The notes under the pieces: generated by a model
The model's database searches: none
What the model saw: only the letters and a program-made list of their open reading frames with translations
Told to the model about the DNA's origin: nothing
DNA from: Owenia fusiformis
Lineage: Eukaryota; Annelida; Polychaeta; Sabellida; Oweniidae
DNA length: 64,000 nt
Direction of reading: 5' to 3'
Assembly: GCA_903813345.2 (NCBI GenBank)
Contig: CAIIXF020000003.1
Coordinates: 34,397,000-34,460,999, forward strand
Translations under genes and position numbers: made by a program
In this document: piece by piece, positions 1-64,000 of the stretch
How positions within the stretch are numbered: position 1 is the stretch's first letter
Layout of the letters: the number at the start of each line of letters is the position of its first letter

Positions 1-3000
1 ATCTTATTTTTATTTTCTTGATTTAAAGATTTATTATGTTTAAAAAAGAAAATGTTTGATTTTTAAGCTCAACCTTTAATTCTTATTATCAAGAACGCGC
101 ATGCAAATTCGCCAACCATGTACATTGTTTGCAGTCTGAGCAATTTAATGTAAATCATTGTATATTTTTCGATATACTGTAATACTATTCATTATTTGTA
201 AAATTGAACCGAATATAATCTAAAATTAATCAGCTTTAAATACATTATATTTCATAAAAGTTGCCTTAAAACAATACGTGCGTTTGTAAATGCTCTAAAG
301 CCCCGCTAGTATATGAACGAATCCTAAATAGAAATGAGTAAAATTCGTCCCCATTAGTGTGTACACGTTCTACACCGAGACTTCTCCTTTAAATCAAATC
401 AGTCCACTAGTATGAGTTAAGAATGGACAGAGGGACGGATGGCTTCATTCAATGGGATAATTAAGATATTTCAAAACCAGTGTCATTCTTCTATGCATAC
501 ATCACTCCAATCATTAAACAAGCTGTTTATTTTAAAACTATTCTTTACGAATCTATGATAAGTGTATAATGTTCAATCATACAAATCGCAGTCAGTGATT
601 GTTCTCCACACTCACCCCTCCCCCTTCCTGACATGAACTATTTTGTAAAACCATTGACAGTGTGGAAAGGATTTTTACACTCGAGTGTCAAGGGGGGGGG
701 GGCAGTTACAGAAATATACAAGGCGATGGTTCAAATTGGACAATTTTCAAAACTGCTCAACATGGTGAAAACTTCACGTTTTTAAAGAATGCTTGCCCGG
801 CGAGTGGTTTGCTCTGGATTGCGAGAGAACAAAAACTTTGAGATAGGATTTTTTCTAATACTATCTATACCACCCTTGGTATACGCAGCTAACGAAAATT
901 GACCGGTACGGGTCAAAAGCTGGACCGGTACGGGTTAACGGTTTTATTTGAATTTAAAACAGCCATAACTTGCTCAATATTGACTTCCTCGTGTCTAATT
1001 TGAAATATATGATGCCTCCCGATGCTTTTAAGTACTCCAATTTTTTACAGATTTTTAAACGGACCAAAACTCTCTAAATGCGCATTTAGAATGTTCGTTT
1101 CTGTGCCCCCCTGTCCATGGTCAGTAAGTAAGCTATGTGTATATATCTGTATAAAACCAGATGCAGGCATAGACATTGACAAGGCGAGGGGATTTAAATA
1201 TAAAAATAGTCTTGTTTTTGGCTCCGACTTATATATTTTGGCACTGTTTAACGAAGCCGGTTTAAGGAATGAGAGGCAGAAATAATTCCTAGAAATAAGA
1301 TGGCCTCATCGCGATAGCCGCGACCCCTTTGTCTTTATCCTTCCACAATCGGCAGATACCTGTAAGAGTGGCTCTGGCATACCAGAATGAGATGGCTTGT
1401 CTTTACCGTAATCAAGATATGGTACCTAACCGCAGTTATTTTGGTTTTATAACGGGGATATTGCTCGAGCTTGAATAACAAATAAAAGGCATGTTCTTAT
1501 TTCTGTATTCTGACCTTTGATTGTGTATTAAGTTGAGCTGCACGCCAAACGTTAAGATTGTTAAAATGCTGAAAATAAAACTTTATTCCTCTCAATTTAC
1601 ATAAAAATGAAACAGATTAGATTCGAATCTCAGTCACACCAGCACCACTGGTCAAAGGAAGTACAAATATCTATATTAATCAAATGTCTGAGAATTTGAT
1701 AACTGTCTGGGGTCCAATGTTAATTTTATTGAAGCAAACTAAGAAAAGATGAATTTTAAACGTTTAGAGGGAAAAGTCAAATATGCATTGTAACCCTAAA
1801 AATAATTCATTAAAGTGTGGTACACATTTTATAACATTTATATAAATAAAACAAATAAAGCACAACCCTAATGCCCTATAATGAATTCATATCGGCGCCA
1901 AATGGCCCTTGCAATAAAAACGCATCGAAGCAGGGAATGCTTGGAAAATTCTTCCGAGACTGACTTTTGTTATTTTAAAATTGAAATATGCCTAATTCCT
2001 ATGAACACGCGATCTTTTTCCCTGGGTTTTACTCTATTTTAGATTTACTAGAAAAATGTTTATATGATGATTGCGTTTGCTTCTCACGAGTTCATTGAAA
2101 CGTTCAGTCGTAAAACTTTAGAGATCAAAAGACTAATTAGGCACCTGATTGCGAAAGTTTGATTGCATTTCGATCACCGGGATTTTACAAACGTATTGTT
2201 TAAGTAGCGATCGTGTTCTTGGGATCTTGATAACTTCCTATTTTAAGTTTTGGGTTGAAAGCAATGAGTATGTCGGACTTTCTCAAGTCCACATAATGAA
2301 ACAATATCCCTTTATATTAGTCCAATCGGAATTTGCATAAACATACCACTTTTATATTGCAAAAAGAACTGTAATTAATAGCCTACATAAAAGCATCATG
2401 ATAAATAAAACATTAAAGCATATATAAAGCCTTTTGTTATCGCACCCATCTCACCCCCCCCCTCCTGGCTACGCCTATGGATATTTTGGCAACTTTCACG
2501 TTTACCCCGCCCCCTAATAATTCTTGCACCCCCTCTAAATATCAGACCCGTCAGGCGTTGAGGCATGGATCAGGATACCCTGACTCCCAAGCTGTGCGAC
2601 TTCTGGCAACCGCTACACCTATATTCCCGGGGAAAACGCTTTTAGAAAAATTGTCAAATATGGTCGTGTGTGGGCAAACACGGAGGAGGAGGAGAGGGGT
2701 GCGTGCATTGTGTGCGACCCTTCATCAGTTGTGTACCTTATTTTTTGTATGAATTTCTTCCGAATAGTTATGCTAGAGGGGTTCTGATATTTATTTCTGT
2801 TTTCAAATGAAATAATTTCACCCTTGCCCGACTGACTTGTAGATAATGCACGAATCAAATAGCATGGAGATCAGATAATCAGATTGATTCGTATTTTCGC
2901 AATCAGATGAATTAACTTATTGTTTTCTCTGATTAAAAGGCGGTTTGAAGCTACTTTTACAGGATTTGTAAATTCGCAATCAGACTAGCTTATTTTAATA

Positions 3001-3162
3001 TTTAGTCAGTGCAAGAGGAGGGGACTATAATGTAGAAAATTGTTTTGGTTTCGACTCTAACTGAATAATTTATCACAATTGTTAAATAAGCAAACAGAAA
3101 CAGGTTTAAAAATGAGAATAGAGGCAAAAAAGTCTATACATAAAATGTAATCAAAACCCGGG
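1..3162. other. AT-rich intergenic sequence, no gene recognised
   Basis: Short open frames occur here but none shows a domain, a secretion signal or credible splice sites. Visible features are a short tandem duplication of a GACCGGTACGGGT block near 900-940, G and C homopolymer runs near 697 and 2455, and a lone copy of a short-element end (TGGCTACGCCTATG, 2466-2479) that matches the right end of the element at 5556-5780. I see nothing else supportable. Confidence 0.6.
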
Positions 3163-3840
3163 AATTAAAAGCAATTTTAGACTGTTAGATGATCTCTTCT
3201 GTAATCAAGGTGATGTTGGTACACTTCCGCCGTTAGAAAAACAAAGACTAAGACAAAGACTATATAGCAATAATAATTAATCCTTTTGTAATCATTAAAT
3301 GTTAGATTCTTATTATTTTGTTGGACAATGTTCAGACTTCTGACCAAGATTAAATCATTTATGTTTGTATTTAAAAATAGTATTTCAATCAGACAGACGT
3401 TCTAATGAGTTAGAAAAATAAATTTGTCCATTTCCTCTCAATAAGTTTTCAAAGGTAATCAAGTCGATTTGTTTGAGTGTTTAGCATTGTTTTTCATAAC
3501 TTGACGCTTCCATGAACAGAATGACTTTGAAATGAGTTTTTATAATTTTAGCTTTTATACGGACATGCTTATTGTATATTTCTATATGAACGTTGTAGTT
3601 ATGTGATGTAACATCGCCCCCCCCCCAATTACAGGTATACAAATTTTGGTCGGAATGCATTAACTTGCAATTAAAAGCAATTTTAGACTGTTAGATGATC
3701 TCTTATGTAATCTAGGTGATGTTGGTACACTTCCGCATTTAAGAAAACAAAGACTAAAACAAAGAGAACTAAGCAATTAATCCTTTTGTTATCATTAAAT
3801 GTTAGATTCTCATTTTTTATTGGACAATATTAAGACTTCT
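3163..3840. repeat. Pair of direct repeats of about 180 bp
   Basis: Two copies of one sequence (3163-3345 and 3669-3840) lie about 500 bp apart in the same orientation. Both carry a short open frame of about 35 codons ending in a stop, but the codon differences I compared change the amino acid, so there is no sign of selection on a protein. Best read as a local duplication or two copies of a dispersed repeat. Confidence 0.75.
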
Positions 3841-4122
3841 GTCTCCGATTGTTATGCAGGTATGTGTATAAAATCATGTGAACAACATTATCGTGGAAAC
3901 TCCCATATTCATTCTCATAATGTCTTACAGCTATTTCGCAAATGACATAATCCTAAACAACATATGGAAATAATAGTGCAGAACTGAGCGAAAAGAAAGG
4001 TGGAACAAATCAGATTAAGATATTTTATTTTTGAAATGCACAGAGGGCAACAGTTGAAGAACAAAAGTTAAAGGCGTTGTGAAATAGATCGTGCTTTTAT
4101 ATGATCCCCTTCTATAGTACCC

Positions 4123-4470
4123 TACCCTTTGCATTCGTTCGACTTCACTTCTCTAATGAGAGTTTCGTCTTCTCGTAGTTTATAATTAGACTCTGCACGC
4201 AGCGTAATAGTTCCCCTATTATCCATGTTCATGTTCTCATTTGATTTTTCATCAGTTATGACTTGGTAATATTTGTTCCGATTTTCATTACGGCGCCCGG
4301 CCGATTGAGTATTTTGTTCAGAATTGAATACAATTTTGAACAAAATACTCAACGGCCGGGCGCCGGTGCTGAAAATCTGAGCAAATGTGACCACGGCATT
4401 ATAAAAGCATACTCTTTAATACACGAACAGATTCAAAATGAGACTTTATCTATCAGAGAAATAAAAATGG
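4123..4470. repeat. Foldback element with GC-rich inner arms
   Basis: A long imperfect inverted repeat. The inner arms (4292-4320 and 4337-4364) are nearly perfect complements and contain the GC-rich block GGCGCCCGGCCGATTGAG; outer arms are more diverged. Because the arms mirror each other, both strands carry similar short open frames, which should not be called genes. A partial copy of the left outer arm recurs at 5243-5320, and a related GC-rich foldback lies at 47519-47725. Confidence 0.75.
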
Positions 4471-5242
4471 AAAATTTGTATTCTGAAAATATTAACTGAT
4501 GCATTGGTTAGTATTAAATATTAAGTTTTACAGTCGGAAACCTCAAGGGGCGGGAAATTTGATTAAACAAAACGCCGGATTAATATGTGGACAACTTGCA
4601 AATGAAATGTAAGTAACATGACAGAACGAGTATGTACGCCCAATAAATACTTTTATAGTTTTAATGTGCATTCAAAGGACCCCGTTTGTAAAATTGATAG
4701 AAATGAATAGTTTTATTACCGGAAAAAACTGAGAAATATCTACCCGATTCGCCAGAATAGTCATCATCATATCAGTGCGAAAAATTAGCTATATTTATTT
4801 TCTATGCGATATACACCTGATATTGATAGCCTTCCACGATCATGGTCCGTTGACATCATCAACCTTGTGATTTGCCATAAGTGATTAACCAACATTTTAA
4901 AACAATTTAAAGTCGGGGTTGACGTTTCTTGACTTTTCACACTGACATCCAAACAAAACATAATTTGAAAATAAAAGGCATAAAATGGCCATTAAAAGTA
5001 CATTTTTGAACAAAAGTATCAACTTATATTACACTGCACGCAAATACAAAGTGAAAAGAACGTCTTCCCGGAGATTGAAATACGGATCGGTAAGTCAACA
5101 AATCTAACTGTTAAATAAACATGCTTAGCCTATGTCTGCGATTGTTTGTCTGAGTGGCCAGATGTTATCCGTTTCGGATAATAAATTTCTGAGAATACTA
5201 CTGATATCTAGAATACATCTTCCGTGATATTTTTCATAAAAC

Positions 5243-5320
5243 TACCCTTTGCATTCGTTTGACTTCACTAAAAGAGAGCTTCGTCTTAGTGTAGTTTAAC
5301 TAGACTCTGCACGCAGGGTA
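5243..5320. repeat. Partial copy of the left arm of the 4.1 kb foldback
   Basis: This stretch resembles 4123-4206 in the same orientation, including the shared ends ACCCTTTGCATTCGTT and GACTCTGCACGCAG, with small gaps between. It shows that the foldback arm exists as a separate repeat. Confidence 0.7.
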
Positions 5321-5555
5321 TCGTAAAACAGGCATCTTAGCTGCAATTTTGAATAATAGCGTAATTCATAGCACAATATAAATTAACCCGCCTCTGTTTA
5401 ATTCAAATATGCATTACCCTTAAGAATCATATACTTAGACACCTTTTCATTCTTGATTCGAATTTTTATCTTGTCTTCATCTAAATTTGTGGATTAATAA
5501 CAGTTTTTAGTATACAAATTGAACATACAAAATGTAGCGTATTGATTACACGTTA

Positions 5556-5780
5556 CAGTGGCGTAGCCAGCTTTCAGTCGGGGGAGGGGGGGGGGGTGTA
5601 CGATTGTGGCATAAAAAATGTTTTTGAAGATTTGTTTTGAATTTTACAAAAATTGGTGCAACTTCAAATAAAAAGCATTTTAAGACTTTTTTCTTCTATC
5701 TAATGGTTCTATTTTCATTGGTTATGGAGGGGGGGGGGGGGTGCGATCGCACACATCGCATCCCCCTGGCTACGCCTATG
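5556..5780. mobile_element. Short nonautonomous element (MITE-like)
   Basis: The ends are inverted copies: CAGTGGCGTAGCCAG at 5556-5570 and its near complement at 5766-5780. The interior contains long G runs. There is no coding capacity. A lone end of the same type lies at 2466-2479. The superfamily cannot be fixed because no clear target duplication is visible. Confidence 0.7.
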
Positions 5781-6456
5781 CGCTATATTAATATAACAAG
5801 GTTATCATATCATGCCAATAGTTATATGGTTAACTAATATTAACACAAAATAATAATACACGATAATTAAAAAAATAAACCTCGGTATTCGGGCCTAAAA
5901 TCCAAGGATACGTGTACCATTACTTAAGTGTAAGCTGCAATACCATATCGAATACCTGTACCATTACTCAATAATAACCACTAGTAAGACCATAATAACA
6001 AGCTTAATAACTAGCTTATCGCAAATTATTCCATACGATTTTGTCTTGTGTACTAATCCACATGATACATCATAATTAAATTGCTTTTTTAAAGCGGATA
6101 TTTCATACCATAACCCCAAAAATATTATAAAATGCGTTGTATTTGTATTTTACTTCACACAGACATATTTGTGTACGTGAAATAATTATATTACTTGAAT
6201 TTTTTATTCCCCATTATAAAGTAAACCTATGGCAATTATACATACCTTCTCACAGCTATGAGCGAGGTGATAAAACTGGTCGAGTGAACTCGTTTGAGTT
6301 ATCTATTTGCTGTAAAAATATCAGAGAATGTGTGTTTATAGCGTTGCTTTGGTTTGGTAAATCAATGAAGTATGATATACACGGATGAGTAAATATAGAT
6401 TATTTAAACAAAAGTGCAGAATTCTTCCATTGAAAAGTACAGAGGCGGGTACTCAC

Positions 6457-6858
6457 GAAACATTACATGTGCTTGACTGCATCCACATAGATCGACTAGC
6501 CACAGTGTGTGATGTCAATACCTAGGTATGGGATGTGTGTTACCGACTTAAGGTTTTCCCCTAGCATGGTGTAATTGTGAATGATAGGGGATTTACCTTT
6601 GTGAATATTTAGCACATAGCATTTTGATGGATGGAATTTCATTTGCCATGTTGATGCCCAGGAGACCAGTTTATCTATATTCTCCTGTAGTGTTAATGCA
6701 TCTTGCTTGCTTTCGACTGTCATGAATAAAAGGCTGTCGTCAGCAAATAGTTTAAGACTGGCTGAGGATGATAGGTTGTTGCCCATATCATTGATATAAA
6801 CAAGGACACAGAGTGGTCCAAGAACTGTTCCTTGAGGAACTCCTGATTTTTGTATCAT
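6457..6858 (-). pseudogene. LINE reverse transcriptase fragment
   Basis: The minus strand (6496-6858) encodes about 120 residues with core motifs of non-LTR reverse transcriptases: a SGVPQGTVLGP block, a YIND motif, and the catalytic FADD box followed by the thumb-proximal helices, ending in YLGIDITHCG. It starts and stops inside the domain, so it is a truncated dead copy. Its 3' part (about 6457-6520) has a second diverged copy at 27905-27965. Confidence 0.88.
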
Positions 6859-7427
6859 ACATTTAACTAATTACCTCATTACTACACACCAATCTTACAA
6901 AAGGAGCACACAGCAATTTACACGAAATTTAACAAAACAACCATTGTTTTGAATTTTGAAATTTATTCTGTCATTTAACATTTTTATTTTTCCTCTGATC
7001 GCAAGTTTGCAGATGCTGCTTTCCATAATAACGACATTCATTAATCATGTTTGCTTCGTTGTTTAAACTTAATTTAGTCTATCTGCAAAAATGATGTTTA
7101 GCATTGGCAGTCCTGACCAAGACCAAGTGACCGTCCTCTCATGCCTGAATGAATCAGACTCCCAACATTTGCACACTATCCATGGTATCGTATCATATGG
7201 TTTCGCCTATACTTTATATTAAAGAAGAACCAAATATGACAACATTTTATACATTGCTTCATATGGGTATGTAAAAAAGTCATTGTAAATTCTACATGTT
7301 TGACTAGCTTTGTATAATTTTCAATAATTATACTTACTTAATTATTCAAAACAAAAACCACATTAATATACGTAACCACAAGCGCTTTTGAAAATGATCA
7401 ACTTAATCATAAACTTTCTGTAAAATG

Positions 7428-7461
7428 TATAAATTAAGCGTTTTGATCTAACGAGTCAGAT
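7428..7461 (+). promoter_or_regulatory. Candidate TATA box and initiator of the TSP1-S1-sulfatase gene
   Basis: TATAAATT at 7428-7435 is followed 30 bases later by TCAGAT (7456-7461), an initiator-like motif. The start codon is at 7488, giving a 5' leader of about 30 bases. The spacing fits a focused RNA polymerase II promoter. Inferred from motif spacing only; AT-rich sequence yields such motifs by chance. Confidence 0.45.
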
Positions 7462-7487
7462 GTGGATTTAGCTTTAGAGTGCTGAAC

Positions 7488-7578
7488 ATGGCTCGCCTCA
7501 TCTTACTGCTTTTGATGATCTCGTGTATAATGATGAGCTCAGGAGCTAAACTCAAGAAAAACAGGAAAAGCAAGATGA
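7488..7578 (+). CDS. Exon 1: signal peptide
   Basis: Starts at ATG 7488 in the context AACATGG. Encodes [19 protein letters not shown] and a short basic stretch ([11 protein letters not shown]). The hydrophobic run and small residues before Ala fit a cleavable signal peptide of about 20 residues. Ends at a strong donor (GTAAGT, 7579) in phase 1, matching the acceptor phase of the first TSP1 exon 8.9 kb downstream. Confidence 0.82.
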
Positions 7579-10500
7579 GTAAGTTAATTATAATTAACGG
7601 TTATTCTTCTTTGAAGATGATGTCAATGATGAAAAATATATATCTGATCCAATTCCCTAACATATGGCTGCTTAATTGCATTGCTTTCTAATATTATGAG
7701 ATTTCAAAACAGAATGAAACGTTACTATGACGTGCACGGTTACTATGACGTGCACGGACCTGAGGACAATTCGGGAAATGAGGGGTAATCTCAGCTTATA
7801 TTTAATTAAGCATTAATTTCTGCTTTATTAGAAAAGCTAACTATGTGTTTTATATATCATTTTGAAATATTTTTTATTCGCATTTTGGTGAAATTATTTT
7901 TCCTTGAAAAGTTTGATGGGATCTACCATATTAAAGTTAAATATACCCCGACATCGTCAAATACGCTGTAAGACGTAACACTCTACGCTTACACGGCTCG
8001 TTGAAATTGGGATAACTTTTGAAATAATGATCAGAATCCCACTTAAATTTCACATTTTATTCAATGGAACATGTGCATTTATGACGTCACAATTGCGTAA
8101 CGGTTTCAATCCAAATTGTCTTAATGAACGCTTTTAAAATTTTCAAAATTGTGTAAGGCTTTTAAGGCGAATGGGACGAGCAATTCGTTTACCTTAATTT
8201 AAGACTGATTTGAAAAAATTAACTGCACAATATTGTCACGGCGAAATTTACAAAACAATAACCGGTTTGCTTACTTCGCATATAATATTCGAATAGGAGC
8301 TGATTTTCGAGACTTGAAAAAAAATGTGACGCATTGATTTTTTACCATAAATTCCATACATCTCAATTTTTACTAACGCCCCGAGTTGATTTCTTGAACG
8401 TTTTTCAAAATTCAAAAACATTTTAGAAATATTGTCCTCGAGATCTTGCTACCCTGTGAATTTTATCATGATGAGATAAGGATAGAGTATTTTCCTTTTG
8501 GGTTGACTAAAATGTGACACTCGTCGTTTTTTGACGTTATAGGGTTATTTGCGCCCTATAACGCTCGCATTGTTTTGTTTTGGTATTTTGACGTCGCCAT
8601 AATGTTACGCTTATTGTCCCCAGTTTCGCGCGACGTGTATACATAATAAGTGCCTACGGTAGGTATAAGCATGAATAAGGAATTATTTATCTTCTAATAA
8701 CAGACAAAGATGTTTCTAAACATATATTGGGGATACAATACTCGGATTCGTGATTATTCATTGGTCCTTAAGACGTAAAAATAGTTGGGACTACAGAGTC
8801 TATACGTTCTTAGAGGCATCAGGCCAAGGGAATATAACTCAAATGGAAAACTTAAATGCTAAAGCTATTTTAGAAGAGGTCAAGCTTTATCAACAATCTC
8901 AAGATCCCTTTCTAAAAAACATTTGGAATGACAAAAACAATGAAGTGAACGGTAATAAATTAAGAACTTTCAGGCAATTTAAGTATGGAGTAGTAGCAGA
9001 AAGTTATGTAACTTGTTTCATCCCAAGACACCATCGAAGTGCATTGGCTAAACTGAGAACTGGGACGCTACAACTCCGTATAGAAACTGGTAGATATGAT
9101 GGTACTCCTCTGGACCAGAGAACTTGCAAACTCTGTGATTTGGATGAAGTTGAAAATGAAATTCATTTTCTGATAAAATGTCCACACTATAAGCTCCTAA
9201 GGAATACCTTCTATAGAGAGATTGTGCAAGAGCAATTGCCATATATAGACTTGAATAATGCAAATTCACTTTTGACATTTATTAGCCTAATGCTTGCCAA
9301 GAAGATTCAAAAACCTCTAGCAGCTCTTATTCATAATATGTATTCAAAAAGGCAATTTGACTATGGCAGATTATAGGAGTTACATTTGTGAAGTCCAGAC
9401 TTGGTTAAAACTGATACTTTTTAGAATTAAAGATATAACTGGGCAGCAGGTGTGTGTCCCCAATCTGTTATAGTCATTTTCCAGCACTTGGCTGCAAAAT
9501 TTATTGTATCAGTACAGTTTATTTATGTTTGCATGCATATTCATTTATTGTGATAATGGCCATTAATAGAAAATATTTGTCAAAGCATTTAAAGATGGCA
9601 GCACTTGAATACTACTCTATCTAAGAGTGCTCTATTAAGTCAACTTACTCTAGTCAATATTCAATTACAATTAGATATACATTTAATGGTGTCTCCTAAG
9701 CTGATGCCGGTGTAACAGATTTAAGTGTCCCCCGGTGGTCAGTGTCCATGGAGGACATTGAAAACCAGGTTTTATTTCCTATATTAACAAGGGTAAAATG
9801 GGGAGACAGTTATAACTGGGGAGACTCTCAGATCTGTCACACCAGTAACAGATTGTAATGTCCCCCGTTGATAGGATTTAATACTTGTAGTTACTAGGAT
9901 CCAAGTTATAGTGTAGTCGAAATCGGATATCGGCATCTCTCCCACTGTGGCGTAATGGTATAAACGTTGGCATAATGTGTATTGATTAATTGTGTTTGTA
10001 TTTATTAGGCTCCAGGTTCGAATCCTGCATTGATATATCATGTGTAAATATATTAACCGTCTGCACCGTTTATATTGTATTGTATCGCACTACGTGACCA
10101 CATTTAAAAATGATACAGGGTACGGTTAAGTTGCAAATGGAGCGGGTATTCTCTATCTTTGTCCATTGGGCTTTTCTGGTAATAATACGTTAAAAACTGC
10201 TCGATGAATCTATACAATGTATAGTAGAACACTTAGAATATGTGTAAAATCTAGTATACATTCAGAACTATGGAAATAAACAAACGTCCTCCATTTGCAA
10301 CTTCGCTGTAGCCTGTATTTCTTTTAAAGGAATACAGGATACAGTATGGGGGTATAGTAGTGTGTGTATGTTATATAGTCTCAATAGATTGTAATATTCT
10401 ATATTGTAGCCTATTATTATTGGTGCCCATTTTTTTCATTTTCAAAGGATACCACCAGTTTTTTTTATTTATTCCTCCTTACCACTTTTCTCCTACTTCT

Positions 10501-13500
10501 AGCTAGGTCTGAGATAACTCTTATATGCTTCTACTAAGGACCTGAGCTGCACTTGGCAGGGAAGGAATTTTTATCTAGGTCAAGGTCAAAGGCCAAATCT
10601 AGGTCAAATCAGAGTTTTTTTTAAGTTTCTCAGATTTCGTCTTCATATTTCATGATTATTTATTACAATGAATTTAAATGTAACTAGATAAGCATTCCCT
10701 ACAAATTGCTTACTATATATTTGCGTTAAATTTTTACCGTTTTTGAGATAATTGACGTAAAAAAAATTGGTCATTTTGCTTCAAATTGACCAATTTATTT
10801 TTTAAAAATCATCTACAAGTCCCCGGGAACTCAAATCTGACCTTTCTTTTGACCTTCTGGGTTCAAATTTAGGTTTATTTAATCACAAGAAGACCCACTG
10901 ATGTCTAAGAAAGGCAAAGGATAAGTATCGATATGGTGAACTGAATTCAACAATGTTTTTCTTTTAAACCATTTATAGGAAACATTTTGTAAAAAACACG
11001 GTCCTTTATGTAATGTTGACTGATTGGCAACAATTTAATGCAAAAATAATGTATATATATATTTTATATAACTGTTTTTGTTAACATTTTTTTATGTAAT
11101 TGTTTTTTGTTCTTTTTTACGAATTTTTGAGAATGAAATAAAATGTCTTTCCGCACCTTGTTGGAACAAAATAGCATAAACAACATTTTCTTAGACCTCT
11201 CAATATTATAGTTATACAAAGACAATTTTGGTTGATTTAACAAAAAGTATCCAAAAACTTAAACAAAACCCCTAAAATAGATAAAAATTAAGATAAACCT
11301 TTCATTTCATTAACAAGATACTTATTTAAAATCAACCAAACTTTCCTTTGTACAATTGCAATATTGAGAGACCTAATAGTCCAGTAAAACTGTGGCAAAA
11401 ATTGACAAATGAAGGAAAAAATTGCAAAAGATTAAAAGACATATCAAAAATCTAGAAAAATCTAAGTAGTGGAAAACTTCGAAAATCACCATTTATACCC
11501 CCTGGGTTACGAGGGGGTACTATGATAAACCTTAATTATTCCTGTTATGTACCCCAGATCACATTCAAATTTTCAGGGATCATGCAGCTCTATATAGTCA
11601 GTTACCATGGCAAGTTTGATATTGATTGGTGAAATGATTACCATAGCAACACAATTTGATTACACAAAAGCTGTAAATATTTTGGATAAATCCAAAGCTT
11701 CCTTAAAAATAAAAGCAAATGTCTGCTTATCTTTTTAAGTTATTCCAAATGAACACAAATTTGACCTTTAAAACAAATTTAGGGAGTTTTCAATAAGATA
11801 ACATGATCAAAATGATGAACTCGTGGATGACTATGACTCTGGACTCTATTGATATTTGGTCGGTGACTACTGCTCAATCTACTAAAAAGTGGGTGTGGTA
11901 CTTTTGGTTACATTTTCTAACAATTTCAATTTGACAGTATCAATCACAGTCATATTTATAGGGGTCATGAATACAGATATTACAATTTGATATGGTAAAT
12001 CTGAACATGATTGGTCAAGTGGTTGCCATAGTAACACAACATAATTAATGCAAATAGTGGCTAGAGATCATTTCAAATAATCCTTATATCTTAACAGGTT
12101 GTTCCAATTATATTCACCTTTTAAGAGTAATTTTGTGTATGATTCTAACAAAATTAAGTTTGGATAATATTGATACATGGTTGTTATGGCAACTTAACTG
12201 ATAATGATGTTTGTTTTGACACATGCTTTGCTACTGTAGTATCTTCTTAGTACAAAATACGGCAGGCCATGTCTCTAACTCTCTGTCTGTCTGGATATCT
12301 CCTTCTAGACCCTTCAACCTTGAGTCATCATGCTTGATCAATATTCTTAGTGGATCAATGAGTATCCTATTAAGGTCATAGGTCAATATCAATTTCTAGG
12401 TGTTAAAGTATTTTGGGGCCTTGTTGACCCACTTGTATGGGTAGTGATTGCTAGTATAAGTAATGGAATTATGTTCAATTTGAATTGTTTTCACAATTCA
12501 AGTTTAAATGTACTTGTTAAAACATATTTATATCTACTTCCATTGTGTCTCAATCTTTCTGATATAAAGTTGTTTGTAAGAGGATGTATTCATCTCAGAC
12601 TTTGGAGGCTGAGGCTGTACCCATCTTGAGACTCTTGAGACTGTACCATCTCAGATTCTGAAGGATGTATTCATCTTAAACTCTGGAGGCTGTACCATCT
12701 TAGATTCTGGAGGATGTATTCATCTTAGACTCTGGAGGATGTACCATCTTAGATTCTGGAGGATGTACCATCTTATATTCTGGAGGATGTATTCATCTTA
12801 GACTCTGGAGGCTGTACTATCTTAGATTCTGGAAAATGTATTTATCTTAGACTCTGGAGGCTGTACTATCTTAAATTCTGGAGGAAGTATTCATCTCAGA
12901 CTTTGGAGGCTGAGGCTGTACCTATCTTGAGACTCTTGAGACTGTACTATCTTAGATTCTGAAGGATGTATTCATCTTAAACTCTGGAGGCTGTACCATC
13001 TCAGATTCTGAAGGATGTATTCATCTTAAACTCTGGAGGCTGTACCATCTTAGATTCTGGAGGATGTATTCATCTAACCCTACTATCACACCAAACTAGT
13101 TCCCACTACGTTCTCGAAAACGGGCTTCAACTGTGTACGAACGGACTGGACCTACTAAGGACCGTTTGGGATCTATTTACAAACTTCATCGAACGTACTC
13201 GAACGGGTAGGTCCTTTAGAACTTAGACACTGCTCAAAATGTTCTCGTGGTCGTCACGTTGTACAATTAGAGCGAGTGACAACGTACTAACGACGAGCTG
13301 GACGTTCTACGAACGGAACCGTCGTACTTCAATCCTACTAGGGACGTTTTAACAACGAGTTGAACTGTCTAAGGACGTGTTGAGAACGAGGTAGAACTAA
13401 TTGCAAACGGATTTAAACTGATAAAGAACGTATTTAACACTGCTTATTAACGAGTTAACAAAAATATAGCTATCACACCAAACAAGTTGCCACTGCGTTC

Positions 13501-16500
13501 TTCAAAACTGTGTGCGAACGAAATGAACGTAGCTGCAACTTTCTAAGGTCTATTTTCGAACTTTATGAACGTTCTCAGACGGGAATGTGATTTTAGAATT
13601 TTGAATCGATTCAAAATTCGATGGCGACCATACCGTTCTATAATCAGGTCATAATGACCTTCTAGACTAAGGGACGCGTTCTACGACGTTGCACACCGAC
13701 CTGGTGCGACCTGAACGAACTGCGAACGAGATGAACGTATTGAAGACTGTTTAAGAACGAAGAAGCATTCATCTTAGACTCTGGAGGATGTACCATCTTA
13801 GATTCTGGAGGATTTATTCATCTTAGACTCTGGAGGCTGTACTATCTTAAATTCTGGAGGATGTATACATCTAAGACTTCAGAAGCTGTACCATCTTAGA
13901 TTCTGGAGGATGTATTCATCTTAGACTTTGGATACTGTACAATCTTAGATTCTTAAGGCTATAACCATCTATGACAATGGAGGCTGTACCATTTTAGTCT
14001 CTGGAGGCTGTTCCCATCTTAAGACTCTGGAGGCTGTGCCCAATTTAGAGTCTGTAGACTGTACCATCTTAGGCTCTGGTAGCTGAACTATGTTATAGTC
14101 TAAGTGCTCTACCATATTAAGGCATGGGATGATACTTTCTAGGGATTGAGCCGCATGTTCTCTGGGGATTGGAACACGGTGCAGAATTTTGAATCAACAT
14201 TGCAACATACATGTACACTCTAAACATACATATGGTAGAATACTCTCATAGTCAATATATTGCAAATGACATGGATTGAATGGGACCGCAACTTAGTCAG
14301 CACCTCAGCTTATTTCAGCAGTTGAGGTTACATTATTTATATTTTCACTTATCAGGCTATTGCTGAAGCACTTAATAAAAAAATAAGAACATTTATGATA
14401 ATTACAGGCACAACAATTAGATTGAAAAATATTTGAACTCCTTTGATACTCCTTTTAAGTAAAAATGTAGTTAAGATAATAAGTAGGTGTCCCTGGCCCC
14501 GCCCACATTTTACATTAATCACGTTTTGTTGCTATGACCTACTGTGAGTAATTTGCGACCCATTGTTACTATTGACCAATTATGATCAAGATTACCATAT
14601 CAATTGACGATAATGGGATTGATGACCCTATGAAAATGACTGTGATAATAATACCAACATAAAATTAATAGGAAATGCAACCAAAAAGTGCCACGCCCAC
14701 TTTTCAATTCACCCCTGCCCCATGATGTTAGAATTGTCAAAATTAAGAACATAAATATATTCTGTTCATCTACAAAATTATATTTTATTGTATTTTACAC
14801 ACCATTGGCACAATAATATGTTGAATATTTGGTTGATATACCTCTTATTTTAAAAGGATGATGTTGCTCTCACCCTGACCCTAAAACTGGACCTAGAAAA
14901 TGAACAAATTATAAGAACTTAAATAATTTTTTTCTGTCAAACAAATTAACCTACAGTACTGATATTCATAGTGTCTAATGTCTGATAGTAGGACAACTCT
15001 CATGAGTTTTTAAAAGTACTCACTATGTCTAAAGATCAAATTATAGGCATTTATAGAGAAAAATGGGTGAAAAAAGCATATAAGGTAAGGTCATGAACAC
15101 ACACAAAAATGAAATTTTCTCAATATTTTCAAACTTTCTTCTATGAAACTATCAATTTTGATATCTTTCTTATCCATACATGAAAAAACAAGGGACACTT
15201 TAAAAAGAAAGTAGTGTTATAATTGTTTTTAAATAAATTGTTGTCATTTTGGGGGGTCATTGAGGGGGGTATCTTCAGCATGAAAATTCATAGTCTTCCA
15301 CTACTTAGATTTTTCTAGATTTTTGATATGTTTTTTTACTTATCAAGACACATTGATTTCACCAGGTTTAAAAACTTTTGCAATTTTTTCCTTTATTTTT
15401 GTGTTTTTTACTGGACGAGACCTAAACACGTTGTGTTTATATGTCGTTTTGTTCCAATGAGGTTCGGATAGATATTTCATTTCATTCCGAATATATGATA
15501 CCAAGAACGAAAAAAGTGTCTGATGTGTTTTTCTAAAACAATATAGAGAAAAGTCTATATATATAATTCAAATTATAATGTTACCATCCAAAAGATGACC
15601 ATTAAATGGACGATGTGTAAAATTTTCAGATTGTTTTGATGACTGGTTTAAGAGAAACGCGTGTTCAAAAAGTTCATCATATCGATACCACTCCTTTGCA
15701 AGGTCAAATGTCAAGGTCATCAAACTAAATCACAAACTGTGTTTTCTTAGTTTATCAAAGTTGATGATTACAAATCAATATTTTTTGATGAAAGTCAGAA
15801 TATATATTCCACTAAAGGTTCTACACATATAAGCAATTGACTATCCATTAAAATTGTGCGACAGTTTTGAGATATTAGACCTCAAAAACTGAAAAAAGGT
15901 CAAATTTCGAAACTTTTCAAGACTAAATTTCAACTTGCTTCAAATTGACCAAACATTTTTTAAGATCATCAAAACTATTCGAACGACCCTTGTATTTAGG
16001 AGTACATATACACGATAAAATGTGACCTATGTTCATTAGTAGTAGAGGACAGTGATGCAGAGTCATTAAGGTTAATGTAGGCCCACTTGATGTCTATGCA
16101 AATAAAAGCAATAATATACTTACATTTTGTGAATTGTGTTATATTTGGTCTATATTTAACGTGACAGAGTAGTGCTCGATGATTTATTAATGATAAAACG
16201 CATTATTAGTTAATACATAAATAAAGGGGGGGGGCACTAAAAACTAGCTTTCGAATGATGCTGGTTTTTAGTGTCCCCAAGGGGACATTCAAAACTTCAA
16301 GGGGGACAAGCATCCCCAGGGTTAACTGTCCCACGGACACTGGCCACTGGGGACACTTAGATCTGTTACACCGGTTGGTGGGTTTTTTAAAAAAAATTTA
16401 CATGTATTATATGATATTGAATGTAGTTTTTAAACCTGTGACACAGAAATAAAATATTTTAAACTTTAAACTATTATTTTTTATTCCATAGAATGGTCAA

Positions 16501-19500
16501 CTTGGGAACCATGGAGCTCGTGTGAAAGTCTAGACAACCCACTGGCTGTGCGCCGTCGATTTTGTGTGGACGCATCTGGGAAGAAAGTGGACGATTTAAA
16601 ATGCTCAAATGATAAATGCGACAACTTTGAGGTGGATTGGGAGTATTGCAAGGTTCCAAAAGGTGAAAATTAACTATTGTGAAGTTTAGGAAAAATAAAC
16701 TAGTGGATATATACATCATTGATTATATTTGAGGTTATTATTTGTATTGCTATGTTTTTGATTCATTATCAGACACGCCGCCTGAATGGACGCCGTGGGG
16801 AGCGTGGACGGGATGTGACCCAAGTGTTTGTATACCCGGGATGAGAGTCAGAGATTGTATGAAAGGAAACATCAAAGTTGCTGATTGGCGATGCAGCAAG
16901 AGTGCAAAGGGAGTTGAGGTCAACATTTTTCATTGTGAGAGCTGTCGAGGTATGTACGACTATTCCAATTAGTTTTGGATCAAGTTGATTTTTATTCGAA
17001 GAATTTCATAAAAATATTTTGTTAACTAGAACAATATAAAATTCGATCCAGTTTCCATGTACCACTGTGTGTACAAAGTCAAATGTATTCTGTTTTCCTG
17101 CTTATTATAATAAAAGTGCCGCGTGGCTTAAATTCCTAAATGGCGTTTTGCCGAAATCGTATTAAGTGAAACTCAAATTGATTTTCCGTCTATCATACAT
17201 CCGTGATGCTATAAGGGCAAAGGGGTTTCAGGAGCTGAAGCACGTAGAATCCCTTTAACATCCGAGTAAGACAGTATGCGCTCAAATAACCCGCTTTCTT
17301 TCCTGAGAATGCGCGAAGGTAGTGACGGATATATATCTGAGGCCTTACAATTATAGTTGCAGAACGGCAAATTGTATACAATACAACAGCTGAGTTGACT
17401 GAGAAGCAAAGGAAACAACTGAAGAAAGCACATGGGTCACCACATAGGGCAGCAGAAAGAGAAGGGTTGTCATGGGTAGTGACCATTTCTCTTAACGGAG
17501 AACACTTCTGTAGCGGAATTATTCTTAGCGATAAGTGGGTAATCACTGCTGCACATTGTATGTGTGGAAGAGATGGCAGCTGCTGCGATAAATCCAACAG
17601 AATGATGTAAGTAAATTTATTTCTTAGCAACGAAGTGCTTTCTAATCCACCAAAACAAATGTTGATTTCTCTGCCATTGCATATCTTGACCAAAATAATC
17701 GACATTTACAAGTGACAAGTAATAAAATGCTCTATACTTATATCAAAGGGGTTCAAGAAATTATATTTCAAAGTTTATAGAATTTCGAATCTTTAACTCT
17801 TCTGCATTTTTTCAATTCCAATCTTTCCTGTATGAAACTTAAAATGGTATTACACATGTGTATCACTGGCGGATCCAGGAGCTAACAAGAGGGGGCACAT
17901 TTTAAGTCAAGAAAAAATCGCGGAAAAAATGTTGGGTGGCCCTGCAAAATTGTTCGGCCAAAAAACGTTGGGGCCCTAACATTTTTTTCTTGGCCCGTCC
18001 AACGGGGGGGGGGGGGGCATGCCTCCCCTTTAGATCCGCCAGTGTGTATCTTTATATCTATATGGCGCGATCTACATGTCCTATATTATTGAAAATTCAA
18101 ATTATATTTCATACAATGTTGGCCGACAATGCCGTTTAAAGATGTGATACAAAGAGTTGGAAAGTCACTGCTGGAATCAGAGATATTTCGAAAACAAAAG
18201 CAAAACACGCCCAGTCCAGAAAGGTTTCCCGTGTGATTGTTCCTGAAGACTACATACTCGACCTTTTACATAAGCCTAAAAGGAAAATTATTATGGACAT
18301 TGCTTTGATAGAATTGGATGCAACTTTCGATTTTACTCCAACTACTGTCCAGCCGTGTCTGCTACCCGCCAGAAGGTGTACCACCATGGGAACGGGGGAA
18401 GTCTGTGAACATTTTGGTAAATGGGCTAACAACCGAGAGTGCCACTCCGCGGGATGGGGTGAAGAAGTCAGCAAGTCAGGAAGTCAGTCATTTTTATCAT
18501 TTTAATAAATAAGTAAGAATCTGAATTTGTTAGAGTCATTACATTTGTAGCCAACAACGTGGTTGGTATCCAGGCATGTTTTTGAGAGAGGGAGATTAGG
18601 GATCAAGTGGGGAGTAGGATAAGGGCGAGAGAGGCATAGGGAAGAATAGAGACAGGGAACAAGTATTTGAAAAAGATATCAGCGTTTTTCCAAGTTATTG
18701 TTGTCATTGAACTTTGTGCACATTCCATTTAGTATACTATGTATCTTTGACGTAGGGAATATTGGAAGAAGAATAAAGCTTATGATTGATTTTAATTTAA
18801 CCGTTGGAACTGATGGAAATGAAGGTAGCTTCAGAACGATACCTGATGGTCTTAATAGAGGTCAAGTGCGTGGAGTAAGTTCAAATTCATTGAGCTGCGA
18901 TACGTAAAACCTTTTCATCATTGTATTTAAAAAGAATTCTGAACCAACTTAGAGAAGGCGAGATAATAAATGAATAGGCTAATCCAGTAAATAATGCCAT
19001 CTATTGGTCATGATGTCATTCTTATAATTTCAGTGCAGAAATAGGATTAAAATATTGCTAATTCTCAAAAACTTCTTTCAATTTTGTTTACAAACATTGC
19101 TGCCTATATCTAACTAATATACCCTAGTTTCCTTGGTTCACAAATAGGGGTCAGGATTTATTGAAAAGGTCTATTGTAAAAATATTTTTGGATTGGGGCT
19201 TTGAGAAAATAAGATATATATTCCCGTCGTTGCAGAGATATCATTTCAAAGGATACCTAGCACATACTGCATAATAAAATCTGAGCAAAGGCATTTACAT
19301 ATTTTCTGTTAGGGTTTTAGTGGAGGTCCATTGGGATGCGAAAAAGAAAATACAACCATCGGAGGAGTTGTTCCACCACAGAGTGATGTCGTTATAGGTG
19401 TCAACAGTTTAAAACTTATTGCTCATAAGAAAACATCGCCGATACTTCACTCTTCTCTGTTCGACAAAACTACAATGACGTGGATAGCTGATAAGATTGT

Positions 19501-22500
19501 TTGTACGTATATAGTCTCAAACCTCCTTATTTGAGTTAGACTTTTGCTGTACTAACTTATACGCAATTACAATTGCACTGAGGCATTTCTATATGAATTA
19601 AAATATGTCGTTTGTTTGTTAGCGTGGGGTCCCTGGGGAAAATGCACAAAGTCAAAAGACGGGAGAAGAACAAGAATTCAATCTGGTTACTTCATAGAAT
19701 TTGGATATTTTCCCACCGATGGCCCATTGTATCAATATCTCACTGGAAGTACAATCAGAATGGATTCACGAAAGTGTATTGAAGGTGTTAAAGCATTTAA
19801 AAAATACTATTGGTCTCATTCTTTGGATTTTAACCATTTGGATCTCATGTTAATATTAACGCAATTTACTTCATGCCATTCTCTGCTGACGCAATGGCAC
19901 ATCACAATGAATCGAATATAATGACATACGTAATAAGTGTTACATAATTTGCAATGCAACACTATTTTGAATTAAAACGGTACATTATTTTTAAATTAAT
20001 TGATTTTCGTAAATAGCATACTTCAACATCACTGAAATTCAAAATAGAATCTGATTTCACAAATCTCAGTTTTTGGTTTCCATAATCACAATTTATACCA
20101 CATGAAAGCGAGACAATTATTCCTGAATTATATTAGGTTTATTGTAAAACGTTACATAAACTTTAGATTTCGTATCGGTTAACTCTCTGTAGTATTTTCA
20201 TGAGACCGATGCCACGAGTTTTTCTAAAACAATTGAGCGCATGCTCAGGCGCATTACATCAGGTTATTTTGAAGTGTAAGCGTGTGTTTATGTAACATAA
20301 GGATGGAAACATTCCAGAACCTTGCGTTGATCAACCTTGTGAGAATGGTGGCATATGTATGGCTGTTGACACAACATTTAAATGCAAGTGTGCGAGTGGA
20401 TGGATCGGCCCTACATGTGAAAATAGTAATGTGGACTCTTTTTAGTTTTTTCATTATTATCTTTTAATCTATTTTTCATCTATTGGTCATCTTATCAATT
20501 ATGCGAAATAACCCTTATCACCTTTTCTGATTTTCAGAGAATCCAAATATCGTCCTCATAATTGCCGATGCCGTTGGTTATAATGATATCGGCTTTAGGA
20601 ATTCTAAATTTGTGACGCCAATTTTGGATGACCTATCAAAAGAAGGGGTTAGATTGGATAATTATTACGTAGAGTCAATGTCAACGGCATTTAGAGCAAG
20701 TCTGATGACAGGACGGTATCACGTATGTATATATCTTAGAATACCATGTAATTGATCAACATTAAGGACCGTATCCCTGGAAATTCTATGGTATCTCTTT
20801 GCTCGCACTGGTAGACAAACCTTACTCACTTCGAGAGCCATGTTAGATTTTGAAACTTATGGCTCTCAAACGGGGAAGTGAACAGCTCATCAATAGTGAC
20901 CTTTGAAATCGAATTAAGTCGATCCGCGACATACTTTTGGTCTCTAACTGTGTCTTACATCAGTATCATCAATCCGTGTAAGTATTGGAGCGCTGAAGCA
21001 CTTCCTTTTCGATCAAGACTTATAATTGTTAGTCGAGTGAATGTTTTTACTGCCAAATTCCAATATGGCGTTTTCTGCTCGGACATTTTCGTAAATCTCC
21101 GGAGGTTGTCCGAACCTAACTAATTCTCAAAATTCATTTCGTTCGTTGCCTATCTCGCACCTAGCAAACCGCCATATTGGAAGTAGGTCTAAAAATCATT
21201 CACTTGATGAACAATTTACAAGTCTTGATCGAAAAAGAAGTATTTCAGCGCTCTAATACTTACACGGATTGATGATACTGATGTAAGTCACAGTTAGAGA
21301 CCAAAAGTAAGCCACGGATCGACTTAATTCGATTTCAAAGGTCACAATCATTCAGCTGTCAAAATGCTCCGTGGGAAAGCTATTACATGTATATCAAAAT
21401 CCAAATAACTTTCGCAGGAAGTAAGACACACCCCATTCTCTTACACATCATAGTTGTAAGTTTACGACGTGATTCCTCGTATTATCTATGGGAGATTTGT
21501 TAGTACTCATTTATATCGATTACGACGCTTATTTCTTTAGAAACATTGACCAAACCAAGCAGATATACAGGGCGTCCATATGGTTCTTGCAAAAGTACTC
21601 TATTTTTGTTTCCAAGTCTATGTGACTGAAATGATCACTCAGTCTACCTATACTATTTATGCATTTGAATCTGAAATTATAATGAATAAGTTCTTGAAGA
21701 AAAAAGCTAATGGTTGCTATAGTTACAAGATTCGGGGATAGGCAGAGCAGCATTAAAAAAGAAAGATTTGTACATAAAAGATATGAGTTAGAGGTACATA
21801 CTTAAAGTATACTATTTACAAGACAAGCTAATGTTGCTATGTCACATATCTGATGACATCAATGTGACCTATATTGGTTGTTGAATGCAGCGTCCGTTTT
21901 CTTTTGTGAAAATGGCTGCAAAAACAGCAAAAAGATTATGATTTGCAATTACAAATATGCAGTAGCATCAGAATGTATGTTTAACCTAATAATTCAAGGA
22001 AACAAACACATGAAGATACTCATAAGGCGTTTTGATAAGAGGCTGTGGTCAAAAGTACCGTTTACAAATGTATAAAGTCATTTACAGATGGTAGAACAAA
22101 ATTTAAGGTCAATGCTAGATTAGGCTATTCAAGAACAAAATCCAATGAGGATCAATTGGCGTGGATGAAAGCCATCCATACAAGGATCAATCGCCAGAAA
22201 TAACCCAAATGGGTTCCGCCATCTGTTTGATTAATGGGTAGTGAGACAGCAGAGGTGTATAGATCATTATTGACACCATTTTGAACACCCACACCCTTGA
22301 GATAAATATAAAGGACAAAATGGAATCAATTATGAACATTCGAACAAAACTGATCCTTTTTCCCTGCTCCGCCTACCCCGACTCATGTTACTATAGCAAC
22401 TATAACTTTCCCCTCTCCTAAGACCTATTCATTATAATTTAGGATCTCACTGAATAAATAGTGAAGATATACCGAGCGAAACTTTCAGCCAGATACCCGC

Positions 22501-25500
22501 ATTTTAGATTACTTTTGCAAGAACTTTATGAACGCCCTGTACCTCTAGTATCACTACGGCTTAACATTTCATCTGAAGACGGTCTAGAACTTCCCAAACC
22601 TTCTAGAAAGCACGGAAAAGAACTATCTGATGATTTTTGTGAAAAATAGTATTTTTTCAAAAATGTTCGTGCTTTCTCGAAGTTTTGAGAAGTTCTACAC
22701 CGTGTTTAGACGAAATGTTTACACGTAGTGACATTAGAGGTACATGTATATGTTCTTGGTATGGTTAAGGTTTCTACGAAAAGAAAACGACCATACTTTG
22801 TCAAAATGTCAAATAAATGAGTACTTACAAATCTCCCGCCGATAATACGAGAAGTCACGTCTTAAACGTCCTGCGCTACGACGTGTAAGAGAATGGGTTG
22901 TGATAGATCCATGCATATGTTGCAATACAATTTGACAACAATCATATATATATATATATATATATATAATATTGATGATAAACATTGTAGGCGAACACTG
23001 GAGCGATGTCGTTCATCCCCTTGGCAACAGAGCATTGTGTTCCTCACACAGAACTAAACTTTCCAGAACGATTACAAAATGCTGGATACTCGACTTACTT
23101 CATTGGGAAATGGCATATGGGTTATTCAAAGCAATCGTGTTTGCCACAAAATCGGGGATTTGATTATTTCTATGGTAGGGTTCTATAAAATGTTCCAGAA
23201 ACTAACGCTTCGACACATCCAAATTCATTTCTAATACCACCTGGGTGTTTTTGCTATGCGACAACAGTTTCCATTTAGATAATTGACTCAAACTGAATCC
23301 CCTCGTTTTACCCTCGTTGTACACATTATACCTGTGGAAAGTAGAGGCTCTAAGTGCTCTCATTAATGAAAAATAAATTCCGCCATTTGCGACAAGGTGA
23401 GGGAATCAACTTTAAAAAGCTGGCCTGCCTGATCTCTATCATTTGCAGACGCTTACACCCACACTTACATGAGCAGAATATGGTTGTACAATATAAAGTA
23501 ATAATAATTGAGAAGTTAATTTTAATTAGTTGATAGGTGACGTTTTTAAGAAGCTGGCCTGCCTGATCTCGGCTTTTTACTTGTTACAAAGTTGAAAAAT
23601 TAATTCTTCCATCACCAAGGGGTGAAAAAATAAATCATAAGTTTTCAATGATTTTATATTTTCAATTTAACTGTTCATAATAACAAATAAAGTGTCCTGG
23701 ACATTATAGTATATTAATTAAGATGTTTAACATAAATGGTTGTATTTGCATTTTGTCTACATAGTTATCACTGAAGAATATGTAAAAATAATGCCAACTT
23801 TCTTTTGACGTTTTTACAAAACGTAAAAAATACTTCATTTGTTATTATGAACAATTAAATGGAGAATATGAAATCATTGATAAAAAATTTTGGGTTTGAA
23901 AGATCATGATTTGTTTCTTCATTTTACCCCTTGGTGGGGTTAATTGTTCAACTTTATAACCAGCATCGAAAATCAGGCCAGCTCCTTAAAGCTGGCGCTC
24001 TCACCTTTCCAATGTTGTATTGAAACCTTGGGAAAAAAGCGGCAATCTTTTGACCCTACTTTGCACAGGTATCGTATCGTACGTGATCCTTTTAGGTAGT
24101 TATGTTGGCTGGGACGATCACTTAAATCACTCCAGAAAAACATGCGTAAAAAGAAGCAATGATGCTACAAAACAGTGTTGTTTATTCAGAGGTTCAAAAC
24201 TACGAGAATGTGTGGGTAGATGCCTTTCAAAAGAATTCGTTCATAACGGTTTGTCTTATTACCTGTAATTAATATTTATTCAAACTTAAACGTAATATTG
24301 ATAAGGGTTACGTAATGAGATAGTATCTAATGCCAATCGATATGGTATGATAAGCATACACATACGTAACCCTACTATCACACCAAACTAGTTTTCACTA
24401 CGTTCTCGAAAACGGGCTTCAACTGTGTACGAACGGACTGGACGTTCTTAGAACCGTTTGGGTCTATTTACAAACTTCATCGAACGTACTCGAACGGGTA
24501 GGTCCTTTAGAACTTAGAACATGCTCAAAATTTTCTCGTGGTCGATACGTTCTACAATTAAAACAAGTGACAACGTACTAACGACGAGCTGGACGTACTA
24601 CAAACGGAACCGTCGTACTTCAATCCTACTAGGGACATTTTAACAACGAGTTGAACTGTCTGAGGACGTATTGAGAACGAGGTAGAACTAATTGCAAACG
24701 GGTTTAAACTGATTAAGAACGTATTTAAGACTGCTTATGAACGAGTTAGCAAAAATATAGCTATCACACCAAACAAGTTGCCACTGCGTTCTTCAAAACT
24801 GGTTTTAAACTGTGTGCGAACGGAATGAACGTAGCTGCAAGTTTCTAAGGTCTATTTACGAACCTCATGAACATTCTCAGACGGGAAGGTGATTTTAGAA
24901 TTTTGAATCGATTCAATCGGGTCATGATGACCTTCTAGACTAAGGGACGCGTTATACGACGTTGCACACCGACCTGGTGCGACCTGAACGAACTGCGAAT
25001 GAGATGGGCGCATTGAAGACTGTTTATGAACGAAGTAGCTAATTATTTTAGACATATTTCCCGACCACAGCCAGATTGAGCCCGTTTTACGACGTTTTTG
25101 TAGGACTGGAAAGAACGGGTAAGAACTAGTTTGGTGTGATAGGGGGGTAAGATTGCATTTTGCGTTATGCGGTGTGTATAGAAAAGCCAACAAACAAATA
25201 ATAAATAAATCGTTAAACCCCCAAAACAGGGATTATTGCATTAGTTCCCTCGATGTGCAATGGAGCCATGTTTATTCTCTTTTCAACGATAAGGCATTTC
25301 TTCACAAGTCGTCCAATGTGGCTGAATACTTTTTCCTTTTGCGCAATGTGCCAAAGTCGGCCAGGGACCAGGTTTTAGACATTGCAAAAACAGCGGTTTG
25401 GGCTGAGTGCTTTTGGATGAAGTTGTGGTATACCCATACTCATATATTATTACATTTCATACCCCTCCATATGGCCACAACTTCGTTGGCGATTCTTTCC

Positions 25501-28500
25501 ATATCATGCATGGCTCTTTGAGTCATCTATGGGTTCTGGTTGAGAACCACAACCTAGTTGGCGATTCTTTCCATATCATAAATGGCTCTTTGAGTCATCT
25601 ATGGGTTCTGGTTGAGAACCACAACTTCGTTGGCGATTCTTTCCATATCATGCATGGCTCTTTGAGTCATCTATGGGTTCTGGTTGAGAACCACAACTTC
25701 GTTGGCGATTCTTTCCATATCATGCATGGCTCTTTGAGTCATCTATGGGTTCTGGTTGAGAACCACAACCTCGTTGGCGATTCTTTCCATATCATGCATG
25801 GCTCTTTGAGTCATCTATGGGTTCTGGTTGAGGACCACAACCTCGTTGGCGATTCTTTCCATATCATGCATGGCTCTTTGAGTCATCTTTGGGTTCTGGT
25901 TGAGGACCACAACCTCGTTGGCGATTCTTTCCATATCATGCATGGCTCTTTGAGTCATCTATGGGTTCTGGTTGAGAACCACAACTTCGTTGGCGATTCT
26001 TTCCATATCATGCATGGCTCTTTGAGTCATCTATGGGTTCTGGTTGAGAACCACAACCTCGTTGGCGATTCTTTCCATATCATGCATGGCTCTTTGAGTC
26101 ATCTATGGGTTCTGGTTGAGAACCACAACTTCGTTGGCGATTCTTTCCATATCATGCATGGCTCTTTGAGTCATCTATGGGTTCTGGTTGAGAACCACAA
26201 CCTCGTTGGCGATTCTTTCTCGAGGTATTGCAATGTCTGGTGGAACGATGTGGACACTGGTCTTCACCCAAAAAGGACAAAGTCACAACAAGTCATGTCT
26301 TCTAATAGCAGCAAGCCAGTACATTGGCCTTTTCAATGTCTTAACCTTGGTCCCGAGTCGACTTTCGTCCACTACAATGTATGTACCAAAGAATATGGCA
26401 TGGTATATTGAATGAAACTGATCTAATGGGGATTTCACTTTAAAATGTCATAGTATATATCTTTTAGGCTATTTAGGAGTCGATGATGGGCAAGAAAGCT
26501 AATGTTTACTAGATCTAATAGGGATTTCACTTTAAAATATCATAGTTTATATCTTTTAGGCTATTTAGGAGTCGATGATGGGCAAGAAAGTAAATGTTTA
26601 CTAGATCTAATAGGGATTTCACTTTAAAATGTCATAGCATATATCTTTAAGAGTAGATGATGGACAAGAAAGTAAATTTTTACTAGATCGTTTAGGGATT
26701 TCACTTTAAAATGTCATAGCATATATCTTTAAGAGTAGATGATGGACAAGAAAGTAAATTTCTACTAGATCGTATAGGGATTTTACTTTAAAATGTCATA
26801 GTATATACTGTATAAACAAGATTAGCATTCATGTACGTTTGTAATAAAGCAATGGATTTTCGAATTATAACACAGCAAGTTTAAATTAAGAAAAGTTATA
26901 CCCATGGCCTTCTCCACCAATGTGCTACTGCAATATCTTTATCGACGCCTGTGTTGACCAGGACAATTTCTTATTAACATAGAATTAAAAATAAAAAATG
27001 AATGAAGTCTTACTTTAAAAATTTCCCATGAAACAGAAAGTTTCAGTTTCCTTTCTGTATCTCACTTGTTGGGTACATGGAGCGGTGAAATAATCCACAG
27101 TGCCGAAAAACAATAATGATGCTATATTGGTAATTGGAAGATTCCACTTACAACTATTTCAAAAAATTGTAAATCGATATTAGTATTCTTGAATTTGAAT
27201 CAATTGTTTAAAGGAATCATCGAGATTTACGGATGGTCCATCTGTTGATTGCTCTTCGCCACTATCAAACAATGTTTATGGCCCTGGAACTTGATCTTTG
27301 GGTAAAACAGTGGGTTGGTGTGTCTTTGGCTCTGAATTCACTTGATTGTTGTACCCGATTGCAATATTTTCATCGTCATCATTACATTATATGGACCCAT
27401 TATTCAAGTTCACAATATTAATGATGAAACCATAGATTTTCTTCTGTAATAGCATTTTCCGGTTGGTGGATTTATATCTAGTCTATCAATTCTCAATTCT
27501 TCATAAGGTTGTCTTGTAAGGGTGTGGTCAATTGCTTCACTGAATGAGGAATGTTTATCCAAGCAATGGATACACAGGATATCTGGCCAGTTGTTCTTCT
27601 GTAAATAAATTATCATGACAAAAGTAAAATTTCTGATAGCACCCATTTGTTACCGTTCTGGATCCAAATCTACATATTGGCATCCGTTTTATACATATAT
27701 GTTTACATTTACGAAATGTTGTTCAAATATCTTCTCTATTACAGGAATGTAAAAGCTGAAACTATCCTATATTGTCCTACTATATAATATTGAATATGTA
27801 TGCAATATTTCAAGACTCAATGTTTAGTAGGAACTCTGAAATCACTAACCTCGATTTGCTGTTATATTTTTGCAATGACCCCATCCCCTATAATGTTCGC
27901 AGGCACTTACGATACATTACATGTACATCACTGCATCTACATATTTCGACTAGCCACAGTGTATAACGCATTATTCTAATTTACATATGCACTAATTCGT
28001 AAGAGTATAATGAATATTTTTTACATTGTGTTAATTTTTCCGAATTTACAGAATTTTCAAAAATATCATATAGGTATTGATCTAAATGAAAATAAGACGC
28101 CAGTAGTTGACGCTGGTGGTGAATTCGGACCTGACTTGTTCACGAGAAAGGCAATGGAGAATATCGAAAAGCACGTTGGTAATGATAATGTAGGTCTCCT
28201 AATTGAATTGCTCCTTTAATACATAAAGATTCAATGCAACAACTTACTTTATCGTATCTTCTATTATGTACATTTCGCGGCAGAAGAATGCGCTTGACAA
28301 TGTGTCACAGTTGAAGTTTGGTGGAACTATTTAGTTGTGGTAACGCTTACTTATAGTACAATCAAGGAAACATTGTTTGGATTTCCTAAACAGAATATCA
28401 CTAAATTACGAACACATGTATATGATAACTTTGTAGCACATGTTTCTCACGGTGGCGTACGATACCGAGCTTCCAGAGTCGACGGAACACTATCGCAATA

Positions 28501-31500
28501 AAATTACACAGATAAAAGATACCACGAGGAAGGACTTCGCAGGTGCGATTGCTATATAGTTCTTAGTGTATATAAATAACAATAACATTGAGCTAGACAA
28601 ACATATCGGTGACCAAGTATCTTATAACCACAAGATGTAGCTAGCGTTTTGAATAAACATGCTAAAAGCAATGATGGTCAGGTAGTATAATAAGATTGAG
28701 CTCAGACAAACATAATTATATACAAAATTGGACCCCTGCAACAGGCTATATTTTCCTTAATACTTGCATTAATTGGCTCATATTATCACATGTTGTAGAG
28801 AAAGGTCTAAAGTTTGTACAAAATTTTACCAAGTGATTCACTGAAATTGTTTAAACACATAGGATGATCTTAAAACAGCTTTCAGTTAGAGATACAAGTT
28901 TAAAACCTTACCATGTGACAAATGGGACACTATTTGAGCAGAAAATACATTTCACACTTTCATTAATTATTCCGAAGCAGTTTTAACCATTCAACAGTCA
29001 AGGGGCATGTTACCTACATACACATTTAGATGGGCGCCTCTTGTAGAAGGAGATTGCCCCCTGTGACCAGGAATCCGAGAAGCCCTTCATCAAATATCTT
29101 TTAGAAATCAAAAGAAAATCTAGTGTTCAATGTTTTGAGCCACATTTCATTAGAATTGGTCCATGATTTATGAATATATTGACATTTCAAGATCATATAG
29201 GGGTATGTTGCGAATTTCTGGAAAATATCTTTGTCTATGGAAACTTAGAACCTTTCTTCGGATCACAATTGCAACTAACAAAGGTAGGATGCTAGAGTTT
29301 ACGCCATAGTGTGCAGGATTCAAAGCCAAAATCACATTTTATCCATTTTCAGTAATATTTGTCTAGGGCTTATTATTCCTGCAGTGTATGGTACCATTAA
29401 AAAATTTAGACCTTCCTCTACAGTATCTTAAAATATAAAAGGATTCCTGCAGGTAATAAGCAGGGGTTCGCTTTTTTGGACCACCCTGTACATGGCTTCA
29501 CGTTTTTTCATTACTTACAAGATAGAGCCCATGCTTACAATTAACAATTACATTGAAATACAGCTTCACCTCTATCGTAGCAATGGTTAATGCGATTGAT
29601 ACAGGGGTGGGCAAGATCATACAGAAGCTCAAAGACACTGGAATGTGGCAAGACACTGTCCTCGTATTCACAAATGGTAGGTTATCTCCCTCTTATATAT
29701 AGGGCAGCCCAACTACTCGTGAAATGTGTTAAGCACGACAATAGGGGGTGGATGAAAAACTTTTTTATTTTATTTTTTTAATGCATAGCTTTGCCTAGTC
29801 ATGTGATTGTGCGTAATATATTGTCAGGATTTACACTCCCCTCCATAAGTTTGGCAACCTTTTTTCCCCCATTGAACTACGTGTTAAAGCCTCTTTACCT
29901 TTGAATTTTTATTTACTTAACCTGCGATGAAAATACTTATACTATTGATGGAAACGTAATTTGACTTTAATTCCAATACCTCCAAACTTTCTCAATTTTT
30001 TTCCTCAATTACAGTAGGTCGAAAATTGATGATGAATTTGATGGATTTTTGAAAATCGACATTCCCATGTTAACCAATGCGAAATGGTAGGTTTGCCGCA
30101 AGTCATATGACAGAATATCCATCCATCCGAGTCCTTGCAAAAAATACGAGTTAGGCAGGTAATTGAATTTGCTAACTTTATTTAACAAAAAATTGATATG
30201 TTTCTTCAGGTTCAACAAAGTTAAAGGGCTTTAAAGTCAAAATTGTTTTTCAAAAAACCTCTCCCATTGAAATAACACAGGAGGCGAAAAATTATTTTCA
30301 AAAATGACTTTGAAGCGCTGTAACTTTAATATTCATCAAATAAACTAAACACTTAGTGTTCAAAAAAGTTAAACAATTCAATTTTCTATATAAAAATATT
30401 TTTTGCTGAATCTTTTACTGAAAAGATATCCTGATTTCTGATTTGCCCCGAACCCTCCATTTCCCATTGGAATACATGGGAATGACGATTTTCAAAAATT
30501 CATCATCAATTTTCGACCTATTGTAATTGAGGAAAAAAATTGAGAAAATTTGGAGGTATTGGAAATAAAGTCAAGTTACGTTTCCATCAATATTATAAGT
30601 TATTTCATCGCCGGTTAAGTAAATAAAAATTCAAACGTAAAGAGGCTTTAACACGTAGTTCAATGGAGAAAAAAGGTTGCCAAACTTATGGAGGGGAGTG
30701 TATATATGTTTTCTTATGCCAAATAAGGAGTTTTGTGGGTCGAACGATTGTATTTATGCACTCTGTTAATGTTTGATTGACACCCCAATTAAGGATAGCT
30801 TGCCGTAACATGGAAAGGCATCTCACGTTTAGTCACTGCTGCCTGAATCGAATACTTATTAGAAGTTCTTACTATTAGACTATGTTATTCTTGCAGTTGA
30901 CTATACATTTATATTATATAATAACATATTTTGACAATTTGATAGCAAACGTGGATACACTACTTCACAACTAGCAGGTACATGGCTCAGAGGAATGGCA
31001 GATCAGTGAAATTTGAGGTTAATTTTAACCATTTAAGCATTCTATCAATGAACATGCATTCTCTTTTTATTCATTTTCAGACAGAGGAGGACATGTGAAG
31101 AATGGTAATAATAATTGGCCATTACGAGGCTCAACTTATAATTACTTCGAGGGAGGAATTCGGGGCATTGGAATTGTTGCAGGTCCCGTCGTGACAAAGA
31201 AAGGTGATTTTTGATGTTGTAGGCTAAAATGCGTTGGTAACTGTGCAGAGTTAAATAAATATTTATATATTTATGAAACAATTTATGTAAAAATAGAAAC
31301 AGAGTGTGTCTGTCTCTATAGGTAAATAGGTGCAGAAAATTCCTTTTTTGTTTGCGTGTTTCATTAATTATTCCAAATAAAAGTTGTGAGTACATTTACA
31401 ATGTTACCTTACATAACATGAACATAACGTTTTAAATATATAACTTATCTGTCACCTAATGGATCCTAATGGATATGAGTTTCATTTATAACTTTATAAC

Positions 31501-34500
31501 AGGGCGATCTCATTTTATATTTAGCAAGGACGTGTGAGGATCCCAATTCACAATTATATCATGTGGCTGACTGGTACAAAACATTCCTGAATCTCGCAGG
31601 GGCAAATGTAGGCGACTCAGGGGCAGACTCACACGACATTTGGTCATCCATTAGGTAATTTGATAAAATAACGGAATTTAACACCTGTTATTGCACATTC
31701 TGACCATATATAAGCCTAGTCAGGTTTAGAATCATCAAATCCGAGGATAGTTCCATGATTAAATATATGTGCGCTAGTGCCGAAAGAAAAGAACCAACAA
31801 TATTAGATTACACAGCAAGAAAATGAAAGTACATCAGCCATAAGGGAAATACATCCCAACAATCCCAAACCATGATTTAACAAGCCCACAGCGCAACGCC
31901 AGGGGCAATTGCATTTATTCTGAAGCCATTACGATACATATTAAAGTAACTGATTACCAATACTAATAGAATCGAAAATAGTTTTAGATAGTTTAATGTA
32001 TGTATATTCATAATAAAGAGCATTACGTTTCAAATGACGTGTGGCAGACGAAATCCAGTCTCTAAATCCATAAGCACATCAAAAGGTCATCATCCATCCT
32101 CAAAGTCGACGCCATATAATGCAGCACAAAATTTCACTATGGCTGGTTTTGATCATTTGAAGTGTTTTTTTTTTTTATTTTAGTTCATGCAGCCCAAGTC
32201 CACGAACTGAGATTCTCCACAGTCTTAATCATGCCATGCCAAAGCTCGGGGAACCTATCGACAGAGGTACATTTGACAGCTCTATTACTAGCGTGTTGAG
32301 GATGGGAGATTATAAACTGTTCACTGGAAGTAAGTATACAAACCTGGAAGGTGTCTAATTACTCATCCGATCTTTCAACCAATATGTTGTACATTGGCCC
32401 TCTCTCGTTGTTCAATGACATGCAAAATATCGACGTTTTTAATATTCCGGTAAAATATCTATCTTCTAGTCCTCAGATGAAATGGAATAATCCTTTTGAG
32501 GGTAAAACCTAATATTTCAAACCTGAAGACTACAATCCACAAGATAAAATATCAACGTATTGATTTTCAATCACATTTTGTATTATGCAAACCATAGGGA
32601 TCTCTTTGATCGGGGGTTTCACTGGATGGAAGGCACCGGTTGAAGAACCCGAAACCACCACGATAGAGCCCGACCAGAATGTTACAAGGAATGTCCACCT
32701 ATATAACATTAAGGATGACCCACATGAGATGAAAGATTTGAGTGATGAAATGAAAAATAAGGTACAATATAAACATGTTTGTCGGAACAAACAGTTTGTC
32801 AATTTACCATTGATTTCACCACTTCCAAATAAATGAGCTATTATATGGAACTTTGATGAATGCAGCTTTTAAGTCTTGCTACAAGCCCTTGTGACACAGG
32901 GTCTTGTTACCACAAGGTTGGTTCTTCCCACTGCTATTACTTGTACATGCGAAATGCAAACATACTCAAAGGCATTACCTGCAGTTGTATGATTCGATAA
33001 GTAGGCAAAATCTAATGAGAGTGACCCCAACCCTGACAGAATATTCCCTCACAAATGATCCAAGTGTCACATTGGTGTGATAACTTTTGTATATAATCCT
33101 AAATAGGTCAACAGTAAGAAAAGAGATTATTAATTATGAATAGAAATATACTCATACATTTTCAATTTAAAAACAAGAACCACCGAGACAAAAGTGTTGT
33201 CTATCAGTCTATGAAGAATATTTTATAAAATAAGGTTTACAAAGGGGAGAATGAGGCTTAGGCAATAATTCATTCCTCCATGTGCACTGATTTATTTGGA
33301 GAATGCTCTGGCTGAAAACATCAATGAATCTTGATTGGCTCTTTTTAAATGAGTCAAACTATTTCCACTTCCGATGATTAAGAGGGGAGCATCAGTACCT
33401 AGACTGTGATTGCAGGAATCAGTTGTTAGTTCAGTTGTGTATATAGTCCAGGGTCTTAAAGCAAGACTCAATGTATTCAGTACAATTGTGTATACAGTCC
33501 AGGGTCTTAAAGCAAGACTCCAGTTGTCAGTTCAGTCGTGTATATAGTCCAGGGTCTTGAAGCAAGACTCCAGTTGTCAGTTCAGTTGTGTATATAGTCC
33601 AGAGTTTTGAAGCAAGACTCCAGTTGTCAGTTCAGTCGTGTATATAGTCCAGGGTCTTAAAGCAAGACTCCAGTTGTCAGTTCAGTTGTGTATATAGTCC
33701 AGAGTCTTGAAGCAAAACTCCAGTTGTCAGTTCAGTTGTGTATAGTCCAGGGTCTTGAAGCAAGACTCCAGTTGTCAGTTCAGTCGTGTATATAGTCCAG
33801 GGTCTTGAAGCAAGACTCCAATTGTCAGTTCAGTTGTGTATATAGTCCAGGGTCTTGAAGCAAAACTCCAGTTGTCAGTTCAGTCGTGTATATAGTCCAG
33901 GGTCTTGAAGCAAGACTCCAGTTGTCAGTTCAGTTGTGTATATAGTCCAGGGTCTTGAAGCAAGACTCCAGTTGTCAGTTCAGTCGTGTATATAGTCCAG
34001 GGTCTTGAAGCAAGACTCCAGTTGTCAGTTCAGTCGTGTATATAGTCCAGGGTCTTGAAGCAAGACTCCAGTTGTCAGTTCTGTTGTGTATATAGTCCAG
34101 GGTCTTGAAGCAAGACTCCAGTTGTCAGTTCAGTTGTGTATAGTCCAGGGTCTTGAAGCAAGACTCCAGTTGTCAGTTCAGTCGTGTATATAGTCCAGGG
34201 TCTTGAAGCAAGACTCCAATTGTCAGTTCAGTTGTGTATATAGTCCAGGGTCTTGAAGCAAGACTCCAGTTGTCAGTTCAGTTGTGTATATAGTCCAGAG
34301 TCTTGAAGCAAGACTCCAGTTGTCAGTTCAGTCGTGTATATAGTCCAGGGTCTTGAAGCAAGACTCCAGTTGTCAGTTCAGTTGTGTATATAGTCCAGGG
34401 TCTTGAAGCAAGACTCCAGTTGTCAGTTCAGTTGTGTATATAGTCCAGGGTCTTGAAGCAAGACTCCAATTGTCAGTTCAGTTGTGTATATAGTCCAGGG

Positions 34501-35321
34501 TCTTGAAGCAAGACTCCAGTTGTCAGTTCAGTTGTGTATATAGTCCAGAGTCTTGAAGCAAGACTCCAGTTGTCAGTTCAGTTGTGTATAGTCCAGGGTC
34601 TTGAAGCAAGACTCCAGTTGTCAGTTCAGTTCTGTATATAGTCCAGGGTCTTGAAGCAAGACTCCAGTTGTCAGTTCAGTTGTGTATATAGTCCAGGGTC
34701 TTGAAGCAAGACTCCAGTTGTCAGTTCAGTTGTGTATATAGTCCAGAGTCTTGAAGCAAAACTCCAGTTGTCAGTTCAGTTGTGTATAGTCCAGGGTCTT
34801 GAAGCAAGACTCCAGTTGTCAGTTCAGTTGTGTATATAGTCCAGGGTCTTGAAGCAAGACTCCAGTTGTCAGTTCAGTTGTGTATATAGTCCAGAGTCTT
34901 GAAGCAAAACTCCAGTTGTCAGTTCAGTTGTGTATAGTCCAGGGTCTTGAAGCAAGACTCCAGTTGTCAGTTCAGTTGTGTATATAGTCCAGGGTCTTGA
35001 GGCAAGACTCCAGTTGTCAGTTCAGTTGTGTATATAGTCCAGGGTCTTGAAGCAAGACTCAAGTTGTCAGTTCAGTTGTGTATATAGTCCAGGGTCTTGA
35101 AACTTAACGATGAAACCAGTAAACGTAAGGTAAATCGTTGATACATTAATGAACAAATTTATATTTTGAAGGTAAAGGAGATGTTAGACAGGCTAGACGT
35201 ATTACAGGAATACACTAAACCTGAACCGTTTTCTTGCCCTGATCCAAAAGGACGTCCTGTGCTAGAGAGAAAGGATATCGTTTCTGATGAAGCAGTATAC
35301 GTATGGAAACCATGGCTATAA
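7488..35321 (+). CDS. Secreted TSP1-TSP1-S1 peptidase-TSP1-EGF-arylsulfatase chimeric protein (20 exons)
   Basis: Assembled by hand from 20 coding exons (listed separately), total 3156 nt, about 1051 residues. Domain order: signal peptide (1-20), basic linker, TSP1 (31-87), TSP1 (88-146), S1 peptidase-like (147-438), TSP1 (439-493), EGF (494-534), sulfatase (535-1051). Splice phases agree at every junction, and most domain boundaries fall on phase 1 introns, as expected of exon shuffling. The sulfatase part resembles arylsulfatase B throughout, including the final VWKPWL. Both enzyme modules have altered active centres: S1 Asp194 is Phe; the sulfatase formylglycine Cys is Ser with several ligands lost. 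Expected to be secreted and N-glycosylated. I do not know a named gene with this order. An alternative is two adjacent genes, but no stop, polyadenylation signal or new start lies between the S1 and sulfatase parts. The least certain junction is TSP1-3/EGF. Confidence 0.85.
7723..7760 (+). repeat. Perfect short tandem duplication
   Basis: The 18-base unit TTACTATGACGTGCACGG occurs twice in a row in intron 1. It contains a TGACGTGCAC core resembling a cAMP-response or E-box type site, but regulatory function is only a possibility. Confidence 0.7.
8138..8640 (+). repeat. Dispersed repeat, copy 1 (second copy at 36051-36477)
   Basis: About 500 bases align in the same orientation with 36051-36477. 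Both copies begin near TTTTCAAAATTGTGTAAGG and end near the CGCGACGTGTA block; the middle shares the CTCGAGATCTTG-type segment followed by ACCCTGTGAATTTTATCA. No coding potential. Probably a nonautonomous transposon or a LINE tail; the class is unknown. Confidence 0.75.
8750..9376 (+). pseudogene. LINE 3' fragment: C-terminal zinc-finger region of a reverse transcriptase
   Basis: A 208-codon open frame with no ATG at its start. Its last third has the pattern [20 protein letters not shown], a Cys-x2-Cys...His...Cys finger typical of the C-terminus of non-LTR retrotransposon polyproteins, preceded by the common [16 protein letters not shown] segment. Reverse transcriptase core motifs are absent, as expected of a 5'-truncated insertion. 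It lies in intron 1 of the chimeric gene, same strand. Confidence 0.8.
9945..10030 (+). repeat. tRNA-like SINE head (A and B boxes)
   Basis: TGGCGTAATGGTA (A box) is followed by GGTTCGAATCC (B box, about 10014), and CCAGG-TTCGAAT-CCTGC can fold as a T arm with four of five pairs. No acceptor stem forms around it, so it is not a working tRNA gene; a tRNA-derived SINE head is the likelier reading. Confidence 0.4.
10114..10317. mobile_element. Short inverted-repeat element (MITE)
   Basis: The ends TACAGGGTACGGTTAAG and its partner near 10317 are inverted over about 29 bases around a shared TTGCAAATGGAG block. Terminal TA on both sides fits a Tc1/mariner-type TA target. About 200 bp, no coding sequence. 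It sits inside the left arm of the large inverted-repeat structure. Confidence 0.65.
12580..14110 (+). repeat. Minisatellite, about 49-bp double unit, interrupted by an insertion
   Basis: Tandem imperfect units alternate between forms of TCTGGAGGATGTATTCATCT and TCTGGAGGCTGTACCATCTT, from 12580 to 13075 and again from 13767 to about 14110. The array is split by a 690-base copy of another element (13076-13766). It forms the loop of the large inverted repeat. Confidence 0.85.
13076..13766 (+). mobile_element. TIR element family, copy A (3' truncated) inside the minisatellite
   Basis: Begins AACCCTACTATCACACC as in the complete copy B (24367-25149) and follows it closely, but stops at GAACGAAGAAG, lacking about the last 110 bases including the 3' terminal inverted repeat. 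ATTCATCT occurs on both flanks (13068-13075 and 13767-13774), but that octamer is part of every minisatellite unit, so it cannot be taken as a sure target duplication. Confidence 0.8.
16492..16662 (+). CDS. Exon 2: first TSP1 domain
   Basis: Encodes a thrombospondin type 1 repeat starting [11 protein letters not shown], with the WxxWxxW ladder that is a known C-mannosylation pattern, then RRRFC, CSNDKC and YCK. Cysteine count and length (57 residues) fit the family. Acceptor ATTCCATAG, donor GTGAAA; both ends phase 1, so this is a symmetrical, shuffle-competent module. TSP1 repeats bind glycosaminoglycans and extracellular proteins. Confidence 0.9.
16773..16949 (+). CDS. Exon 3: second TSP1 domain
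   Basis: Encodes [15 protein letters not shown], then [11 protein letters not shown] and HCESC near the end. It has the TSP1 Trp ladder and six or more cysteines. Phase 1 at both ends, separated from exon 2 by only 110 bases, which suggests local domain duplication. Donor GTATGT. Confidence 0.9.
17357..17606 (+). CDS. Exon 4: N-terminal part of S1 peptidase-like domain
   Basis: After a charged linker ([20 protein letters not shown]) the frame reads [19 protein letters not shown] and then WVITAAHC, the first barrel of chymotrypsin-fold peptidases, with the catalytic His at about residue 213. A usual activation site (basic residue followed by IVGG) is missing; the equivalent position reads KAHGSPHR. 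Enters in phase 1 after TTATAG and leaves in phase 2 at GTAAGT. Confidence 0.88.
17864..18044. mobile_element. MITE between S1 exons
   Basis: Inverted ends CACTGGCGGATCCAGG and its complement (ending 18044) flank a G-rich, noncoding interior. TGTAT is present immediately on both sides (17859-17863 and 18045-18049), a likely 5-base target duplication. The element ends about 100 bases before the next coding exon. Confidence 0.78.
18142..18458 (+). CDS. Exon 5: middle of S1 peptidase-like domain
   Basis: Reads [14 protein letters not shown] (strand after the first barrel), IVPEDY, then [14 protein letters not shown], where the Asp (about residue 282) is the catalytic Asp of the DIALI motif, and ECHSAGWG, which holds the Cys that normally pairs with the one after GDSGGP. 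An in-frame stop follows soon after, so the exon must end near GWG; the donor GTGAAG at 18459 in phase 1 fits the next exon. Confidence 0.87.
18756..18874 (+). CDS. Exon 6: S1 second barrel
   Basis: Continues the S1 domain with [26 protein letters not shown] and NRGQVRG up to the residue before the catalytic Ser motif. Acceptor GACGTAG, phase 1 in; donor GTAAGT, phase 0 out. The spacing from GWG to the catalytic Ser is shorter than in typical trypsins. The position equal to Asp189 of trypsin appears to be Gln, and the usual Cys191 is Arg. Confidence 0.8.
19313..19502 (+). CDS. Exon 7: catalytic Ser region and C-terminal helix of S1 domain
   Basis: Opens with [20 protein letters not shown]. 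This is the GDSGGPL motif with the catalytic Ser kept (about residue 378) but the Asp replaced by Phe. It ends with [11 protein letters not shown], the C-terminal helix of the fold. Asp194 normally takes the new N-terminus after activation; its loss matches the missing IVGG in exon 4. Phase 0 in, phase 1 out at GTACGT. Confidence 0.88.
19623..19786 (+). CDS. Exon 8: third TSP1 domain
   Basis: Encodes [18 protein letters not shown] and ends near RKCIEG. It is a TSP1 repeat with the WxxW and RRTR features but fewer cysteines than the first two. The acceptor is TTGTTAG in phase 1. The 3' end is uncertain: the better donor (19785) leaves phase 1, while the next exon needs phase 0, given by a weaker donor at 19787 (used here). 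Confidence 0.75.
20302..20425 (+). CDS. Exon 9: EGF-like domain
   Basis: Six cysteines in order [12 protein letters not shown], then CKC and GWIGPTC: the complete EGF spacing, with the usual Gly-Trp before the last cysteine. No calcium-binding N-terminal consensus is seen. Acceptor ACATAAG; an in-frame stop just upstream (TAA, 20293) limits where it can begin. Leaves in phase 1 at GTAATG. Confidence 0.85.
20538..20722 (+). CDS. Exon 10: sulfatase N-terminus and degenerate formylglycine site
   Basis: Starts [20 protein letters not shown], the first strand of the alkaline phosphatase/sulfatase fold. The first metal Asp (about 545) is kept, the second is Ala. The active-site segment reads [20 protein letters not shown]: the Cys-x-Pro-x-Arg signature has become Ser-Thr-Ala-Phe-Arg (583-587), so no formylglycine can form by the animal route. 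The surrounding LDNYYV and LMTGRY are well conserved, so the change is not a misread frame. Confidence 0.92.
20883..21359. mobile_element. Foldback element (MITE-like)
   Basis: Long inverted arms: GTGACCTTTGAAATCGAATT from 20896 is mirrored by its complement ending at 21345, and the match extends about 150-170 bases inward through GGTCTCTAACTG and the AATCCGTGTAAGTATT block. No coding sequence. Lies in the intron between sulfatase exons 10 and 11. Confidence 0.8.
21566..22541. mobile_element. Foldback element with TA-type ends
   Basis: TACAGGGCGTCCATATG at 21566 and its inverted partner ending 22541 share CAGGGCGT and TTCTTGCAAAAGTA. Inverted matches continue inward near 21690-21750 and 22380-22440 around TTGCTATAG. 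Terminal TA fits a Tc1/mariner-like target preference. The interior shows no transposase motif I recognise. Confidence 0.7.
22562..22720. repeat. Short palindrome
   Basis: Inverted arms 22562-22615 and 22665-22720 share GTCTAGAACTTC and AGAAAGCACG. It abuts the previous foldback. A (TA)n run follows at 22946-22969, just before sulfatase exon 11. Confidence 0.65.
22991..23174 (+). CDS. Exon 11: sulfatase, GKWHMG block
   Basis: Frame begins [16 protein letters not shown] and continues [20 protein letters not shown], then NRGFDYFYG. The GKWHLG-type motif with active-site Lys (about 636) and His (638) is intact, as are the AGY and RGFD landmarks of family S1 sulfatases. Enters in phase 0 and leaves in phase 1 at GTAGGG. 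Confidence 0.92.
23541..23990. repeat. Foldback element with GGCCTGCCTGATCTC segment
   Basis: The left arm (TTAAGAAGCTGGCCTGCC, AAGTTGAAAAATTAATT, CACCAAGGGGTGA) is mirrored on the right (TTACCCCTTGGTGG to AGGCCAGCTCCTTAA). A direct duplicate of the segment AAGCTGGCCTGCCTGATCTC also occurs at about 23418. Noncoding; ends about 100 bases before exon 12. Confidence 0.75.
24096..24248 (+). CDS. Exon 12: sulfatase with Cys-rich segment
   Basis: Begins [17 protein letters not shown], equal to the G(S)xxDYxxH region after the RGFD motif in arylsulfatase B, then runs through a basic, Cys-rich segment with [16 protein letters not shown] (five cysteines in about 30 residues). It is richer in cysteine than I expect for this region. 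Phase 1 at both ends; acceptor TTTTAG, donor GTTTGT. Confidence 0.85.
24367..25149 (+). mobile_element. TIR element family, copy B (complete)
   Basis: Terminal inverted repeats: CTATCACACCAAACTAGTT at the 5' end and its exact complement at the 3' end, with more diverged flanking TAACCC and GGGGTAA. An internal near-copy of the 5' end (AGCTATCACACCAAACAAG, about 24761) shows that the element is built from two related halves. The interior is dense in GAACG and AACGAG motifs and has no plausible transposase. Partial copies lie at 13076-13766 and 42771-43386. Confidence 0.85.
25153..26415 (+). other. Unrecognised open frame running into a 72-bp tandem array
   Basis: A first frame (25153-25521) encodes about 95 nonrepetitive residues (including [16 protein letters not shown] and [16 protein letters not shown]), then enters the array in one frame, while another frame (25407-26411) stays open through the whole array. 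Nonrepetitive sequence resumes to 26415. I do not recognise it. It lies in the intron between sulfatase exons 12 and 13, directly after TIR element B, and may be a captured gene fragment or the remains of a transposon gene. Confidence 0.35.
25476..26218 (+). repeat. 72-bp minisatellite, 10.3 copies
   Basis: Each unit reads CACAACTTCGTTGGCGATTC followed by TTTCCATATCATGCATGGCT and so on; copies differ by only one to three bases. Since 72 is a multiple of three and the unit lacks a stop in one frame, a 24-residue peptide period ([13 protein letters not shown]...) stays open. High copy identity means recent expansion. Probably not a protein. Confidence 0.92.
26415..26810 (+). repeat. Second tandem array, about five units of 85-115 bp
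   Basis: Units share AGGGATTTCACTTTAAAATG, TCATAGTATATATCTTT and GATGGGCAAGAAAG and begin near 26420, 26510, 26605, 26695 and 26770. It adjoins the 72-bp array but is unrelated in sequence. The rest of this intron to 27900 shows nothing I can name. Confidence 0.8.
27905..27965 (-). repeat. LINE remnant
   Basis: Matches the 3' part of the reverse transcriptase fragment at about 6457-6520 (shared ATTACATGT, CTGCATC and CGACTAGCCACAGTGT). Too short for coding evidence on its own. Confidence 0.6.
28074..28189 (+). CDS. Exon 13: sulfatase
   Basis: Encodes [19 protein letters not shown] then [19 protein letters not shown]. The DLFTRKAM helix matches the conserved (T/N)IFTKRA helix of arylsulfatase B. 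A phase 1 acceptor at CATATAG is chosen over an upstream CAG because it keeps phase with exon 12. Leaves in phase 0 at GTAGGT. Confidence 0.82.
28437..28542 (+). CDS. Exon 14: short sulfatase exon lacking the usual active-site His
   Basis: A 106-base exon found by domain continuity. It encodes [20 protein letters not shown] then [14 protein letters not shown], corresponding to the FLYLA...H.PLQ.P..Y segment of arylsulfatase B. The hydrophobic strand and the PE..Y turn are present, but the His that binds the sulfate ester in that family has no counterpart. Acceptor TTTGTAG phase 0; donor GTGCGA phase 1; both phases agree with their neighbours. Confidence 0.8.
29581..29676 (+). CDS. Exon 15: sulfatase
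   Basis: Encodes (A)[18 protein letters not shown] then [13 protein letters not shown]. This is the conserved MVSxxDxxVGxxxxxLKxxGLWxxTxxIF block before the metal-binding Asp-Asn. Phase 1 at both ends; acceptor TATCGTAG, donor GTAGGT. Confidence 0.9.
29832..30702. mobile_element. Tc1/mariner-type foldback element
   Basis: TACACTCCCCTCCATAAG begins the element and its exact complement ends it, with arms of more than 200 bases inverted through TTTGGCAACCTTTTTT, CATCATCAATTTTCGACC and the GGAGGTATTGGAA block. Terminal TA on both sides is the classic target. The interior has no transposase frame. Lies between sulfatase exons 15 and 16. Confidence 0.85.
31081..31203 (+). CDS. Exon 16: sulfatase metal-site and WPLRG block
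   Basis: Reads [20 protein letters not shown] then [17 protein letters not shown]. It aligns without gaps to the DNGG...NNWPLRGxK...EGGVRG block of arylsulfatase B. The metal Asp (about 815) is kept, the neighbouring Asn is Arg (816), and the Lys after WPLRG is Thr (833). Phase 1 in after TTTTCAG, phase 1 out. Confidence 0.93.
31525..31654 (+). CDS. Exon 17: sulfatase
   Basis: Encodes [20 protein letters not shown], then [20 protein letters not shown]. It matches the HISDWLPTLxxLAG...DGxDxW block that follows the catalytic core in arylsulfatase B. Acceptor ATATTTAG phase 1, donor GTAATT phase 2. Confidence 0.88.
32184..32329 (+). CDS. Exon 18: sulfatase
   Basis: Begins [18 protein letters not shown] and ends [15 protein letters not shown]. 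This equals the SPRxExLHNID...AIRxGxWKLLTG region of arylsulfatase B. A long T-run precedes the acceptor; donor GTAAGT. Phases 2 in and 1 out. Confidence 0.9.
32598..32761 (+). CDS. Exon 19: sulfatase C-terminal region
   Basis: Encodes [18 protein letters not shown], then [20 protein letters not shown]. The LYNIxxDPxExxDLS motif is the standard C-terminal sulfatase landmark. Phase 1 in, phase 0 out at GTACAA. Confidence 0.92.
33419..35101 (+). repeat. 50-bp minisatellite, about 34 copies, in the last intron
   Basis: Consensus unit: GTCTTGAAGCAAGACTCCAG followed by TTGTCAGTTCAGTTGTGTATATAGTCCAGG in two parts. Several units are 46 bp, missing one of the TATA steps (GTGTATAGTCCAG), and these recur at intervals (near 33741, 34139, 34587, 34784, 34925). 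Together with GTCGTG/GTTGTG variants they suggest amplification in blocks of several units. The array ends about 70 bases before the last exon. Confidence 0.93.
35172..35321 (+). CDS. Exon 20: sulfatase C-terminus and stop
   Basis: Encodes [20 protein letters not shown], then SCPDPKGRP...VYVWKPWL and TAA. This is the final amphipathic helix and the Cys-x-Pro...VW-PW ending of arylsulfatase B-like enzymes, so the domain is complete at its end. Acceptor TTTTGAAG, phase 0. Confidence 0.9.
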   Translation, partial: VKEMLDRLDVLQEYTKPEPFSCPDPKGRPVLERKDIVSDEAVYVWKPWL

Positions 35322-35518
35322 ATCAAAACGAGGCCCATGACAAATATTGTTTAACCATCTGAATTTATATTGCCACTTAAAATGTTGTATCGAATGTTTT
35401 TGAAAGAATGACTTTATTTAAATTTCCCGCCATTTTTAGCAGCAAAAGTTTCGATTTATTGATTATCATATCATCATTTTGCTCCTCTTAATATTTTGTA
35501 CCTATGAATCACTTTCAA

Positions 35519-35524
35519 AATAAA
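35519..35524 (+). terminator. Polyadenylation signal of the chimeric gene
   Basis: AATAAA lies about 200 bases after the stop codon, within an AT-rich 3' region. It is the first canonical signal downstream of the stop that I noticed. Confidence 0.5.
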
Positions 35525-36050
35525 ACAATATCAATGGTCTATAGTACTTAAAAAGTTTAATGTTTCAACTATTTATCAAAGGTCAGTATCACGTGAAGGT
35601 TACGGCAGTATATGAGCGGTGGAAGATATCGTTGACTTGTGAAACATGAAATCAAAATGTCATTTGATACTTTAATTGATAAATGAGATAAGGCAATAAT
35701 AAAACTTTTAGAAAATATGACTGTAATGCCTGACCTCTTAAACGCTGTACGGAATTCCTTTTGATAAAATCTAGAAACCATTTAGACAGCAGAATGATCA
35801 GTCAAGAGCACTGTGTGGTATGATTTATCAAAGTCAAATATTCAATAATGAGTTTGAAAAAGAAGAGAAGAGAACATGTTGACAAGGGGTCCCTATTCAT
35901 AATTTTTCGAATTGATATTTATATCATCATGGGTACTTTACTTGAAACAAAACATATTGTTTTAATAAAAACCACTGTATTTATGCCAAGAAAGTACTCA
36001 TGGTGAAAGATACCACTGTCTAAAATCACTTGCCATACTGCACATGGTCT

Positions 36051-36477
36051 TTTTCAAAATTGTGTAAGGTTTTGAAGGCAAGGGGACAAGCAACAAGTTT
36101 ACCTTTATTTGACCTTCTAAATTAGGTGTGATTTAAAATTAAATTAAGCAAAATTAAAATAAGAGCTGATTTTCATTGATTTTTTACCACAAATTCCATA
36201 CATATCAATTTTACTAACGCTTTTTACTAGATTTCCTGACCATTTTTCAAAATTCAAAAACATTTTAGAATTATTGTCCTCAAGATCTTGTTACCCTGTG
36301 AATTTTATCACGATTTGATAAAAAAATAAAATACTAAAAATTTATTCTTAGATAAATGTAACGGTCATTGTTTTTGACGTTGTAAGGCTGTTTGCGCCAT
36401 ATACTGCTCATTGTTTTGCTTTGGTATTTTGCCGCCATAATGTTACGCTAATCGTCCCCAGTTTCACGCGACGTGTA
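36051..36477 (+). repeat. Dispersed repeat, copy 2 (see 8138-8640)
   Basis: Same orientation as copy 1 with small deletions. Shares TTTTCAAAATTGTGTAAGG at the start and GTTACGCTAATCGTCCCCAG near the end. Noncoding. Confidence 0.75.
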
Positions 36478-36631
36478 GAAGTATCCAAATACAATGTATA
36501 AATTGTTCTATGAAATAAGATAAATAAATAATAAAGAACTTGAAACGATGAGAAATGTGTAAATACCTCGGTATGTCTACCATCGTGGCAATAGAAGTCC
36601 ATGTGTAAATCCTTCCTTAGAAAATATCACA

Positions 36632-37387
36632 TTAAGGTGCAGTGGTACTTAACAGAAATGACAAAACAGAAAGTGACAAAAAATGTGGCATTTTTAGAAA
36701 TTTTTTGAACAAAGATAACAGAGTTCTGTTTTGACCTCCATTCAATTCAAATAGTTCCACATATCATTTACAGGACAAGGATCACAATGTACATGTACAG
36801 TACATGGTCAGAATGACACAAATATGATGAAATAACTTTTTCAGCCCTCTTAAAATGTGACTGGAAAATAGCTAAAAGTAGGAGCTTAGGAAAGGTCACT
36901 GAACAGAATATTTTGAATTTTTCTGAAAATGTGCCCAATATATTGCTCTAAATTATACATTCTTTGAAAATGTGATAAAAAATGAGAAAAACTGAATTGA
37001 AAGGCGATCTATTTTCCTTTTTATGACCGCCATTTTTGTTTCAGACAATTTTCTAAAATATCCAAGATTGTATCAGTTAGAGCAATATATTGGGTACATT
37101 TTCAGAAAAATTCAGAAGATTCCCTTCAGTGACCTCTCCTGAGGGGGCTTATTTTACCTATTATTTAGTCACATTTTCAGCGGGCTGAAAGAGATATTTC
37201 ATCATATTTAGGGTCATTCTGACCATGGACATTGTGATCCTGGTCCTGTAAATATTATGTGGAACTATTTGAATTGACTGGAGGTCAAAACAGAAATCTG
37301 TTATCTTTGTTAAAAAATGTCTAAAAATGCAACATTTTTTGTCATTTCCTGTTTTGGCATTTCCTGTTAAGTATCACTGCACCTTAA
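36632..37387. mobile_element. Foldback element
   Basis: TTAAGGTGCAGTGGTACTTAACAG is mirrored by CTGTTAAGTATCACTGCACCTTAA, with arms inverted for about 330 bases through GTTATCTTTGTT-like, TAGTTCCACAT and GACCTCCA/TGGAGGTC segments. A lone right arm of the same family lies at 60566-60685. No coding sequence. Confidence 0.82.
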
Positions 37388-40300
37388 GGAACATAACGAC
37401 ATGAAACGCTTAGGACACAACAGATAAACGTGACTCATAAATGCAAACGTATTTATATGAGTGAACATTGAGTGAAATACTAAGGAAATTGAATTAGGCC
37501 AATTGATTTCTATACTAATAAATGCTACCTGTAGATTATATTGAATAATCATAATTCGCGTTTGAATGCAACGTTAACGTTATACTCGACGCCATCCGTA
37601 TCCTCGGCTCGTTCATTCCGCACCCAATATTTCTCACAGGTTCTGTCTGTGTAAGGTGTTTGAATAAAGTTTGGAATCACGTTTTTTTGTAATTCAAAAT
37701 AATATTTCAAAATAAATATTAGTAATCTACTAATTTAATCCCCTGATTATAAAATGGTTAATTTGACAATGTAAGTGTAAGCACTAAACCTCACTAAAGG
37801 AACGTGTTTTAACGTTTTTGATTGCTCGGATAAAAGCTAATTGAAAATTTTTGTTGAGCCCTATATTTTTAACACTGTTTTGACAGGAAGTCATGCCCAA
37901 AATGAAAACTGAATAAAACAACATTTATCCTAAATGTAGATCAAAATACTCACTCAGACAGTAGTAATGCTGATCATTTTTAAGAAAGAACTATAGACAC
38001 CCCTGGGGTCACTTAACATTTTTTGAAAAAATGCAATGTCGTTAATATCCTTGATATGTAGGATCAAATTGTAAATAAATATGTATATTTTCAAGAAATA
38101 GCAATAAAAAGCATTCAAGATTCCTGATATAAGTATATTTTGGTTGATTTGGGAGGTATGTATCACTTCCTGTGAAAATGTGATTTTTTTATCAGTCTCA
38201 GAAAATGTCTCCAGAATGTATAAACCCAACTTGGCAGATGTCCCATTATTTGATTGTGTCACTCTATACACTCATTGGATTAATATTTTGTACATATAAA
38301 TAGACATATTTCAATAGTCGTTGAGTAGGGGTTAGATATGTTTGCAATTGTGTTGACCTACTTCTTTTTGGATAGAGGAAGGTCATGATAAACTCTTGCT
38401 TTGTTCATATAACGCTTGGTTCTTACCTAGAAAGTTATATGTATTGAGGGAATATTGCATTTCTAAGGTACTTCTTGAGATATGTAAAAATCTAGGTAAG
38501 GACCAAGCGTTGTGCAAAAATGGAACTTTTCTGCAATTTTCAGCATGAAATAAAATGATGTGAGCCATTTTGAAAATCCTTAGATTTATTGTGACAGTTG
38601 TGTTTTATATATTTGGGTATATTTTCTTTATTTATATGACCTTTCATGAACTTATATGTATGCTTGCACTGGAGCATGACCTCTTGAGAAGCATATATCT
38701 TTACCATGGCTCTAAGCAACATAATAACATGCAATTCCTTTCAATACATTCATATGAGATGATTGTTGTACAATCATTTTATCTTGATGTTTTGTGTATG
38801 AATAATTTTTTTATATTATCACAGTTCACTGGCTGATCATACCAATGTTCATATTTAAAAATCCATCTCAACTTTTTTGTACAGAAGAAATATACTGTAA
38901 GTCACAATCAGTTGGCGGAAAAAACGACATTTGCTAATAAAATGCCCAAAGCAAAGGGAACTGCAAGAGTGAACTACAATCTCCCAGTAGCCCCTTTATG
39001 GAGACAAGAGGGTTGCATCTAAATCATAGTAGACTCTCTTGAGATCAAGCCAACCAATTTAAACGATGCATAGATGACCATCTTCAAGTGGATGGGAAAT
39101 ATACCATCATTGTTAAAAAGATACATATGGTCTAATGTGTAAAAGTCCAGTAATCGGTTTGTGTCCTCTAAATCTCATTTTACATGGGTGGAGTATAACC
39201 CAGATCCAGATGTATGTAATAGTATTGATGCAATCACTGGATGATGTTGTACATGCCTTGTTGGGAGTAAATTAAAAAAAATTCTTCTCTTCTGACATAG
39301 TTTCGCAAACTTTTTTTGTAGACAATTGTTCTAAATGAAGTATAAAGAAGGTGACTATTCAATATTTTGTTTGTATTTTTGACTTGTTATATTTTATATG
39401 TTTTGGAATGTTTCCCAATATGCTTTGTCACTATTATGTAAGATAATAGCAACATGATCAATTAAAAAATCTTAAATGACTGAAAATAATGATTACTTTG
39501 ATAATAAATAGAAACATTGACAATAATGATGTGGAAATGTGATTTTTCCTTGAAAAGGTCATTTTATACACGTTAATATAATGACCTATATTTTGAAATA
39601 TAAATGTCAGAATGACCTAGTTTTGGGATCTGGTTATCAAACAAAGTCTCTTCTTTGATATCCTGTACATTTTTTTCTAAATATCTTGGGGGCTAATATA
39701 GGGTCTTAAAGCCACTCGTCCTTTAATGTAAATGAGACTTTTTTCGTCCATGATTATATAGATAAAGAATATCTGGTCTCAGTAACTCTCTATGGTGTAG
39801 TGGTGGGAGATTTGGACTCAACCAGAATTTATTCCAAAGGATTTGGGTTCAAATCACACTGATGGAATATGTTTTTATTCTTTATTTTTGTTTTCTTTCA
39901 TTTTGATCCACAATATTTCTAAAATTTTATATATGACACTTTAATCATAGTTATTATTTTCAATGGTTTTAATTTTTAGATGAAATCATTGAAAGTTTCT
40001 TTAGTGTAGTTGAGCAGCTATTTGGACGCATTTTGCCCCAAATTGCAATACTGTTAGACAATGGAATGGAGAAGTTCAAAAGTTCCAATCTTTAACTATT
40101 TACCATTTTTTAATACCAATAAAATCCAATTTTCTCGAGACTCCATATTTAATTATCTTCCTTGTTTACGATGAAATGAGGCCCTCTCCACCCCTGGATA
40201 CACATTTGCAAGCCGCGTGGACGTAAATCACAAATTGGTATATGAATAATATCAACAATACATCATCATTGTTTCATTCGAGAAAAATAACAAGAACTGA

Positions 40301-40900
40301 ACTCAATTACATAGTCCCAGAGAGACATTCATTGCGAGACATCTCATATACTCAACGGGCAGTGTTAACAATACAAAAATTGGACATCGCCCATTCCCAG
40401 GACAGACATTTGAAGCTGGTATGATATAGACTTAAGACATAGACGTGTAAGATATTGCTATTATTATAAAATGATAGAGAGATTCAGTTCAACGGAAAGA
40501 GAGCCCTAAATATTCGCGATAGATCTATTGCGATAAAAATACCTGATAATTGGTGCTTTATAAAAGCTTCCTCTCACCAACACTAATCATCCTCAATCAC
40601 ATAGTACACCCCATGATCTATATATCATTATAAGGCTTAATTAATTTTGGACTTTTAGGCCAGGTATCGACATAATAGTTCATTTGGAACATAATTTGTG
40701 ATTTTTTCTATTTGTATATGCATATTCTAACGTTTTTCTGAATCCGCATGAATAAAATGGTGTACATGCTTTTTGTACAACCATAAGCTACATGTATGTG
40801 GCTGATTTAATAACTTTAATGTAACGTTTCAATTTTCCATCTTGACCACAAGGGACAGATATCTTCTAGAAACACGTGCGATTCATGAGTTCATACAAGT
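37388..40900. other. Intergenic region between the two genes
   Basis: AT-rich sequence with scattered short open frames, none with a recognisable domain or paired splice sites. A small inverted repeat (38411-38431 with 38490-38510, sharing AACGCTTGGT and TACCTAGA) and a tRNA-like segment near 39785 are the only structures I can name. Confidence 0.55.
39785..39870 (+). repeat. Possible tRNA-derived SINE head
   Basis: TGGTGTAGTGGTGGGA resembles an A box and GGGTTCAAATC a B box about 45 bases later. No closed acceptor stem can be drawn, so this is not a functional tRNA gene. Confidence 0.3.
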
Positions 40901-40915
40901 TCATATCAACTTGAG

Positions 40916-40924
40916 TATAAATAA
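40916..40924 (+). promoter_or_regulatory. Candidate TATA box of the SRCR gene
   Basis: TATAAATAA lies about 80 bases upstream of the chosen start codon (40995), which would place transcription start near 40946 and give a leader of about 50 bases. Motif evidence only. Confidence 0.4.
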
Positions 40925-40994
40925 TATCTACATTGGTAGAAAATTCAACAACAATCGCGAGAGTCCTAGAGTCCTGATGTTACAAGACTTCAAC

Positions 40995-41196
40995 ATGAAG
41001 TATTGTTTCATTTGTACAGTTCTGATAGCGATTGTGCAGAACACCATTGGAGAAACAGAAAATGATTGGGATATACGGCTAGTAAATGGACAGGGGAACT
41101 ATGCAGGCGCCCTCGAAATATTCTTCAACTCAACCTGGTATTCCGCGTGTGAAAACATTATGCGTTGGGGTTCAGATACAAGAGGAATACCAAGAG
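40995..41196 (+). CDS. SRCR gene exon 1: signal peptide and first half of SRCR 1
   Basis: Encodes MKYCFICTVLIAIVQNTIG (signal peptide) then DIRLVNGQGNYAGALEIF and WYSACENI, the start of an SRCR domain. An in-frame ATG at 40977 would add six residues (MLQDFN); 40995 is preferred because it places the hydrophobic core closer to the N-terminus. Donor GTAAGC, phase 1. Confidence 0.85.
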
Positions 41197-44100
41197 GTAA
41201 GCTCATTTGTCATGCATCACCATAGATAAGGAAATGTTAATTAAATGTTTATTAAAAGAAAATCTTACAATGCTCAGAGATATGCAAAAAATACTCAACA
41301 AATATGAGCTTGAATTGAAGGAATTTAAGAGTAGGTCACATTTATGGCATTGTTTACAGATTCGTGCCTTCGAACATTCAAAATGGCTGCCGAGAGCTGG
41401 AATTTGCTTTTGGGCAAATTAACGATAATTGATATTTTCAAATACAGTAAATATCGTAAATTTGCACTTTTACTTGGTTACATTATACATAAAAATATTG
41501 CATTGTATTTTAGGCCGTTTTAGATTTGTGCTTTTGAAACTCCCAAATGGTCACCTTAATGCTTAAATCATAATTCTGATAAATCTCTAATGAATGTCTT
41601 ATATCTGCTAACTTAATCGAGGGTAGAGTAAGTGGTACAGTGTGACATATACAGTGTGACAGTGTGGTACAGTGGTACAGTGTGACATATACGAATTCAT
41701 GAATATAGTGTAAGTTGGGATTTGATACTCCGTGGAGTTGCCTTTTTCTAGTTTGACTTGACTTAAATGAGTTAAGGAAGAATGTTACTAGGGGCGTTTA
41801 AGACAAGTGGTGTCAACGTTTCTAAATCGAACAGCCATAGGCTTCTACGAGTATTTCAATAAAACTTAAAATTCATTAAGTTGAAATTGACGCTGCCCAC
41901 TAGCTACACCATTGGAACTAACATGCAAGAGGAAATTATCAAAAAATGTATTTAGCACAAAACTATCAACCTTTTCCAATAAAAATAAACGTTTTCAATA
42001 AGGTTAAATAAACGTTACGCGCACAAACATAATTGTTAAAAGGAGTAAATATCACTATCGGGTTATGAACCACAGAGAACTGACAAACTTGAAATAATCA
42101 TATCAGGATCGTGTTTTGGATTAACGGACGAAATGCTATATGACATATTTGAATGTTTGTAATTATCATAGTTATATCATCAAATACTTTTGTGTCTTTT
42201 AAATGTGTCAACGTAAGAACAAAACTATTTTCGGAACATCCAAAATGAAGAGCAGTTTGCATTATCGCTACAAGGACATGTGTATCCTTTAATTTATATT
42301 TAGTTGTGTGAAGATCATTTGAAGAGGATTAGCATATTTGCTACTCGATTATAACTGGAGTCATGCAACACATACTTGATAAAATAATAATGATAAAAAC
42401 AAAGCTAGTTCTTACATCGCTTCCCCATTCGAAGGAATTTAGGCCCAAAATGGCGGAAATGACAACGTACATCTATGTATGTACACTATGTATTTTTAGT
42501 GGCATGCCGTTCACTTGGACACGATAGTGGGTCACTACGCTTTGAATACTTTCCCCGAAGTTTCCTACCTCCATACATGGGCCCTGTGGTACCTCGTAAA
42601 TGTAGCGACACTACAATGCGGCATATCAGGAACTGCGAGAATGAAACAACTTACATTTACACTAATATGTGCAGCAACAAATACGCTAAATATATCTCCT
42701 TAATTTGCAATAATGGTAAGTATGCAGAGTTTATTTCATTATTTCTCTCGTTTAGGCAGAGGATTACGACTACAACGAGTGACAACGTATTTAAACCGAG
42801 CTGGACGTACTTCGAACGGAACCGTCGCAATCCTACTAGGGACGTTTTAACAACGAGTTGAACTGTCTGAGGACGTATTGAGAACGAGGTAGAACTAATT
42901 GCAAACGGGTATAAACTGATAAAGAACGTATTTAAGACTGCTTATGAACGAGTTAGCAAAAATATAGCTATCACACCAAACAAGTTGCCACTGCGTTCTT
43001 CAAAACTGGTTTTAAACTGTGTGCGAACGGAATGAACGTAGCTTCAACTTTCCAAGGTCTGTTTACGAACTTCATGGACTTTCCCGGTCGGGGAATGTGA
43101 TTTAGAATTTTGAATCGATTCAAAATTCGATGGCGACCATACCGTTCTGTAATCAGGTCATGATGACCTTCTAGACTAAGGGACGCGTTATACAACGTTG
43201 CACACCGATGTGGTGCGACCTGAACGAACTGCGAATGAGATGGACGTATTGAAGACTGTTTATGAACAAAGTAGCTAATTATTTTAGACATGTTTCTCGA
43301 TCACAGCCAGATTGAGCCCGTTTTACGACATTTTCGTAGGACTGGCAAGAACGGGTAAAAACTAGTTTGGTGTGATTGGGGGGTTAGGTGCATATACAGG
43401 GTGTCCCGAAAGTATGCCCCCCCCCCTAGGCAGACATATTCCAGTGTCCTCATAGTATGTGTCATATATCATTTTAAAGCTTATCCAAAGTTACATTGAT
43501 TTGCCAAGTATCATGGTTTAACTCCCAAATGGAAAAAAGTTACAGGCATTTTAAAAGTTAGTGTTTTGTCAAAATAAAGTTCAATTTTACGCCACATTAC
43601 TAGTCAATGTGTCCCCCCTTGGCCATGTTAACAGCAGCAATTATTTTCAGATATGACCTTAAAAGCCCTTCAAATAGGGGTGTGGAATTTTATAATCCTC
43701 TTAAAACCTGTTAAGGGACTTTAGAAGAGTTTCCTTAGAGTTTCTACCCTCACCATTGTCTTTTTCCAACTCAATATCTATCCGACCCGAAAAGAATTGC
43801 TGCTGTTAGGATGGCCCGGAAGGACACATTGACTAGTGATTTGGTGTAAAATTGAACTTAATTTTGACCAAACACTAAATTTTGAAATGCCTGTAACTTA
43901 TTCCCATTTGGAAGTTAAACCATGATGATACTTGGCAAATCAATGTAACTTTGGATAAGCTTTAAAAAGATATATGACACATACTATGAGGAGACTGATA
44001 TATGTCTGCCTAGGGGGGGGGGGGGGCATACTTTCGGGACACCCTGTACTCTTGAATTTACAATGTGTCATCAAAACTTAAATCAGGTAAGCCAAGCTGG

Positions 44101-47100
44101 TAAACAGTAAAGTAAAATGTTTAACAGGATATAGTTGAAAGAAATGAAATTGATTTATGTACACCGGGCCTAAAACAGAACCCTGAGGGACACCACATTG
44201 TATTGTTTTCATCCCTGAGTACTCATTGTCAAAAAAGTAGTTTGCTTCCTGTTACTGAGATAACTTTCGAACCAGTCCAAGGATTTTCCCTGGCAGCCAT
44301 AAAACTTTAATTTAGTAAGTAAACTATCATGATCAACCGTATCGAAAGCTTTGTTCAGATCCAAAAAGATTCCTAAACTGTAATGTTTATTCTCCATCGC
44401 TTTCCTTAGATTTTCTAGGAATGTTAGAACATTACTGTATTGATTCATTAATGGGTTCACGGTTACGTTGTAAAAACATCGCCAGTTTAAAGTCTCTATT
44501 ATCATAAATCGTCGGCTAAAAAGTTATTGAATGGTTTGAAGTGGAATACAGGATATATTCTGCTCGAGAAATTCTGTATTGGCACGAGACGAATTCGAGT
44601 GCCAATACAGAATATCGAGACAGAATATATCCTGTATTGCACTTCAAATCATTTTAAAACGTTTTTATCGTGTGATTTTAGGCCTATACATTTTACTCAG
44701 GAGATGATCCCTAAGAATTATTCTGTATTCTCTGTATTGCTACTGAGATTGTCCCCGTCTCCGTACCAATAGTTAAATTTTCTGTATTGCTATGAAGATG
44801 ATCAATGGGGACAACCTCAGTAGCAATACAGATTGGTATAGCAAAAGAACTGACCAATCAGAGGGCTTAATTTTACAGATCATTCGATAAGTAAGAATAT
44901 CACACTGAAGGACGTATACAGATGTGCATGACGTAATCAAACGCTTCATAAGTTATACGCTATACGGAATAATAAACATGCTATAAATGAGTTGCGAAAT
45001 CTCTCTAATCTACGTATAGACGACAGTTTACGAATATATGTTCCTGAATGATAATACTGATCGTTATAACATAATTATGATGATCACCCTTTCCAAATTT
45101 CAGATATAATTTTACATTCTCACCTCTTTTCTAATTCGACTTCTATGTCGTGCTAGGTGGTTGCTAGGTGGTTGCTAGGTTAAACATGAATCAAAATTAA
45201 ATTGGAATTATACCAATTTAAGCATTTATATATTGTCTTAACAATTCCAAGCCCGGTGATCGTACAAAATGAATGGAGGGCGATTTCTACAAGAAAACTC
45301 AACAAAGGAGTGGTATCGATATGGAGAACTTTTTGAACACACGTTTCTCTTAAACCAGTCATAAAAAACTGAAAATTTAACACATCGTCAATTTAATGGT
45401 CATTTTTTGAATGGTAACAATATAATTTGGAAATTTTATGTATACTTCAATCTATATTGTTTTAGAAAACACATCAAACACTTGTTTTGTTCTTGGTATC
45501 ATGTTTCCAGAGTGATATGAAACATCTTTCCGAACCTCATTGGAACAAAACGACATAAATACAACATGTTTAGGTCTCTCAATATTGTAATTGTACAAAG
45601 GAAATTTTGGTTGATTTTAAAAAAGTATCTTGTTAATGAAATGGTTTATCTTGATTTTTAGCTATTTTGGGGGTTTTGTTTTAATTTTTCGAATACTTTT
45701 TAAAACCAACCAAAGATTCCTTTGTATAACTATAATATTGAGAGGTCTAAAAACATGTTGTATATGCTATGTTGTTCCAACAAGGTTCGGAAAGACATTT
45801 TATTTCATTCTCAAGAATTGGTAGAAAGAAGCAAAAACAATTGTACTAAAAACAAAAAATGTTAACAAAATCAGTTATATAAAATATTTCTGAATAATTT
45901 TCGCATTAAATTGTTGTCAATCAGTCAACATTACATAAAATACTGTGTTTTTCACATAATGTTTTCAATGATTGGTTTAACAGAAAAACATTGTTGAATT
46001 CAGTTCTCCATATCGATACCAATCCTTTGGAAGATTTAGTTTCTCAAGAGAAAATTTACAACTGAATTGCCAAATGAATAGGCGCAGTGCATGGTAAACT
46101 ATGTTAGGCCATTGAGTATTTTTTTGAACTGATACCCTTCTAAGATATAAGATCTATTAAAAAAGGCGCATCATCACCAACGTGCAAAAGTCAATGCTTT
46201 TGCTATAAATCGGGCAACAATGGTCTACACTACCTGTAATAAATAGGTATAAGGGACGTTATTATCACATTGCTCACTTTTTTATTGCTCACTTTTTAAA
46301 GTTAGTTTCCCTGCGTTAAACAAAAAATAATCGAAATGAATTAACATTGGAAGGGGGGGGGGATACGATGGAGGGGGATAACGTGTATATAAGACATGAT
46401 AAGACATGCTACTTGAAATTATTCTCATGACTCCAAATTTTCCCATTTTCATTCTCCAGCTCTAGATATAATATCCAGTTTCTTACTGGGGTACTGAGTT
46501 TAGTTTTTTCAAATACACGAGTTCTTGTGAATTTTTTCCATCGTAAAACATATATATCACCCCCTCCATCCTATCCCCCCTCCATCCAATATTAATTTAT
46601 TTCATTTATTTTTTTTTCATTTATTTTAAAATGTGAGCAATGTCATTAGTATTTAGGTGGCTAGGTGGTTGCTCGACAACATTATGGATCGAAATTATAT
46701 TTGAACAATATCAAGTCATACATTCATACATCTGCATACTAAATCACTTATTGGCATTGGAATGCTAAAGACAAAACAAGTTCACCTTGAAATTACTGGA
46801 CTATTCAATTTCAGGTTACTTTGAATTCAATGGGAGTTCGCGATACCTGCTATCTTTGAAAGTGTGTAACTTCAGTTCTAGAAATTTTTTTACCATGATC
46901 TAAGTTTTATTTGAAAGATAACAGATTATTCTTTAAGGCAACGAAACATGTTGTGGCACAAAAAATTATTGTGAAAGAAAATTGACAAGTCATCACAAAA
47001 TGTCAAAATTTACACCCCCTAGGTCACGTTGACCTCGATTAGTTCTATGTTGACCTACTAAAAAGAAACTTTTCTGTGGAGGTAATCGAATAAGGTCTAA

Positions 47101-50100
47101 AACAATACCAACAACAATGAAATCAGACGAGTAATAAAGAATCGCAGAGGGGAGGGGATCAAAATGATCCCCCTTGCGACTAAGTGTAATAAAAAAGGTT
47201 GCAAAAGGGTTAAAAAAGCATAACTTCAGTTATAGAGAAGCTTTTACCTTGGCACACCTAACCATGTTCAAAACCTAATCAGATCTTTACTAGTGTGCTC
47301 TTGCATCTGTGAAAAAAAAGTTAGTCGGTAATGAGTGGTTTTCCTAGAATTTTGATTTCGGCCCATTTCCCGTCCCCCATCCAGAAAGAAGCACAAACGC
47401 ACGCCAAGCAACACAAGTTGACGTCAATAAAGCTCTTTGACTAAGTGCAAAAAATATATTCTGAAAAATTATAATATAATATAATGGAATTATATCTAAG
47501 ATTGTTAATAAGAGCCCTTAATGCCTGGCTCATATTAGCTCCGATTCATCGTACTGGCGCCGGCCGATTAGTATTTTTCAATTTGATTGCGGCCGCCGTA
47601 CGATGTACGAGCATACTGACGATGGATGCAAGATATCGGGGAAAAGTCCCCGGCAATCACGGTTTCACAGTACCTGATCGACCGGCGCCTGTTCGGCGAC
47701 CGGCTCTTATGTGAGTTAGGCATTTATCCAAATATTGTTTATGTGTCTCTTTTTTAAACTAATTGAACACTTATGATGAAATTGTTACTTTGATTAATTT
47801 GTTTTAGACATTGTAGCACCGGTACCGCCGCCAGAAAAACCAGTAAGACTAGTGAGCTATAATGATGTGTTTGATACTAAGAGGGGAGTCGTTGAGCTAT
47901 ACCTCAATGGTAGATGGGGACCGTTACCTTTGACTGCGATTGAAACAGATAGAGTTGCAAGGTATGTCCTTCTGTGTTTCTTTAATCTTTTAATACCAAG
48001 TCAATTCATAGACCGTCTGCTTCAACTCTTTGAAATTTGTGGTACAGTAATCATAGTAATGATCTATCCCATTTCTCTTGTGAGTTTGAATAAGACCTTC
48101 AACTTTCCAAAATTGTACACTTTGACAATTGACTCGATGAACTAACAAGGGGGGGGGATCTCACAGAATGATAAGCAGGATGCTCCCAGCACAACTTGTT
48201 CCTGATTGTAATTCTCAACATACTGTTTCTCATAACAATAGGCTCGATTAACTTACTCTTATTGTCAATCTTTCATATGCAGAGAATCATTATCTTCTAT
48301 TGTAAAATATTAAAAAATATTTCAACCTTCTCATGTGAGCGCACTACTTATGGTACTCTTGTTGAAATATAGTATTAAGATAAAAGAGCTCAAATGCTTA
48401 AATAATTTCAAATTTTGACACTTTTCAAGTTCAAATTTCAACTTACTTCAAATGTAACAAATCTTTTTGAACATCATCTACAAGTTGCCTGGATCTCATA
48501 TTTAATCCAAGGAGGGTTGGCTCCCAGAGTGCAACATCGATATTCTGTCCCGCATATGGGCATGTCGTGATACAAAATTCGGATTCAAACAGATGCCATT
48601 TTGTTCACTTCTTCATTTGAATCGTGAATTTAGGTATTTTTCCCAACGAAAAATTCCTTAAACTCACAAGAAATGATCAAGCTATTTGTTCGAATCTTTT
48701 GAAATGTTTATTTCTGAGACTAACATAAAGTTATTATTTTGAATTTATAGTCGGTTATATTTTCAGAAAATATCGAGTTCAGATCCTGGGAGCCAATCCT
48801 CCTTGTATCTAATCTTAGGTTTGAAATTCGATTTTCGTTCACCTTTAGTAAACTTCGAAAGGTCGAAAAATATTTTTCGAATTTCGATTTTTCGAATAAA
48901 ATTTAGGTCAACTTAAGAACAAAAAACCTACTGAGGTCAAAAGGTCTGAGGTCAATGTAAACGAATTAAGTAACAAACGGTTACATTAACAGGATATACA
49001 TTTCTCCAGAGGTTCTACACATCGTCGCGTGAGAATAACTTTGTACTAACTGCCATTTTCAAAAAAATTGAGATAGACATGGAATTTTACTATTTGAAAC
49101 ACAGGCTTTCATCTCAGATACATGCCCCATCTCAATTCCCTCTCATTAAGCTAGAATTCAGTGTGAAATTGTACCATCTCCAGACAAACTTGGTTTCAAA
49201 TTGTCATATCTGATATCAACTGTTTCAACCAATCAACTCTCTAAGAATTGGTCATGCGACTTGCAAAACTTGGAGTTATAACAATCTTATATTAAAACGA
49301 AGTATGCCAATATGCATGTTATTGTATCTAGAATGAAATAATATTTTGTAACACAATACCATGCCAGTTTGCATGCCTGGCCTTTCATGTTTTAGTTTTA
49401 GAACTATTACAAGTAGATCAAAAAATAAAATGATACAGTATGTGTAATCCCATGCATATTCAAATTATATGCCCTCAATTACTCTTTGTATTATGGATGC
49501 TCGTTGGATTATTCATGGCCACATGATATGAAATAGAATTACTAATTTCCTCTAAAACCTAAAACCTTGCTACCAGGGAAGATGAAAAGTACAAATGACC
49601 AGTTAATTAGATCATGTGAGCAGTCAAAAGTACCCTTTATCTTCCCTGCTACCAGGTCTTATAGGGGTTTGAGTGGCCAAATGCAATAGAAATGCATATA
49701 CGAAGCTGTCATCTTTAAATGTTGAAAATGAAAGACTACTTATTTGTTTCTTCAAATAGAGTACATAATAATAGGTTATATACTAGATATAGTAATCAAA
49801 ACAAATAGTAACTGTCATATTTTGCACTGCATCGCTCAAAGGCAATCACTGTCTGTATACTATTGAAATCTCTTTCAAAATGATGTTTTATAGTTTGTGG
49901 AAAAAAGCTAAATCTATTTAAACTAGCTTTAACTTTTACTGACCATACTGTGGGAAATTTGAATTTCCCACCTTTCAAAATTTAATCTACGCTAGAGGGC
50001 GCTAGTTCTTAAATTTCAAATACACGAGAATTGTCATTTCAAAATTTTAAAAAAAGGCTCCTTTCCTGCGATCTCCTGGTAGGTTTCCATTTATTTTTAT

Positions 50101-53100
50101 ATTCCCTTCATTCATATAAGTATCAAGAGTAATATTATGTGATAATCTAAGAGAAACTTGCCTGAATTTAGATGTAATGATCGTGCAGAGTAGAATTTTT
50201 TTCGTTCGAGTTGTGTTTACTTTCTTTTTCGAATATCTAGGTCAAATTACTTTGTGGTTATAACTTCATGACCCCCCCAGTAGGGTATTTTTCTGATATA
50301 CATTTATGTTTTATATTATCTGGGAACAATTAGGGATAACGTTCCTTACTTCTGTAATAGTTTAAATTCATATTTCCGGGGATTGGGTAACTTACTCTTT
50401 CTTCTAACAGTGCCATCCTTATTATGCTTATGTGCTATGCCTGGTCTTCGGTAGTTTAACCCCAAAAACCTAAACTAATAAAAAGAGTAAACTAAGAGTA
50501 AGTGCAAATCTCAAAGAGTAACTTAGGAGTAACCATAAACTCAAGGAGTAAGCTGGGAGTAAGAGTAAGAGTAACCTTACTCTTTGCTTGTGCGGGAACC
50601 CTTGTTCTAGAATTGGTCAACCCATAGGAGAAATATGCCACATGGTTATGAGTCATCGGCAATTAAAGGATCTGTGATTGACATTGTCATAGTGATTTCC
50701 CACAATGCATCACCAAATGGAGTAAACACACCAGCTTAGTCCAGCTGTAGCCAATCAGATAGCTTCCTTATGCATCTCATTAGTGGGTTAAGATAGGAGA
50801 TAATCTGATCACCTGATGTTAGTCTTGCTTTAAATGTTGAAGTGTGAGGATGTGTAGCATCATTTTTAAAGCTAAATCGGGAATATAATGGAAAATTTGA
50901 TTCTATTATTGGATGTTTATTGTGTTTGTGGATGCTGATAAATCTGAGGAAGTCTGGAGATTAACCAAGTGTGGATTAGCGTTAGTTGGAGTATATTTAT
51001 CGTTTCGTGACGGAAAATACCATGACACGTGAATATAGGACCATTTGGCATGGTGTGATGTGGGCGAACAAGGAGAACTGTGAGTGAATTAGCAGTTAGA
51101 GACGCCTAAAGAACATGTTCCAGATTTTGTAAGTGCTGATATATTCCTATAATTCCTTTTTGTGATACAATCAAAAGGTTAATTTGATGCTTTTTTTTCG
51201 ATTTGACATTGAGATTTTGGTGATTGCCTCATACACTCCCCACAATCCTTTGCAATTCCGCCATCTTGGATGACTTCCGGTCCACGTGTTGTTCAAGTCT
51301 AATCTCAGAATTTGATTGACATTCTTGAACTACTCGTTCCTTAAAGCAAGCATTTTCTTATTTTTGAGCGGTAGTTTTATCCTCATTGAAGTGTGTGGAT
51401 CAAATCTAATCTCAGGATTTGATCGACATTCTTGATTTCATCCGGAGCAAGTATTTTGTGGAGCAGTAGAGTTATTTCCTTTTGGACTGGTAATTGGGGT
51501 CTAATCTCATAATTTGATTGATATTCCCGAATTACTAGTCTTGTTTTGAACAACCGGGCTGGAGAAGAGTAACCCTGAGTAGAGCAGAGCGGCGAAAAGT
51601 AAAGAAGAGTAACCCAGGCTGAAGAAGAGTAACCCTGAGTAGAGCAGAGCGGCGAAGAGTAAAGAAGAGTAACCCAGGCTGAAGAAGAGTAACCCTGAGT
51701 AGAGCAGAGCGGCGAAGAGTAAAGAAGAGTAACCCAGGCTGAAGAAGAGTAACCCTGAGTAGAGCAGAGCGGCGAAGAGTAAAGAAGAGTAACCCAGGCT
51801 GAAGAAGAGTAACCCTGAGTAGAGCAAAGCGGCGAAGAGTAAAGACGAGTAACCCAGGCTGAAGAAGAGTAACCCTGAGTAGAGCAGAGCGGCGAAGAGT
51901 AAAGAAGAGTAACCCAGGCTGAAGAAGAGTAACCCTGAGTAGAGCAGAGCGGCGAAGAGTAAAGAAGAGTAACCCAGGCTGAAGAAGAGTAACCCTGAGT
52001 AGAGCAGAGCGGCGAAGAGTAAAGAAGAGTAACCCAGGCTGAAGAAGAGTAACCCTGAGTAGAGCAGAGCGGCGAAGAGTAAAGACGAGTAACCCAGGCT
52101 GAAGAAGAGTAACCCTGAGTAGAGCAGAGCAGCGAAGAGTAAAGACGAGTAACCCAGGCTGAAGAAGAGTAACCCTGAGTAGAGCAGAGCGGCGAAGAGT
52201 AAAGAAGAGTAACCCAGGCTGAAGAAGAGTAACCCTGAGTAGAGCAGAACAGAAAGGAGTAAAGAGTAACCAGAGCAGAATAGAGAGTAAGCAGAACAGA
52301 GCGGAATAAAGAGTAACCAGAGCAGAAAAGAGTAAAGCAGAGTGAATAGCAGAGACGAGGGTAGAGTAAAGAGTAAAGCAGAGCAGTGCAGAGTAAAGAG
52401 TAACCAGAGCAGAAAAGAGTAAAGCAGAGTGAATAGCAGAGACGAGGGTAGAGTAAAGAGTAAAGCAGAGCAGTGCAGAGTAAAGAGTAACCAGAGCAGA
52501 AAAGAGTAAAGCAGAGTGAATAGCAGAGACGAGGGTAGAGTAAAGCAGAGCAGTGCAGAGTAAAGAGTAAGCAGAGCAGAACAGATTAAAGCAGAACAGA
52601 GCAGATAGGAGTAGAGAGTAACCAGAGCAGAGAAGATAGGAGTAAAGAGTAAGCAGAGTAGAATAAAGAGTAAGCAGAGCAGAACAGGGGAAAGAGTAAG
52701 CAGAGCAGTGCAGAGTAAAGAGTAAGCAGAACAGAATAAAGAGTAAGCAGAGCTGAACAGGGGAAAGAGTAAGCAGAGCAGAACAGAAAGGAGTAAAGAG
52801 TAACCTGAGCAGAACAGAGTAAATCAGAGCAGAGAGGAGTAAAGAGTAACCAGAACAGAATAGAGAGTAAGCAGAGCAGAGCGGAATAAAGAATAACCAG
52901 AGCAGACCAGAGTAAAGTAGAGCAGAGCGGAATAAAGAGTAACCAGAGCAGAATAGAGTAAAGCAGAGCAGAGCGGAATAAAGAGTAACCAGAGCAGAAC
53001 AGAGTGAAACTAAAGCAGAGTAAATGATGTCAGAGAACAGAAGAGTAAAGCAGAGTAACCCCTGAGCAGAGTGAAGAAGAGTAAAAGTAGAGCAGAGTGC

Positions 53101-56100
53101 AAACAAGAGAAGAGCAACAAGACAACTCAGAGTTATTTATTACATGGACATTTGTGTTTTATTTGTTTTCAAAATTAAAGTGTTAATAAATTATAAAACC
53201 TGTATATTTGAATTTTGTATATAAATGTGTAACCACCTCCCCTTTCAGTGAAAGCAGTACCACCAAACCAGGTCTGCGCCCACATAAAACCAGTGAGAAT
53301 CCCATATTAAATAAATTGTTCGTGACCCGACCACAACCACACTACCAGATTTTGGCCAGGTCCGACAATACACTATATCAATAAGGAGTTATCTTTATGT
53401 TAGTATAGTCCCTTAAAACACTTATTTTATTTTCTCTTCATCTATGATTTACTTTGCGCTTTTCACTGAACATCTGGGATCTTTTTAGTTATTTACTAGT
53501 ATGTTTTTCAGATTTGTCCTTTCTTTTGCATTTTTTGGGATCATTGTTTTTAGATCATCTACATTTTATTTTGGAGAAGTAACAAATTGGTTCAATTTCT
53601 TTACAAAGAGCCACTCTTAGTCTCCACTTCCCAATTGCTTCAATTCCCAATTGTACTCCACAGAGTAGCAAACAACAGAAAATGAATGGATAATGATAGC
53701 TGCGTCCCAATGAACAAAATGTGATTACCTAAATCGAGGTTTCATCACTTTCATTAATCTAAAATGAATTAGAAATTATCTTTCTATTTTCAAATTTTTT
53801 CCATGTGCATGTAATAAAAGTTGGTTATGTCTTAGGCCCTAAGGATCTGAAACCTGCTGGTCAAAATGGAATTACGGACCAGTTGCAATGTTATTCTCCT
53901 ATACCCAGTGAAAAAATCAACTGGTCTGTATCAAAAATAACATGATAATGACCAGCGGACCGGCCCTTAGGGCCTACATTGTACAGTCATTCCACATATA
54001 AGCAGACATTCGTGTCGCCAAGGGTTATTTCTCAACCGTTAGTAGATATATAGAATTTTTTAAAGAACATCTACTTAGGACCAATACCCACTTGTACAAC
54101 CAAAAAACAGCAAATTTTAATTGTTTGGTGGTAAGTGAGAATCTTTTCTAACTTAATTTGATGACAAATTCCTCAGGTACGTTATGTCGCCAGAGTGCAT
54201 AGTGATGTTTTATAAGCATAACTGAAGTAGTTATAGATTTCTGAACACATCCAAACTTCATGAAATGATACCTGTGGGTATATACTGTATTTTACCAACG
54301 TTTCAAGTAATTTAATCCTTTCCAACCTAATAATCAGATGCCTGGAACCCATGTCGCCAGTTTTTTTCTAAAATACCACTTTAGATATTTCAATTTCTAG
54401 AGAATGCACGAATCACTTAAATGTTTAACCCAAAGTGATATTTTATCAGAAAATGATTTATCAAAATGCATGCAAAGTTTCAAAACTGTATTCTATCCAG
54501 AACAAAAGTTATAGGTCATAAAGGTGTCATTTTTCAATTCAAAAGATAAGGATTTTAAGGTACGTTACAACATTTCCCAACATTTTGTAATAGCTTGATG
54601 GATTTAGTAAGTAAATTCTTGAATATGACAAGGCGGACATTAAATATAATGTGCTCATTACCTTTGTTCGCTCTGTTATATTGCTTTATTGGAACATGTA
54701 ATGAGTTTTCCTCATGTACGTTGCAATAAGGTACGTTACGGAAAGTGCGAAATAAGTTGATTAACTCAGCAATAAATGCTGCTAACCCAGTGGAGGAGAT
54801 CATCACGCGATCTCATGATACACCAGACTTTATTTGAAGTCAAATTAAATGGGATTTCCTAAAAATCCCTAAATAATACAGCAATCGCGTAAGTACAACA
54901 CCTGTATCTTTTGCCTAAGCAAAGCTGGTTAATCAAAGATCTAGGATATCCCGATTCGGTTGAAAGATATTCTAAATAAACAACTTAATTGATCATTGTT
55001 AAAACATGATGTCAACTTTTTTCCCAAATCACATACGACTTGAGTTTTATATCAATTAAGCTACGTTGCTTTTGATAACGTCGCTTAATACTTGTTTTAT
55101 TTCCGTCTTAATAGTGGTAACTAACCCGGGAATTCACAATTTGTTGCTGAATATGGCCAAGACTAAACAAGAAATTCAAATGAATTAAAGAAAAAGAAAG
55201 AAAAGAATCGAGGGACAAAAATACCTTGAAAAGGAACGTATCAGAAGAAGGCTGTCAAGTTCAATTGGTTAAGTTCCGAAAGATGCGCAGTCAAAAAGAA
55301 TGAGCTTGAACTTCGTGACAAAGTCAAACCTTTGAAAGGGACATTCAAGCTACATGCAATTTCTGGGATCGGGAACAACATTGTCATGATGAGCGATGTC
55401 AGCTGTTATTGCAAACGCTGTTTAAACGGAGACTTTTGTGACAAGTGGACTGGAGCAAAACTCACTAATACAAAGTCTAAAAATCAATCCAGCTCAGAGA
55501 AAAGTGATGTAAACAATAATGCACAAGTAAACAACGAAATATCAGCAATGAGATATATCAACGATGAGTTTTGTGCTGCGTTATATGATAGAAATTGGTA
55601 AATTGGAAAGATTGTGGACAGAGATGAGGAGGACGGAGAATATGAAATAATTTTCATGGAGAAAAAAGGCAGTTATTCCAATGACCCAAGAAAACAGATC
55701 TAATAGACTACATGCGAGTAGAAATAATCTTGAATTACGTCATTAATATTCAAAATTCAGTCAAAGCGATGTCATATTTGAAATCTGCATGTAAATGTAC
55801 ATCTAGAAATATGGTTTCGAAAATTGTCTATCAACTTTGAAAACTTAATTTTTTTGAAAATGTGACCTCTTGTTCGGGTTGATTCCTCATAGACCCCATG
55901 TTAGAAAATCACAAAAAGTGAATTATCTTTTCTTGTATTGGACAGATAACATTTTCTTTTACTGGACATATTTTAATTTGCATAGCTATTAGATACATAA
56001 AGGTTATATGAAAATTGAACCACGCAAATAGATGTAATTTAAGTTAAAGGGAACTTTCTACTATACCCGCCATGCTATCTGACCCGAACGAGCCACCTGG

Positions 56101-59100
56101 TGGTGAATCTGGTAACTACCTACTCGCATCTGCGTTATTTGGGTTAAGGAAAATGATATTTTGTGCAAAATTTCAGACCCACTTGCAACTGGGAAGCACG
56201 CACGAATGATGAAAATCGCCGCCAGTGACATGCAATTGATCTTGCAAAAGTGGAGCTCCTCTAGTGAAAGACTTATTCCAGTGAAGTAAACATTTGACAT
56301 TTGTAAAGGAACGAAATGTCTTAGATTTATGCGACGTTCTCTTTCATTTGCCTCTGCTATGAAGCATTTTATGTTTTGTTGTTTTGTTGTTTAAGAAGTT
56401 GTTATTGTTTGTAGTTGGTCATATCACGAGTTTATATTCTTAACAAATAAGTAAATGATATTGATCGAGTTAAAATGTTTTGATAATGATATTAAGATAC
56501 GTTATTATTTTGTAATTTTGTAATTTTGTATCTCTATTAAAAGATATAAAATGGTTTATGGTGACAATACAATGGACAGGAGCTTGTGTTTTAAGACTTC
56601 GGATAGATATACGAGAAAGATTCGGTTGATTAACAATTGCGTCAATTTTTACTTTAAGCGACGTTGTTTTGCACTGACAAGTTTAACTTATTTCTGATTA
56701 TTACTAGATGTCTTTGCCACATACAAATATATGATGATTTGAAAGCGAAATCCCATAGTTTCATTGTATGCCCAAAATAACTTTTCACATGTTGTGTTAA
56801 ACATCATGAGAATACATGACAGTGTTGCAATTTGTAAAACAATTTTTTTGAGAAGCGACTGCATTTATGCATTACAACGTAAATTTGTGTTATTTCTTGA
56901 TTAAAATGATTAGTGATTTCCCAAATGCAATTTATAGTTTTGTTTCTTAGTGATCTATAGAATAGAGATTACAAGAGGAAGACATCGCATATCAAGTTAG
57001 CTAAAATCCCCTTAGAATAAAACAGGTATCGAGAACGAATCTTAAACTATACGCTTTTTATAATTTAACACCTCTTATTTTCAAATTAGTGTAACTTTTG
57101 ATATATAAAAGTTAAAATGCCAAAACTTGGGGATTTTATAGAGGATACATAAAACAAAATCAAAAACTGAAAATGAATGCAATGAAACGAAGTTCATTTT
57201 TCAAAAGTTTGGAACCTTAAATGTCTCCTTATATGTGGAATGACCGTGTAATGTGCTGGGAGGTTTAGGCTACAGGGTTTATACCGAGGGAAATATGTGG
57301 GGGACCGTATTGGCATCATTGGTTTCAAGGCATTGTACTTCTGCCTTAGTTTCAAAGGCAATACATTCTTTTTGAAGGGTGTCTTGAGATTCCAAAATTA
57401 AGAAATAATTGTACATATTTGAGAAATTGATTTTAAAGTTTTATAAATTGAATTTTCTTTATTTTTTAAATAATATTCTTTGGTGTTGAAGATTTTTTTA
57501 CAAAGCAAAACATTATTTTTCATTCTAGATACAATAACATGCATATTGGCATACTTTGTTTTAATATAAGATTGTTATAACTCAAAGTTTTGCAAGTCAC
57601 ATGACCAATTCTTAGAGAGTTGATTGGTTGAAACAGTTGATATCAGATATGACAATTTGAAATTAGAAATAAGCTGTTATTCCAGTGGGAAATTGTATCA
57701 ACTCCATTTCCACCGTTTTAAAAAAGGATTTTGTAAATTGTTTCAAGGTATGATATTTCATATAAGATATCTCTAGGGTAAGACAAGGTGACATTCAAAA
57801 AATCAAGTTTCACATAGCGATACTAAGTAAGATACAGACCTCTAAACTTTCAAACCTTGATTTCTCAGTTCCGTAAAAATGTGAGGTAGTACAAAGTTAT
57901 TCTCATGCGACGACATAGAATAAATATATAAGAGCTAAACGCTGACAAGGCCAAATCCCCTTTTCTGTTACTACAGAGTAATATGCAGAGAGCTCGGTTC
58001 GCCAAATGGAGTGGTACATACGTCAAACACAGAGAAGATAACAGTGGGACGAAAAAGCCAACCAGTGCCGATTGTAAAATGCAGAGGAAATGAAGCATCA
58101 ATCATGAACTGTGTCGTGATTATATCAATGAGCGTAAACCCCTCTGATTCAGATGCTCAAGTTGAGTGTAATACAGGTAAAATTCTGTTATGTTCCTATG
58201 TTGAATGCAATATATGCTAGATTTTATGAACTTTCAGTTTCTTGATTGTTATAAAGATTTTGAGATTTTAGAGATTCTGCATTGAATTCGATAAAATGAT
58301 ATTCGGTAAGGAATTTCTATATTAAATGCAATAAGGTGAGCGTTTGTGATGTATTATTATGTTAGCCCATATTTCACCCCTATACATCCAATAGTGAACC
58401 TTTGAAACACCGCGTACCTCCGATGTTTTAGGGTTAATTTATGATAATAAGGGTTGTCTGCAGTATAGTAATTTAACTGTGTTGGGCACAAAGTTGGTCC
58501 GTCCGTCAACATTGGCCGCAAAAATGAAAACTGCTATTCGGATTGAGTCATATCCACATTCATTTTATGCATATCCATCATGCCTATTTGACCTATCATC
58601 GCCATTTCCCAAGTTCGCCCGGTTTCCGAGAAATTGCTGATTTTGACGTCAAAAAGTCAAATTTTCTGTAAATACTAGACACTTTGTTGAAGTAGAACTT
58701 TCTAATAACTTGTAGTAGTTGCTGTATATGCAACTTATGTTCCCTGAAGATTCCAAAGCTCTTGAAACTACAGTTTTTGGTGTTAACTTTATAAAATTTG
58801 ACAAAAAGTAGAACTTCGTCATTTTCAGGGAACTTTCTCATGTACAAAGTCAATCATCATTGACTGCACTAAACACTGTGTGAGCACAGGACCGTGGGTC
58901 CTTTTTTACATTGTGTATATCTTGAAAAGTAACAATGATTGCAATCCTAATAGTAATTATCCTGCCCAAACCATGTTTCGGGGTTAATGAATAATATATA
59001 AAAAGAATAAGATAGTATTAGTGACCGTTATTGAAATACTGAATTTCTTCCATATCTCAAAAAGAAGGAATGAAAGTATCACGATTATTGTTCAACAACA

Positions 59101-62100
59101 CATGGTTTCGGGGTCAAAAAATAAGATAAATTACAACTCATTATATATTGTGCATATTTTATATCGAGCTTCCAGTAAACGGAAAGTATTGATCAATTGG
59201 TGGTTTCCATAGTAATTTAAGTGAGTTGCCACAATAACTAGCTAGTTACTTTGGAGGAAAATCATATATGCAAATAGTGTTGTTATTTATATTGAAATGT
59301 TGAATTTTTCCATATCTTAAAAAAGTACAATATGACAGTATCACGATCTTTGTGCCCTAGAAACCCATGTTTTCAGTGTCAATGAATTAGATGGTGTTAT
59401 TAACTTATCATATATTGTGTATACATGTATATGCAAATTCGGCATAATTAAATCAAGTCTTTGAATATCTGGTTATAGCCAAATGTGTTTGAAGAAGTCT
59501 ACATAACCCAACATTGTTTGTATCTTTTCTAGATTCTCATATGAATTTACAATGAAGATATCAGCGTTTTGTATGATGAAACCAAAAATGCGTCATCACC
59601 AATAGTGACAAATTAAAGACATTTCTTGATTAATGCAGTTGTTTGATATGTAGAAAAAATGATATAACCAGAAACAGATCCCTGGTGTACACCCTGAGTT
59701 AATAATAAAGCATGGTTGAATAAGACACTATGTTGGTGGTCAGTCGTATAGCTATTAAAACATGTTACCGCCAGTTGATTCCATAGTTTATTAAATAAAA
59801 CGTTATCATCAGCTGGGTCAAACGCCAAAAAAGTATTTCAAAAAATGTTAATGGTTGAAAAATACGGATCGAAACCAGTCATAACTTTTTCCCGATGATC
59901 TTGTATTTTAAGATTCATAATTTTTTGGCCCCATTTACTCAACATGGGATGGCGATTTTTAGATTTTTTAGATCGGAATTTGATTTGCAGATTCACATTA
60001 CTGAAAAAAATCTACACCTTTTTCATAACTCGCACGTTAAAGGAGAACATTTTTACCTACTTTCCGGACACCATATCTTAAAATTGAATCAAAGAACTAA
60101 CTGACGGAAAGGGGCATCCAACTCTTGGCTTTGGCTATCAGTATTCCGAATTTCGAAGAATATCATTGAAGTGAAGTGTCTCAAAAATTAAAACAAATAT
60201 AAAATTTTGAAAACTTGACCTAATTTGCCACGATGCCAGGTAAATATATCCTTCAAGTTGTTAGTCATGAAAGATGATTAAACCCTTAAAGGGTTTCGAT
60301 AAGCTTCCCGTATAAAACAATATGGCGGCTCCAGGTGAGTCAACTGGATCAGTTCTTTTTTAAGAAATAAGGGGAGTTTTGTAAAATCCAGTTAATTGAA
60401 ATTGTTGTGGAGATAAAGTAATCTGTTTATATAGTGATTCTGAAAACATTATTCAGAGAGTGATTGTTCAAAGAATGCATGTACAGCAGCCAATAAAAAT
60501 TCTTGTATTGGATCTGCTTTGTTTCATTTGGAGGATATTTCATATCAATTGATAAGTGAAACTAGTTAAACTGACTGGAGGTCCAAAGAGAACTCTGTTA
60601 TCTTGGTTCAAAAAATGTTCAAAATCCAGCATGGTTTTGACATTTTTTGTTTTGTCATTTCCTGTTAACTTCCATAGCACCTTAAGTGTAGCCTCATTTT
60701 TATTAGTATAAATGAACATTTAACACAATGATATTGTGTTAAATCGCTTTTGTCAACTTTGCATCGCGGAGAAATGGTTTCGATGGATCCAGAACTTGCA
60801 GCAAAGGAAATAAATAGTAAGGAGGTTAAACTCAATAACGGGCCAAGAACATTCCTAATAGTAAAGAACGCCGTTATTGATTTTAACGAATTTGAACTAT
60901 GATAAATAATGCATACATAGTTACCTATGCAAAACTGAAGCCAGAATGAAGAAAGCTTCTCTGGATGCAAAGTTATTGCAAAATCTTTAGAGAATGTAAA
61001 AAAACAAAACATTTAATGGTTCAGTTGGTTGAGGAGGAAATTGAGAAAGAGGACACGTTGAAAGAAAAAGCAATAGACTCCAGATTTTCAATCTGGAGAG
61101 TAATAACGTTTAATGCCTTTTAACTTTCCAATGCCTCTAAATATATTTAGCTTTTGAATTAAATACGCATTTGAGTTTAATAGAGGCAAGATTTCCTGGC
61201 TTAGAAATGGGAGATCATGTCAGGAGACATTCTTATGTTGATTGTTAATAATGGTAGTAATGTAGTTTTAAATAGCTGTTTAGAGTTATTCCCATTTCCA
61301 ATGCAATAAAGGCGAGCTTTTCTGAGGAACTTGTATCCCCGTATCTGGTATTCCGATGTTCAATGCACTGACGATGAGCTTTTATGTGGTGTATTGCCAT
61401 GTTCAATGCACTGACGATGAGCTTCTATGTGGTGTATTGCCATGTTCAATGCACTGACGATGAGCTTCTATGTGGTGTATTGCCATTAAGAGCTGGCTTA
61501 AGTTTATAGATAAGCAATAATAACGATAAAATATTTCATCAAATAGTTTCATTGAAAGCACACACTCATATTCACAAAAGTGCCTTTGGTACTCATATTC
61601 ACAAATTTAGTGCCTTTGGTACCAGTATTCTGTCATTGTCCATGGTTTTATTTTAAAACTCTTTCTTCATACTGTAGATACCATTGTTGATGGAACTATG
61701 GCCTTACATCTTAAAACACGGAACAAGAATGATGGAGAGGCTTCAAGGAATGAGGGATTTCTTGAAATATACAAGAACTATGAATGGAAGCGTGTATGTG
61801 TCAGTGAATGGAACATTTTATTAACCCAGGTGTGTTTAGTTTAATGTTCTTTGTTATAATTCACAAGCATCTTTGAAACATATAATCAAATCTCATATTG
61901 AACGCTGCATATGTTGAAATGAAATGCATGCATGGATTACGGAAATGAAACACACAATTCTACATTTTAGATTGCATGTAAACAAATGGGCTACTCGCAC
62001 GGAGCTTATGAAAATGATGGTGTCTTCAAATTGTGGGATGCAAGCGAAAAAATATTCTACAACGACTTCAAATATCATGGTGTTTTGCGAAGCGCTGTGA

Positions 62101-62193
62101 ATTGCAATGACAATGACATTGCTATATCGTCATGCTTGAATGACGCAGACAAAAGCTGTTTCTTCAACCATGTATATATGAAATGCTACGAAG
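40995..62193 (+). CDS. Secreted multi-SRCR protein, 3' end outside the window (six exons seen)
   Basis: Six exons join in consistent phase to about 382 residues: signal peptide and three scavenger receptor cysteine-rich domains, each split over two exons. In vertebrates, group A SRCR domains (six Cys) are encoded by two exons and group B by one, so this is group A-like; domains 1 and 3 have six cysteines. The last exon leaves in phase 1 at GTTTGT, and no stop codon in frame or further exon was found to 64000, so the gene runs on. SRCR proteins are extracellular or membrane-bound receptors and binding proteins, often expanded in marine invertebrates. A membrane anchor or other domains may lie beyond the window. 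Confidence 0.88.
41634..41697 (+). repeat. Small tandem repeat
   Basis: GTGGTACAGTGTGACATATAC-like blocks are repeated with variants (GTGTGACAGTGTGGTACAGTG) in the first intron of the SRCR gene. Noncoding. Confidence 0.6.
42500..42715 (+). CDS. SRCR gene exon 2: second half of SRCR 1
   Basis: Reads VACRSLGHDSGSLRFEYF, then RKCSDTTMRHIRNCENE, and closes with NMC and ISLICNNG. The CRSLG landmark and the last five of six cysteines complete a group A-like SRCR domain. Acceptor TTTTTAG phase 1, donor GTAAGT phase 1. Confidence 0.88.
42771..43386 (+). mobile_element. TIR element family, copy C (5' truncated)
   Basis: Aligns with copy B from its GAGTGACAACGTA segment to the 3' terminal inverted repeat (AACTAGTTTGGTGTGAT). 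About 200 bases of the 5' end are missing. It starts only 55 bases after the exon 2 donor of the SRCR gene, and another element begins 9 bases after it. Confidence 0.82.
43395..44048. mobile_element. Tc1/mariner-type foldback MITE
   Basis: TACAGGGTGTCCCGAAAGTA starts it and its exact complement ends it, including a long C run on the left and G run on the right. Inverted arms continue through ATACTATGAG/CTCATAGTAT and CTTGGCAAATCAATGTAAC. TA at both ends is the expected target duplication. Noncoding. Confidence 0.88.
44155..44505 (-). pseudogene. LINE reverse transcriptase fragment
   Basis: The minus strand encodes LGIFLDLNKAFDTVDHDSLL, then WFESYLSNRKQTTF, the fingers/palm region with the KAFDTVDH motif of non-LTR reverse transcriptases. 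The following GVPQGSVLGP-like block is present only in a shifted frame (44160-44205) with a stop, so the copy is dead. Not the same segment of the domain as the 6.5 kb fragment. Confidence 0.88.
44526..44845. repeat. Two adjacent palindromes
   Basis: 44526-44660 is a near-perfect inverted repeat around TGCCAATACAGAAT, sharing AATACAGGATATATTCTG. 44715-44845 is a second one sharing CTGTATTGCTACTGAG and GGGGACAA segments. Both reuse the CTGTATTG motif, which suggests derivation from one element family. Confidence 0.7.
45311..46021. mobile_element. Foldback element: the arms of the intron 1 structure joined directly
   Basis: TGGTATCGATATGGAGAACT at the left is mirrored at the right end. Arms of about 330 bases contain the TCTCAATATTG and TTTTGGTTGATTTT segments that also occur at 10920-11385 and 15400-15700. 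Here the arms meet with only a short centre, without the minisatellite loop. Noncoding, in the intron between SRCR exons 2 and 3. Confidence 0.75.
46268..46642. mobile_element. Small inverted-repeat element with G/C runs
   Basis: CATTGCTCAC at the left and GTGAGCAATG at the right, with inner inverted segments GGAGGGGGATA and CCCCTCCATC. About 375 bp, noncoding. Confidence 0.6.
47519..47725. repeat. GC-rich foldback just before SRCR exon 3
   Basis: Far richer in G and C than its surroundings; contains GGCGCCGGCCGATTAGTATTTTT, split here as GGCGCCGGCCGATTAG plus TATTTTT, which resembles the inner arm of the 4.1 kb foldback. Outer segments (ATGCCTGGCTCAT and its diverged complement near 47715) are inverted. 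It ends 80 bases before an exon. Confidence 0.65.
47808..47961 (+). CDS. SRCR gene exon 3: linker and first half of SRCR 2
   Basis: A Pro-rich linker (DIVAPVPPPEKP) leads to VRLVSYNDVFDTKRGVVELY and NGRWGPLPLTAIETDRVA. This is the SRCR start, but the Cys expected shortly after NGRWG is absent. Acceptor GTTTTAG phase 1, donor GTATGT phase 2. Confidence 0.85.
50390..50600. repeat. Scattered GAGTAA motifs upstream of the satellite
   Basis: About a dozen copies of GAGTAA or its complement TTACTC occur in 200 bases, including AGAGTAACTTAGGAGTAACC and an inverted pair (TTACTC near 50390 and 50577). The same heptamer is the core of the large satellite 1 kb downstream. Confidence 0.65.
51541..53115 (+). 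repeat. Purine-rich satellite: 12 units of 60 bp plus degenerate tail
   Basis: From 51541 to about 52245 the units are exactly 60 bases and nearly identical (AAGAGTAACCCAGGCTGAAG then AAGAGTAACCCTGAGTAGAG, then CAGAGCGGCGAAGAGTAA). From 52250 to 53115 the sequence decays into shorter repeats of GAGTAA and CAGAGCAGA. The plus strand is almost all A and G. The 523-codon minus-strand open frame here is a by-product of the repeat length and low stop content, not a gene. Confidence 0.93.
53833..53975. mobile_element. Short inverted-repeat element
   Basis: TTAGGCCCTAAGG at the left and CCCTTAGGGCCTA at the right, with inner inverted matches (CTGGTCA, AACTGGTC). About 143 bp, noncoding, abutting the next element. 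Confidence 0.6.
53976..57254. mobile_element. Relic of a DNA transposon, about 3.3 kb
   Basis: ACATTGTACAGTCATTCCAC followed by ATATAAG at the left is matched by its diverged complement at 57219-57254, giving terminal inverted repeats of about 35 bases. The interior holds a broken reading frame (55154-55705). No transposase catalytic motif is seen. Class unknown. Confidence 0.55.
55154..55705 (+). pseudogene. Broken gene inside the transposon relic
   Basis: Starting at ATGGCCAAGACTAAA (MAKTKQEIQM), frame segments read KYLEKERIRRRLSSSIG, then SCYCKRCLNGDFCDKWTGAK and YINDEFCAALYDRNW, and after a stop IGKIVDRDEEDGEYEIIFME. The order basic N-terminus, Cys-rich middle and FVAAxYDxxWYIGxV-like C-terminus resembles a protein family I associate with repetitive genes in marine invertebrates, but I cannot name it. 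Several in-frame stops and one frame change show it is dead. Confidence 0.5.
57977..58176 (+). CDS. SRCR gene exon 4: second half of SRCR 2
   Basis: Reads RVICRELGSPNGVVHTSN, then VKCRGNEASIMNC, and ends DSDAQVECNTG. The CRELG and CxGxE...C landmarks are present. The Cys expected between MNC and VEC is missing. Together with exon 3 the domain has four cysteines, not six. Phase 2 in, phase 1 out. Confidence 0.88.
58930..59400 (+). repeat. Diverged tandem duplication
   Basis: Segments with TTATTGAAATACTGAATT, CCATATCTCAAAAAG, AGTATCACGAT and ACATGGTTTCGGGGTCAA recur in order about 260 bases later in altered form, with a further partial copy near 58960-58995. Noncoding, in the intron after SRCR exon 4. 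Confidence 0.6.
59613..59828 (-). pseudogene. Degenerate reverse transcriptase fragment
   Basis: The minus strand gives MAFDPADDNVLFNKLWNQLA and, later, QGVHQGSVSGYIIFSTY. These resemble the KAFDxVDHxxLxxKL and GVPQGSVLGPxLFxIY blocks of non-LTR reverse transcriptases at about the correct distance. Altered key residues show it is dead. Confidence 0.6.
60566..60685 (-). repeat. Lone arm of the 36.6 kb foldback family
   Basis: Matches the right arm of 36632-37387, sharing ACTGGAGGTC, CTGTTATCTT, GTCATTTCCTGTTAA and the end GCACCTTAA. Only one arm is present. Confidence 0.7.
61345..61490 (+). repeat. 44-bp tandem repeat, about 3.3 copies
   Basis: GTTCAATGCACTGACGATGA followed by GCTTCTATGTGGTGTATTGCCAT in two parts, repeated with one or two changes. 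A shorter duplication (AGTGCCTTTGGTACTCATATTCACAAA, in overlapping parts) follows at 61570-61625. Noncoding. Confidence 0.85.
61678..61829 (+). CDS. SRCR gene exon 5: first half of SRCR 3
   Basis: Encodes DTIVDGTMALHLKTRNKND, then NEGFLEIYKNYEWKRVCVSE and WNILLTQ. This is the G-x-(L/V)-E-(I/V)-Y...W...VC...W pattern of an SRCR start, with its first Cys present. Acceptor ACTGTAG phase 1, donor GTGTGT phase 0. Confidence 0.87.
61971..62193 (+). CDS. SRCR gene exon 6: second half of SRCR 3
   Basis: Reads IACKQMGYSHGAYENDGVFK, then VNCNDNDIAISSC and SCFFNHVYMKCYEG. The CKQMGY landmark and five cysteines complete a six-cysteine domain. Acceptor ACATTTTAG phase 0, donor GTTTGT phase 1, so at least one further exon is expected beyond the window. 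Confidence 0.88.
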
Positions 62194-62329
62194 GTTTGTA
62201 GTTCAGGTTAAACAACATAAAATCGAGTCATTTAGGTGAAAGCAAGAAGTGCATATTGTGAGTGGGGATATGCAGTCAGTAAAATGGCACATTGGTTGGA
62301 GACTTCAGAAAAGAATCCCATGTTGTTAC

Positions 62330-62520
62330 GCGGTATTTGCCATACATTTATGGTTGCGCGGTATTTGTGATACAAGTGAATATGGCATACTCAACTGCGG
62401 TATCTGACATATTCCGCGAGTGAGTATGGCATATTCCGCATTGAAATGTGATATAGTGAATACCTCATATACCTGCGGAATGTGGCATTTACCACGCGAT
62501 GAACGCCATACAAAATTACC
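62330..62520. repeat. Inverted repeat rich in GCGGTATTTG / ATGGCATATTCCGC
   Basis: CGCGGTATTTGCCATA near the start pairs with ATGGCATTTACCACGCG near the end, and several CATATTCCGC or GCGGTAT motifs recur between. A related TATGCCATATTCGTTGCGG occurs at 63049. Noncoding. Confidence 0.6.
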
Positions 62521-63129
62521 TTGATTTGATTGGTTTAGAGAAGCAACACTAAATGTAAAACTATAATGGATCGCCATTGTTTTTATCGCTTCAAGCACTA
62601 AACTATGAATCCTGGAATGATTGAGTAAGTTTATTACGTATGATGGTACTTTTGAAAGTATCAGTAGCGTATAAACCGTGATCAAATACTCGTGTTTTTC
62701 AGGTTTTTTCTGGTTGTAAAAGTCACTCATAATCTTCACGAACGTAGGTTCGTTTATTCATGTGTAATAATGTTTTCCTGGAAGTATGTTTTTGCGTGTA
62801 ACACATATATAAAACAACATCAAACAATACAGGTGCCACTGATGTATGTTGTTCAATTGTATTAGTTCATATATTCAATGCACTGACCAGCTGCTCCCAA
62901 TGTCTTCAAGAAAAAACAGATCGAATTTATGCTCAATCATCACCCTTACTTCAAAGCACAATGTCTTATGTACACACCAGGAAAAATAATTAAAATCGGT
63001 ACATTGAATTTTTTATCATGGTTTTATCTCCTCCACCATGTTCATTCTATGCCATATTCGTTGCGGGATATGACATATATCTGTATCGTGTTTACCACGT
63101 AACATATGTGACCATTATAACGAAATACC

Positions 63130-63590
63130 CTTTATCCTATGCCAAGTAGAGTTTTAGGGAGATAAGTTGGTAAGATATATCCCGTATCCTGATTTTGAGG
63201 TGTCCATATCCTGAACCTCCATATCTCCCGCCATATCTCCCGCTCCAAGGCATATCTTCCCGCTTCGAAAAAAAAATTGAAAAAATAAGAAAAAATTGAA
63301 AAAAATAGAAAAAAGAAAAAAATAGAAAAATAGACAAATTAGAAAAAATTAGAAAAATGTGAAAAAAATTGAAAAAAGAAAAAATAATTCGAAAAAATTG
63401 AAAGAAAATTTGAAAACTCTACTTGGTATAGGATAAAGCAGTTATGTACGGTCGGTTTGGATATGGGGTTCATCCCTCGTGAGATATGCACATCTACCTT
63501 CGGTCCCTACGGTCTCTCAGGTAGATATGCATATCTCCCTCTGGATAAACCCCATATCCAAAACCTCACAGTACATAACCCTTATTTATC
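63130..63590. repeat. Two nested palindromic elements with A-rich centre
   Basis: TTTATCCTATGCCAAGTAGA (63131) is mirrored by TCTACTTGGTATAGGATAAA (about 63418-63438), enclosing an A-rich low-complexity run (63269-63410). Next to it, 63450-63570 is a second inverted repeat with GGATATGGGGTT/AACCCCATATCC-like arms. The remainder to 64000 shows no exon that I can support. Confidence 0.65.
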
Positions 63591-64000
63591 TCATTAACGG
63601 GCAGTATCCACGCTTAGGGCAACATACCCATTGTGATCGGGAGAGGCTTATCTAGCTCGCTGTTAAAATATTACTATGGGCTGTATTTTGAGATAAATAA
63701 ATTTACCACCCGTTCAATCTGTCTCATATTAAAAACAAATGAAAAATATTCTGTCATAAAAATTCTCCTTAAATCACCCCGATGTCATTAAAAAGGTTAT
63801 CGTTCACTTATCTTGGAAATATCTTCAGATAGGTCGATAACTGTCCTTTAAAGGAATATTCCTTGCCAGACCCTTTCTCTCTTGATATGGTAGCTATAAT
63901 CATATATATAGTTTCCATATTTAGCAAAACATGGGAAAATGTTTTAATATGGTCAATATTGATCATTTAAAAATCTAGTGCTTATTTCCAGTGAGCTGCC

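Follow-up and report, generated by a model that had tools for sequence, protein, structure and literature searches.

The gene at positions 7488-35321 of the window (the whole 64,000-nucleotide stretch of Owenia fusiformis DNA analyzed here) is strongly suggested to encode a single chain of the order TSP1-S1-TSP1-EGF-sulfatase, in which the sulfatase region is predicted to be catalytically dead and the S1 domain is likely a pseudoprotease. Both parts would probably serve binding rather than enzyme work, because the sulfatase lacks catalytic residues and the protease lacks its on-switch. The chain is one member of a family in this genome and not a singleton.

Gene model and exon structure

The gene was rebuilt from the sequence as 20 exons on the plus strand (7488-35321), and every internal boundary was GT/AG, with phases that agree. 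The coding length was 3156 nt, i.e., 1052 codons including a single terminal stop, leaving an open frame of 1051 codons; the 20-exon, 1052-codon model of the initial annotation was thus recovered. Phase 1 was found in 13 of the 19 introns and at all six module boundaries, the symmetric arrangement of an exon-shuffled secreted modular protein, and the earlier claim of phase-1 exon shuffling holds. The features of the gene are as follows:

7488..7578, plus strand: exon 1, carrying the start codon and the signal peptide and ending in phase 1
16492..16662, plus strand: exon 2, TSP1-like module a, phase 1-1; family profile reaches thrombospondin-1 at 2.7e-5
16773..16949, plus strand: exon 3, TSP1-like module b, phase 1-1; same exon 2/3 family profile
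17363..17606, plus strand: exon 4, S1 part 1, with His57 (TAAHC) and Gly-Ser at positions 16-17 by ungapped count
18142..18482, plus strand: exon 5, S1 part 2, with Asp102 (DIALIEL); donor 18482, alternative 18458
18756..18874, plus strand: exon 6, S1 part 3; no paralog match singled out
19313..19502, plus strand: exon 7, S1 part 4, GFSGGPL; Ser195 kept, Asp194 replaced by Phe
19623..19784, plus strand: exon 8, TSP1-like module c (TSP1c), phase 1-1
20318..20425, plus strand: exon 9, EGF module (Pfam EGF), phase 1-1; acceptor in the phase seen at C8 and C4
20538..20722, plus strand: exon 10, sulfatase region; D53 kept, D54 replaced by Ala, STAFR in place of the formylglycine motif
22991..23174, plus strand: exon 11, sulfatase region, GKWHMG (K145 and H147 kept)
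24096..24248, plus strand: exon 12, sulfatase region
28074..28189, plus strand: exon 13, sulfatase region
28437..28542, plus strand: exon 14, sulfatase region, H242 place without His
29581..29676, plus strand: exon 15, sulfatase region
31081..31203, plus strand: exon 16, sulfatase region, DN replaced by DR (N301 lost), K318 replaced by Thr
31525..31654, plus strand: exon 17, sulfatase region
32184..32329, plus strand: exon 18, sulfatase region (C-terminal part)
32598..32761, plus strand: exon 19, sulfatase region (C-terminal part)
35172..35321, plus strand: exon 20, sulfatase C terminus and stop codon
35519..35524, plus strand: AATAAA, possible poly(A) signal, 198 bases past the stop

Between 4001 and 16491, exon 1 alone brings together an ATG, a hydrophobic run and a donor in phase 1 under the criteria of this analysis. 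The choice between donors 18482 and 18458 for exon 5 leaves an ambiguity of eight codons. The junction between exons 8 and 9, placed at 19786/20302 by the initial annotation, was moved to 19784/20318. The former pair is in frame, but with the remaining exons of the rebuilt model it gives 1058 and not 1052 codons. The new junction was set because, at the matching places in the paralogs, the donors after TSP1c are in phase 1 at seven of nine loci, those shown in frame, and the EGF acceptors are in phase 1 at both C8 and C4 (all read by eye).

The introns and flanks hold further material. Fragments resembling the reverse transcriptase of non-LTR retroelements were seen by eye at 8720-9376 (plus strand, within intron 1), 6496-6870 (minus) and 44209-44523 (minus). 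A tandem array at 12580-14100 in intron 1 is broken by a stretch of several hundred bases, and a stretch very similar to this interrupter lies at 24370-24800 in intron 12 (both by eye); the shared stretch is probably a mobile element. Intron 12 also contains a 334-residue open frame (25407-26411) that is a minisatellite with a repeated unit of 24 residues, not a gene, and most of intron 19 consists of 34 repeat copies at a spacing of 48-51 bases (33421-35100, plus strand). Past the gene, SRCR-like open stretches were noticed by eye on the plus strand at 40806-41225, behind a signal-peptide-like start, and at about 47798-48145; these are probably the next gene downstream. A strand-biased minisatellite with long open frames in several frames occupies 51383-53136.

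Identity of the modules

From its N terminus, the chain comprises a signal peptide, TSP1-like modules a and b, the S1 domain, TSP1-like module c, one EGF module and an arylsulfatase-B-like region of full length. The order previously given, TSP1-TSP1-S1-TSP1-EGF-sulfatase, was confirmed by Pfam for three families and by a profile of exons 2 and 3. The Pfam matches, all above cut-off, were Sulfatase PF00884 at 1.9e-40 (residues 537-882, profile positions 1-301 of 301), Trypsin PF00089 at 3.7e-17 to 6.8e-16 and EGF PF00008 at 4.6e-9 to 1.6e-7; none of the TSP1 modules of the window chain was recognized by Pfam. When exons 2 and 3 were combined with the paralogous exons, the profile reached thrombospondin-1 (2.7e-5) and properdin (3.2e-4) in the PDB, which argues that the TSP1 identity of these two exons is right. 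Their alignment shows the pattern WxxWxxWxxC...RxRxC, with W6, W9, W12, C15, R25, R27, C29 and C41 invariant, and its members taken singly did not reach the Pfam TSP1 cut-off (best 0.024). The earlier TSP1 calls thus stand for exons 2 and 3; the exon 8 module, a candidate TSP1, had a best profile match of 0.045 and keeps the W, W, C and R. With its paralogs, the exon 8 module forms a unit of about 50 residues that has a family-specific conserved core (consensus RSGFFPEYGYLPGDGPLYQSY), and no Pfam model scored above cut-off in the members tested. It is perhaps an undescribed domain derived from TSP1.

The C-terminal 516 residues had N-acetylgalactosamine-4-sulfatase (1fsu) as their best PDB match, at 1.9e-84, in agreement with the arylsulfatase B kinship proposed before. 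The NCBIfam sulfatase models gave matches far under their cut-offs.

Conservation of the module order

Four queries were run separately against the whole genome (the two leading TSP1 modules, the S1 region, TSP1c and the sulfatase region), and EGF modules were read only in the loci fetched around matches. Two other loci carried the same modules in the same order: C8:30.228-30.257 Mb on the minus strand (TSP1 at 30.257, sulfatase end at 30.228) and C4:13.606-13.705 Mb on the plus strand. The intron between TSP1c and EGF measures 533 bp in the window (intron 8), 146 bp at C8 and 201 bp at C4, and introns of the latter two lengths are too short for the end of one gene plus the start of another. 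One chain is therefore likelier than two genes, and the earlier claim of one secreted chain is supported by the repeated order as well as by these short introns. The upstream half of the C4 locus is weaker evidence, because about 63 kb separate two of its S1 exons.

Loss of catalytic residues in the sulfatase region

The sulfatase region was scored against arylsulfatase B (1fsu), with the residue numbers of the human enzyme. The window chain keeps D53, R95, K145, H147 and D300, and it has changed D54 to A, C91 to S, P93 to A, S94 to F, N301 to R and K318 to T, with no His at the H242 place. The formylglycine motif CxPxR consequently reads STAFR, and neither CxPxR nor SxPxR was found in any of the seven paralogs. 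At the C91 place the paralogs have Ser (five), Pro (one) or Ala (one), never Cys; D54 and P93 are lost in all seven, and N301 is changed in all five with data. They retain R95 in seven of seven, K145 and H147 in six of seven each, D53 in five of seven and a Lys at K318 in two of seven, while a His-x-Pro could be placed by eye at H242 in two of the five with data. D300 spans a splice junction and was scored in the window only.

As a control, three of three intact sulfatase ORFs (C3:31.138, C8:34.012 and C11:9.017 Mb) have DD, CTPTR, K, H, DN and K, and a fourth locus, on C6 and aligned over 108 positions, shows DD, CTPTR, K and H. CTPTR was present in all four other sulfatase loci read (L023, L024, L025 and L027), in a genome with 53 exon-level Pfam Sulfatase matches. 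The formylglycine-generating enzyme (FGE) recognizes CxPxR (PMC7279497), the maturation consensus is (C/S)xPxR, with Ser-type sulfatases in existence, and the calcium ligands of PyuS are D15, D16, FGly55, D276 and N277 (both PMC8746622). The window positions D54 and N301 match calcium-ligand positions of PyuS, so that of the metal-ligand set D53, D54, D300 and N301 two members are gone (Ala and Arg, respectively). We know of no route to catalysis once the Cys, the Pro, one Asp and the Asn are all lost. These changes indicate a sulfatase region that, as judged from its residues, would be catalytically dead. Of the full arylsulfatase described in the initial annotation, the length therefore stands, with PF00884 covered from 1 to 301 of 301, and the catalytic residues do not (STAFR, D54, N301). 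The idea of enzymatic work on sulfated matrix was left unsupported, as the formylglycine motif and at least one metal ligand are gone in the window and in all seven paralogs, and the S1 switch is missing.

Phylogeny and selection of the pseudosulfatase copies

Trees were built with FastTree and IQ-TREE from query-anchored sulfatase rows of the window, the seven paralogs and the four CTPTR loci. The window and six paralogs formed one group apart from the CTPTR loci (support 0.998 and 100), inside which the branching was partly unresolved, with supports down to 53. The most diverged copy, C10b (L013, C10:22.988 Mb; 260 residues), has SSHTR, N-S for D-D and Q for K145, and it sits between the main group and the CTPTR loci. 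The formylglycine motif and metal ligands were probably lost once, in an ancestor; a second, independent motif loss is possible because C10b groups apart from the other copies.

The aligned parts of all seven paralogs were stop-free (260-494 of 515 sulfatase residues each), and the stops listed in paralog matches fall, as read, where matches overrun an exon. The Nei-Gojobori dN/dS between the window and C3:31.455 Mb was 0.137 (475 codons, 77% identity); it was 0.125 for C4a/C4b, and 0.157 and 0.171 for C4c against these two copies. These four pseudosulfatase pairs have dS below 1.3 (dN/dS 0.13-0.17), three further pairs with dS of 2.2-2.7 gave 0.09-0.12, and three intact sulfatase pairs gave 0.20, 0.097 and 0.083, where dS is close to 2 for the second and third; the other pairs were saturated. 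The values rest on few pairs because most pairwise dS is saturated, and they point to a pseudosulfatase still under purifying selection.

With C10b left out, 178 columns were invariant among the sulfatase columns covered by at least five of six pseudosulfatase copies; Y641 and Y655 are among the invariant residues. In 80 of the 178 the residue agrees with that of the three intact enzymes, whereas another 38 have settled on one unlike the residue that these enzymes share. Several of these 38 adjoin the old nucleophile (F586, A588 and S589), and F586, which replaces S94, is found in the window and six of the seven copies. It seems that the pocket was first re-lined and afterwards held constant.

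Five pseudosulfatase copies had no nearby S1 match (C3:31.455, C4:13.709, C4:13.749, C10:22.97 and C10:22.99 Mb), suggesting that the sulfatase module can be part of other genes too. The copy at C4:13.709 has EGF repeats, and neither EGF nor an S1 match was found in the 7.4 kb read upstream of C3:31.455. Two C4 pseudosulfatase paralogs showed eight (L006, 2185-3129) and six (L008, 6660-7580) consecutive EGF-like matches at the place of the single EGF module of the window chain.

The S1 domain keeps its triad and lacks the zymogen switch

His57, Asp102 and Ser195 are all present in the S1 domain of the window. Among paralogs with data they are kept in eight of eight, eight of eight and nine of nine, respectively; the stretch read of L018 lacks the first S1 exons. 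At position 194 the window has Phe and all nine paralogs have Phe or Tyr, and the residues at 16-17, by ungapped count, read Gly-Ser in the window and do not vary among paralogs with data, indicating that the Ile16-Asp194 zymogen switch is missing at both ends. Gly193 is likewise invariant in paralogs with data, in a region where 46 of 213 well-covered columns are. The combination found, triad kept and switch lost, is that of PRSS23 as far as sequence can tell, and no detectable serine-hydrolase activity is reported for that protein (PMC13194640). The S1 domain is thus likely a pseudoprotease. The conserved triad is as compatible with an active enzyme as with a scaffold.

A cassette with apparently exchangeable downstream modules

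TSP1c lies beside S1 exons in ten loci of the genome, the window included. Besides the window, C8 and C4, the pair was found in seven loci (three on C7, two on C11 and two on C3), with an upstream TSP1-like exon in L016, L017, L019 and L021; the stretch read was shorter at the other three. One further TSP1c match lies at C6:18.69 Mb (4.7e-5). Downstream of TSP1c, on the same strand and with a phase-1 start by eye, L019 has a PAN module (Pfam, 5.8e-9), L021 a classical TSP1 (3.4e-9) and L017 a fucolectin-like F5/8 type C_2 module (2.8e-8). We infer that these modules share transcripts with their S1-TSP1c cassettes. In the open stretches chosen past TSP1c in L016, L018 and L022, Pfam gave no relevant match; a first impression of C-type lectin in L016 and L022 was not confirmed, since no relevant family was returned.

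Proposed function

A secreted binding protein fits these data better than an enzyme does, because the sulfatase is predicted to be dead, the protease switch is lost, selection appears purifying and the cassette exchanges adhesive modules. The reading we prefer, which we hold with about even confidence, is a secreted modular protein in which both enzyme-shaped domains would be retired, the dead sulfatase serving as a binding module and the S1 as a scaffold. In this model, an N-terminal cassette of TSP1-TSP1, S1 pseudoprotease and TSP1c, whose family is expanded in this genome, would have acquired different phase-1 modules after TSP1c; in three loci, the window among them, the addition would be EGF plus an arylsulfatase-B-fold domain. 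The sulfatase fold would now bind a ligand, most likely a sulfated glycan or something else anionic; matrix would be bound by the TSP1 repeats, and the S1 domain would be a structural or partner-binding scaffold. The chain might then cross-link or recognize sulfated matrix, mucus or tube material, with no cutting. Glycan binding by the dead sulfatase is suggested by its ancestry and by the modules in the same slot, and the lack of protease activity and the biological setting are likewise presumed; non-chemical binding to sulfated matrix is possible. More specifically, and only tentatively, a lysosomal-type arylsulfatase may have turned into a lectin. With its formylglycine and metal sites gone, the fold would have been shuffled in downstream of a pseudoprotease cassette and retained as a module that binds sulfated glycans, in a family whose corresponding slot elsewhere carries PAN, TSP1 or fucolectin-like modules, all adhesive or lectin-like. 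If so, each such chain would consist of two retired enzymes and perform no chemistry. In the one study of marine adhesives consulted (PMC6262867), sulfated biopolymers occur in the adhesive secretions of several marine invertebrates, in every species except the tubeworm, and a tube role by simple analogy is disfavored because the tubeworm was the exception.

Alternative explanations

The arrangement might comprise two neighbors, one a TSP1-S1-TSP1 gene that stops at about exon 8 and the other an EGF-sulfatase gene of its own. Sulfatase copies without a nearby S1 match at five other sites, a stop at 19919-19921 when exon 8 is read onward and one ATTAAA at 19971 are compatible with such a split. 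Nevertheless, reading upstream in frame from exon 9 or 10, a stop is met before any ATG, and intron 8 holds no signal-peptide-like first exon: its best 10-residue hydropathy is 1.71, and peptides of the C4 intron reach 2.11 and 2.04, all under the threshold of 2.2. With the same junction reduced to a 146-bp intron at C8 and a 201-bp intron at C4, the order kept in three loci and the phase-1 sites matching, we consider two genes improbable. A decaying pseudogene or an assembly artefact would explain the lost catalytic residues, and this is extremely improbable given 1051 open codons with all splice sites intact, a dN/dS near 0.13 against the nearest copy and seven of seven paralogs stop-free in their aligned parts.

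Other explanations concern what the single chain does. The sulfatase part would still be an enzyme if the Ser of STAFR were matured to formylglycine, or if the fold performed another hydrolysis. Ser-type sulfatases are implied by the (C/S)xPxR consensus (PMC8746622), and D53, R95, K145, H147 and D300 are kept in the window. The motif Pro is lost too, however, together with D54 and N301, the matches of calcium ligands, and the nucleophile place, Ser in five of seven paralogs, is Pro or Ala in two, which makes retained enzyme activity very improbable. An active S1 domain with a non-canonical, constitutive fold, aimed at sulfated matrix by the dead sulfatase and the TSP1 modules, deserves more weight and is still unlikely. 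Chymotrypsin-fold enzymes without Asp194 exist, namely the HtrA and V8 types, and the invariance of His57, Asp102, Ser195 and Gly193 in paralogs with data, against 46 of 213 columns overall, would fit an unusual active protease. Against it, both switch ends are lost in all members with data, and PRSS23, in the same triad and switch state, showed no Ser-dependent activity (PMC13194640). The sulfatase region could also act as a regulator or decoy, e.g., by pairing with intact arylsulfatases or by occupying the formylglycine-generating enzyme. Inactive paralogs acting as regulators are a general theme, and intact arylsulfatase-like ORFs are present in the same genome. Such a role has a low probability in our estimation, as the CxPxR sequence recognized by that enzyme (PMC7279497) is destroyed and adhesive modules follow the S1-TSP1c cassette at three further loci.

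Comparison with known systems

Among the top matches listed in open PubMed Central text on sulfatases with TSP1, trypsin or EGF, on pseudosulfatases and on annelids or Owenia, no such protein appeared. The chain architecture may already be present, unannotated, in UniProt. PRSS23 is an example of a secreted pseudoprotease, and among the matches listed there was no counterpart of a conserved pseudosulfatase family with several copies, three of them fused to such a domain. Counts of sulfatase repertoires usually rely on the Pfam sulfatase domain, and the members of this family would thereby be mistaken for enzymes; some of the 53 exon-level Sulfatase matches found here come from copies that lack the motif. 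Should the dead sulfatase bind sulfated glycans, it would offer a natural experiment in turning an enzyme pocket into a lectin, and a candidate for matrix, mucus or tube assembly.

The arylsulfatase of sea urchins is an extracellular-matrix component, with the fold used outside the lysosome, and it resembles our proposal in having the arylsulfatase fold as a matrix protein; a literature search for non-enzymatic sea urchin arylsulfatase found no paper on the subject. As for architecture, the nearest printed one among the literature matches listed is that of the cnidarian TSR-trypsin proteins, e.g., Ap_Trypsin-like (two ShK, four TSR and trypsin), which join TSP1 and trypsin in one chain and are called a novel domain combination in their description (PMC5446238). 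They differ from the window chain in that the trypsin is C-terminal and, in the text available, neither EGF nor a sulfatase is named. The S1 domain resembles PRSS23, one of the PRSS23/PRSS35 pseudoproteases, which is secreted, keeps the triad and has Ile16 and Asp194 replaced (PMC13194640). The switch positions are Gln and Ala in PRSS23 and Gly and Phe in the window, and PRSS23 has one protease-homology domain behind a prodomain, unlike the window chain. Finally, arylsulfatase B (1fsu) is the best PDB match of the sulfatase region, with two aligned pieces reaching into the C-terminal subdomain. The window region differs from it in the loss of the formylglycine Cys, the Pro and Ser of CxPxR, D54, N301, H242 and K318, and in being fused behind TSP1-S1-TSP1-EGF in a secreted chain.
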